Assembly: GCA_034509925.1 (NCBI GenBank) | Contig: CM067532.1 | Span: 5,102,142 to 5,166,141 of the forward strand | Direction of reading: 5' to 3' | From: Hirudinaria manillensis | Taxonomy: Eukaryota > Annelida > Clitellata > Hirudinida > Hirudinidae | DNA: 64,000 bases | In this document: piece after piece, positions 1-64,000 of the stretch | Position numbering within the stretch: position 1 is the first letter of the stretch | Layout: each line of letters starts with the position of its first letter | Program-made: the position numbers and the translations under genes | Notes under the pieces: model-generated | Seen by the model: the letters and a program-made list of their open reading frames with translations, nothing else | Databases searched by the model: none | Told to the model about the DNA's origin: nothing

Positions 1-1612
1 CAGGATCAATTTCAGAAGATTCTATTTAAATATAAAATTAATTAAAGTAATTATTAAAATTAAAACCTTTACAAAGCCTCCCTGCTTGATTAAATATCCG
101 CTTTTCTTGTAAGGGACGTCCTGAAAAACAAGCATGCAATTCTTATTCCATGTATTATTCAAATGGCATGTTATAATATTTTAGCTTTCTTGACCTGCTT
201 GTATGGCTTAGGCAATTACGCAATCGTTGAATCAAAATAAAAAATCAGAAAACAAGTTGCTTCCCTGTTTGGTTCCCCATTTTTATAAACACATTTAAGC
301 ACAACATATACGTGTACAAGTATATAGCTTAAAACAGTAATTTAAGCTTGAGAATATTTAATGATTCGCTTTTAATTATTTCATCGCGATTCCCTTTTCA
401 GGCCGTTTTTAATTGAACCTCTAGAGAAAATAACTTTCATAATATTCACTACTGCAGTCCTTAAATTTATAAATATATTATGCTGTTTGAATTTATATCA
501 AACGAATATAAATATTAACTTAAATCGAATAAAAAGTGTTATTCATTGATGATTTCTTGATAGTTTAACTGACTTCTACGGCAACTGACATCTGTATGTT
601 ATTCTTTTTGAACATGGAAGCAGAATGTGCAGAGGTAATTATTATTATTATAATAATATTAATTATTATTGTTGCTATTATCATGATTTATAAATTACCC
701 GGTTAGGATTCACGCCTAATTGAACGAGAAGTCATTTCAAACGTAATTGCCACCCATGATTTGCTTAGAATTATAAGCATGGGATTGATGGACCCACATA
801 CGAACTAAGCGAACTGTTCGTTCGTTTGCTAAGTTTTAATATTCATTAACTCGGACTTTCACAGGTTTAAATCGATGTTAAACGAACTCATTGGTCGCTT
901 ACGACAACACAAACTATCAATTGTCTCTCAGCGACACTTGTTCGTAATTTCCCCGCAAATTATTCTTTGGGAAATTCCAAATGGGAAGGGTACTCACCAC
1001 TGAAGAGTCGTGCGACATCTGCGCATGAAACAGCAAAGGCTCGTAGAATGTTTTGTGTTTTGGGACTTGGAAGGGGTATTTCAGAAGAGCTGGTTCCCCT
1101 GCCAAACATTTCGATTGATTTCAGGTAGACTTAATACATGCATTTCAACACTTTTTAATAAAAACAATTATTCACCTGAACTGCTTCCCAGCAACGGCCG
1201 ATTCTCGAAATGCCTGATAAAATCGGCAAACTTATTAAACTTAGCCATGCCGAAAGTTATTTCTTCATCTTTTACGGTAATCGAGAAGTGTTTGACAGAT
1301 GACTTTGTTCTACAATAAACCAGTTTAAGGAATCATTGTACTCGATAATAATTATCAAGTTAGTTAAGTATTAAATAATTAATAACGTCATTATAATAAT
1401 TGACAGTTAAATTACTGTGCAATAATTGCTCTTAAATCGTCCGATTTTGACGTGACCATTAAGTAAATTATTCTGAATTATTGTTAACTAGTTGGCAATC
1501 CAATTAGTTGCTTGTATTTAAATGATTTCTTTTAATATTATGCTTCGAACATGTAGCACCAAATCTTGCTTGGCATTATTTACATAAGCAGTCGACAACA
1601 TTATTTGCTAAC
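1..1612. other. No supported gene
   Basis: AT-rich sequence with short simple repeats (ATT/TAA runs near 640-675). Short open frames on both strands show no recognisable domain and no consistent exon structure. A weak minus-strand splice-acceptor/donor pair frames about 21 bp near 985-1010, too little to call an exon. Confidence 0.5.
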
Positions 1613-1735
1613 CTAACAGACAGGGTGTAAATATCGGGAGAAGAGCTTGGACGTATGAGGTAGTGACCACATTCGCCCAACTGCATCAAAACACTTTCAG
1701 CGGTTTCACATTTGTCCAGAAATGGATGGTAGAAT
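1613..1735 (-). CDS. Orphan SH2-domain-like exon (partial gene or relic)
   Basis: On the minus strand this stretch reads like the first half of an SH2 domain: a FYHPFL start (compare W-[FY]-H-G), an AE-like helix (TAESVLMQLGE), then YLIRPSSSPDIYTLSVR, which carries the phosphotyrosine-pocket arginine in the usual FLVR-type strand followed by the YTLSVR strand. A pyrimidine-rich acceptor ending TTTAG precedes it (high-coordinate side) and a donor AG^GTTAGC follows, both in phase 2. The frame stays open for about 35 codons past the donor and lacks the expected downstream His strand. I found no neighbouring exon completing the domain, so this may be one exon of a gene leaving the window on the left, or a relic. 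The SH2 resemblance is seen in sequence; the gene identity is unknown. Confidence 0.4.
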
Positions 1736-4281
1736 CTAAACAGAGAATTGTAACGAATTATAAAATCTTCTTGTAATGAAATAATTTCCTTTTGCATAGT
1801 TGATGGCAGAAATCATATTTTATTTGGTGCGAGAAACTTAATCAGAGAGAGGACCAAAGTTCGACTCAGTAGAAAGACAAATGGAACAATTTGATTCTAA
1901 CAACTCATTTCAAGCAATTAACTTTTAATCGAATTAACGTTGCCTCGAAAATTTTATGTAAATTGCTTTTTTTAGTTTTTTGGAATAAAATGATGAAAAA
2001 AGTATTGGTCGGCCAATTACTTAACGAGGCTGGTGACTTGAATGTGTTCTAATGAAGCACTTATTCATTACATTAGAAGCCACAGTAATAGATCTACAAA
2101 CATTTCTGCTCAGTGATGCATTTTCGAAGAAATATTACTTCAGCCTCCCCTTCCAGAGATAAACCTGTACTTATACAAAACGTTGGTGAGGTGGGCTGCA
2201 ATCAATTTATCTTCTTTATTACTGTCACTAGCGTCCTTAAATCTCTAACATCTGAAGCCTTTTTATTATCAGCCATAAGACTCCACTGCGGCTCCATTGA
2301 ACTCTGGTTCTGAACGATTTATGATTGAAATGGAATTGACATTTTTCCCAACGTTTTCCCAATATAACGTTATGAAATGTTTCATTTTGCAGCCAGAATA
2401 CCTGTTCTTAAACTTCTACTGTAATTCATTTGCATTATCTAACAATTGTTCATGTAAAGATTGTTTTATGATGGATTTAAAATCTAGGCAGGGGAAGATT
2501 TTTGTACTCCTGACCCTTTTTCTCATCTCTGAAAACTGTTGAAATAAACCTCTAACAGATCTATTTCAAGGTTCTACGACCACAAACCATCTTTATTAAA
2601 AGGAAAAAGAAGCAAAACAGGAGAATGGAATCAAAATCCAGTAATATAATAATTCAAACTATTTTAATAAAACAACTTTTTAAGCATAATTCAGCAATAG
2701 CGTCAGAAGGCGAACAACCACGACCAGACCAATTACAATCGCTTTGCGATGATTGTTTCGATCATGTTAGAAGACCATGTTATCTCGAGCAGATAAATCA
2801 GTCTTAGTATTTTTACATTGCTATTTGTAACTTTTCTGGAGTCACGTTTGAATTTGCCTCAGTTGCTTGTGATGGCTGAGTTCCATCGACTTATCAAATC
2901 CATTGACTGCTCACAATGAATTTTAGTGGTTTATAATTATCTTTTCACTTTCGGTTCTCAAATAGCGTTGGTTTTTTTTTTAAATTTTTTTGCCTTCTTA
3001 TTTTTTTTTAATTTTTTGAAATTTGGTACCTGAAGAAAATCAAAGGGCGGTATTTTATTAATCCCTGTTAAGGACGGTCTAAAATTGCCGCCATAGCCTA
3101 GAACAATATTTGGAAGGTAAGTCTATAAGGGATCGTCTATAAAAGACGCATGCACGAATTGGGAAAGGATTGGGCCAAAGGCGAACTATTGCTGATAAGG
3201 GGGGAGCGGGACAAGGGGTAAAAAATGGGCGGAAGTATTTTACGAAAGACTCTTAAAAAATCTATGACCTTAGAAATTATATGTTTAATTTTCACTCCCC
3301 AAATTAACTTGATACGGATCATTTATAAAATTGATGATTAGTAGATTATAGATTATACACGCGTTATAGGATGTTCTCTAACAGCTAAAAATTAATTGTA
3401 TTTATGTTCGAATAGATAATGCTTTCTATAGGCAGCACTAAAAGTAACTCAGCAAAAATTAGCGACATTAGGCTCAATCAAATACAAATATGAACAAAAG
3501 ACCTAAAAGAGATATTAATAAAATTGTTTACCTGAGTTCTGTGATGCATGTCGGAATCTTTTCTGTTTTTCTTTTTAGAGGGCACATCATCTTCAAAACT
3601 TTTTGCTATCTTCTAAGCTTTTTCAAAACCAATGATAATTAAATTTAATTATGTTTTCCCTCATAAATATGCTCTGTAAAAATTTGGCTCAAGCAGTCAC
3701 TGTATTTGAGCTGACTTCAAGCGAGCTTAGAGAAGAGATCTTCGAAGACATTATAATATGTTGTCAGCTCTAGCCTCGAAAGGCAAGCTATAAATAAAAA
3801 CAGGAAATGCAGGGTTATTAAGAGAGGGGTTCATGTCGGTTCGTCAAATAAAGGTTTGCAAGATTTATGGTTGTGCACTTTTATCAAATTTTGTCTTGCG
3901 CATGTATTGAAATCGGCACTGTTATGGAGGCCAAATAAATATTTCTGATCATATAACTACTATTATGATCTTCTACAAAAAGTCTGCTAGTGGTCAATTG
4001 TTGCACAATCTTGCGGTTAAGGCTGGGAGAAGCAAATTCGCCAGTGGGCTTGGTGGAACGCTGTTCTTCGACGAAGAAACTAAATACGATTAAAGCTTTT
4101 GCAATAATATAGTAATGATAAAAAATCTTTGTAATGTTATCTAGCAGACATCAAGAGTACCACATGCAGATGTAAAGAAGCGACCAAATTCAAAACAAAA
4201 CAATGTAATATTTTTTTAAATTTACCAATTTAATTGTTCAGTAAATTAAATCAACTACAACCAAAGCGGCCATTTGAATTT
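1736..4281. other. No supported gene; Raptor upstream region
   Basis: About 2.5 kb with only short open frames, none with a recognisable domain or splice-consistent neighbour. It contains T- and A-rich runs (for example 2970-3015) and no clear mobile-element ends. Confidence 0.5.
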
Positions 4282-4320
4282 CACGTGATATTTATTAAAT
4301 TACTCTTTAAATATCACGTG
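4282..4320. promoter_or_regulatory. Inverted repeat with paired CACGTG E-boxes upstream of Raptor
   Basis: Two 13-bp arms (4282-4294 and 4308-4320) are perfect inverse complements separated by a 13-bp spacer. Each arm contains a CACGTG core followed or preceded by ATATTTA/TAAATAT. The distance to the Raptor start codon is about 205-245 bp, suitable for the proximal promoter. CACGTG is the core bound by bHLH factors such as MITF/TFEB, USF and Myc-Max. The palindrome is seen directly; factor binding is inference. Confidence 0.5.
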
Positions 4321-4525
4321 TTTATCAGTTGTGTATTTCACTGTGCCCTATGTTGTGTTGATATTTTCGGACTTTCGAAAGGCGTTGGTCAATATTAAAA
4401 CGAAACTTTAGTCTGAAGTTGGCAATTACAAAGTTTATTGACTAATCCGATGAAAAGTAAACGTTTCTCAACCGTAAATATCATTTGTCAAAGTACTATT
4501 AGGTTCCAGTCGAATTGCCCCAGAA

Positions 4526-5532
4526 ATGGTTCAAAGTAAGGAAGAATTTAGTTTGAGACCATTAGGTCTTATTTTAGACGACGAAGAGCCTGGAGATGAC
4601 GAAATAGTAACTTCATTTTGGTTACACAATCGCGTCTTTAAGTGTGCTCGTCACAAAGAAGTTATTGAGTCCTGTGCTACAGTGGCTCAAACATGGAGGA
4701 TGAAGGAAAGAGTTAGCACGTTTGAGTTTGTTCTGCTTTAATTTAATATGAAGTAGTTTGGGTTATATCAAGACATTTTTTTTTGTTTTTTGTTATTGTC
4801 TTGTTTGCCCATGGTTTGGTTTGTATTTAAATTATTGTGATTTACCTTATTTATTTGCAATAGGTATCAATTCATTAGTGTTAATATTGTTTTACAATTT
4901 ATGAACTCTGTGGATATTAAAAAATTTAAAATGAATTTTTAATCAGATGAAAACTGTAAGCGTGGCCTTGGTGCTCTGCTTAAACATCGGAGTCGATCCT
5001 CCCGACCTCGTGAAAATATCTCCCTGTGCCCGTCAGCAGTGTTGGATCGGTCAGTCGAAACCCGAATCACTTTCTGGAGAACAATTGCAATTGAATTACT
5101 AATCGATCTTATATTATATATTACATTATATTATATTATGCTATTCTTAATATTTCTTATTAAACATTATCCTCATCAATTTCCACCAACTTCATTCAAC
5201 TCCCCCCTCCCTCCCCCCCCCAACAGATCCTCAGCAGTTCGGCGACTCGTGCGGCGACACCTCGGGTCAGAAACCCATCGAAATAATCGGAGCCGCTCTC
5301 CAAAAGCAATACGAAAGGTGGCAGCCACGGGCCAGGTACAAACTGAGCCTCGATCCGACGGTCGACGACGTCAAGAAACTCTGCACGTCCCTGCGCAGGA
5401 ATGCCAAGGACGAGAGGGTCTTGTTCCATTACAACGGCCACGGAGTTCCCAGACCGACTCCCAACGGAGAGATTTGGGTCTTCAACAAGGTTTCATTAAT
5501 TAATGAATTAATTATTTACTTACTTGCTCATC

Positions 5533-5575
<43 letters not shown>

Positions 5576-8500
5576 TCATATCATAGCATTGTTATCATGT
5601 GGTATGTATAATTTGTTAGTATGGAGTCTTATTATTATTGTTGTTAGTTAAATTTGGTCCTTTTCAATCGATTGATTGATTGATTGATTGACTCTTCTGA
5701 AAGCATTACACGCAATACATTCCCTTGTCCGTCTGCGACTTGCAAATGTGGATGGGGAGTCCTTCCATTTATGTCTTCGACTGCTCCAATGCCGGAAACG
5801 TGGTGGAGTACTTGAGGAACCCTCCGAGCTTGACCCTATTCAAGGACACGGAAGGCGAAATTGGAGACGTGAGCTTGTTTTTATTCATTTATTGGAATGA
5901 TTTGTGATGAAATTTGCTTGGAAATTTTGTGGAACAATAGTTTCTGAAACTCAAAGAACTCGTTTTCAGTAGTTTGTGGTAGTTTAAAAATATTTTGGAT
6001 CATATATTTTGAAAATAAAAATTAAATTAAGCATTAACTTAAATTAGGAAACAAATTAGATTTGACTAACTCGTCAGTGCCAATAATAACCGGTCCATTC
6101 CAGCATTTTACTTTGACATATTGTTGGAATAAGAAGAGAGAAACAACATTAATAAGTATAAATTTAAAATAAATTAGAAATTAAAGCTGTAAATTGTGCT
6201 GAATTTTGATGAAACAGGTTGTTATTGCATACTAATGACTGGTTAGGCAAAAATTAACCAGTAATAATAGTTAATTTACCAATCATTATTTTTGGTTAAG
6301 GTCACCAAGTGCCTAACTTTAAGATGCCTAATACTAAAGTTGTTAAAGAAATCTAATGAACATTCAAATGTTGAGAATCATCAGCATAAATATGTCAAAT
6401 TGATGGACTAATTGATGCTAATTATAATTTAATTTATAACTTAAATCTTTAAACACCACAGACATCACAGTATTTTTATTTTATTTTGGAAATGATCGAT
6501 TTAAGATGATCGATTCATGCAACAAACACCATTTCTATTCTTTCTACTCGTTCAAGTCATCAATTGATTTTATAATTCCCAATCGAAATTGTTCAAACAA
6601 TTTATTTTATGCTAATTTATGCTCATTAAAATGCCAACAGCACGAAACCATCGACGACGGCGTAAACAAACCGGAGACGAGTTCTTCGGTCAACAACGTC
6701 TGCAACGCAAAAGTCAATAATTCGAGCGGTTCTTTCATTTTATTGGCCGCTTGTCAGTCGGACGAAACCCTGCCGTTGAATTCGGGACTTCCCGCGGACT
6801 TGTTCACGGCTTGCCTCACCACTCCGATAAGGATAGCTCTGAAATGGTCGGTGCTTACGTCCACTAACGAAGTTCTAAAATTTGATGTCATCTATTTTTA
6901 TAATAATAGTTGCAATAATAATATTAATAATAATAATATAATTAGTCAGAAATAGTTGCAATGAACTCTAATTATTTAATTAATTAGGTATGTCCTGTCC
7001 AAAAATTCCAAGCTTGTTCCCGAATTCTCAGCAGATCTTGCAGATAGGTGAATTAAAATTTATTTAAAATTTAATGAAAGGTTCAAAATTGACCAGTCTC
7101 TGAATTTTAAATGTTAAATGATTGCAAAATATAATTAAGAATCCCAGGGCAGTTGAATGATAGGAGGACGATGCTGGGAGAGTTGAACTGGATTTTCACT
7201 GCAATCACGGACACCATCGCCTGGAATGTACTTTCAAGAGGTTTGCATTTCAAATTAATTTGTAAAATTCAAACATTTAAATTAATTTTATATTATTTTA
7301 ATTTTATCTTAAGAGTTTTGTGAACTTTACTTGACCTGACAATGTTATTCTTTAAATTTAAAATATTTTATTTAAAACCGTTCCACTCGCTCGCATATTT
7401 GAACTTCATAACGTTGATGTCCGTCCGTCGCAGAACTTTTCCAGAAGTTGTTCAGACAGGATTTGCTGGTTGCCAGCCTCTTCAGGAACTTTCTCCTTGC
7501 CGAAAGAATTCTCAATTATTACAATTGCAGTCCGATCTCGGTTCCTCGACTTCCCCCGACGCGACATCACTTCATGTGGTCAGATAAAGTTTATCCGCTT
7601 TGACTTCGACAGAACTGATCTTTGACTTTTCTTTGACGAAACAATTTCCGATCGTCCAGGATGGCTTGGGATTACGCCCTAGATGGAGTTTTGAAGCAAC
7701 TTCCGAGCGCCATCGGGAACCCGTCCTCGTTCAAGCACAGTTCTTTCTTCTCCGATCAACTCACTGGCTTCGAGATGTGGCTCAAGAATGCAATCTCTCT
7801 GAAAATTAGCGACGAGGCCTGGAAGCAGGGAAACATCGCTCCTCCTGAACAACTGCCCATCGTCCTCCAAGTCCTTCTCAGTCAAGTTCATCGGCAGAGG
7901 GCTCTCGAGTTGCTCGGAAAGTTCCTCAATTTGGGGCAGTGGGCAGCGAGCTTAGTAAGGGGCCTGCTTTGATTTGCTTTTAATCATAATTTTTTTAGAC
8001 TATAATCATCAAGATATTTTAAGGTTCTACTCATTAATACATATTGGAATATGTAGAAGATAGCTTGGTGAATTGATGTTGTTATAATGCTTTTATTTTT
8101 AAAATTTGTTCTGCTTTATTTTCAATAATTTTAAAATGATTTTTGAAGTTTTTTATTTTTTTTATATTTTTCAAGGCTCTCTCAGTTGGAATCTTTCCAT
8201 ACGTTCTCAAGCTCCTTCAAAGCTCTGCACAGGAATTGAAGTCTCTCCTAGTTTTCATTTGGGCAAAACTTCTGGCGATAGACAGTGTTGGTATCGTGTT
8301 GTTGTTACATCACCATGATGTTCATGATGGTGATTTGAATGGAGGAGTAGTTGCTGATGAATTTGTGTCGACATAATTTGTTGACTTTTCATTTTTTTTT
8401 TAAATTTTGTTAATCAAGTTTCTGAAAAACTCCCAGGCAAATTAATAAACAATCAATTGAAGATAAGATAAATAATTTTTATGAAATCAAACAGCATTAT

Positions 8501-11500
8501 TAACTAACACCATGCACACAGATAATAAATACCATAAGAATTTCGAAATATAAAAGGGATTTTTGTTAAAAAGTCCTCAATATTCCTCACAGAGCTGTCA
8601 GGCGGACCTGGTGAAGGATAATGGCCACAGATATTTCCTTGATGTACTTGCAGATGTTTCAATGGAGGTTTGCTTTTTCATATGATTTCTTTCTATTGCA
8701 AGTTATTAACAAGAAATATTTTATTCAGTCTGCCTATACAAGGAACTGATTTTGGTGGCTTTCAATGTTGCATGTGCAAGTTCCCAAAACATTACTATTA
8801 ATATTGTTAAAATTGCAAAAACTATATTATTTCAAATTATAGATAAATTAATCATTTTAAATTTTAAATAAACTATATTATTTCAAATTATAGATAAATT
8901 AATCATTTTAAAATGTTGCTATATAAAAAAATATATTATTTATAAATTGAAAATAAATTAATTTTAATATTAAAATGTTGCTTTGCAGGCTGAAACTAGA
9001 ATGACTGCAGCTTTTGTGTTGTCCATGATGGTCAATAATTATAGAAGTGGACAGGTTAGTGTCTTTAAATGTCAAACCATATTGGGTGGATGGATAGATG
9101 GATGTGTTTATTATAATATTATCATTATCATTACTATTATCATTATCATTATCATATGGATATTTAATTAGGTATTTAATATTTTAATGAGATGTTAATA
9201 CAAGTAACACTCCAGCAGAATGAAAATATATCATCATATAACATCTCCATTAAAATTTATTTTCACATAATTATTCATAACTCATAATTACCTCCAAAGG
9301 CAATAGCCATGACAAACAACATAATCTCTTTGTGCCTACTCCAAGTGATGGATCCCCATCCAGGTCTCAGGCAGTGGGTTGTTCTTTGCCTTAGCAAGGT
9401 TGGTTCATTCTCTCGGCTCGGACGACGTTAAGAATTGGCGACTGGTGATATATATTGTAATCGTATTTATACATGTTTGATATTATGTAATATTAGTATT
9501 TATTATATGTATATATTTACGTAATATTTGTTTCAGGTGTGGCTTGATTTTGATGATGCCAGGTGGAGAGGGGTGAGGGATTCTGCTCATGAGAAGCTTT
9601 TTCCACTTTTACAAGATCCCGTGCCAGAGGTGGGTCAAAAATGAAAGATTTATGCATGTTTATATTTGCATATTTGTATATATATATATATATTATGCAT
9701 ATTCATGCAGCTGTGGTTATGAAATGGATTTATTTCTGATTAGTCAGCTATTCTCAATAGGTAAGAGCCTCAACAGTTTATTGCTTGGGCACCTTCCTGG
9801 CAAACATCACCGAAAGAGACGACCACGTCATAAAGATCGACAACACCATCGCGTCGTCGCTCCTCTCGACGCTCCACGACGGAAGTCCCGTCGTCAGGAA
9901 GGAACTGGTGGTGGCTTTGGCAGGTTACGTCATGAACTTCTCAGCCCAGTTCGATAAGATCGCATCCGAGAGTCTCATGCAAAAGTCTTATCACACCGTG
10001 ACAGGCCAAGATGCTCTCTTGCTTAGTGAGATTTTGTTTCCCCAATTTATTTCTAATTCTTTTTATTTTAAAATTAAATCAGTTTTTAATATTAAGACGT
10101 TATTTTACTGATTGCTTTATTAAGTTAGAATTATTCTTTTTCTTTGTCAACAGAGAGCAAGAAATTCAGACTCCCCAGAAGTAATTCTGCCAGTGATCTC
10201 ACTGCTGATCCTCTTTCTGGTAGGAATTTAAACTTAAAATTAGTTAAACTGTTATTTAATTTAATAAGTTGATTGAATATTAATTAATAAGTATGAATAT
10301 ATTCGATGGACGAACGGATGAATATTAATTAATGATTAATTTAATAAGTTGAATGAATGCTGGATGGATGGATGTATGGACGGACGGATGGATAGATAGA
10401 TTGACAGATAGATTGATGGATGAATGAATATTCAACTTATTAATTAATCATTGTAACTCTGAAGCTGAACTTACTAATGTATCTTTCTGATACAAAACAT
10501 GGTTTAGAAATCTATTTTATAACAAGCCAACTAAAATCCTCTTAGGAATCCATTAATTTAATCAAAGTCCTCTTTTAATCTTTTCTCTCATAAAATCTTG
10601 ACTTATAAACATCAATTTTTAACTTTTTATTTTGCATCTCCAATCTTATCCTGACAGGTGCTTGTAGTTTGAAGCACATCTCGTCCATCTCTCCACTCCA
10701 AGGACTGAGAAGCACCAACGTTCCCAGTAACGTTTGGAATGCCCTGGTCCTCCTCAAGAATGATCCTCACCCCATGGTATTTCAAGCTGCCTCCCAACTC
10801 TGCGACGAAGTCTTCAAGGCTGCCAGTGTTGGTTCCTTGCTTTTGTCATCATGCACTGTTGTTACTCCTGCTTTTAGCAATTTTAGTAATGCATAATTTT
10901 TATGAATAATGTTTAATAATCATTTCTAATTATTGATTTTCTTCTTCTTCTGCAGAAAAGGCTAAAATCAAATCAGGAAAGGTAAACCTAGTTTGCATAT
11001 AGCAGAATATTTGCAATATTTAAAAGTATTTAAAGAAAAATCAAAATTTTAAATCCTTGGATTTCATTGCAGACATCAAACCAAGCAGGATGTTTCTTCT
11101 GCAAAACCAAACAAAGTTGGTAACATAAAGATTGTGCATTGATAATGCTGTAATATAATATAATATAATATAATATAATATAATATAATACTTGCCATAA
11201 CATGATATAATATAAAATAATACTTGCCATAACATGATATAATATAATATAATACTTGCCATAATATAATATAATATAATTGATAATGCTATTTTGGTAT
11301 TGACATTAAGTGGTGATTATGCTCTGGTTATAATTTATTGCCAACATAATTGTTTGACCATTAAGAAATGATAAGCACTTTTAAGATTCAATCTTCAGAC
11401 TCGTCAGAAGGACTGCAAACCTTTGCAAACCTGATGCTCTTTCGATTAGAATCTTACGACCTTTTGCATTCGTTTTGCATTGCAGGCGAGTCCCATCTTC

Positions 11501-14486
11501 CAATCCGTGAGCAGCAACTTCTTCTCCTGGTGCTGCAGAAAATTCTCCGAACCCACGACCAAGGACCGTCGAACGGACGAGACCTTCTCGATCGGGGACG
11601 AATCCGCGGAGGACGTCGGGCCCGGCACTCCCGGTTGGTACGACAAGGATTACAAGTACAACAGAGCGGCCAGGGTCATCAAGTCGGCAGAAAGAGAACA
11701 GCAGAAAGCAAGTTTGTATAAAGTTTTGCTTACCATCCCTTTGATGGTTTAATATGTGAAAGTAGAATTTCATGGAATTTCAAGAAATTTCCAAGACGGA
11801 TGAACTCATCATGTCGAACAAGTTTTCTGAATCCATCAGCGTCCTCAGGTTCCATCCTTTTGAGTCTCAACTTGCCATTGTTGAGGGGAATGTTGTCAAG
11901 TGAGTCGAATGAATTCATTCGTTCGTTCGTTCATTCATTCATTCATTCACCTGAGCTTTTTCATACCATTTTAAAGACTCATTTGTTTATTCAATGTTAT
12001 TCTTCAATATTTTAGTTTGCATTTTTTTTTAATTGTCTTTTGTTCTCATTATTTCATTATGTTGTGCTCGGTCGTGTCTATGCTAATGTGCGTCGGCAGT
12101 GCCTTGACATCCTAGGACTTGGATAAAAAAGGCACTTAAAATATTGGAGGAATTGAATTAATTGAATTGAATTCACCCATTTTGAGATAAAGATAAACTT
12201 AATTTCATTCGTTCGTTCATCTTTTTTTTTTATCAGCATTTGGGACTGGGAACAGAACTACAACATCAACTCATTCTCAAACAAGAACACCGTCCACACG
12301 AAAGTTACTTACTTGAACTTCTTGAATCCTCACGACGACACCCTGTTGCTCACCGGGACTGGTAATTTGTTGCTTGTTTTGTATATTCACTTGTTGATTG
12401 TTTTGTATGTTCATTTGTTGCTTGTTTTGTATGTTCATTTGTTGCTTGTTTTGTATATTCACTTGTTGGTTGTTTTGTATGTTCATTTGTTTCTTTAGCA
12501 AACGTTTTGAAAGGCATCATTGTTCTCATTGCTTTAAAAACTATCAATAGTGATGGAGCAATGTAACAGTGATTTCTAACAAACCACATCAGTAATTTAC
12601 ATACCTGCTTATGTTAATCAATCAATTGTCCTAACGAGTTATATTTGCATACTCGGTTCTCAACCATGAGAAGTGATTGCTGCAATAACCCGATGGTACT
12701 CAAAAGCACTCGAGTTAAAGCCTAACTATTAATTAAGAATAACTTTTAATTATTCAAAATAACTGAGAGTTCTTTTTTTTTTTTGTCATTTTGCAATGCA
12801 GGGGAGGGGCTTGTGAGGGTATGGAAGAATTACACGTCTTCAGACAACCTGGAGATGGTCACGAGCTGGACTGCACTCAATAACCTTGTTCCTATGTCCA
12901 ACAGTGAGGAACATCTCGGCCTATATATATAATATAATATATTCATTATATTATAATATAATCATATATAATATAATTTTATATTATGTATATAATTATA
13001 TATTACGTATGTTATATGTACGTATATAAGTGTTATAATATTTATTATTAACAACCAAACTTGTCATTTGTAATGTCAGGTCCTGGACTCGTGATGGACT
13101 GGGATGATGAGAATCAGTTGTTGTATGCAAGTGGTAATGTTGATTACATCAGGTTGTGGGATGTAAACACTGAAATGAAATTGAGGGTGAGCGGAAGAAT
13201 TATATTCTATGTTGTCATTTATTCGTTTATTTATAAAATATTTTATTATATATTAAAAATTGTTATATTAAAATGTTATGTTAAAAAATTATACATTAAA
13301 ATATTTTTTAGAATTTGTTATCATCTGTCGAACGTTACGTACTTTACGAATAACTCGTTGACTTCTCAAATGATGTTAAATTACTTAACAATGTTACTCC
13401 AGGACATTCCACTCAAGTTTAACAGCTACACGACAACATTGAACCTCAACCCATACAACAGCGACGTGATTGTAGGGGGCTTCATAGATGGCACTGTTCG
13501 TCTCTTTGACAGAAGACTCCCAAAGAATGAATGGTAACGATTGATTGATTGATGTTGCTCTTATTATGACTTTAAAAGTTCTTGATAATGATCTTTCACA
13601 ACGTCTGCAGTGAGCTGAAATGCCTGAGAGAGCATTCGGCTAGGATTAACAAAGTCGTCTGCCCAGAAGGATATGAAAACCTCCTGATATCTGCAAGGTT
13701 CATGCCTCATTAACTTTACTAATAAATAATTTATTAATAACCAATTTATTTTGATAATTTTATCACTAATTAATTAACTTTTGTCGTTGCAGCAACCATG
13801 GGGAAGTGTTCTTCTGGGACTTGAGGAACAACAGAATCACTAAAAAGTTGGCAACACAAGCACTCGAATTAAAGGCGTTCGACGCTCATCAGAGAGCTGA
13901 ACTCATTGTTTGGTGAGTCCAGAGAACTCCCTGCCCTTCCAACTGTTCTTAAACAATTAATTAATTAATTAGACCCTAACTAATTAATTTGACCCTAATT
14001 AATTAATTAATTAATTTGACCTTTGCAAACTAATTTTTAATCTTAATCCTCATAATAATTTTTAGCGGTCATTCTGGACAGCCATACTTAAGTGCCTTCA
14101 AGCATTCTGGTGAGATGAATCCTATCAAGATCCATCAGGGTTTCATGGCTCAAAAGTACATCAACTGCACTTATTTGACTCTTCATCCTTACAAGGTAAC
14201 AACTACTTCCCTAAAGATGTCTATTTGTTTAGATGTTTGTTAATTCAAACCATTGCATCTTAGTGAATAACATTCTAATGACTGTCAACATAAGTGAAAT
14301 GAAGAGAAATATTTATTTATATTATTTATTGAGAATATTTAGATAAAATATCTCCTAATCAAGCAAAACTAGAACTTGACCCAGCATATTCTACTACAGG
14401 TGAAACTGGCAGCCACCAATGAAGTCAACATGGTGTCAGTCTTTGGCATCAGGAATTCAAAGAAAGGTGAAAGGACTGACGAGTAG
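4526..14486 (+). CDS. RPTOR: Raptor, regulatory-associated protein of mTOR (mTORC1 scaffold subunit)
   Basis: Complete gene, 28 exons, 3723 coding nt, 1240 residues (human about 1335). Raptor recruits substrates such as S6K and 4E-BP to mTOR kinase at the lysosomal surface. Exons 1-7 encode the RNC domain, a caspase-like fold; the pseudo-dyad region is visible as HYNGHGVP (His168) and FDCSNAG (Cys211). The middle (about residues 330-740) is helical/HEAT, including [17 protein letters not shown] and the strongly conserved [11 protein letters not shown] short, poorly conserved linker with Ser-rich [12 protein letters not shown] (residues 749-760) follows. From about residue 905 there are WD40 blades (IWDWE, VRVWKN, IRLWDV, VRLFDRR, VFFWDL). 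The start is chosen because exon 1 carries the family N-terminal block ending AQTWRMKER just before a donor. Every junction keeps phase. The linker is shorter than in vertebrates. Identification is secure. Confidence 0.97.
5538..5572. repeat. (TTA)n microsatellite in Raptor intron 3
   Basis: Uninterrupted TTA/ATT trinucleotide run, followed by a short (GATT)n run near 5668-5692 just before the exon 4 acceptor. Confidence 0.9.
8819..8912. repeat. Tandem duplication in Raptor intron 11
   Basis: A stretch of about 50 bp beginning AACTATATTATTTCAAATTA occurs twice in immediate succession with almost no divergence, followed by a weaker third echo. Confidence 0.8.
9090..9162. repeat. ATT/ATC simple repeat in Raptor intron 12
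   Basis: Runs of GGAT, then ATTATC/ATT trinucleotides between exons 12 and 13. No coding content. Confidence 0.8.
10362..10432. repeat. GGAT/GATA tetranucleotide repeat in Raptor intron 16
   Basis: Degenerate GATG/GGAC/GATA tetranucleotide runs, flanked by diverged ATTAATTAAT tracts. Confidence 0.75.
11151..11280. repeat. Pentanucleotide (ATAAT)n and higher-order repeat in Raptor linker intron
   Basis: About eight ATAAT units followed by repeated blocks containing CTTGCCATAACATGATATAA, each block again ending in ATAAT units. A small satellite between the uncertain exon at 11073 and the exon at 11486. Confidence 0.85.
12363..12492. repeat. 24-bp minisatellite in Raptor intron 21
   Basis: Five copies of a 24-25 bp unit (TTGTTGCTTGTTTTGTATGT followed by TCAT) with a few substitutions, starting right after the exon ending 12361. 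Confidence 0.9.
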
Positions 14487-14842
14487 CAACAAACGAGACG
14501 AAACTTTAGCAAGACTTAGCAGCAGCACGATTCACATTTAGCAGCACAACCATCAATTTCAAGAAAACCTGTGATTGTAGATAAGCAGAGGATGCATATT
14601 TGTTTAAAGAAGAAGCTGTTTTTGACACTTCAACTCAAAACTCATGATTTTATCTGCACCTGTGTGCTTTCAAAATCTTACAATTTAGAAGCTGTTTCAA
14701 TGTGGTCCTAACTTTCATTAATGTGATTAGACTCGTTGGCACTACTTTGTTACGACAGGAGAATTAAATCTGGCATGCAATAAGAATAGTTTCAAGTGAT
14801 TCTTCACTGCATTCGTGAGTATGCAGTACTTTAGCACGTGTG

Positions 14843-14848
14843 AATAAA
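14843..14848 (+). terminator. RPTOR: Raptor polyadenylation signal
   Basis: AATAAA 357 bp after the Raptor stop codon. Cleavage 10-30 bp downstream would fall at or inside the convergent UNC80 stop codon (14866-14868). An ATTAAA near 14762 is an alternative. Confidence 0.6.
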
Positions 14849-14865
14849 TATTAGGATGAGATCAA

Positions 14866-17800
14866 TTATTGGATTTTCGTTTTTGCGTCTGCCACGTTTG
14901 CTTCCACATCAACTAAAGGATTCTCCAAATCCAAGAGGTAAGATTTTTCATCCTTTAAGGATTCACTGGATTCGGACTTGGCCAGCAGGACTTCGTTTTC
15001 CGACGCTTTGACCGGACTTTGTTGCGGATTTTTTAAGCCCTGCCTGGCGATTTTGCCCCTGGCAGTACCAGCTGGAGCGTCGTCTTCATGGGATTTGGAC
15101 TTCTGCATGAATCTGCTCCTATACACAGACTGCTTGTGCTGAATGGGTTCAGAATTATTTAATATTTATTATTAATTTATTTCGAAGCAAAATGGGCAAA
15201 AATATTCCAGCCGACCAGTTTTGAAATGGTCTGCTTCTTCGAGACCAGGGCGTCCGTGTCCGACTGCGAACTTTGCGTCCTCTCGTTGTTCTTGAACGTG
15301 TTGACTTCTTGAACGCTGGTGCACTTTGCCTCCGAGTCGAGTTCGTTGGTGTCCACCTTGACGAACTTTTGAGAGCCATGATCTTCCACGTCCTTCTTTC
15401 TCAACTGGAACCTGTTCTGGCACCCGGCCCCCTTTACGGTCGCACTTCTCAGGATGCTTCCTGCAAGAAATCCGCTTTTGTTCAGAGTGCTGCAGTGCCT
15501 TTTGATCTTGAAAGTCTTGCGACTCTTGGCATCCTGCCTCTGAAGACGATGGATGTCAACGTCCGAGTCCCTTGACGGGGAGTTGTTATCCAGCTCGTAT
15601 CCTGAATCGAACGAGGGCAAAACAACCCGGGTTTTTCATCCTGAAATCTTTAGAAATCATCAGAAAGAGTTCGAATCGTCTCAACCTTCGCTCGTGTTTT
15701 TGAAGTTTTGCATGTCTTTGAAATATTTTTCCAAGATGAGGTTTCCGTCAGATGGCTCGATCACGCTCGTGTTCTTGTAGGAATGGGCCCGGCTCTGATG
15801 CACGCCTTCCGGACTGTCGGAAGCTTCGTGACTCTTCGATTGATCGACTTTCTCCAACTTATTAAAGTTTATGGGGTAGGAAAAATCATCCCCAGTTTTG
15901 ATGGTGAAACCTTTTTATTGCAATTTGTTTAAATTAACAAAAACAAGAAAATGAAGAGAGAATAAAAAATCAGATTTTTGTCACCAGAGTTTGAGAGATT
16001 CTCATCTTTCAATTTGATCATTTCCTGGGCAAACCCCTGCAAAATTGTGCTGGCACATTTTTTGTCAGAAGCACGATAGAGAACCAATTTTTTCCTGATT
16101 GCATCAACCAAGTGGTATTTGTGGCTTGATTCTGGAAGACCTTTTGTTAGCTTCATTTAATAAAATCATATCAGGTTAAATAAGGGCATTTTATAGCTGT
16201 TAAGATTGGGTTTAAACATTTAAGGTTACTGCTAATCTTCCATGCAAACATGATTCTGAACTTTGAAATCACAATTGAAGGCATAAAATTGCAAAATCAT
16301 AAAATGAAATTTTAAATTTATTAAGTAAAAGAGAAAACACACTCTGTGTCTGATGAGTGGCAACAAGAGAACAAACAAAGGTCCCCGATGAGAGATGACA
16401 AAGTCCATGAAAGACCAGAGTTCCATGCCACCTGTGGTTGGTTAATTGAAGATACTTGATAATTGAAATTAAATTTCAATCATTTCATTGAATTTCAACT
16501 TCGATCATTTCTTTCTCAGCCACTCAACTCACCCATCCTATTGTGAACCATCTGCACAATAACTTTGGCAATTTTGTGCCATTCAGTAGAAAGTTCTTTT
16601 GCAAAGCAGATCATGACTATCTTCAAAGCTAACAATGATAACAAATGATTTTTAAACTTTAAGTAGACAAGTAAGACCTCAAATAAATTAATAGAAATGT
16701 TTTTTGCAAAGAGATTCTCACCGAGGAAGACGACTTTAGTAAAGTTTTCTGGGGGCAGATGAGACCCTGAGCCGTGGGTGGATGTGATGCCCATTAGTCC
16801 CCTGCCCTCCAATTCTCCCCTACTTGAGAGGTGCTTAAAATTGGGGTTGAGTGCACACAAAATGATGGACAGGCAAAACAACACATCTGCTTTCCTTGGC
16901 ACCATGCAATCTGCCAAGTATATAATATTTCTGACCTCAAAGAAAATATCAATATCATAGCAAAATATAAATTATTTATTTATTATTATTATTATTATTA
17001 TTGTTATTAACAGACAAATCAATAGTTAGACACTTGACTAATTGAGGTTAATAATCTTAATGAATAATAATGATGTTCATTAATTTAACCCAATTTAATC
17101 TTGTGGTTTGAAAGTTCAAGGGATGAAGGGAAGATGATGTTGATGATGACACTCATCAACTTTTCCACAGATGAGTACATGGAAGCTGATGATTCACACA
17201 ACTGCTCCAGACTTTCCTTTTAAGCATTAATCATTAATTACTTTGAATATTTAATCATTAATTACTTTGAATATTTAATCATTAATTACTTTGAATATTT
17301 AATCATTAATTACTTTGAATATTTAATCATTAATTACTTTGAATATTTAATCATTAATTAATTTGAATATTTACAATCAAAAAAGAAAACATCATTTACC
17401 TTCAGTACAAAAAGCAGTCTAAGAGCAAGTTTAATGGAAACACCATGAAATTGTAATGGACAGATGGATCTGAAGGAAGTATTGGATTCAAATCTGTGAG
17501 GAAGGCTGTAAGAACTGCCTGTATTTGATAATCCATCATCTCCCATTACAATGTTCATGCAAGCTTGAACCAATGTCTAGAATTAAAGCATAAATAAATT
17601 AATAATGTGATCAAATATAAATTGGAATAAATTATGATAATAGTCTGACCTTCATCTGTGGCAGATGTCCGATGAAGCTGCAATTGGCCAGGGTCGAGTT
17701 TATAGCTATTTATAGAAAACAACAATTAATATATACCAGAATTATTGAATATATAATAAACATTGTATATTTTTTGAAAAAATAAATCACCAAGTATGAG

Positions 17801-20800
17801 ATTTGTGACAGCATCCCAGTTTAAATTGTTCTGAAATAACAAATAATATGAATGAAAAAGCATTTATTTCTTTGCTATTTATCATCATCACCATCATCAT
17901 CTTAGAAACACCAAGAACTACTAACCAATGGAATCATTTTCTTGTAAATCTTGTTGAGAAATCTTTCTAATCTTCTGAGAATCAAATTGAGTGCTGGTCT
18001 TATGGACGTTTGAGACCAATCAGTATTTGGCATGACATTTGCCATGTACCTGGTGCAAAAGCAGAAAGAAAAAAGTGATGTTTATAATGTTTACTAATCT
18101 CACTGTTGAGGCAAATCACAATCGGGAATATTAAAAGTTATTACTTTTGCAGACCAACGCTGTTTATGATGGAAGGATCGTGGGCTGAAACTTTCAACAG
18201 GGAATGGGCAATGTCTGCCAATCTCTGAATTAATAGAAATATTATCAAAATAAAGTATTAATAACATATTATAAATTAATAGCATATTATTAATAACATC
18301 ACCACACAAATTTGGTATTACAACCCATTTATTTTTGTGACCATCACTTGCAAACTGATTTTAAAGCCCTTAGTAATCTTAATTATAATTAATTATCACA
18401 TAATTCAACATCATATTTACAAATATTACCAACTGAAATCTAAATATGTATCATTATACGTTATTCTATTCGCTCACAATGTGTGATTTGTGATCAAGAA
18501 GTTCAAGGACTTTGACTGATGGATCCGAGTTGTGCAACTCTCTCAAATGAATCAAACATGGCAGGTAAAAGTCACTGGCGATGCTCAGCACAGCATTTCT
18601 TGGTTTCACAAACTCCTGGAACTGATTCGTGCTTCCCTCTTCCGTCGGAACGAACCTGAGAATGATGGAAAGATCAACTTTTGAATATATAAGACATGGT
18701 CCCAGGTTCTTTTTTTCAGTTCTCTTGCATTTTCTATTTTATTGGCTCGATAATAATCGATAAAAATATTTTTTAAATGTTTTTATAAAATTAAAACTGG
18801 AGTTTAAATTAAATTATTTTCCCATTGTAACCTAAAGTCAGTCAAGTCCTCTTTGTGTTTTTTAGGCTTTGGAGATTGGCTTAAGTGACCTTGTAATGGT
18901 TTAGTGTTTGGTTCAAACTGTGATCTGTTGAACCTTCAATGAAAGGTAAAAGGTCTTGGTTAAAGACTTCTACCCTTTGACTTGTTTCTATATTTATTTA
19001 TTTAATTAATTTATTTATTTACTTATTCAGACTTCATCTCAGTGAATAAAAAATGATGGCTTGAATGTGACTCATTCACAGCAGTCTATGCTTCACCATT
19101 TCCATGATTTCATGAATAATTTCAATGAATCAACCAATTCATTACTTTGAGGTTCTTGTTGATAACATACTGATAACATGTTGATAACATGTTGATAACA
19201 TGCTGATAACATGTTGATTTCATAATGTACGAGGTTTGCAAAAGCTTTTTTTTTAAATAATAATTATCCATCATGTTTAACAAATATCTAAGAATACCAA
19301 TTATAACTATTTAAAACTAATTTATTAGATATATACAAACACCTAAGAATACAAATCATAACTATAATTGATAACTATAATTTATTCGTGCCAAAACCTG
19401 GTCATGGTTTCGCAGCTGCTGACGAGAATCTTGACGAGCACGGAAAGGTTGCCGATGACTGAAAGGTCGCCGTTGACCGACGTTTCTCGGTCGCCCTTTT
19501 GGTGATCGCTGAGGACTTTTTCAAGGAAATTTGGCAAAATGGCTTCCAAAATGGTCTAATTGGATTGTTATAAAACTATGAATGTACGTTAATGGTTTGG
19601 CTTTTTATTGCTTAATTTTATGTATTAATTTTATATATTCTGTTGTGTTTATTGATAATAAAAGTACATATGATACGCAACAGATGCAGTCAAGCACCAT
19701 TTCATAGAGCATCCCGATGGATGCAAACATATTGTGTAATTGTATGTAAACATATTCAAATACATCATCACATTTTTTCTTGAGATAGAGAGAACATATG
19801 TATCATCAGATATGAACTTTTTGTAAACACCATCTCACCAGCATCTGGGTTGCCCTCAGTGACTCAACTGAGTGAGCAATCACAGTGATGCAGAGATTCA
19901 TCGCTTCCATCATGGAGAATGTGTCAGGATCATCCTTATAACAAAAATCCTGAAACAATTTTTAATAAATTTAGTTAAAAATTAAATTAAGTTAAAACTT
20001 GAATTAATTTTCACCAAGGCTTGGATTGGTTGCTTGCTGTCCATAAGTTCAAGAATCATCATTTTATCAGGAAGATCTTCATTTATCGAAGCCAGCAAAT
20101 CGTAAAATAATCCAGTTTCCATCTTCAAATCAGTTGCAAATTTATGTATTTATTTATTTATTAATATTTGCATAAATAAAACCACAGAGAAACCATTGCA
20201 AATTATTTTCCTTTAAATTAAAAATAAATCATTTGAAATACTAATCCACAGGAAACTGACTTTTTCCGGCACATTATTCGAAACGTTGCCTTCCAGCATC
20301 GAAGAGGCGATTCCAAATAACTGAATTAAAGTCAAATTTGATTTTTAAGCCTTTTCATTGTTTTTTTTTCTTAAATATAATTTAAATACAAAATTAAATA
20401 AAAAAATATGACCTCACCTGAAGTATGAAAGAGTTTCTATGAAGCAGAAAAAATTGTTTGACCATGAATTTTATGGCATAATTTGTCATGTGGTTTGAAC
20501 GACAGGAGGTGTAAACTTTCAAGATCGTTGGAAGGATGAATGAGAACCTATTTAAAGTTTCAACAGAGGAGAATTTTATTTTATTTTTTTATTTATATTT
20601 ACAAAATATTCACAATTCATGAAACCAAACAAATGAAATAATTGCATGTTAATTAATAATAACATATTATTATTATTATAACATATTATTATTATAATTC
20701 GATAATTATGTTCGTGATTCCATCAAAGAGGAGCGTCGGCAAGACCCGGTCATGGAGAAAACTTGTTTGAAATGTCTGCAGACGTTGACGTAAATGGCGG

Positions 20801-23800
20801 CCATGTGACGAAGCAAGAAGATGTCGTCTGCATGGAGTACGATGATGCCGTTGATGACGTTCAAGAACAAAGGAAGGTCACCGACGTGGGTTATCGTGCT
20901 CGATATTCCGCGAAACATCGTCGCTATCAACTGCAAAGGACAAGCAATCGTTCAACCGGCACGTAATCATTCAACTGGCACATCATAATCGCTCAACCGA
21001 GACGAAATCATTCAACCGGCACATAAATAGTTCACGTCGACTTTCCATCCTTCCTCGCTTTAAAATTTGTAAACAACCTGAGCCCAAGAATACTTGTGCA
21101 ACATGTCCATCTGGAGGATTTCCTAGAATAAAGGCTGATTTGAGCATTTAAAATTAAAAAGAAATCAAAACCATTTAAATGCATTTAAATTGGCAAAAGC
21201 ATTTAATTCAAACTACTGGCAAACATCGCATCTTACGTCTTCCAATCCTGCCGCGTGGATGGCAAATTCGGTTTCGAGAGCTTTTCTCGGAAATGAAGGA
21301 AGTTTGAGCAGTTCTTCGTGAAGGTAATTTACGTGGTTTTGAAACTAAAATATTTTAAATGTATTGATTAATTTATTAAAAATTAATTTAGTTTGATCTA
21401 AAATATTTGTGAAATAGACAGTCTTTTAGTAGAGATACAGAGGAGGAAATATAAGCCATCATGATAATGATCACCATTACACTGATCATCATCATCAGCA
21501 CCACCACCATCATCATTATCATCATCATAATTACTAACTTGAGATCCTTGTGAACTGTTTAGAACTGCCAATGAAAATAAGACCTTTTCCATCTCCAAGA
21601 ATTTCAACATGAAGGTCTGAAATTAAATAATTTCCATTCAGTTTTCCAAGAATAAACAAACATAAATCAATTATATTTATTAAAACTAGTTTATTTATTA
21701 AATCTATTATATTCATTAAATCTGTTATATTTATTAAATCTGTTATATTTATCTTAGATATTCACCTGTTAATTTATAGCCAGTGCAGAAGAAGTGCTCA
21801 AGCATATGTCTAATAAATTCATCATTATCAGCATTATTGCCTGATAAGAAGTGTTACTTATTGTTTACCAGTTATATCACAAAAATTACAATTCTATTAC
21901 AGAGTCATTGTCTTTACAGCCAGGTGAAGATACAAATAAATGGAGAAGTAAGTGCTATATAAATGGTCTGGTTGCATCTAACATCTTACAAAATAATAAT
22001 TCAAAGGACTGGTTAAATAATAATTAATTAATTAAATAAAAACAAGTTAATTGAAAACCAACCTGTCGCTCGAGAATACTTTTGGCTTCCTCGACATTCA
22101 TCCTCACGAGACTCAGTTGCGGGTAAAAGTTCCGTCGGAAAAAATAAAAATCCCTCACGTAGCAGTTCAAGTTGTGCATGTGATCTTCAATCATCAATTG
22201 TTATGATCAGTTATGATTAATTAAAATTAATTAATTACTATTATTAATTATAATTGAATTATTATTATTATTAAATATTTCAATTAGATACGATTAATCG
22301 TGATTAAGTCGTCTGATCAAATCATAGCAGTAATTTTTGAATCTAAGTATTGTTATTCTTAAGTTGAATGGAATGTCTCACTTGTTTTGGTGTCAACAAG
22401 AAAATATTCGTGTTGAACTTCAACTGGGATGTTAAAGAAGTCAAGACTTTCTTGGAGGATGTGATAAAATTGAGTGTCCTTCATAAATATCAAAGAATTG
22501 TTGCAAGTTTTTTTTCAAAATCACTTCAGTTTAATATTTGCTTGAAGTTTCTTAAAATAATAAAGTCTAATAATTTAAAAATTGTCAATAAACTGTGCAA
22601 TTTATTCATTTATTGATTAATTAATTCAATTGAATAAATTGCATATAATAATTTAAAAATTGTCAATAAACCGTGCAATTTATTCAATTAATAATTAATA
22701 ATGTGAATAAGTTACTAAATTGAATTTAAAGTCAACATGACCAACTTCCTGGATGAGAAATTGTGATGGGATGCAACTCAAATCAGGTCCGTGAACGATC
22801 AACTTTTTGGCACTCGGAACATTGGCAGCAATCAACAGGGTGGACTTTTTGTACAAGTAATTTCACATTTCAATATTTCATATTTCAATATTTCATATTT
22901 GAATATTTCATATTTTCTTCTAAATTATAAACAAAACTTCAGTTAAACGATTTATTAGCACATGTTTATCATCCCTTACAACTTCATCATGATCGAGAAA
23001 GGAAGCCATCAAAGTAAATGATAAACAAATTAAAATCAACAAACAATTACAAACAAAACCAAACTCACATCGCACTGTTCCTTTCTGAGCGTCTGCTTCA
23101 AATCCTTGAAATAAATTCCTGTAACGCAAGGCACGACCTGAAACGAAACAAACCTGTCAAATGAATCATGACCATAATTCATGCATTGGATACCATACTT
23201 CAGGCAAAGTGCTACAAGGTATTATTATACATTACAAGTTGTTGTGACGATGTGCGAGGAGGCGGGGTCGGATGTTGTCGAACGATAGTTTGGAGCGTGT
23301 TGGTTTCTTTCGAACCTAGCAAAGAATTGTGGAATGATTATATGAACCGCTTCCAGTCATTCATTGAAGCGAATTCAATTCCAGCATCGAAAATTACGCA
23401 AGTGTTTCTGACAAACCAGTCCGCTTCTATTTACAAACTTTTGCAAACAACAGCTTCTCAAAAACCAACGCCGTGCGAAGTAAATAAATTGGACTTTGCT
23501 GAAATCCAAGCGGTGATGATGCATAACTTCAACCCCAAGAGATTTGTGATTCGAGAGAGATTCAAATTTTGGACTGAGTTAAAAAGACAACCAGGTGAAA
23601 CAATTCAGGAACTCGCGGCGAAAATTCGAAATGCCGCCACCACATGTGACATCCACACAATTCCGAGCCACACACCTCTGACTCAGGTGCTACAAATTGC
23701 ACATTCAGAATTTGTTTTTGAATTAGATAGTGGAGCCAGGGACAATTTTTGTGCAATCGAAACTTGGAAAATGTGGGGAAAGCCCAGGCTAAACTTTTCC

Positions 23801-26271
23801 AGTACAAGATATGTTTCGGCAACAGGTGATCCCATTCCGAACATTGTTTGAAAGATTTCATTGTACCGACATAGGTATCCTATGCCCCTATCATTTCAGC
23901 CCCGGTAAGAGATAATGGACAAACTAACTTGCGATCTGCAAGGAGTAGCAGTCTATTTGGACGATATTCTTATCGGAGGTTCGAATTCCAAAGAACATAT
24001 TCAAAACCTGAAACTATTACTTCAACGATTGAGAGACAAAGGTCTCAGATGTAACAAAAAGAAATGCATTTTTGCTAAAGATTCAATTGAATACCTTAAC
24101 CTTTCAACGCTTCCTTTGGGAATTGCATGTGATGCATCAGATGTTGGAATCGGTGCAGTTTTGTTTCACAGATATCCGAACGACCAATATTGCACATTTC
24201 AAAGACACTGTCAACATCACAAAGAAATTATAGTCAGATACATAAGGAAGCACTTTCGATTATTTACGCGCTGCAGAAATTCCATCAATACCTTTACGGA
24301 CGAAACTTTATCTTAGTGACGGATCACAAACCTTTGTTGTCGCTTTTCAGCCCTTCAAAACTCACCCCATTATTAGCAGCAAATCGTTTAGCCCGATGGG
24401 CATTGATACTACACCAGTACGATTATTCGATAGAGTACCGACGATCCGAAAGTGCACAAATTCGACATTTTCAAAAGTTGGAAGATGCTCTGACAGTGCA
24501 AAATGATTGTCTTATCTTCGGAAACAGAATCATAGTTCCTGAGAAACTTAGACTACACGTTATGGGTCTATTGCACCAATCCACGTAGATCACGCAGTTA
24601 AGAACTGGTAGTGAACTTCTGAACGGAAGACAATTACGAAGCAAATTAGATGCGCTTTTGCCTTCAGTGCCGCACATTGCCCAGGAACTACAAAACCGTC
24701 AGAACAAGCCTACATCAAAGAGATCGAGTAACACCCAATTCACCGTCGGGAAGCCATGCTACGTTCAACGCAGCGGTCCAGGCAAGGATCGCATATAAAA
24801 ATTGATGATGTTTAGAAAGTCAAAGTGCACGGGAGGTTGCAAATTAAACATTAGTCATCAAAAAAAAACTCAAGAAACTTTTGCTGCTGCATAAACAAAC
24901 AAATAAACAAACAAACATACAAACGAACAAACAAATGAACAAACAAACACACAAGCAAACAAACATATAAACAAACATACATACAAACATACAAACAAAC
25001 AAACCTGCCAAACGACGGAAAGTGCTTCATTGATGGATTCAAGTCCTCCTTCTGACGGGGACCTCACGTGGAACATCACAAATCCTATCTGAAATGATAT
25101 TGTTATTATGTTATGTTATTGGCAATTATTTATATTATTTATCAAATTTATATTATTACTTTTTTATTATCAATATTATTATTTATTAATTAAGTAATAT
25201 TATATTATTAATACTTTTTTAATAAAATCATGTTTATCAATTTAAACTTACATTTTACATTTATTTAGCCAATTTTTAACATGCACAATTTTTTCCCAAA
25301 GGGACGCAAGGGCACCAACAAACAAACCATCAGCATACACACGACAGCAAACTAGCAGCCAGATTAATAAATAAAATGAAAGGAAATTTAAAAAAAAAAA
25401 TTGTTTAATAAAATATATAAAAAAAATAATAAAAATGAAAGTTAATCGAAATCAAACCAAGTAATTGAAGATGCAATGAGCAGCTTGCGACGGCAGAACT
25501 GGAATGTGCCACAGGAGTTTCCTGAGAAGGAAAATCAATTCCTTGTGACGGATTTTGTTGGTCAACTTTTCCAGGAACGTCCTCAGAAACAGGGCAGGAT
25601 CCTCAACCAGGCATTTCCAAATAATTTTTTCTGCAACTTCACTCACTGCATGAAATTTGAATAAATTTTAATTTTCAATCTTATCGGTTGTTGTGCATTT
25701 CACTCCTTCACGCTAAATATGACGTGTGTCTTCACAAATTGCAATAAAATGAACTCATCATCATCATCACCATGACCACCATCACAGGGCATCATCATCA
25801 TCATCACCAGATGTTCCATCGAGGTTGACTTCAAAATCGTCCAGGCATTGGATGATGTTGATCGCAGATTGACAGATAGAGGAGGGAAAGAATGATTGAG
25901 CGAGATGCATCTGATTGGTGTGAAGTGGATAAGCCCTTTCATCATCTGGAACATTTAATATACTCCATTTTAAGAGATTAATCTGTCTTTAATTTTAATA
26001 ATATTTATTTATCTAATTATTAACTTTCAATATTAACATTTCCCTCCTTAAACAAATAAACAATTCAACCAATTCCTTCAATAAATGGGACGATCATAAT
26101 AAAAGTTAAAATAAATATTCAACTCCAACTTTCTTTTACCAAAAGGTTCTTAATGGTACCAAGTGTAAAGAACTTGTCTGTTGTTATAGGATTTGTGAAT
26201 TCATGATTTGTGATTTATGAACAAAATTTTTAAAGTTTAATTGTTGAGGAGGATTGTTGCTAGAACTCATG

Positions 26272-26302
<31 letters not shown>

Positions 26303-29300
26303 ATGTCATTTATATAGTGCCGTGTGCGTGAACTACAGCATAATAGCTGCAGTAATAAATGGCAGCAATCCTCGATGGTCTTCATGCGAGGTGTTCGCAA
26401 CCCAATCTACATTGTTGGGCAGCTCTTTGGATATAGGTATTACACAGATCGCAAATTGATTAAAAGTCTTTGGATGCAATATATATATATATATATGTAT
26501 ACGATACATAGGACCTAGACTATACACTTGTATAGTGTGGGATATATATGTATATATATACTGTTAATAAAGTATAAGATACTATAACAAGATATATATA
26601 TATATATATATATCTGGTAAATAAACATATTGTTAATGAAATGATTCATTGTCATGCACTGCTACCTTCAACCTGCATGGGTCGACAAAAAAACACGCTA
26701 CCATGGCGACCGGACAGGTTTCTAACATTCGAGGCCCTGTTCACCACGGCCACTGACATTCTCCTGGTGGCAACTGCCAAGGAAAGTTCCTCTTGAAGAG
26801 CTGAATGGTGGTGGTGGTGGTTATGATGGACGATGATGGATTTGTAACAATAATAATTAGTAATAATAATAATAATAAATAATAATGCAACAGGCAGCCA
26901 ATTGCTTGTTGCTCAAAATGGATACAATTGGTGCAAAAGGATAGTTTCAATTTCTTTTTGTTTTTTAATTTTAATAAATAATTAAATTTTATTTGAAACC
27001 ACTGAGATGATAATGATATTTCATGTACAAGAAATAATGAAGAGAGAAATTAATGACGACGGTCTCACCGTCTTCGTGATCTTCGACGGAGTGCAACAGG
27101 GCGGGTTCGATGGATGCCATGGAACAAATTGGCACGGAAGTCATGAAACAGTTTTCTCTTGCGACCCTTTTCTTGCCTTCTTCTGCCAATAATGCTTGGT
27201 GGATCATTTGTTGCTGTTGTTTCCTTCTTGTTGTCGTTGCTGTCACTAGGGATTTCTGTAAATTAAATTAATTTAAAATTAAAATGATGACAAACTGCAA
27301 TTATAAACGCCAAGTCACGGACGATGCAGAACACGACCTGCATTCTTATCGTAAATTCTGATTTATGTTAACAAATTATATCGACATTGTTTTGCATATT
27401 TAGAATAAATAATAATTAATTTCAATCCAAAACTTCTCAATGAAAGCGTGAATTTTAATTATTATGCTCATTATAAATAAACCATTGAAAATAAGACTCA
27501 CAGATTCCTTCTGATTGATTGTAACTTCCTCGACTTTTGTTTTGAAGTGGGGCAACCAAGGTGCATCAACAGTCGGCAAGTTTGCAAGACCGATCGTTGG
27601 AGATGGGAGGACAAAATCAATGTTTGGTGGAGGAATCTGATTGCAAAAGATATTTTTATTTCATTAAGCAAATTAGCTCTTCAAGTTACAACTCTTGCTC
27701 ATTTTCTGAGATATTTAAAACAACATTTGCTGTGAATAAAATGCTTTAAAACGTGGATAAATGAATATTAACTTTGAAGTGGTAATGTGCACCTTCCTCC
27801 ATACGATGCCAGACTTGGAACCGGAAATTCCAAAGAATTGAAAATCTTTGCAAAAGAAGGGTCATTGAGGTCATAATCTGAAAAAGACTTTAAGAATCTC
27901 CAATCTAAAGACATCCAAATGCAAACCTCAGTGTGGCACCAATTCTGAAGGAGGCATCAGGATGCTGGAATTGATAGGAAATTAACTCCTGCATGTGTTC
28001 AGGGACTCTTATTGAAGACAAAAGGAACACAGAAGCTGAAACACAACAACAAAAAAATCTTAAAACAAATGTTGAGCCCAAAGCTAAACATGACTAGGCC
28101 AATGGCACCACCGGTTGAATTCTCCACAAATTCAAAACATTTAAAGCGACCATTCGGTTTTGCTTAAAGTTTTAACAAATTTTAAAATTCCGTTTAATTA
28201 AAATTATTTTAGTAAATAATGATTATTCAGAGCTCCCCTAACCAGCTGCAGCAGCCAATTCCTGGTCACTCTCGAGCAACAGCTCCCATGCAACAGGCAT
28301 GATGTCAATAAAGATGTCGTCAGAAAGAATCGGAGCCGCTTTGACAACAACTGCCAATGGACTTTGGGTCAGGTTTGCAACCTGCAGTCGTAAATAAATT
28401 AAAGTAACGAAAATGTGTTAACCAATTATTGGTCAAATTTTAACAAATTATTTATAACAAAAAAAAGAATAATTAATGATATTCATTTTTTAGGACCATT
28501 ATAACACATCAATATATGGGGCGTAACTGCACTAAATAAAGTGCATGAGCTAGATTGGGATTGGAGACTGAGATTATTAGTATTTCCTAAAGTAAGATGT
28601 CATAGTAAAACACTAATTTTGTTTTACGATTTCAGCTTGCATTCACGTGCCTATATTTTCCCATTCCAAACTATAATCGGTTTATAATAATAAAATATAA
28701 TAGGATAAAAAAATTCTTCAAAACAAGAATTATTTAAAGCTCAATGTCCTCAGCAATATATTCCACAACAAAGTAATACTTCTACATAGGATGACTTATT
28801 ATCATTATCATTACCATTCATTATTATTATTATTATGCATAAGATAATTTATTATCATTATTATCATTAATGTTCATTGCTGTGATTATGACTATTTAAA
28901 ATAATTCTCAAAAAGACCTGTTGATCCAAATATTTTGTGATAAGGAGAGCTTCATTGTGTTTGGCTGGCACTGCATGACCAGGATCGGATGATGATTTTG
29001 TTGATGACTCGTGGTTCAAAGATGTTGAATGGCAAGACCTGGACGACTCCTGGACTCGTAAATAAATGGAAAATAATTTTAATAACTAATTCATTTCAAT
29101 AACAATCCTGTACAAATAATAATAAATCCTTAATAATGAATAACAGATTGACCTTATGAAACATGAAATTTATAAATTGATTATTTAAACAGAGAAATGC
29201 TACTTATGGCTGGAAAAAAACATCAAACATCACTACAATTGCTCCTTAGAGTTTGCAGAGTGCCTACTTTTTGCTTAGGCTTGTTGGCTTGAACTTTGAC

Positions 29301-32300
29301 ACTTTGGGCATGCATGTCCTGTGGCTCTGCTGAATTGTAAACCTTCCTCAATGCAAGCATTAACCGAGCACAGCTCCTTCTTTGCCTTTCGTAGCAGTTG
29401 AGGTGGCAATAATTCTGATGGTCACACACGAAGTTGGATTTGTTGGCCAATTGAACGACAACCTGATGACGCAAGATGCAAGGTTCTTCAGTCAATAACT
29501 TATTAGTTCATACACACAATATCTACAGTTATCAAAGCCTGGCAAAAGAAGCCAAAACTATAAAACATGATTAATGAACTTGTCATTATCATAAGTCTTA
29601 AATTACCTTCACCCAAGGCATATTCTCTCCGAGACATTTGTCCTCATAAGAAACGCCCGGCGAATGATCGGATTCGAAGTTCTGTGCCTCCTCGTCTTCT
29701 TCCTCTTCAAAAATGGCATACGAAGAAGAAACTGTCTCCTCTGTAGAGTTCGCAGAGTGCAAGGATTGGGTGCTCACTTTTCTATGCTTCGTGCTTCCGA
29801 CTCTCGGAAGACCTGGAGATTAACGAGGATGGCGGTCAATCTCGTCGGTGAAGAATCGTGTTGTTTGTGAACAGCAGTTTGCCAGGATTGTTTTCACATG
29901 AATGGTATTCATAGCCATAAGATCTCCTTGCCAAAGTCTATGTTTTCTCATATCAATGTTTCATTTTTTTTCTGACTTGAACAAAAGAACAATTAAAAAT
30001 CATAAACCTTGCTCAGCATGGTGCGTAACTTTGAAACTCCTGTTGTGCTTAAAAGTGGCATTCTGATCAGAACCTCTTCGAGCTTTCAACAATTTCTGAC
30101 CAGTGGATATCATTGATTTCCTTCCTGAGTTGCAAACCAGTCATAATTTAAAGATTGATTCTAGATTAGGGACATAAGGAAGTGAATAAAATATTGTTTT
30201 TGTATCAATCCACCTGGCTTTGTTTCCAATGAACTGTTGATGTTGGACTGCGAGATTGAATTCGTGCTGCTATGCATTGAATCGGATCTGGTCGTCACGT
30301 CCAAGACTGCAAAGCTGATTTTCCTATCACTCCCTCCTTAATGTTTATAACCAACGTAAATGTCGTTTTATGGTCAGAATGAAAATCTTCTTTTATTAAT
30401 CAATTATTGTCTAAAATGAAGGCACATGTGACAAACAAATAATGGAAGCGAGGAATACATCCTCCATCAAACAAGAACACCTTCTTGGGGTCTGTTGGAA
30501 GATGGAAATTCGCCACTTTCAGGTGGGGTAAACACGGAACTCCACCTACGGTTCGGATCGTTCTTGCTGTCGGCGATCCTCTCGTAACGCTGGTGTTTTG
30601 TCGTCGGGAGGTTCTGATGAGTCTCTCTCAGGTAAGCAGTCACTTCGTAGAGGAGCTGGCAAGCCACAAGTTTGAGAGAGTGGGGACACTCGTTTCCACC
30701 TTGGTTAACCGTCTCTAGTTAAAAATATTTTCCTGATTAATTATTCATTCAGATGACCTCCAGTCTAACTGATAATGAAACATTTGGAACATAAATTCGA
30801 TAGTAATAATTAAGAATTAAGTGCTGAATTATCAAATTTCAACCTAGTGAATTCTCTTCCAAGTCTTAATATTTTGTATGTTAATCATCTTAATTTCTAA
30901 AATGTGGCACCTTCATCCAAATAATTCTCCTCTTGGTCGGCGTGCCACGGATCCTGCTTCTTTCCGTCGTCTCCGACTTTGTTCATGAATGTATAAAAGT
31001 CTGGATTCTCATCGATCAAAACTTCGGACAACCTGTTGCCTAAAGTCTGCAAACAGCATTATAGATCGAAAATATTTGATTTCATTTGTAAAATCAGTAA
31101 AGCACAAACAATACTAAAACATCAACAGTCAATACTTTCCAATGGCACGACGTTGTTATCATTAGCAGAGGATCGGCCATTCGAATCAAGGAATTATTTA
31201 TCAACTTTTCATTTATTTATAACTCATTATTCCTTTACTTATATTCATTAAATAAATCATCACCAGCCACCTCAGCCCACTGGTGAAACAACACCCCGGC
31301 ATTTTTCTGGACCGACACGTTCCTGCCGCTGACCGATTGCTGACCAGAATGATTCTTCTCAATGGTGCAGAGACCACCATAATTCAACTTCATCCAGTTT
31401 GGCCAGTCACCCTTGTTGCATCTGTTTACAAAATGAGAGCACTCCAGCAACAAGGCTGCTCTCCCAAGCACTGGAGCCTCCTGGTTTATACAGCATCACA
31501 ACAAATGAAATTAATGTAATTATTATAATAACATTTAATAACAACAATAATTGTTACGAAATTACTTCTAATATATATTGATAATATGATATGCAACCTA
31601 CAGTGCACATCATAAATATAGGCCAGGTTTGAGAATTACATAATTTCTACCTATACCTTCAAATAAAACTTTCATCAAAAAGCTGATTGCAGAGATCACA
31701 AGAAAGTAATTAATTAGTAATTATTAATAAAATTTGAATATTGATGAGAATCCATCAATAAATGCTTATGATGCTGTTTCCCAGAGCTTCCACATTGGAA
31801 AATGGGGTTTCTTCCACAATGGAAAAAAAATATTATTACAGATTTCACAAAAGTTCATTAACATAATATGACTCCTTATATATTACTTGATGCCCATAAC
31901 ATGTTTATATGAGTAAAATACCGATAGTTAACGTTATTATAGATGGGTTTAGGAAAGCAACTTGATATTGAAAAAGGACAAATTCTTGCCTTTAAAGACT
32001 TTAATTTATCAATTTCTGAAATTTCTAGGAGGTTGCATCACTCTAGAAACATTATTAGTGGTCTTTTAAGTGATCCTCAAAGTTATTGAACATTGTGTTC
32101 AATAAGAAGACCCAAAAAAACTGGATGAACATCAGAGAAGATCCTTCGCAAAGCTTCCAGGGGCTCAGTTCAACAAAGGACTTAAAATATAGCTTAAATC
32201 TGAATGTCAGTTGATCGACAACATGGAGGTGTCTCAATGGAAGTGGTTTTCCAAAGTTTGTTAAGCATCAGCACAAGCTGCTTCTGATGGAGGCCCACAA

Positions 32301-34725
32301 GAAGTTCTGACTGAACTGGACAAAGGAGATGTTGGATTTAGACACTAACTGGAACTCTGTTATTTTTATAGATAAAAAGAAATTTAACTTAGATGGTCCA
32401 GATGGATTCAAATATCATTGACATGAAGTTAGGAGATCCAAAAAATCATTTTCTAAAAGAGATATTAGAGGTGTGTCGGTGATTGTTTGGGCTGCCATTT
32501 CCTCTCGAGGTTCTTCAGAACTTATGTTCTTAGAGGGGAATGTATTTTACTATATCCTATTTTAAAAAATGGTCTACATAATTCCACTGTTTGGAATGAT
32601 GTTGTCAAAACATGTACCTGTCCTATATTTATGATGTGGAATGTATATTAATATATTACAAAAAAAACATTACTTATAATTATATTGAAATGTTTAAAAG
32701 TAAAATAAACAATCAAACAAATCAAAAATCTAAAAGCAGAAGAATTTAAAAACTTGGAAGGGTCAAACCAGGTCAAGGAGTGCAGCAACAAGGGGAGCAT
32801 CGGGCAGTGAACCGGGGTTGCAAAACTCCTGCAAAAAGTTGAACCTCACCAAACCAGACTTCAAAAGGTAAGCATTTATCAGCTTCTTTTCTCTGACAAG
32901 GTTTGAATTCTTCAAGAACTGTGTCGATCCATGAGACATTCCGTTGCTGAACAAATTTCCTAAAAAGGTTAAATTACAAATTATGATTTGTATGTCTCCA
33001 GAAGTAAATATTGAACAATGAATAATAATTTTCTGAGTAAAACCATGGAAAATAATAACAATTTAATTCTATATAACTGTTAGTTTTGGTTAATTTTTTG
33101 TTTTTTTGTTTTCTAATGCTGAATATTGTCATAGAGGATTTTGTTCTGAGTAAACTTAAAAACCCCAAAAAAAACATTAAATGTTTAATGTTAATCACTT
33201 AAAATACCTTAATTAATTAGTTAGTTAATTAAATAACCACCTTCACAAATACTTTCCCTCTTTCCACCATGTTTCCTTCCAAAGCTTTTAAAACCATCCT
33301 CAAGCTTCCTCCTTGCACTCAAAAGCCTCAAAGTTGCTTGGCCTGTTGCCTTGAAAGACATCCTTTGCTGAGCAAACGATCATAATTAAGTAGCACTATT
33401 ATTATTATTATTATTATTATTGTTATTATTATTATTATTATTACAATTATTTATTAAGCATAATAAATTGTAAAACACTTTCATTAAAAATAATTGCATG
33501 AAGTTATAAACACACCCCTTTGGCAAACACAATTGATTCACCATTGGAAAAGTCATCTTCATTGTCAGATTTTGGACTTTTATGAAATCCTAGAGGATTT
33601 TACAATTAAAATTGTTTCTTAAGAAATAAGGTGAAAGATTTAAAAAAAAAACCAGATTAATAATAATATAATTAATGTTAAAAATATATAATTAATAGTA
33701 ATAAGTTCATTTCTCTTCAAGTACTTTAAGTTAAACTGATTGCAAATTAATCTCATAAATAAATGAGTACGAAATGACAAATAAGGACGGGTTGTGCTTT
33801 TAATTCTATTTATTACCAATAAAATTAATTAATGCCATAACTAAACATCATCATTAAAATTGTTAAATGTCAATTTAACGACAAATGTAGTCAATAATAA
33901 ATACCTCGAAACATCCTGACTGATTTTTTCTTTGTGAGAAACTGAACATCATCATCCGCTATGGAGAAAATGCTTGCCCTCGGACTGACGTGTCCGTGGT
34001 GTGTCATTTGATCCTCACAGGGATTGTCAGCGCATGACACATGCGACGGAAATGAATGCTGTTACATGGATAAGATGCATTAACGACAACAATCTTTCGA
34101 AGAATATTTGTTGATCAACAAAATTTGACTTTGCAACCTTTTTTGTTTTCTTCTTAAAGATGGACTTTGACTTATACGGAGCACAACCAGTAGCATTAAA
34201 TGGGTGACCATCTTTTTCCTCATCACTATGGTATATACTATACACTATATACTATGGTATTAGAATTGAATACATTGCTGCTAGTTCAAACGATGCAAAA
34301 CATCAAATGAAACTGTGCAATGGTCAAAACCTCGCACTTGGTGCACAAATAGATACTAACTCGTTTTTATTATCTAATTATTCATTTATAAATTTAAAAT
34401 TAATGGTAAAATTAATTAAAGGTTAACCAAGTAGAAAACCAACAAAGCTTCAACTGACCTTTTAACGCTGGCAAGAATTTCAACATTTTCGCACGGTTTC
34501 ATAGCATCAATTAAGAATGAAAGAGCTACACACCTAAATGTGCTCCCATTATTATCTTTCATGTAATTGACCAACTGCCTTATCTCATGATATAAATGCT
34601 AAAGGAATTATTAAATAAGTCAACTCGATCAAAATCAAAATGTAAACTGCTGACAAAATGGAAAATGTAAAAGAAATAGTTTTGCATTTACTTAACCATA
34701 AACAGAAATAGAAACAAAATCTCGC

Positions 34726-34758
<33 letters not shown>

Positions 34759-37624
34759 TTAATAAGAAGAAGAAAATGCATAAGTAATTAAATTGTGTTG
34801 GTAATCATTAATGTAGAATATATATCTCATTCATCTTTTTTTGTTCTGATAATTTAAAACACAATGATTGTTCTCACAATATTCTCATGGGCCAGAATTT
34901 CTTTGTCACAACCCACAAACTTCACAAGCAGTTTTTTCCAAATGAGGACAATGATTCTATTTTGGACCGAATTCATGCTACTGGACGGCTCTCCAAAGTT
35001 GTTAGAATAACCAAGACCCGAGTGGAAATCAAAACCACTCTCTCTCTTTGCACCTGTGATTTGTTTTAGAAAGAACTGTTACTAAGAACTTGTACTGCAC
35101 GTTGCTTGCTTACTTCCCACATGGTAGACGTTGATGGTGTCCGAACAATATCCGAGCAACACATGAAGACATTCCATGAGCAGAGGAAGGGGCTGATCCA
35201 GAAACTGAGAGGAAATGTATTTCTTGAAGAGTGGAAGATTTATTTCCATTAATTTTTCCAGGCACTCAAATACACGGCCCCTTAAGTTGCTGGATATCCT
35301 TAGAGAACAGTCGCTGCATCCGTGCACACATCCTATGGCCCGGAAAACTCTGAGCAATCGGTGAATTAGGATTTACTGAGTCGTCGACATGTTAAGAATG
35401 ATAAGATGGTAATATCAGTTTTATTAATAAATAAAACAGTTGCATGTTTTGATTCAGCAAAATACTGGAGCAGACCTAAACAGAATATCCATCGTCATGA
35501 AAAACATGGATTCGTCTTCAGATTGCTTGCATTTCTTTACTGAAGACTGAGATCTGTCTAAATTATTAACTTCCAAATCATCTTTCTTCATGAACATCAA
35601 TTCAACATCTTTGCAACCCTTTTTGAAGAAGTTTAGATCTTCAAAGCAATTTATTAGGTCAATAATGATACAACAAACTCTTGAACTCATGTGTCGAGAA
35701 GAGAGGTTGTAGACTGCCAACAAAACAACACTGTATTTTAACTGGCCATCTGCCTGTATGTAGCAAGTGGATCCTGATGCTTCACTCATGTCTTCATTGT
35801 TAGCATAATGAATTTTTGAATCAGTGAGACTCCTCTGCAAGTTATCATGCTGTTGGTTATTACTTAAATCTCCTTGACACTTTGAAGATTCAGAAACGAT
35901 TTCAACGACTTTCTTCATCGGCCAACTATAGCCTGATGGCGGCTTGGAGTTGTCACAGGTTATTGTGATGATAGGTTTCTGGGGTCTGCCATCAATCTGA
36001 GAATGTTTTTCAGGAGTTGGACTTTCCTTCTTCCCAACACTGAATGAAACAGAACCAAGAGATCCAAAGTTTTCTAAAAATACATATTATGAAACACGAA
36101 TATTGGTAGTCGAAGCTAATTTTAAAAGCTACACAATAAGAACCTGATTTAGAAGAAAGAGGAGTCGACCCTTCAATCAGATTCTTAATCAATTGGCCTT
36201 CCGATCGTAGAACATTAGATGGAGTCATGTTTTTCGTGGGAAATGTCGTGCAAATTGCTTGAGGAAATGAACAGCTTGCCAGTAACGCCTCGACTGATGC
36301 AGAATCTTTCCGAGGAAAGCATTTTGTCTCATTTTCTTTGCACAATTCCAAATTTGGCATTGAACAACTGAATTGTTTAAGTTTCCTAATGCGGGTCGTC
36401 TCAAATTTAATGTCAACGAGCCTCTTTAGCAGATATTGAAGCGACCAGTTGATGCCTTCCTCATCCCACTGTGGGCAAAATAAACACTGAAGGACAGCAA
36501 CATCCATGTAGGTGGCACTAAGTACATCATATTGATTCAATTTTGGATTACTTTCTGAAATCTGGTCTATCTTGAACATGAGATTTGGATCATAAGTGAA
36601 ATTAATTTCAGTACTTTTCCCAGGCTCATTTGAAGATGATATCTTCATAGATGTTGCAGATTCTTCCATGGAGTTCCTGTTTGACAGAGCACAAATATCA
36701 CTCATTTGCACCAACGGAGCACTCCTTGATAGGGTATCGCTACTTTCAGTTGTGGGAAAAAGTTCGCCCTCCTTTGATTCAGAAAAAAGGTCTTCACTGG
36801 AGGTTCCTTGACCAAGGTAAATATTTGCCATGTTGAAGTTCACCTTGGAAACCTCATTCTGAGGTTTAAAGTGCAGTTGCTTCATTTTAACAGGTCTGGA
36901 AAAGCACGAAACACTAGGTTGTTGAAAATGCCACAATGGCTCCCACAACCTGAGTCCATTTTCCAGCTTCAAGTTCTCAAAATCTGAGCGTCGAAGAGAA
37001 CTGACAAGTGGGACCAAGAGAAAAACAAAGAGTTGGATGGTGTCCAGTGAATGCATGTATGTGCATCTTGATTGGTCAGGTCTTCCACTCTCACTATCTT
37101 CACACTCACCTGCAGCATCGAGAATGATCCAGTGCAAAGTGTAGAGTAGTTTTACTTCAATGGAACTAAACTTTGACTCTGAATTTATTTCACTCCTATT
37201 CTTCAAGACTGCAGCACAGCAATGAATCACATGGGGCAGAGCAGCTCTGACAAACTTCCATCTTGGAATGCTTTGAATTGCTTCACAGAGACTGGGAGAC
37301 AACCCATGCAAAATGTTCTGGACAATGACACGTTCAAAGGACTGACAGATAAAATTTAAAATTAAACGTAATTTAATAAATTAATTTTAAATCCATCAAA
37401 TTCATATAAACAATCTCACCACACAAGATGCTTCACAGAGCTTTGTTAGCCTTGATCTTATGAAAGGGCTAAAATGCATTAATTTTACGCATACATTGAA
37501 GATACATTATACATCAAAATTTCTAGCATTACCTCGTTTGCCTCCATAGAAACGTTTGAATAGGTATAGGAATGGACAATTCATCCTCTGATGCGTTGAC
37601 ATCTTTTACCTTCTTTTTAACCAT
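14866..37624 (-). CDS. UNC80: UNC80 homologue, auxiliary subunit of the NALCN sodium leak channel complex
   Basis: Complete gene, 56 exons, 9231 coding nt, 3076 residues (human about 3258). UNC80 is a giant helical-repeat protein that, with UNC79, supports localisation and activity of the NALCN channel setting neuronal resting potential. Diagnostic blocks from N to C: IPIPIQTFLWRQT (exon 1), HGLSPSLCEAIQSIPRWKF and TLHWIILDAAGECED (exon 3), LTDSKIHYANNED (exon 4), APVLGRAALLLECSHFVNRC (exon 13), YRDRKISF-like DRKISFAVLD (exon 16), CHLNCYERQRRSCARLML (exon 19), KAAPILSDDIFIDIMPVAWE (exon 21), FRFQVWHRMEEGA (exon 23), CLVEDPALFLRTFLEKLT (exon 28), FLNVINGIIVLHADD (exon 37), ELWSFMDFVISHRGP (exon 52) and a C-terminal ENPL. 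The start ATG (37622-37624) matches the family N-terminus (MVK-basic). No premature stop anywhere. About 45 residues present in vertebrates are missing at the exon 48/49 junction. Identification is secure. Confidence 0.96.
17229..17372. repeat. 24-bp minisatellite, six copies, filling UNC80 intron 48
   Basis: Exactly 144 bp, six head-to-tail copies of a 24-bp unit beginning AATCATTAATTACTTTGAAT; only the last copy differs visibly (C to A). The intron (17217-17399) is 183 bp, so the minisatellite makes up nearly four fifths of it. Confidence 0.95.
19159..19219. repeat. 12-bp tandem repeat in UNC80 intron 42
   Basis: About five copies of TGTTGATAACAT-type 12-mers with C/G/A substitutions at one or two positions. 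Confidence 0.85.
22568..22690. repeat. Direct repeat pair in UNC80 intron 31
   Basis: A stretch of about 40 bp containing TAATTTAAAAATTGTCAATA and GTGCAATTTATTCA occurs at about 22568-22610 and again at 22647-22690 with one visible substitution, separated by a related AT-rich spacer. Confidence 0.75.
23200..24800 (+). mobile_element. Degenerate Ty3/gypsy-type retroelement remnant in UNC80 intron 29
   Basis: Opposite in orientation to UNC80. In order: a gag-like block (about 23300-23680, ending FWTELKRQPGETIQELAAKI), a protease-like LDSGARDNF (about 23723), the reverse-transcriptase YLDDIL active-site motif (about 23955), RNase H motifs DASDVGIGAVL (about 24130) and TDHKPLLSLF (about 24320), then an integrase C-terminal-like block (LLNGRQLRSKLDALLP, about 24620). 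Much of RT and the integrase core is missing and frames are shifted, so it is an internally deleted, inactive copy. No long terminal repeats were recognised. The intron (1867 bp) is one of the largest in the gene because of it. Confidence 0.88.
24890..25002. repeat. (AAAC/AAAT)n tetranucleotide repeat
   Basis: About 110 bp of ACAA/ATAC tetranucleotides ending 3 bp before the donor of UNC80 exon 29 (on the minus strand the repeat starts right after the donor). Confidence 0.9.
26275..26300. repeat. (AAT)n microsatellite in UNC80 intron 26
   Basis: AATAATAAT run, with (AT)n-rich palindromic tracts at about 26480-26500 and 26590-26615 in the same intron. No coding content seen between 25946 and 26665. 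Confidence 0.8.
31601..32643 (+). mobile_element. Tc1/mariner-superfamily (Tc3-like) DNA transposon, inactive, in UNC80 intron 12
   Basis: A 1043-bp element flanked by TA on both sides (31599-31600 and 32644-32645), the standard Tc1/mariner target duplication. Terminal inverted repeats of 28 bp (31601-31628, 32616-32643) match at 25 positions and share CACATCATAAATATAGG. Inside is a plus-strand transposase relic: an N-terminal DNA-binding part from ATG 31943 (LSISEISRRLHHSRN), later, in another frame, FIDKKKFNLDGPDG with the first catalytic Asp, and VIVWAAISSRG. There are several stops and frameshifts, and the last catalytic residue is not found. Length is short for an intact member. It occupies most of a 1288-bp intron. 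Confidence 0.88.
33397..33446. repeat. (ATT)n microsatellite in UNC80 intron 10
   Basis: ATT/TTA trinucleotide run interrupted once by TTG, located between exons 10 and 11. Confidence 0.85.
34727..34757. repeat. (AAT)n microsatellite in UNC80 intron 6
   Basis: AATAATAAT run between exons 6 and 7. Confidence 0.85.
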
Positions 37625-37859
37625 CAGAAGTCGTTCATGAAGATAGCGAAACAATTCGCAATTTGTACACCACTTCGATTAAATCGTTTTAATCGATTGC
37701 AGCCCGCATGCAAACGTACAACGCTTCAATCCTGAGAAATGCGATGCGCGCTAGAATGAAGATGATGATGCCGCTGCTCTGCTTTCCAACTCCTCTCGTC
37801 TCCTAGTAGTTGCTGATGGAAACCTGGCATTATTAGCAACTCATTTTGAATTATCGGAT
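37625..37859. other. UNC80 5' flank, probable promoter and 5' UTR region
   Basis: About 235 bp directly upstream of the UNC80 start codon and before the first array-related sequence. I see no recognisable core promoter motif. It is the only unrepetitive sequence between UNC80 and the repeat-derived DNA, so UNC80's upstream elements must lie here or within repeat-derived DNA. Confidence 0.4.
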
Positions 37860-38160
37860 CTACCATTCACTTATTGCTATCATCATCGACATAATGGTCG
37901 CTGGAAACCATTCAGTTAATACATAATCAACTTCGCCATCACTAAAGTAATCTTCAAATTCTTCACCTTTAACGCCGTCATAAGAATTATTAATTTTTAA
38001 TTCCTCTTCTTTCAGCATTCTTAGAATCCCCATCTTTGTTTTGTCGCGGTAACGGACTAGGGGAGAGCTGAAATTATAGCAAAAATAAGTATAAAAAATA
38101 TTCAACCATGACATCCACTGCAATAATTAGAATTACTGCATGTAATTATGATAATGATTA
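37860..38160 (-). pseudogene. Diverged fragment of array gene A
   Basis: On the minus strand a frame beginning at a CAG acceptor (38068-38070) reads SPLVRYRDKTKMGILRMLKEE, clearly related to the 13th exon of gene A (CYRDKERMEILIRMLKGE at about 41965-42046). The adjoining non-coding sequence up to about 38160 also resembles the intron beyond that exon (GTCGCGGTAAC, ACTGCA-TAATTATGATAAT). Past the shared part it continues without an intron into an acidic stretch (FEDYFSDGEVDYVLTEWF) before a stop. No other exon of A is nearby. It is an old, isolated relic at the left edge of the array. Confidence 0.75.
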
Positions 38161-38429
38161 CTATTAACGTACCTGTGCGTTTGTGCTTCACTTTCCTCTG
38201 AAAGTTCTTCACCGGTTGCTTTGAAATTGCGACAACATTGCACTCGATTAGACGAGTTTTTTCACATATATTTCATGTAGATGACACAACTAAGGCAGGT
38301 AAAAATATGTTTTTTTTATATTATATTCATATCTTTCGTTTGTTTCATCTAGATATAGATTAGAGTCTATATAAATAAAAATTTAACTGTGTCATCATTT
38401 TTTTTTTTTTGAAAGTTCTTCACTGATGG
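38161..38429. other. Junction DNA with a short direct repeat
   Basis: No gene. A stretch of about 25 bp beginning GAAAGTTCTTCAC occurs at about 38199-38226 and again at about 38412-38440, the second copy lying at the start of the helicase fragment. The interval contains a T-rich run at 38397-38410. Confidence 0.5.
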
Positions 38430-38856
38430 CTTTTAAATTTTTGACTCTTCTCAGATTGATTCTGCCAGCAATTCGATCCCAAAATGACATGGCCTTAGCT
38501 CATGCGTCGTTCGGAATAGCTGCGAAATTGCTACTAGGTGATAAAGCTGCTCGTTCCGCTTTGAAATTTGCATTGAACATGCGGTTCATTGAAACACCCA
38601 TGTGCAACATTTCCAAAGTATTCGGCATGGGAAAATTGTTGCACAAATGCAAACTTATTGTTTGGGATGAATGAAAAACGGCGCTTAAAAAATAGCTGGA
38701 GGCTGTTGATCGTTCAATGCAAGATTTGCATCAGACCATTTGGGAACGCCGTAATATTGCTTGCAGGATATTTCAGGCAAACGTTACCTGTGAATCCCCG
38801 ATCATCTCCAGCGTACGAAATAAATTCCTGCTTGAAGTGGCAAATTGGACGTTAAA
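38430..38856 (+). pseudogene. Helitron/PIF1-type helicase fragment
   Basis: The first frame (stop at 38672-38674) carries ALAHASFGIAAKLLLGDKAA, ETPMCNIS and LLHKCKLIVWDE, matching the region around helicase motifs Ia and II (Walker B DE) of the PIF1-like helicases carried by Helitrons. A second frame continues with VILLAGYFRQTLPVNPRSSP and YEINSCLKW, equivalent to motif III (usual GDFRQTLPV, here Tyr in place of Asp). The frameshift, internal stop and lack of the Walker A segment, Rep domain and downstream motifs show it is dead. Helitron termini were not found. It lies between the relic of gene A and the array. Confidence 0.85.
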
Positions 38857-38929
38857 TTAACCACAAATATTGTGCATAAAATATAAAATGATATAGGTAT
38901 CAAATAATTGTCTAAGTTTAGTTCGTCCA

Positions 38930-39426
38930 ATAGTGCGGTAAAACAACGGAGAGTTCCAGCTTATACAATTTCAAAAGGAAATGAATTTCCAAGGTTTTAT
39001 TATACTGCCGAAAAAGAATATTTAACGATATAAGATGAAAAGTTGTTGCTATATCCGAATTTGAAATAGTGGCCCCTTGTACTTGAATTATAACGAACTG
39101 AATAATGATTCAGGAGGTTTTTTATACTTTAATTGTTGCTTAACGGGCATTTTGTCTTTGAGAGAATGCATTGGCAACGCGATACAACGGTAATGGGCCT
39201 ATGAATTGTCCAAACTTACGAAAGTAAAGATGACTCATATCGATTTTCTTAGAAATGTGATTAAGCAACACCCGTCCTACAATCCTTTGCGTTAAAATAC
39301 AAAAAAGCCAACTATAGGATCGACACCATAAAAGTATTATTCATAACTTTGAATTTGTTATTTATAATGACATTAAAAATAGTATGTAAAAGTTTTATTT
39401 AATCCAAAAACACACTGAAGTAATTT
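38930..39426. repeat. Diverged left edge of the tandem array
   Basis: Sequence from about 38930 resembles, with substitutions and a missing internal part, the segment at 45553-45700 of unit 2's left flank. From 39131 it matches the 3' end and 3' flank of gene B (an extra non-coding copy, like 45937-46236). This is where array homology begins. Confidence 0.75.
39394..39399 (-). terminator. Polyadenylation signal of gene B1
   Basis: AATAAA on the minus strand, 28 bp past the B1 stop codon; conserved in the other units. Confidence 0.65.
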
Positions 39427-40479
39427 CTAACAAAAGTACATTTTATTGTGACACTCGCAAGTATTATCACAATAATATTGAATCTCCATATTATGTAAAT
39501 CGAGGGGAGGAAATGTCTTTCTCAGACTAACAAAATGTTTTTCATCGAAATTACATTTTTTAATGCTCCTTAATTGTTGCTTAACGGGCGCTTTATGTCT
39601 TTGAGGTAATGCATTGGTATCGCGACCATACAACAGTAATGAACATGTGAATTGTCCAAACTTACGAACGTAAATATGACTCAAATCGTTTCTCTTAGGA
39701 ACAAGATGAGGCAATACCTTCCAGCATGCCTTTAATTGAATATTTAGATATTCTATTATCTTGTCGGCATAGCTATTGTCCTCATCAATATTTACGCCGT
39801 CATTCGGTGAAATGATAAGACTAATAGAGAGATTAGGTAGCAAACAGGCAACTATAAGACTTTCCTTTCCTGTTCTTCCTTTTATCACTGCAAAATATCT
39901 GTTTTTTCTTATTAAATTACCCTGTTCTTCGTAGAGTCTCAAATTTAGATGAGTTATCCCTTTAATTCCCATATACTTCCTAAATGAAAGTAAGTCTGGC
40001 AATCTAATCACGAAGCCGACAAACCTCTTCCACTGATCGTCAAGATTCTCAAAGTATTTGTTGATTAAAGGATTATTAAGATGGCATAATTCATGGTAAC
40101 TTAATTTGTCCTTATCATAATTTTTGATCGGTGCGCTCAAAATTAATACCCGTTTAAATCCTTGTCGACAGATCGGACACAACTTCCATGTGGACTCTCC
40201 AACAACAAATATTTCATCATGACATCGTACGCATATTGAATGATCACATGGATGAAATTGGCACACCCTGGTTGAAACAACAGCGTCACAACAAATCGGA
40301 CATTCTAATTCATCGTCAAATTCTTTAGCCTCTGCTTCTATGAGCTTTCCTTCGCAAAATTCTAAATGGCAGTACTCAATCACACATTTAGAATTTGTTT
40401 CACTTCCTGGTGTTTCAACATCTGTCATCTCCTTATTTTTGTCCGACTCTTTGATATTTGCAATTTCTTCAATGTTCAT
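39427..40479 (-). CDS. RING-finger protein B1 (350 residues)
   Basis: Single-exon gene of the array, probably a ubiquitin E3 ligase or adaptor by its RING. The C3HC4 pattern is complete: Cys60, Cys63, Cys78, His80, Cys83, Cys86, Cys101, Cys104 (C-x2-C-x14-C-x-H-x2-C-x2-C-x14-C-x2-C). The first 55 residues are acidic and low-complexity. Residues 110-300 form a mixed alpha/beta-looking region I do not recognise (NPLINKYFENLDDQWKRFVG, YFAVIKGRTGKES). The C-terminus is Cys/His-rich (Cys337, Cys341, Cys343, His344, Cys350), possibly a second metal site. No membrane segment or signal peptide. An AATAAA lies just downstream. Upstream (900 bp) on the same strand is the 3' end of gene A1. Function beyond the RING is unknown. 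Confidence 0.85.
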   Translation of the reverse strand: MNIEEIANIKESDKNKEMTDVETPGSETNSKCVIEYCHLEFCEGKLIEAEAKEFDDELECPICCDAVVSTRVCQFHPCDHSICVRCHDEIFVVGESTWKLCPICRQGFKRVLILSAPIKNYDKDKLSYHELCHLNNPLINKYFENLDDQWKRFVGFVIRLPDLLSFRKYMGIKGITHLNLRLYEEQGNLIRKNRYFAVIKGRTGKESLIVACLLPNLSISLIISPNDGVNIDEDNSYADKIIEYLNIQLKACWKVLPHLVPKRNDLSHIYVRKFGQFTCSLLLYGRDTNALPQRHKAPVKQQLRSIKKCNFDEKHFVSLRKTFPPLDLHNMEIQYYCDNTCECHNKMYFC

Positions 40480-41382
40480 TTCTTAAGGAATGTATAATTT
40501 AGTTGCTTTCATAAATGAAGCATCCCATAAATTTTGCTATTACAATATCGTGGCCTTCGAAAATCAAAAACTGTTAATTGTTATATTTTATTACATCTTA
40601 TTTAAATAAAAATCTTTTTATATTTATATAAAAATATATTTTAGTTTTCTTTTATTAAGGTTCGGTCTTGTTTGACACAATGAGAGGAGCATACGGTATT
40701 CTATGTATTTACAACGTTCTCCTCGTTATCCAAGACTTTGTATGGGACTTGACATGTTGCCTCGATGGGTTTTGTGACCCTGTCGATTCTGAACAGAGCA
40801 CGTACAATGGCAGAGGATACAAATAGACATTATATTGAATCGCTTCTGTGAGAGGAATTAACAATAAATTCGTGAAAAGCCAATATTAATAGTTATTGCT
40901 GTGTTATTATTACTTTTAAAATAAAATGTAATGATTTGAATTTGTTGTTGTTGGGTAAACGCTATTAAATCATCTGCGAGGTTCCTAGATCTTTCAAAGG
41001 ATTGACGCGGCCTTTCAGGAAATTGTTTATTTTCCAAAGTTGTTAAGGAGAGAACACGTGAAATTAGATTTTCTTACTAAGCGCTAGGTGTAACCTTCTT
41101 AGCGATTACCAATGTAGCGAGTAAGTAAACAAGAAACTCGCAAGGCCGCCTCACAAAGATGCTAAATCACTTTCGCTATTTTGCAAATCACGCACGTTAC
41201 AGAATAATCGTAAGATTGCGAAAACTTGGCGTTAAATGCCGAGTGGATCAGTGATTTACTTATCACAACATTTCCAATTAATTACGGATTTTTTCCAAAT
41301 AGAAGAAACGAGTGTAGTTTAGGAGTTTCTAATAATAAGTGGTAATTTTATTCACAAATCCCTGATATAAGAATTGAAATTC
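40480..41382. other. Intergenic segment between A1 and B1
   Basis: About 900 bp, repeated in every unit (47724-48626, 54947-55849, 62170-63072). It includes short open frames such as a 69-codon minus frame (47899-48108 in unit 2) with no recognisable motif and no conserved start in unit 1. It is the likely site of the B promoter. An AATAAA on the minus strand at 41347-41352 follows the A1 stop codon. Confidence 0.6.
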
Positions 41383-44300
41383 TCAATAATTATAGTCGGT
41401 GAGATCATAAGCTTCGATATCCTCATCGTCGTCTTCGTCGTCATCGTCATCGTCGTCGTCCTCATCGTCGTCGTCTCCTAGACATTCAACGGTACCAAGT
41501 TCGCTGTCGTCATATGAATTACTATCCTCATCATCATCAGCGTTAAGAGAATCTTCAGCAAAGCCAAGGTTAACTTTGTCGTGCCCCTCATCGCAATCAT
41601 TATCATTACTGATGTCATCATCATAAGCCGTGACATCATCATCGAGGTCAGTGATGCCATCACCCTCACAAAATTCGTAATTGGACGAATATTCGATAGA
41701 GTATCGATCTCTTCGGTGCTGTCTGCAATTGATTATGAAGTACAGGATTTCTTCCTCAACCTTAAATATTGCAAGTATTTTATATTAAAAAACTCATACG
41801 ATATAAAATATATAGGCACATTAAATATCAAAATAATGTAAATAGTAATAACAATAGCGATGGCAACATGTGCCTGGTTAGATTATATATAAATTAATCC
41901 GTTAAGTTCTTTTGAATTTATGATTGAAAGATTATTTAAAATTGGTATTTGAATTTAAATTAACCTTGATTAATTTCTCTCCTTTCAACATTCTTATCAG
42001 AATTTCCATCCTTTCTTTGTCGCGGTAACACATGAATAAAAACGGACTAGGAGAGAAATGAAATTTTAGAAAAAATGTGTATACAAAATATCCAGTGGAA
42101 TAATTGGAATTACTGCAACTTAATTATGATAATAATTATTATTGCATCACTCACCATGTCCTCAACAGAAATTGAATGATCCAATGAACTCTGCCCCTTT
42201 TACGAGGACAAAGTAGAAAATTGTTCATGTACTTCACAATTGGCGAATGGTGTGGTCTGAAGATCTCAGCAAAGAGTCCCACAGGCGCTGTTTGTTGCTG
42301 AAATGAATGATAATAAAATGCTTATTCTATTATTATCTTAATAGTATTCAGTTTAAAATAATAGGGTTTATACAATGAATCGTGTTACTAAGAAATGCCT
42401 CGTAATATATATCATAATAGAAATATACTTACCGGAAATAATTCTTCATACATGAGCCAGGCATTGTGTACAATGTCGATGGCTTTCACACTCCTCATGA
42501 GATCATCAAAAAACAACACTTTATCGATTGTACACCTGTAATTATCTTCCTCGTCCATAATTTTGTTTAATTTCTCATTATTTTTGAAGTGTTTTTCCAT
42601 TAATTCTGCTGTCTCCTCTTTGAAACGTTGATAGGACAAGCATCGTTTACTTTTCATCATATATGGTTCGAATACATGATGATTATATTTTTCTAACTTT
42701 CTGAGGTGACTGTTTGGAACATTGTGGATAGTCTAGGATTTTAAAATTAACTCTTTATCATATTTTGTAGACCTACTTCATAATAACAAATACCAGTACG
42801 TATGTAAAACAATTTTAATCTAGGCATGCATAAATTATTGTTGAAATTATCTATGATTAATTTAAATATAAAATTATTGTAACTTCAATAGCATAATTAA
42901 ACAATGTTGCACATAATAATATTTTACACCTCTTGAATGTCTATGACGTGCTGCAAGAACGTATACACAACTAACTGCAAATCCGAAACCAGAGTAAATT
43001 CTGGCTGTTTAACATTTAAATGGTGATTAGGGTGGTATTCAACGCTTTCATAGTTTATGCCGTCAATGAAGATTCTCATCCTCTCTAATTTCTCTTCTTC
43101 TGTTTTTGCAGACAGGAAATAATGAAAGAGGTCATTGAAGTGAAAAATCACGGGATAAGGATCCTTATTCATCCCGGAATGGAAGAGGCAATAAATACAC
43201 TGTATATTTAATTGATTCTGTAACAAAAATTGGAAAGTAATTAAAAAGAAATTTGTGAAAAAGATCGAGCCATTATCATTGAAATCGTTAATAATGTTGT
43301 TGCTTTTTTTTTAACTAACCTTTTTTAATAAGGATGATCGATAGAACAAATAGGTACGGAGAGACCCATAAGGGGCGAATTCGGTACAAATTTTCACTTC
43401 TTGGAATATGGATCCGGCTAATTAGAATAAAACATGCATAAGCGTTATTTATTTTGTAGTTATTATTAAAATAATACATTTGAAAAGAAATAAATTGTAA
43501 TTAGTTAAGTAAGTCTTACATTGTTCTTTCAACCAACGCGTGATTCTTTTTCCAATCGGCTTTTGGACTTCGTTAAGTATTGTTAAGTTAAGCATCAACA
43601 TTAGTGGAAAGATATCTTCAATAGAATAAATTATTTAATAGGTTATATACATTTTAATATATCCTTCTATATCTTACGGTAATTTAATTCTCTATAAGAC
43701 ATCTAGTACTAATATGAATAATAATAATAATAATAATAATTGTGAGGTCTTACAGGGATGTGTTTCACTCGATTGATTGAAATATTCCAAGATGATTTCT
43801 TTATGTTTAGCGACAGCGACTTTCATCATTTTCAAAACTCTTTCGATGTTTCTTCGTGAGGTCACTAGGGACAACACTAATCTGTCATTAAATATTCATC
43901 GCGTTTTTAATCATATTTTAATCACACATTCATTTACTCTAATTTATCGAAAATGTCTAGCAAATTTAAAAAAGTGAATGATAAAAGTAAACTTAATTAT
44001 TACGGTTAATATACAGCATATTGTTATGACTTACTTTGATATTATTCTCTCATCTTCATGTTCAGCTTTGAATGAATCGTTTGAAGATTGCTCAATAAGT
44101 TGTAGATAGGTTGTATCCATCGACCTGTCGTTATTCTTGCCATCCTTAAACTACCCAAAAAAATGCATTTTTTACATTTGAAATTTTACTTAAAGTTCCA
44201 ACTTAATTAATTTTTCTTCGTTATGACATATTAATAATAGCATTAATGTAAGTGCTTAACTATTTTTGCAACAATTAAACTTTTACCAATTCATAGTATA

Positions 44301-45242
44301 TGTCGTTGTAACTCTTGAAGCAACTATTAGCTAGGAGCTTTACGGAATCTTCAGAACAGACTTCTGCGAAACAGCAAACGGCATATTATTGATAGTCCAT
44401 TACTTAAAGCCAATAATAATTATTGTAATATTATCCGACTTGTTCCAGATACGTCCACGTAGTCATTGTCACCGTAGATAATGTCATCGATTTCAAAAAG
44501 AGTCCTATCAGATACTTTCGGCAGAAGAGAGCTGAAGGTTAACAAATATATATATTTGTATGTTATTGTCAATGTTGCTGAGCCTTATTGACTCGTGAAA
44601 TGCAATTAAATGCATAGCAGGGCGTAGCTTCTAACCGACCTCAGATTTGTTGAGATTTTTCTGAAATATTCATAATTTTCATCTGGAACCTAAAAAATAT
44701 ACTTCTTAATTAATAAATATTAAATAACAAATTTGTTAACAAAGTCAGTTCCATCAAATCTTTCTTAATTTAAAAAATTACATTCGTTTAAACAAAAATG
44801 TTATATTAAACGATAAATTTTGAAAATTTAAATATAATTTAAGATGATTAATTTTCACCTTCCACCCTAAGTCTGATAGTTGGATGTGCAACAAATTCAA
44901 CTCTTCAATAACTTCTTCTGCGTGGGTAATTATTATTTTTTTAAATTTTAAGAACTAACACTCCAAAGATGTCGAACGTTGTATCTTTATGCAAATTCAA
45001 TTAATATAAACAAACATTTGTATCCAATTAGCACGTTTATAAATAAATTAACCAATATTCTTATTTATTTATTTAATCAAACCATTGCCGATAGAGCTAC
45101 CCATTTGTAGTTATTATCATTATTAAAAATAATTAGGCTGTTCATTCGATAGTTTAGCTTTATATTTGCGTAACACATAGTTATATTATTACAATGATAT
45201 TGCTCTCTTACCAGGTGAATTTTCAATAATTTCAGCTTGCAT
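41383..45242 (-). CDS. Array gene A1: 14-exon protein with acidic C-terminal tail (645 residues)
   Basis: Exons 5' to 3': 45212-45242, 44859-44917, 44640-44689, 44440-44531, 44287-44363, 44035-44150, 43754-43881, 43520-43615, 43320-43417, 42930-43217, 42433-42732, 42155-42297, 41965-42046, 41383-41760; 1938 nt, all phases compatible, no internal stop. The product looks helical and soluble (VIEELNLLHIQLSDLGWK; IFHFNDLFHYFLSAKTEEEK; SVKAIDIVHNAWLMYEELF; IVKYMNNFLLCPRKRGRVHW). The last exon (residues 521-645) becomes strongly acidic, ending with 19 Asp/Glu in a row before IEAYDLTDYNY. I do not recognise the family. Parts faintly recall the C-terminal helical region of USP9X/faf deubiquitinases, but no catalytic Cys or His box is present. 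The first two exons and the exon 4 donor are least certain. An AATAAA follows 31 bp past the stop. Confidence 0.7.
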
Positions 45243-46242
45243 GTTGCTGATTTAGCAATAAATTTTTGTGTCAATTTCTTTAGAAACACTCTCTTTCTTA
45301 ATTATTTCTGTGATAAAAATACGGCAGACCACTGCTTATTGATTGTCGAAAGATTTTAATAACTTTTGTAATAAAGTATTTTTATAATGATTTTATGACT
45401 ATTTCAAAAATAAACATCATTCGAATAATTCTTGTGTCTAAATAAACATTTTACATTTTAACATTTTAATTCGCACCTGGACTCATGATGACTAAAGATT
45501 ACTCATGAGTTTTTTGTGCTTAAAATATATAAATACCATGGCAAAAGTTGAATTCGGCCAATAAATCCAGTTCCAGCGTTTATTATTTCAAAATGAAGGA
45601 AATTCTTGCTATATCCGAAATTGAAATTGTGACCTCTTGTACTTCAATTATAGCGAACTGAATTACTAATCATGAGGATTTTCGGGACCAAGCCGTTTAG
45701 TATTTTGCAACATAACGTAAGGTCAGTTAGAAGGCGGCGTTAGGAGATGGAGAAGCTTCAGCCTGCCCAAGTAGGGATGCGATGTAAGGCATGGTATAGA
45801 TTTAATTGAAGGGAAATTTCTGAACCAGCCCATGACGTCGCTGTGGATTCCATCGGCATATTTAAATATAGGGAGGTAAAAAAATTTCTTTGTTATTAAC
45901 AAAATGTTTTTCATCGAAATTACATATTTATACCCTTTAACTGTTGCTAAACGGGAATTTTGTCTTTGAGAGAATGCATTGGCGTCACGGTAATTGGCCT
46001 ATGAATTGTCCAAACTTACGAAAATAAAGATGACTCATATCGATTTTCTTAGAAATGTGATTAAGCAACACCCGTCCTACAATCCTTTGCGTTAAAATAC
46101 AAAAAAGCCAACTATAAGATCGACACCATAAAAGTATTATTCATAACTTTGAATTTGTTATTGATAATGACATTAAAAATAGTATGTAAAAGTTTTATTT
46201 AATCCAAAAACACACTGAAGTAATTTCTAACAAAAGCACATT
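45243..46242. other. Segment upstream of A1: putative A promoter plus non-coding B 3' copy
   Basis: Repeated unchanged in units 2 and 3 (52466-53465, 59689-60688). From 45937 to 46236 it is a partial copy of the 3' end and 3' flank of gene B, broken by small deletions (the ACGCGATAC stretch is reduced). The part before that, 45243-45936, carries short frames without recognisable motifs and presumably the start region of gene A. Confidence 0.6.
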
Positions 46243-46515
46243 TTATTGGTGACACTCGCAAGTATTATCACAATAATATTGAATCTCCATATTATGTAAA
46301 TCGAGGGGAGGAAATGTCTTTCTCAGACTAACAAAATGTTTTTCATCGAAATTACATTTTTTAATACTCCTTAATTGTTGCTTAACGGGCGCTTTATGTC
46401 TTTGAGGTAATGCATTGGCAACGCGATACAACGGTAATGGGCCTATGAATTGTCCAAACTTACGAAAGTAAAGATGACTCATATCGATTTTCTTAGAAAT
46501 GTGATTAAGCAACAC
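46243..46515 (-). pseudogene. Truncated copy of gene B 3' end, unit 2
   Basis: A 90-codon frame corresponding to the last third of B (FGQF...ALPQRHKAPVKQQLRSIKK onwards), without the RING. A one-base insertion (TTGGTGACAC instead of TTGTGACAC) moves its stop so it ends ECHQ. It is part of a nested repeat of about 446 bp lying next to the full B gene. Probably non-functional, though it keeps a frame and a start codon. Confidence 0.7.
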
Positions 46516-46670
46516 CCGTCCTACAATCCTTTGCGTTAAAATACAAAAAAGCCAACTATAGGATCGACACCATAAAAGTATTATTCATAACTTTGAATTT
46601 GTTATTTATAATGACATTAAAAATAGTATGTAAAAGTTTTATTTAATCCAAAAACACACTGAAGTAATTT

Positions 46671-47723
46671 CTAACAAAAGTACATTTTATTGTGACACTC
46701 GCAAGTATTATCACAATAATATTGAATCTCCATATTATGTAAATCGAGGGGAGGAAATGTCTTTCTCAGACTAACAAAATGTTTTTCATCGAAATTACAT
46801 TTTTTAATGCTCCTTAATTGTTGCTTAACGGGCGCTTTATGTCTTTGAGGTAATGCATTGGTATAGCGACCATACAACAGTAATGAACATGTGAATTGTC
46901 CAAACTTACGAACGTAAATATGACTCAAATCGTTTCTCTTAGGAACAAGATGAGGCAATACCTTCCAGCATGCCTTTAATTGAATATTTAGATATTCTAT
47001 TATCTTGTCGGCATAGCTATTGTCCTCATCAATATTTACGCCGTCATTCGGTGAAATGATAAGACTAATAGAGAGATTAGGTAGCAAACAGGCAACTATA
47101 AGACTTTCCTTTCCTGTTCTTCCTTTTATCACTGCAAAATATCTGTTTTTTCTTATTAAATTACCCTGTTCTTCGTAGAGTCTCAAATTTAGATGAGTTA
47201 TCCCTTTAATTCCCATATACTTCCTAAATGAAAGTAAGTCTGGCAATCTAATCACGAAGCCGACAAACCTCTTCCACTGATCGTCAAGATTCTCAAAGTA
47301 TTTGTTGATTAAAGGATTATTAAGATGGCATAATTCATGGTAACTTAATTTGTCCTTATCATAATTTTTGATCGGTGCGCTCAAAATTAATACCCGTTTA
47401 AATCCTTGTCGACAGATCGGACACAACTTCCATGTGGACTCTCCAACAACAAATATTTCATCATGACATCGTACGCATATTGAATGATCACATGGATGAA
47501 ATTGGCACACCCTGGTTGAAACAACAGCGTCACAACAAATCGGACATTCTAATTCATCGTCAAATTCTTTAGCCTCTGCTTCTATGAGCTTTCCTTCGCA
47601 AAATTCTAAATGGCAGTACTCAATCACACATTTAGAATTTGTTTCACTTCCTGGTGTTTCAACATCTGTCATCTCCTTATTTTTGTCCGACTCTTTGATA
47701 TTTGCAATTTCTTCAATGTTCAT
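46671..47723 (-). CDS. RING-finger protein B2 (350 residues)
   Basis: Same gene as B1, one residue different (Asp287 to Tyr). The RING ligands Cys60, Cys63, Cys78, His80, Cys83, Cys86, Cys101 and Cys104 are all kept. It lies on the same strand upstream of A1 (1.4 kb) and downstream of A2 (about 900 bp). The frame is intact. Confidence 0.85.
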   Translation of the reverse strand: MNIEEIANIKESDKNKEMTDVETPGSETNSKCVIEYCHLEFCEGKLIEAEAKEFDDELECPICCDAVVSTRVCQFHPCDHSICVRCHDEIFVVGESTWKLCPICRQGFKRVLILSAPIKNYDKDKLSYHELCHLNNPLINKYFENLDDQWKRFVGFVIRLPDLLSFRKYMGIKGITHLNLRLYEEQGNLIRKNRYFAVIKGRTGKESLIVACLLPNLSISLIISPNDGVNIDEDNSYADKIIEYLNIQLKACWKVLPHLVPKRNDLSHIYVRKFGQFTCSLLLYGRYTNALPQRHKAPVKQQLRSIKKCNFDEKHFVSLRKTFPPLDLHNMEIQYYCDNTCECHNKMYFC

Positions 47724-48626
47724 TTCTTAAGGAGTGTATAATTTAGTTGCTTTCATAAATGAAGCATCTCATAAACTTTGCTATTACAATATCGTGGCCT
47801 TCGAAAATCAAAAACTGTTAATTGTTATATTTTATAACATCTTATTTGAATAAAAATCTTTTTATATTTAAATACAAATGTATTTTAGTTATCTTTTATT
47901 AAGGTTCGGTCTTGTTTGACACAATGAGAGGAGCATACGGTATTCTATGTATTTTCAACGTTTTCCTTGTGATCCAAGACTTTGTATGGGACTTGACATG
48001 GTGCCTCGATGGGTTTTGTGACCCCGTCGATTCTGAACAGAGCACGTACAATGGCAGAGGATACAAATAGACATTATATTGAATCGCTTCTGTGAGATGA
48101 ATTAACAATAAATTCGTGAAAAGCCAATATTAATAGTTATTGCTGTGTTATTATTACTTTTAAAATAAAATGTAATGATTTGAATTTGTTGTTGTTGGGT
48201 AAACGCTATTAAATCATCTGCGAGGTTCCTAGATCTTTCAAAGGATTGACGCGGCCTTTCAGGAAATTGTTTATTTTCCAAAGTTGTTAAGGAGAGAACA
48301 CGTGAAATTAGATTTTCTTACTAAGCGCTAGGTGTAACCTTCTTAGCGATTACCAATGTAGCGAGTAAGTAAACAAGAAACTCGCAAGGCCGCCTCACAA
48401 AGATGCTAAATCACTTTCGCTCCTTTGCAAATCACGCACGTTACAGAATAATCGTAAGATTGCGAAAACTTGGCGTTAAATGCCGAGTGGATCAGTGATT
48501 TACTTATCACAACATTTCCAATTAATTACGGATTTTTTCCAAATAGAAGAAACGAGTGTAGTTTAGGAGTTTCTAATAATAAGCGGTAATTTTATTCACA
48601 AATCTCTGATATATGAATTGAAATTC

Positions 48627-51600
48627 TCAATAATTATAGTCGGTGAGATCATAAGCTTCGATATCCTCATCGTCGTCGTCATCGTCGTCGTCCTCATCGT
48701 CGTCGTCTCCTAGACATTCAACGGTACCAAGTTCGCTGTCGTCATAGGAATTACTATCCTCATCATCATCAGCGTTAAGAGAATCTTCAGCAAAGCCAAG
48801 GTTAACTTTGTCGTGCTCCTCATCGCAATCATTATCATTACTGATGTCATCATCATAAGCCGTGACATCATCATCGAGGTCAGTGATGCCATCACCCTCA
48901 CAAAATTCGTAATTGGACGAATAGTTGATATAGTAAAGATCTCTTCGGTGCTGTCTGCAATTGATTAAGAAGTACAGGATTTCTTCCTCAACCTTAAATA
49001 ATGCAAGTATTTTATATTAAAAAAACTCATACGATATAAAAAATATAGGCACATTAAATATCAAAATAATGTAAATAGTAATAACAATAGCGATGGCAAC
49101 ATCTGCCTGGTTAGATTATATATAAATTAATCCGTTAAGTTCTTTTGAATTTATGATTGAAAGATTATTTAAAATTGGTATTTGAATTTAAATCAACCTT
49201 GATTAATTTCTCTCCTTTCAACATTCTTATCAGAATTTCCATCCTTGCTTTGTCGCGGTAACACATGAATAAAAACGGACTAGGAGAGAAATGAAATTTT
49301 AGAAAAAATGTGTATACAAAATATCCAGTGGAATAATTGGAATTACTGCAACTTAATTATGATAATAATTATTATTGCATCACTCACCATGTCCTCAACA
49401 GAAATTGAATGATCCAATGAACTCTGCCCCTTTTACGAGGACAAAGTAGAAAATTGTTCATGTACTTCACAATTGGCGAATAGTGTGGTCTGAAAATCTC
49501 AGCAAAGAGTCCCACAGGCGCTGTTTGTTGCTGAAATGAATGATAATAAACTGCTTATTCCATTATTATCTTAATAGTATTCAGTTTAAAATAATAGGGT
49601 TTATACAATGAATGATGTTACTAAGCAATGCCTCGTAATATATAGCATAATAGAAATATACCTACTGGAAATAATTCTTCATACATGAGCCAGGCATTGT
49701 GTACAATGTCGATGGCTTTCACACTCTTCATGAGATCATCAAAAAACAACACATTATCGATTGTACACCTGTAATTATCTTCCTCGTCCATAATTTTGTT
49801 TAATTTCTCATTATTTTTGAAGTGTTTTTCCATTAATTCTGCTGTCTCCTCTTTGAAACGTTGATAGGACAAGCATCGTTTACTTTTCATCATATATGGT
49901 TCGAATACATGATGATTATATTTTTCTAACTTTCTGAGGTGACTGTTTGGAACATTGTGGATAGTCTAGGATTTTAAAATTAACTCTTTATCATATTTTG
50001 TAGACCTACTTCATAATAACAATTACTATTACCTATCACAATTTTAATCTAGGTATGCATAAATTATTGTTGAAATTATCTATGATTAATTTAAATATAA
50101 AATTATTGTAACTTCAATAGCATAATTAAACAATGTTGCTATTGCACATAATAATATTTTTCACCTCTTCAATGTCTATGACGTGCTGCAAGAACGTTTT
50201 CACAACTAACTGCAACATCCAAACCAGAGTAATTTCTGGCTGTTTAACATTTAAATGATGATTAGGGTGGTATTCAACGCTTTGATGGTTCATGCCGTCA
50301 ATGAAGATTCTCATCCTCTCTAATTTCTCTTCTTCTGTTTTTGCAGACAGGAAATAATGAAAGAGGTCATTGAAGTGAAAAATCACGGGATAACGATCCA
50401 CTGCCATCACGGAATGGAAGAGACAATTAACATAAAGTATATTTAATCGTTTCTGTAAGAGAAATTGGAGATGAATTAACAATATATAAAAAAGATCAAG
50501 CCATTTTCGTTGAAATCGTTAATAATGTTGTTGCTTTTTTTTAACTAACCTTTTTTAATAAGGATGATCGATAGAACAAATAGACACGGAGCGGCCCATA
50601 CGGTGCGTAATCGGTACGAATTTCCACTTGTTGGAATATAGATCCGGCTAATTAGAATAAAACATGCATAAGCGTTATTTACTTTGTAGTTATTATTAAA
50701 ATAATACATTTGAAAATAAATAAATTGTAATTAGTTAAGTAAGTCTTACATTGTTCTTTCAACCAACGCGTGATTCTTTTTCCAATCGGCTTTTGGACTT
50801 CGTTAAGTTTTGTTAAGTTAAGCATCAACATTAGTGGGAAGATATCTTCAATAGAATAAATTATTTAATAAGTTATTTGCATTTTAATATACCCTTCTAT
50901 ATCTACGATAATTTAAGTCTCTATAAGACATCTAGTATTAATATGAATAATAATAATAATAATTGTGAGGTCTTACAGGGATGTGTTTCACTCGATTGAT
51001 TGAAATATTCCAAGATGATTTCTTTATGTTTAGCGACAGCGACTTTCATCATTTTCAAAACTCTTTCGATGTTTCTTCGTGAGGTCACTAGGGACAACAC
51101 TAATCTGTCATTAAATATTCATCGCGTTTTTAATCATATTTTAATCACACATTCATTTACTCTAATTTATCGAAAATGTCTAGCAAATTTAAAAAAGTGA
51201 ATGATAAAAGTAAACTTAATTATTACGGTTAATATACAGCATATTGTTATGACTTACTTTGATATTATTCTCTCATCTTCATGTTCAGCTTTGAATGAAT
51301 CGTTTGAAGATTGCTCAATAAGTTGTAGATAGGTTGTATCCATCGACCTGTCGTTATTCTTGCCATCCTTAAACTACCCAAAAAAATGCATTTTTTACAT
51401 TTGAAATTTTACTTAAAGTTCCAACTTAATTAATTTTTCTTCGTTATGACATATTAATAATAGCATTAATGTAAGTGCTTAACTATTTTTGCAACAATTA
51501 AACTTTTACCAATTCATAGTATATGTCGTTGTAACTCTTGAAGCAACTATTAGCTAGGAGCTTTACGGAATCTTCAGAACAGACTTCTGCGAAACAGCAA

Positions 51601-52465
51601 ACGGCATATTATTGATAGTCCATTACTTAAAGCCAATAATAATTATTGTAATATTATCCGACTTGTTCCAGATACGTCCACGTAGTCATTGTCACCGTAG
51701 ATAATGTCATCGATTTCAAAAAGAGTCCTATCAGATACTTTCGGCAGAAGAGAGCTGAAGGTTAACAAATATATATATTTGTATGTTATTGTCAATGTTG
51801 CTGAGCCTTATTGACTCGTGAAATGCAATTAAATGCATAGCAGGGCGTAGCTTCTAACCGACCTCAGATTTGTTGAGATTTTTCTGAAATATTCATAATT
51901 TTCATCTGGAACCTAAAAAATATACTTCTTAATTAATAAATATTAAATAACAAATTTGTTAACAAAGTCAGTTCCATCAAATCTTTCTTAATTTAAAAAA
52001 TTACATTCGTTTAAACAAAAATGTTATATTAAACGATAAATTTTGAAAATTTAAATATAATTTAAGATGATTAATTTTCACCTTCCACCCTAAGTCTGAT
52101 AGTTGGATGTGCAACAAATTCAACTCTTCAATAACTTCTTCTGCGTGGGTAATTATTATTTTTTTAAATTTTAAGAACTAACACTCCAAAGATGTCGAAC
52201 GTTGTATCTTTATGCAAATTCAATTAATATAAACAAACATTTGTATCCAATTAGCACGTTTATAAATAAATTAACCAATATTCTTATTTATTTATTTAAT
52301 CAAACCATTGCCGATAGAGCTACCCATTTGTAGTTATTATCATTATTAAAAATAATTAGGCTGTTCATTCGATAGTTTAGCTTTATATTTGCGTAACACA
52401 TAGTTATATTATTACAATGATATTGCTCTCTTACCAGGTGAATTTTCAATAATTTCAGCTTGCAT
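48627..52465 (-). CDS. Array gene A2: acidic-tailed 14-exon protein
   Basis: Same exon structure as A1; frames remain open in all exons checked. The last exon (48627-48992) is 12 bp shorter, leaving 15 instead of 19 consecutive acidic residues. Compared with A1, replacements crowd into the two exons equivalent to 42930-43217 and 43320-43417: NQLNIQCIYCLFHSGMNKDP becomes KRLNILYVNCLFHSVMAVDR, and QEVKICTEFAPYGSLRTY becomes QQVEIRTDYAPYGPLRVY. The first eight exons are unchanged as far as compared. Confidence 0.68.
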
Positions 52466-53465
52466 GTTGCTGATTTAGCAATAAATTTTTGTGTCAATTT
52501 CTTTAGAAACACTCTCTTTCTTAATTATTTCTGTGATAAAAATACGGCAGACCACTGCTTATTGATTGTCGAAAGATTTTAATAACTTTTGTAATAAAGT
52601 ATTTTTATAATGATTTTATGACTATTTCAAAAATAAACATCATTCGAATAATTCTTGTGTCTAAATAAACATTTTACATTTTAACATTTTAATTCGCACC
52701 TGGACTCATGATGACTAAAGATTACTCATGAGTTTTTTGTGCTTAAAATATATAAATACCATGGCAAAAGTTGAATTCGGCCAATAAATCCAGTTCCAGC
52801 GTTTATTATTTCAAAATGAAGGAAATTCTTGCTATATCCGAAATTGAAATTGTGACCTCTTGTACTTCAATTATAGCGAACTGAATTACTAATCATGAGG
52901 ATTTTCGGGACCAAGCCGTTTAGTATTTTGCAACATAACGTAAGGTCAGTTAGAAGGCGGCGTTAGGAGATGGAGAAGCTTCAGCCTGCCCAAGTAGGGA
53001 TGCGATGTAAGGCATGGTATAGATTTAATTGAAGGGAAATTTCTGAACCAGCCCATGACGTCGCTGTGGATTCCATCGGCATATTTAAATATAGGGAGGT
53101 AAAAAAATTTCTTTGTTATTAACAAAATGTTTTTCATCGAAATTACATATTTATACCCTTTAACTGTTGCTAAACGGGAATTTTGTCTTTGAGAGAATGC
53201 ATTGGCGTCACGGTAATTGGCCTATGAATTGTCCAAACTTACGAAAATAAAGATGACTCATATCGATTTTCTTAGAAATGTGATTAAGCAACACCCGTCC
53301 TACAATCCTTTGCGTTAAAATACAAAAAAGCCAACTATAAGATCGACACCATAAAAGTATTATTCATAACTTTGAATTTGTTATTGATAATGACATTAAA
53401 AATAGTATGTAAAAGTTTTATTTAATCCAAAAACACACTGAAGTAATTTCTAACAAAAGCACATT

Positions 53466-53738
53466 TTATTGGTGACACTCGCAAGTATTATCACAATAAT
53501 ATTGAATCTCCATATTATGTAAATCGAGGGGAGGAAATGTCTTTCTCAGACTAACAAAATGTTTTTCATCGAAATTACATTTTTTAATACTCCTTAATTG
53601 TTGCTTAACGGGCGCTTTATGTCTTTGAGGTAATGCATTGGCAACGCGATACAACGGTAATGGGCCTATGAATTGTCCAAACTTACGAAAGTAAAGATGA
53701 CTCATATCGATTTTCTTAGAAATGTGATTAAGCAACAC
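53466..53738 (-). pseudogene. Truncated copy of gene B 3' end, unit 3
   Basis: Identical in predicted product to the truncated copy at 46243-46515; lacks the RING. Confidence 0.7.
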
Positions 53739-53893
53739 CCGTCCTACAATCCTTTGCGTTAAAATACAAAAAAGCCAACTATAGGATCGACACCATAAAA
53801 GTATTATTCATAACTTTGAATTTGTTATTTATAATGACATTAAAAATAGTATGTAAAAGTTTTATTTAATCCAAAAACACACTGAAGTAATTT

Positions 53894-54946
53894 CTAACAA
53901 AAGTACATTTTATTGTGACACTCGCAAGTATTATCACAATAATATTGAATCTCCATATTATGTAAATCGAGGGGAGGAAATGTCTTTCTCAGACTAACAA
54001 AATGTTTTTCATCGAAATTACATTTTTTAATGCTCCTTAATTGTTGCTTAACGGGCGCTTTATGTCTTTGAGGTAATGCATTGGTATCGCGACCATACAA
54101 CAGTAATGAACATGTGAATTGTCCAAACTTACGAACGTAAATATGACTCAAATCGTTTCTCTTAGGAACAAGATGAGGCAATACCTTCCAGCATGCCTTT
54201 AATTGAATATTTAGATATTCTATTATCTTGTCGGCATAGCTATTGTCCTCATCAATATTTACGCCGTCATTCGGTGAAATGATAAGACTAATAGAGAGAT
54301 TAGGCAGCAAACAGGCAACTATAAGACTTTCCTTTCCTGTTCTTCCTTTTATCACTGCAAAATATCTGTTTTTTCTTATTAAATTTCCCTCTTCTTCGTA
54401 GAGTCTCAAATTTAAATGACTTATCCCTTTAATTCCCATATACTTCCTAAATGAAAGTAAGTCTGGCAATCTAATCACGAAGCCGACAAAACTCTTCCAC
54501 TGATCGTCAAGATTCTCAAAGTATTTGTTGATTAAAGGATTATTAAGATGGCATAATTCATGGTAACTTAATTTGTCCTTATCATAATTTTTGATCGGTG
54601 CGCTCAAAATTAATACCCGTTTAAATCCTTGTCGACAGATCGGACACAACTTCCACGTGGGCTCTCCAACAACAAATATTTCATCATGACATCGTACGCA
54701 TATTGAATGATCACATGGATGAAATTGGCACACCCTGGTTGAAACAACAGCGTCACAACAAATCGGACATTCTAATTCATCGTCAAATTCTTTAGCCTCT
54801 GCTTCTATGAGCTTTCCTTCGCAAAATTCTAAATGGCAGTACTCAATCACACATTTAGAATTTGTTTCACTTCCTGATGTTTCAACATCTGTCATCTCCT
54901 TATTTTTGTCCGACTCTTTGATATTTGCAATTTCTTCAATGTTCAT
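53894..54946 (-). CDS. RING-finger protein B3 (350 residues)
   Basis: Intact copy of B. Relative to B1 it has Pro24Ser, Ser96Pro, Arg152Ser, Thr176Ser and Gln186Glu; all eight RING ligands are unchanged. Ser96Pro falls between the sixth and seventh ligands and is shared with B4. Confidence 0.85.
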   Translation of the reverse strand: MNIEEIANIKESDKNKEMTDVETSGSETNSKCVIEYCHLEFCEGKLIEAEAKEFDDELECPICCDAVVSTRVCQFHPCDHSICVRCHDEIFVVGEPTWKLCPICRQGFKRVLILSAPIKNYDKDKLSYHELCHLNNPLINKYFENLDDQWKSFVGFVIRLPDLLSFRKYMGIKGISHLNLRLYEEEGNLIRKNRYFAVIKGRTGKESLIVACLLPNLSISLIISPNDGVNIDEDNSYADKIIEYLNIQLKACWKVLPHLVPKRNDLSHIYVRKFGQFTCSLLLYGRDTNALPQRHKAPVKQQLRSIKKCNFDEKHFVSLRKTFPPLDLHNMEIQYYCDNTCECHNKMYFC

Positions 54947-55849
54947 TTCTTAAGGAGTGTATAATTTAGTTGCTTTCATAAATGAAGCATCTCATAAACT
55001 TTGCTATTACAATATCGTGGCCTTCGAAAATCAAAAACTGTTAATTGTTATATTTTATAACATCTTATTTCAATAAAAATCTTTTTATATTTAAATAAAA
55101 ATGTATTTTAGTTTTCTTTTATTAAGGTTCGGTCTTGTTTGACACAATGAGAGGAGCATACGGTATTCTATGTATTTTCAACGTTTTCCTTGTGATCCAA
55201 GACTTTGTATGGGACTTGACATGGTGCCTCGATGGGTTTTGTGACCCCGTCGATTCTGAACAGAGCACGTACAATGGCAGAGGATACAAATAGACATTAT
55301 ATTGAATCGCTTCTGTGAGATGAATTAACAATAAATTCGTGAAAAGCCAATATTAATAGTTATTGCTGTGTTATTATTACTTTTAAAATAAAATGTAATG
55401 ATTTGAATTTGTTGTTGTTGGGTAAACGCTATTAAATCATCTGCGAGGTTCCTAGATCTTTCAAAGGATTGACGCGGCCTTTCAGGAAATTGTTTATTTT
55501 CCAAAGTTGTTAAGGAGAGAACACGTGAAATTAGATTTTCTTACTAAGCGCTAGGTGTAACCTTCTTAGCGATTACCAATGTAGCGAGTAAGTAAACAAG
55601 AAACTCGCAAGGCCGCCTCACAAAGATGCTAAATCACTTTCGCTCCTTTGCAAATCACGCACGTTACAGAATAATCGTAAGATTGCGAAAACTTGGCGTT
55701 AAATGCCGAGTGGATCAGTGATTTACTTATCACAACATTTCCAATTAATTACGGATTTTTTCCAAATAGAAGAAACGAGTGTAGTTTAGGAGTTTCTAAT
55801 AATAAGCGGTAATTTTATTCACAAATCTCTGATATATGAATTGAAATTC

Positions 55850-58800
55850 TCAATAATTATAGTCGGTGAGATCATAAGCTTCGATATCCTCATCGTCGTC
55901 GTCATCGTCGTCGTCCTCATCGTCGTCGTCTCCTAGACATTCAACGGTACCAAGTTCGCTGTCGTCATAGGAATTACTATCCTCATCATCATCAGCGTTA
56001 AGAGAATCTTCAGCAAAGCCAAGGTTAACTTTGTCGTGCTCCTCATCGCAATCATTATCATTACTGATGTCATCATCATAAGCCGTGACATCATCATCGA
56101 GGTCAGTGATGCCATCACCCTCACAAAATTCGTAATTGGACGAATAGTTGATATAGTAAAGATCTCTTCGGTGCTGTCTGCAATTGATTAAGAAGTACAG
56201 GATTTCTTCCTCAACCTTAAATAATGCAAGTATTTTATATTAAAAAAACTCATACGATATAAAAAATATAGGCACATTAAATATCAAAATAATGTAAATA
56301 GTAATAACAATAGCGATGGCAACATCTGCCTGGTTAGATTATATATAAATTAATCCGTTAAGTTCTTTTGAATTTATGATTGAAAGATTATTTAAAATTG
56401 GTATTTGAATTTAAATCAACCTTGATTAATTTCTCTCCTTTCAACATTCTTATCAGAATTTCCATCCTTGCTTTGTCGCGGTAACACATGAATAAAAACG
56501 GACTAGGAGAGAAATGAAATTTTAGAAAAAATGTGTATACAAAATATCCAGTGGAATAATTGGAATTACTGCAACTTAATTATGATAATAATTATTATTG
56601 CATCACTCACCATGTCCTCAACAGAAATTGAATGATCCAATGAACTCTGCCCCTTTTACGAGGACAAAGTAGAAAATTGTTCATGTACTTCACAATTGGC
56701 GAATAGTGTGGTCTGAAAATCTCAGCAAAGAGTCCCACAGGCGCTGTTTGTTGCTGAAATGAATGATAATAAACTGCTTATTCCATTATTATCTTAATAG
56801 TATTCAGTTTAAAATAATAGGGTTTATACAATGAATGATGTTACTAAGCAATGCCTCGTAATATATAGCATAATAGAAATATACCTACTGGAAATAATTC
56901 TTCATACATGAGCCAGGCATTGTGTACAATGTCGATGGCTTTCACACTCTTCATGAGATCATCAAAAAACAACACATTATCGATTGTACACCTGTAATTA
57001 TCTTCCTCGTCCATAATTTTGTTTAATTTCTCATTATTTTTGAAGTGTTTTTCCATTAATTCTGCTGTCTCCTCTTTGAAACGTTGATAGGACAAGCATC
57101 GTTTACTTTTCATCATATATGGTTCGAATACATGATGATTATATTTTTCTAACTTTCTGAGGTGACTGTTTGGAACATTGTGGATAGTCTAGGATTTTAA
57201 AATTAACTCTTTATCATATTTTGTAGACCTACTTCATAATAACAATTACTATTACCTATCACAATTTTAATCTAGGTATGCATAAATTATTGTTGAAATT
57301 ATCTATGATTAATTTAAATATAAAATTATTGTAACTTCAATAGCATAATTAAACAATGTTGCTATTGCACATAATAATATTTTTCACCTCTTCAATGTCT
57401 ATGACGTGCTGCAAGAACGTTTTCACAACTAACTGCAACATCCAAACCAGAGTAATTTCTGGCTGTTTAACATTTAAATGATGATTAGGGTGGTATTCAA
57501 CGCTTTGATGGTTCATGCCGTCAATGAAGATTCTCATCCTCTCTAATTTCTCTTCTTCTGTTTTTGCAGACAGGAAATAATGAAAGAGGTCATTGAAGTG
57601 AAAAATCACGGGATAACGATCCACTGCCATCACGGAATGGAAGAGACAATTAACATAAAGTATATTTAATCGTTTCTGTAAGAGAAATTGGAGATGAATT
57701 AACAATATATAAAAAAGATCAAGCCATTTTCGTTGAAATCGTTAATAATGTTGTTGCTTTTTTTTAACTAACCTTTTTTAATAAGGATGATCGATAGAAC
57801 AAATAGACACGGAGCGGCCCATACGGTGCGTAATCGGTACGAATTTCCACTTGTTGGAATATAGATCCGGCTAATTAGAATAAAACATGCATAAGCGTTA
57901 TTTACTTTGTAGTTATTATTAAAATAATACATTTGAAAATAAATAAATTGTAATTAGTTAAGTAAGTCTTACATTGTTCTTTCAACCAACGCGTGATTCT
58001 TTTTCCAATCGGCTTTTGGACTTCGTTAAGTTTTGTTAAGTTAAGCATCAACATTAGTGGGAAGATATCTTCAATAGAATAAATTATTTAATAAGTTATT
58101 TGCATTTTAATATACCCTTCTATATCTACGATAATTTAAGTCTCTATAAGACATCTAGTATTAATATGAATAATAATAATAATAATTGTGAGGTCTTACA
58201 GGGATGTGTTTCACTCGATTGATTGAAATATTCCAAGATGATTTCTTTATGTTTAGCGACAGCGACTTTCATCATTTTCAAAACTCTTTCGATGTTTCTT
58301 CGTGAGGTCACTAGGGACAACACTAATCTGTCATTAAATATTCATCGCGTTTTTAATCATATTTTAATCACACATTCATTTACTCTAATTTATCGAAAAT
58401 GTCTAGCAAATTTAAAAAAGTGAATGATAAAAGTAAACTTAATTATTACGGTTAATATACAGCATATTGTTATGACTTACTTTGATATTATTCTCTCATC
58501 TTCATGTTCAGCTTTGAATGAATCGTTTGAAGATTGCTCAATAAGTTGTAGATAGGTTGTATCCATCGACCTGTCGTTATTCTTGCCATCCTTAAACTAC
58601 CCAAAAAAATGCATTTTTTACATTTGAAATTTTACTTAAAGTTCCAACTTAATTAATTTTTCTTCGTTATGACATATTAATAATAGCATTAATGTAAGTG
58701 CTTAACTATTTTTGCAACAATTAAACTTTTACCAATTCATAGTATATGTCGTTGTAACTCTTGAAGCAACTATTAGCTAGGAGCTTTACGGAATCTTCAG

Positions 58801-59688
58801 AACAGACTTCTGCGAAACAGCAAACGGCATATTATTGATAGTCCATTACTTAAAGCCAATAATAATTATTGTAATATTATCCGACTTGTTCCAGATACGT
58901 CCACGTAGTCATTGTCACCGTAGATAATGTCATCGATTTCAAAAAGAGTCCTATCAGATACTTTCGGCAGAAGAGAGCTGAAGGTTAACAAATATATATA
59001 TTTGTATGTTATTGTCAATGTTGCTGAGCCTTATTGACTCGTGAAATGCAATTAAATGCATAGCAGGGCGTAGCTTCTAACCGACCTCAGATTTGTTGAG
59101 ATTTTTCTGAAATATTCATAATTTTCATCTGGAACCTAAAAAATATACTTCTTAATTAATAAATATTAAATAACAAATTTGTTAACAAAGTCAGTTCCAT
59201 CAAATCTTTCTTAATTTAAAAAATTACATTCGTTTAAACAAAAATGTTATATTAAACGATAAATTTTGAAAATTTAAATATAATTTAAGATGATTAATTT
59301 TCACCTTCCACCCTAAGTCTGATAGTTGGATGTGCAACAAATTCAACTCTTCAATAACTTCTTCTGCGTGGGTAATTATTATTTTTTTAAATTTTAAGAA
59401 CTAACACTCCAAAGATGTCGAACGTTGTATCTTTATGCAAATTCAATTAATATAAACAAACATTTGTATCCAATTAGCACGTTTATAAATAAATTAACCA
59501 ATATTCTTATTTATTTATTTAATCAAACCATTGCCGATAGAGCTACCCATTTGTAGTTATTATCATTATTAAAAATAATTAGGCTGTTCATTCGATAGTT
59601 TAGCTTTATATTTGCGTAACACATAGTTATATTATTACAATGATATTGCTCTCTTACCAGGTGAATTTTCAATAATTTCAGCTTGCAT
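55850..59688 (-). CDS. Array gene A3: acidic-tailed 14-exon protein
   Basis: Coding sequence indistinguishable from A2 in the exons compared (including the 15-residue acidic run and the altered KRLNILYVNCLF exon). Exon positions are those of A2 plus 7223. All frames are intact. Confidence 0.68.
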
Positions 59689-60688
59689 GTTGCTGATTTA
59701 GCAATAAATTTTTGTGTCAATTTCTTTAGAAACACTCTCTTTCTTAATTATTTCTGTGATAAAAATACGGCAGACCACTGCTTATTGATTGTCGAAAGAT
59801 TTTAATAACTTTTGTAATAAAGTATTTTTATAATGATTTTATGACTATTTCAAAAATAAACATCATTCGAATAATTCTTGTGTCTAAATAAACATTTTAC
59901 ATTTTAACATTTTAATTCGCACCTGGACTCATGATGACTAAAGATTACTCATGAGTTTTTTGTGCTTAAAATATATAAATACCATGGCAAAAGTTGAATT
60001 CGGCCAATAAATCCAGTTCCAGCGTTTATTATTTCAAAATGAAGGAAATTCTTGCTATATCCGAAATTGAAATTGTGACCTCTTGTACTTCAATTATAGC
60101 GAACTGAATTACTAATCATGAGGATTTTCGGGACCAAGCCGTTTAGTATTTTGCAACATAACGTAAGGTCAGTTAGAAGGCGGCGTTAGGAGATGGAGAA
60201 GCTTCAGCCTGCCCAAGTAGGGATGCGATGTAAGGCATGGTATAGATTTAATTGAAGGGAAATTTCTGAACCAGCCCATGACGTCGCTGTGGATTCCATC
60301 GGCATATTTAAATATAGGGAGGTAAAAAAATTTCTTTGTTATTAACAAAATGTTTTTCATCGAAATTACATATTTATACCCTTTAACTGTTGCTAAACGG
60401 GAATTTTGTCTTTGAGAGAATGCATTGGCGTCACGGTAATTGGCCTATGAATTGTCCAAACTTACGAAAATAAAGATGACTCATATCGATTTTCTTAGAA
60501 ATGTGATTAAGCAACACCCGTCCTACAATCCTTTGCGTTAAAATACAAAAAAGCCAACTATAAGATCGACACCATAAAAGTATTATTCATAACTTTGAAT
60601 TTGTTATTGATAATGACATTAAAAATAGTATGTAAAAGTTTTATTTAATCCAAAAACACACTGAAGTAATTTCTAACAAAAGCACATT

Positions 60689-60961
60689 TTATTGGTGACA
60701 CTCGCAAGTATTATCACAATAATATTGAATCTCCATATTATGTAAATCGAGGGGAGGAAATGTCTTTCTCAGACTAACAAAATGTTTTTCATCGAAATTA
60801 CATTTTTTAATACTCCTTAATTGTTGCTTAACGGGCGCTTTATGTCTTTGAGGTAATGCATTGGCAACGCGATACAACGGTAATGGGCCTATGAATTGTC
60901 CAAACTTACGAAAGTAAAGATGACTCATATCGATTTTCTTAGAAATGTGATTAAGCAACAC
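60689..60961 (-). pseudogene. Truncated copy of gene B 3' end, unit 4
   Basis: Third copy of the 90-codon B 3' fragment, same predicted product as at 46243-46515. Confidence 0.7.
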
Positions 60962-61116
60962 CCGTCCTACAATCCTTTGCGTTAAAATACAAAAAAGCCA
61001 ACTATAGGATCGACACCATAAAAGTATTATTCATAACTTTGAATTTGTTATTTATAATGACATTAAAAATAGTATGTAAAAGTTTTATTTAATCCAAAAA
61101 CACACTGAAGTAATTT

Positions 61117-62169
61117 CTAACAAAAGTACATTTTATTGTGACACTCGCAAGTATTATCACAATAATATTGAATCTCCATATTATGTAAATCGAGGGGAGG
61201 AAATGTCTTTCTCAGACTAACAAAATGTTTTTCATCGAAATTACATTTTTTAATGCTCCTTAATTGTTGCTTAACGGGCGCTTTATGTCTTTGAGGTAAT
61301 GCATTGGTATCGCGACCATACAACAGTAATGAACATGTGAATTGTCCAAACTTACGAACGTAAATATGACTCAAATCGTTTCTCTTAGGAACAAGATGAG
61401 GCAATACCTTCCAGCATGCCTTTAATTGAATATTTAAATATTCTATTTTCTTGTCGGCATAGCTATTGTCCGCATCAATATTTACGTCGTCATTCGGTGA
61501 AATGATAAGACTAATAGAGAGATTAGGTAGCAAACAGGCAACTATAATACTTTCCTCTCCTGTTCTTCCTTTTATCACTGCAAAATATCTGTTTTTTCTT
61601 ATTAAATTACCCTGTTCTTCGTAGAGTCTCAAATTTAGATGAGTTATCCCTTTAATTCCCATATACTTCCTAAATGAAAGTAAGTCTGGCAATCTAATCA
61701 CGAAGCCGACAAACCTCTTCCACTGATCGTCAAGATTCTCAAAGTATTTGTTGATTAAAGGATTATTAAGATGGCATAATTCATGGTAACTTAATTTGTC
61801 CTTATCATAATTTTTGATCGGTGCGCTCAAAATTAATACCCGTTTAAATCCTTGTCGACAGATCGGACACAACTTCCACGTGGGCTCTCCAACAACAAAT
61901 ATTTCATCATGACATCGTACGCATATTGAATGATCACATGGATGAAATTGGCACACCCTGGTTGAAACAACAGCGTCACAACAAATCGGACATTCTAATT
62001 CATCGTCAAATTCTTTAGCCTCTGCTTCTATGAGCTTTCCTTCGCAAAATTCTAAATGGCAGTACTCAATCACACATTTAGAATTTGTTTCACTTCCTGG
62101 TGTTTCAACATCTGTCATCTCCTTATTTTTGTCCGACTCTTTGATATTTGCAATTTCTTCAATGTTCAT
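61117..62169 (-). CDS. RING-finger protein B4 (350 residues)
   Basis: Intact copy of B. Relative to B1 it has Ser96Pro, Lys205Glu, Leu208Ile, Gly228Asp, Glu233Ala and Ile241Lys. The last five fall in a 37-residue stretch of the unknown central domain, the densest cluster of changes among the B copies. The RING is unchanged apart from residue 96. Confidence 0.85.
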   Translation of the reverse strand: MNIEEIANIKESDKNKEMTDVETPGSETNSKCVIEYCHLEFCEGKLIEAEAKEFDDELECPICCDAVVSTRVCQFHPCDHSICVRCHDEIFVVGEPTWKLCPICRQGFKRVLILSAPIKNYDKDKLSYHELCHLNNPLINKYFENLDDQWKRFVGFVIRLPDLLSFRKYMGIKGITHLNLRLYEEQGNLIRKNRYFAVIKGRTGEESIIVACLLPNLSISLIISPNDDVNIDADNSYADKKIEYLNIQLKACWKVLPHLVPKRNDLSHIYVRKFGQFTCSLLLYGRDTNALPQRHKAPVKQQLRSIKKCNFDEKHFVSLRKTFPPLDLHNMEIQYYCDNTCECHNKMYFC

Positions 62170-63072
62170 TTCTTAAGGAGTGTATAATTTAGTTGCTTTC
62201 ATAAATGAAGCATCTCATAAACTTTGCTATTACAATATCGTGGCCTTCGAAAATCAAAAACTGTTAATTGTTATATTTTATAACATCTTATTTGAATAAA
62301 AATCTTTTTATATTTAAATACAAATGTATTTTAGTTATCTTTTATTAAGGTTCGGTCTTGTTTGACACAATGAGAGGAGCATACGGTATTCTATGTATTT
62401 TCAACGTTTTCCTTGTGATCCAAGACTTTGTATGGGACTTGACATGGTGCCTCGATGGGTTTTGTGACCCCGTCGATTCTGAACAGAGCACGTACAATGG
62501 CAGAGGATACAAATAGACATTATATTGAATCGCTTCTGTGAGATGAATTAACAATAAATTCGTGAAAAGCCAATATTAATAGTTATTGCTGTGTTATTAT
62601 TACTTTTAAAATAAAATGTAATGATTTGAATTTGTTGTTGTTGGGTAAACGCTATTAAATCATCTGCGAGGTTCCTAGATCTTTCAAAGGATTGACGCGG
62701 CCTTTCAGGAAATTGTTTATTTTCCAAAGTTGTTAAGGAGAGAACACGTGAAATTAGATTTTCTTACTAAGCGCTAGGTGTAACCTTCTTAGCGATTACC
62801 AATGTAGCGAGTAAGTAAACAAGAAACTCGCAAGGCCGCCTCACAAAGATGCTAAATCACTTTCGCTCCTTTGCAAATCACGCACGTTACAGAATAATCG
62901 TAAGATTGCGAAAACTTGGCGTTAAATGCCGAGTGGATCAGTGATTTACTTATCACAACATTTCCAATTAATTACGGATTTTTTCCAAATAGAAGAAACG
63001 AGTGTAGTTTAGGAGTTTCTAATAATAAGCGGTAATTTTATTCACAAATCTCTGATATATGAATTGAAATTC

Positions 63073-64000
63073 TCAATAATTATAGTCGGTGAGATCATAA
63101 GCTTCGATATCCTCATCGTCGTCGTCATCGTCGTCGTCCTCATCGTCGTCGTCTCCTAGACATTCAACGGTACCAAGTTCGCTGTCGTCATAGGAATTAC
63201 TATCCTCATCATCATCAGCGTTAAGAGAATCTTCAGCAAAGCCAAGGTTAACTTTGTCGTGCTCCTCATCGCAATCATTATCATTACTGATGTCATCATC
63301 ATAAGCCGTGACATCATCATCGAGGTCAGTGATGCCATCACCCTCACAAAATTCGTAATTGGACGAATAGTTGATATAGTAAAGATCTCTTCGGTGCTGT
63401 CTGCAATTGATTAAGAAGTACAGGATTTCTTCCTCAACCTTAAATAATGCAAGTATTTTATATTAAAAAAACTCATACGATATAAAAAATATAGGCACAT
63501 TAAATATCAAAATAATGTAAATAGTAATAACAATAGCGATGGCAACATCTGCCTGGTTAGATTATATATAAATTAATCCGTTAAGTTCTTTTGAATTTAT
63601 GATTGAAAGATTATTTAAAATTGGTATTTGAATTTAAATCAACCTTGATTAATTTCTCTCCTTTCAACATTCTTATCAGAATTTCCATCCTTGCTTTGTC
63701 GCGGTAACACATGAATAAAAACGGACTAGGAGAGAAATGAAATTTTAGAAAAAATGTGTATACAAAATATCCAGTGGAATAATTGGAATTACTGCAACTT
63801 AATTATGATAATAATTATTATTGCATCACTCACCATGTCCTCAACAGAAATTGAATGATCCAATGAACTCTGCCCCTTTTACGAGGACAAAGTAGAAAAT
63901 TGTTCATGTACTTCACAATTGGCGAATAGTGTGGTCTGAAAATCTCAGCAAAGAGTCCCACAGGCGCTGTTTGTTGCTGAAATGAATGATAATAAACTGC
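63073..64000 (-). CDS. Array gene A4, 3' part only (cut by window end)
   Basis: Last exon 63073-63438 (acidic tail, 15-residue run as in A2), the preceding exon near 63650-63730, and the next exon near 63832-63977. The remaining exons lie beyond the window. The sequence follows A2/A3. Confidence 0.65.

Follow-up and report, generated by a model that had tools for sequence, protein, structure and literature searches.

A recent, intact and real tandem array of two genes, named A and B, is present in the genome of the medicinal leech Hirudinaria manillensis. It was analysed in a stretch of 64 kb (C7:5102142-5166141), which is called the window here. The amplification is an ordinary event of a known kind, and the proteins encoded by A and B are apparently undescribed. 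Most likely, a block that contained both genes by chance was amplified by unequal recombination and its copies were mixed by gene conversion; under this explanation B is probably a RING E3 enzyme and joint action of A and B is unsupported.

The repeat structure was determined by self-comparison of the window. This revealed a repeat offset of 7223 bp (12,488 shared 24-mer pairs) and additional offsets of 7244 bp at 39165-41433 and of 7233 bp at 41810-42789. Blocks of 300 bp are repeated 3 to 7 times in the window and show 88-99% identity to the reference copy. The first-pass annotation had described at least 3.4 units with periods of 7244, 7223 and 7223 bp, starting at position 38930. The repeat itself and the periods, which are close to the offsets found, were recovered; the extent was not, as the array consists of about five units with degenerate ends and the homology starts at 39118, the left array boundary. 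On the right side homology was observed up to 70133 and, after a 1.77-kb insertion, again at 71905-76363 (positions above 64000 are window-continued coordinates taken from the neighbouring DNA). The array contains the near-identical RING genes B1-B5, the diverged copy B6 beyond the array homology, five 14-exon A genes and one A relic. In the direction of minus-strand transcription their order is B6-A5-B5-A4-B4-A3-B3-A2-B2-A1-B1, followed by the relic. The features are:

37997..38165 (-): A-gene relic outside the left array boundary, its DNA 71-72% identical over 187 aligned columns
39118..64000 (-): tandem array within the window, units of 7240, 7223 and 7223 bp plus a part unit, continuing beyond the window to 70133
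39427..40479 (-): B1, single-exon RING gene, 350 aa (basis: open reading frame, C3HC4 pattern and Arg after the last ligand)
41383..45242 (-): A1, 14 exons, 645 aa, acidic C-terminal tail (basis: exon phases, splice sites and an aligned single-frame paralogue)
43159..43410 (-): diverged patch of A1, comprising exon 9, intron 9 and the start of exon 10
45874..46077 (-): second B 3'-end fragment, decayed, three stops; repeated at 53097-53300 and 60320-60523
46246..46521 (-): partial copy of the B 3' end downstream of B2, 79% protein identity; repeated at 53469-53744 and 60692-60967
46671..47723 (-): B2, RING gene, 350 aa
48627..52465 (-): A2, 14 exons, 641 aa
53894..54946 (-): B3, RING gene, 350 aa
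55850..59688 (-): A3, 14 exons, coding sequence the same as that of A2
61117..62169 (-): B4, RING gene, 350 aa; bases 585-750 of the coding sequence are the same as in B6 (putative conversion tract)
63073..64000 (-): A4, 3' part with exons 12-14, rest of the gene past the window
within 71905-76363, beyond the window: A5, fifth A copy
79254-80291, beyond the window: B6, diverged, 345 codons

The 1.77-kb insertion is flanked by a 168-bp duplication of unit sequence with 98.8% identity. Judged by eye, frames inside it resemble a copia-type retrotransposon, with zinc knuckle and integrase-like stretches.

Over approximately 7.2 kb, 13 substitutions were counted between U2 and U3, 12 between U2 and U4 and 19 between U3 and U4 (99.7-99.8% mutual identity), and 121 substitutions plus 10 gaps between U1 and U2. 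According to our own arithmetic the B coding sequence accounts for 10, 9 and 13 of the substitutions in the first three comparisons; another 3, 0 and 3 are located just upstream of it and 0, 3 and 3 at a single spot near the far end of U4. Thus, the earlier statement that the copies are not identical applies to the units (12-121 substitutions per pair), but not to the coding sequences of A2, A3 and A4, which are mutually identical. Such identity among U2-U4 and among these coding sequences would also fit an artefact in which the assembly contains more units than the animal. We regard this as very improbable. The copies carry distinct shared haplotypes and tracts, the two array ends are degenerate and unlike each other, and the HiFi reads have an average length of 18.73 kb, which is more than two units (PMC10671345, available part). 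The first-pass annotation had likewise considered an exact duplication by the assembly unlikely, and the distinct haplotypes, tracts and ends agree with this. It had also reported intact frames in every complete copy, and these were indeed found open in 5 of 5 A copies and 6 of 6 B copies. Scans of the window with Rfam and for tRNA genes yielded no match.

Gene A encodes 645 codons in A1, 641 in A2-A4 and 650 in A5. The exon phases are compatible, and all 13 introns show GT-AG borders in all five copies. The donor of exon 4 was chosen by us; by eye, another GT in the same phase is located 33 bases upstream. The exon set is supported in general by a paralogue at C9:2478551-2479864, since this single open frame of 475 codons aligns along A (30% identity, gapped). 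The paralogue lacks the acidic tail that the A members of the array carry. Searches of A against Pfam, NCBIfam and PDB gave no significant match. Pfam DUF6937 (E 0.008) stayed below its cut-off and was rejected, and the one NCBIfam match (E 0.054) was insignificant. For B2 and the A paralogue there was no match in NCBIfam, nothing in PADLOC and no relative among viral contigs, for which such single-protein scans are sensitive to close relatives only. Phage records contained no relative of B2.

Gene B is represented by an open frame of 350 codons in all four copies of the window and in B5. In all six copies, the eight zinc ligands of a RING are present in C3HC4 order and spacing and are followed by an Arg residue. 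The pattern is C-x2-C-x14-C-x1-H-x2-C-x2-C-x14-C-x2-C with the end C-P-x-C-R. Since all eight ligands are found in 6 of 6 copies, B probably is a RING E3 ubiquitin ligase. It resembles RING-type E3 ubiquitin ligases of the C3HC4 class in ligand spacing and in the C-P-x-C-R end, and the best-scoring solved RING by sequence was that of TRIM21 (E 7.9e-5). In contrast to typical RING E3s, the Pfam zf-RING_2 score of B2, the only copy scored, was 20.6 bits (E 5.5e-4) and therefore below the gathering cut-off of 27.3. B also differs from RING E3 and TRIM proteins in its further domains. No B-box or PRY-SPRY was matched in B2 by Pfam at E values up to 1, and a B-box was also absent from the Pfam matches of 23 C-terminal family members. 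The C-terminal part of about 230 residues is conserved in the family, with 15 invariant columns among 23 sequences. It has no convincing Pfam or PDB match: Pfam gave none for B2 and weak, scattered ones for other members (E 0.02 at best, each occurring in 2 of the 23 sequences at most), and the only PDB match had an E value of 0.46, which is chance level. Apart from the RING, PDB searches returned either nothing or matches at chance level. An AlphaFold model of B calculated from one sequence reached a pLDDT of 33.6 and was unusable.

The copies of the array are mosaics. B4 is unlike B1, B2, B3 and B5 at six codons (205-245), and at all six it equals B6. The identical tract of B4 and B6 spans 166 bp, whereas the other four copies share at most 60 bp with B6. 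When the B4-B6 mismatches were placed uniformly, none of 20,000 placements produced a tract as long; this null is crude, as B1 and B2 reach 0.023 with a 60-bp tract inside the same low-divergence part. A second haplotype is common to B3 and B5 and missing from B1, B2 and B4; outside the array no closer sequence was found as its donor. Between A1 and A2 there are zero differences from 43723 to 45300, and exon 9 and intron 9 diverge by 12% each, exon 10 by 9%. The stretch 43150-43420 of A1 shows 84% identity to the other A copies, and the genome contained no closer match as a donor of the patch. Mosaic tracts such as the 166 bp common to B4 and B6 lead us to infer that gene conversion mixed the array copies. 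Unit number and tracts are given as read from the assembly, for which a Merqury quality of 33.53 is stated (PMC10671345, available part). By our own arithmetic this corresponds to roughly 3 errors per unit, so isolated differences, for example at B2 codon 287, may be errors.

The copies might also be non-functional duplicates of a decaying array which are still unbroken. The whole-sequence dN/dS values of the A copies (0.69-0.84, with wide bounds that include 1) and the decayed B 3'-end fragments adjoining the genes are in line with such a decay. We nevertheless hold it to be improbable. Five A and six B copies are free of stops, and pairs of A1, A2 and A5 differ by 6-8 indels in introns and by one, in frame, in exons. 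Among 2,000 simulated sequences carrying random substitutions, the share that stayed free of stops was only 4.65% for A with 68 changes and 0.2% for B with 141. Codons 1-110 of B2-B6, which comprise the N-terminus and the RING, look constrained with a dN/dS of 0.47 (bootstrap share at or above 1, 0.012). For the C-terminal part of B2-B6 the value was 0.84 and indistinguishable from 1. Across all copies tested whole, dN/dS was 0.65-0.84 and not significantly above 1. The frames of A are maintained, and dN/dS supports neither strong constraint nor positive selection on them.

In order to follow both genes beyond the array, 148,429,096 bases on 23 contigs were searched. The published H. manillensis genome comprises 22 scaffolds with 148.59 Mb, 13 chromosomes and a mitochondrion of 15,581 bp, obtained from HiFi and Hi-C data (PMC10671345, available part). 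On contig C23 (15,581 bp), frames identified by eye as cox2, cox3 and nad6, the latter two separated by tRNA-Gln, and an LSU rRNA with tRNA-Ser, nad1 and nad3 after it are arranged as in annelid mitochondria. The search with B scored 104 of 104 first-look candidates and resulted in 85 rows, namely 14 in the array (6 full copies and 8 fragments), 52 places outside and 19 rows that were dropped as additional exons or parts of places already counted. The search with A, which scored the best 78 of 223 first-look candidates, resulted in 108 rows, namely 58 in the array, 37 places outside and 13 dropped as further exons; the A counts are lower bounds (at least 37 places). Some of the outside places of both genes are weak or contain stops, and the RING was verified in the six array copies of B. 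The A and B places outside the array that lie closest to each other are 440,959 bp apart (at least 37 A and at least 52 B places, this genome only); thus, none of the 37 A places has one of the 52 B places closer than 440 kb. On contigs without a B place 29 of the 37 A places were found. Both families also form separate arrays or clusters, and in the protein searches, whose counts are lower bounds, the other A arrays showed no B match. In the A cluster at C9 8.617-8.656 Mb three of seven spacings are 5.40-5.45 kb, and the others connect matches to different exons or are wider. A places on C4 are spaced by 5.3-5.5 kb, five on one strand and then four on the other. Judged by match positions, these opposite-strand sets (C4:1904273-1986857, about 45 kb between them) form a palindromic double array. 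A belongs to one dispersed family and B to another, and these searches found no linkage between the two elsewhere in the genome.

These data bear on the proposal that A and B form a functional pair, for instance an E3 and its substrate or adaptor, co-amplified for dosage or conflict. Such a pair would be consistent with the open frames of every complete copy and with the same strand and order of A and B in each unit. Exonic divergence in A equals or exceeds that of introns plus short flanks (A1-A2, 56/1926 versus 42/2047 differences; A2-A5, 43/1926 versus 23/2042), and exons 9-10 of the A1-A2 patch show a dN of 0.111 and a dS of 0.099, a raw ratio of about 1.1. However, divergence in intron 9 reaches that of the patch exons, so selection need not lie behind the patch. 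The bounds of the whole-sequence dN/dS of A include 1, the distance of at least 440 kb separates the two families outside the array, and both form separate arrays or clusters. We therefore judge a functional pair to be quite unlikely. The first-pass annotation had spoken of a ubiquitin-related pair. As a dedicated pair this was not supported, given the genome-wide positions and the restriction of the RING to B; as a description of the genes it suits B only. The protein searches it had proposed assigned B to the RING proteins and left A without a significant match in Pfam, NCBIfam and PDB.

According to the chance-block explanation, which we prefer, unequal recombination would have multiplied a chromosomal block in which a member of one multigene family sat beside a member of another, unrelated one, and A and B would be neighbours by happenstance. 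Gene conversion would partly homogenise and partly diversify the copies. B would work as a RING E3 ubiquitin ligase, and its C-terminal domain would bind a partner.

The origin of the single-exon structure of B was addressed with a tree of 23 C-terminal domains, taken from B2, B6 and a selection of 21 among the 52 outside places. In this tree B2 and B6 cluster with each other (100/99) and are nested in a set of six (100/99) with L018, one L014 copy and two L012 copies. In 11 of 14 B relatives a short GT-AG candidate intron was detected near residue 88, and its removal restored, by eye, a RING-like reading. No clear candidate was seen in both L012 copies and in one L014 copy among these 14. Within the clade of six, L018 and one L014 copy carry a clear candidate intron and B2 and B6 do not; therefore, an intron loss in B is likely, but not firm. 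An imprecise deletion may fit this loss better than a retrocopy, because the sixth and seventh ligands of B6 are separated by 14 residues, compared to 10-11 in L018 and L014 (by eye).

Tandem genes have been described in leeches before. Bloodsucking leeches carry tandem GLB3 genes, with seven or eight copies in H. manillensis and Hirudo nipponia, and the authors connected these copies to blood feeding (PMC10087013, available part). The A-B array resembles GLB3 as a case of tandem copies in a leech, but concerns different genes. Among the literature matches listed there was no paper on the array or on the A and B families. The words ring, c3hc4 and ubiquitin are absent from the available part of the genome paper (PMC10671345), and ubiquitin is absent from that of PMC10087013.

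With regard to its architecture, the array shares tandem copies, mosaic tracts, decayed ends and dispersed relatives with the TRIM, NLR and plant resistance gene clusters, which are lineage-specific tandem families shaped by birth-and-death evolution and gene conversion. In contrast to these clusters it consists of a block of two unrelated genes. By analogy, family B, with its roughly 50 loci, could be a repertoire of putative RING ligases specific to leeches and an invertebrate equivalent of the expanded TRIM or NLR repertoires; its C-terminal recognition domain would be varied by conversion between tandem copies for defence against viruses or mobile elements, with A as a co-amplified partner. 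We consider this tentative reading rather unlikely. If true, leeches would offer a system for studying the diversification of ubiquitin ligase repertoires. The array clearly illustrates mosaic tracts in tandem RING genes, the copies being readily distinguished. Furthermore, it adds two medicinal-leech gene families which, the RING of B excepted, have no convincing match in the searched libraries.

Several other features were noted in the window and its surroundings. Close to the left array edge a relic at 38387-38852 (+) consists of two overlapping frames which, by eye, resemble a PIF1-like helicase of the Helitron type. Exons at about 5150-13534 (+) resemble RPTOR (Raptor), and pieces at 23168-24585 (+) a Gypsy-type gag and reverse transcriptase/RNase H (both by eye; the first Gypsy frame has no Pfam match). 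A piece of an UNC80-like gene is located at 36010-37056 (-) (Pfam UNC80_N, E 7.4e-21), and adjacent frames to its left and right may be further parts of that gene. On the right array flank a SET-domain frame, SETD4-like by eye, was found at L011:1081-1851 (+), corresponding to 85081-85851 in window-continued coordinates.
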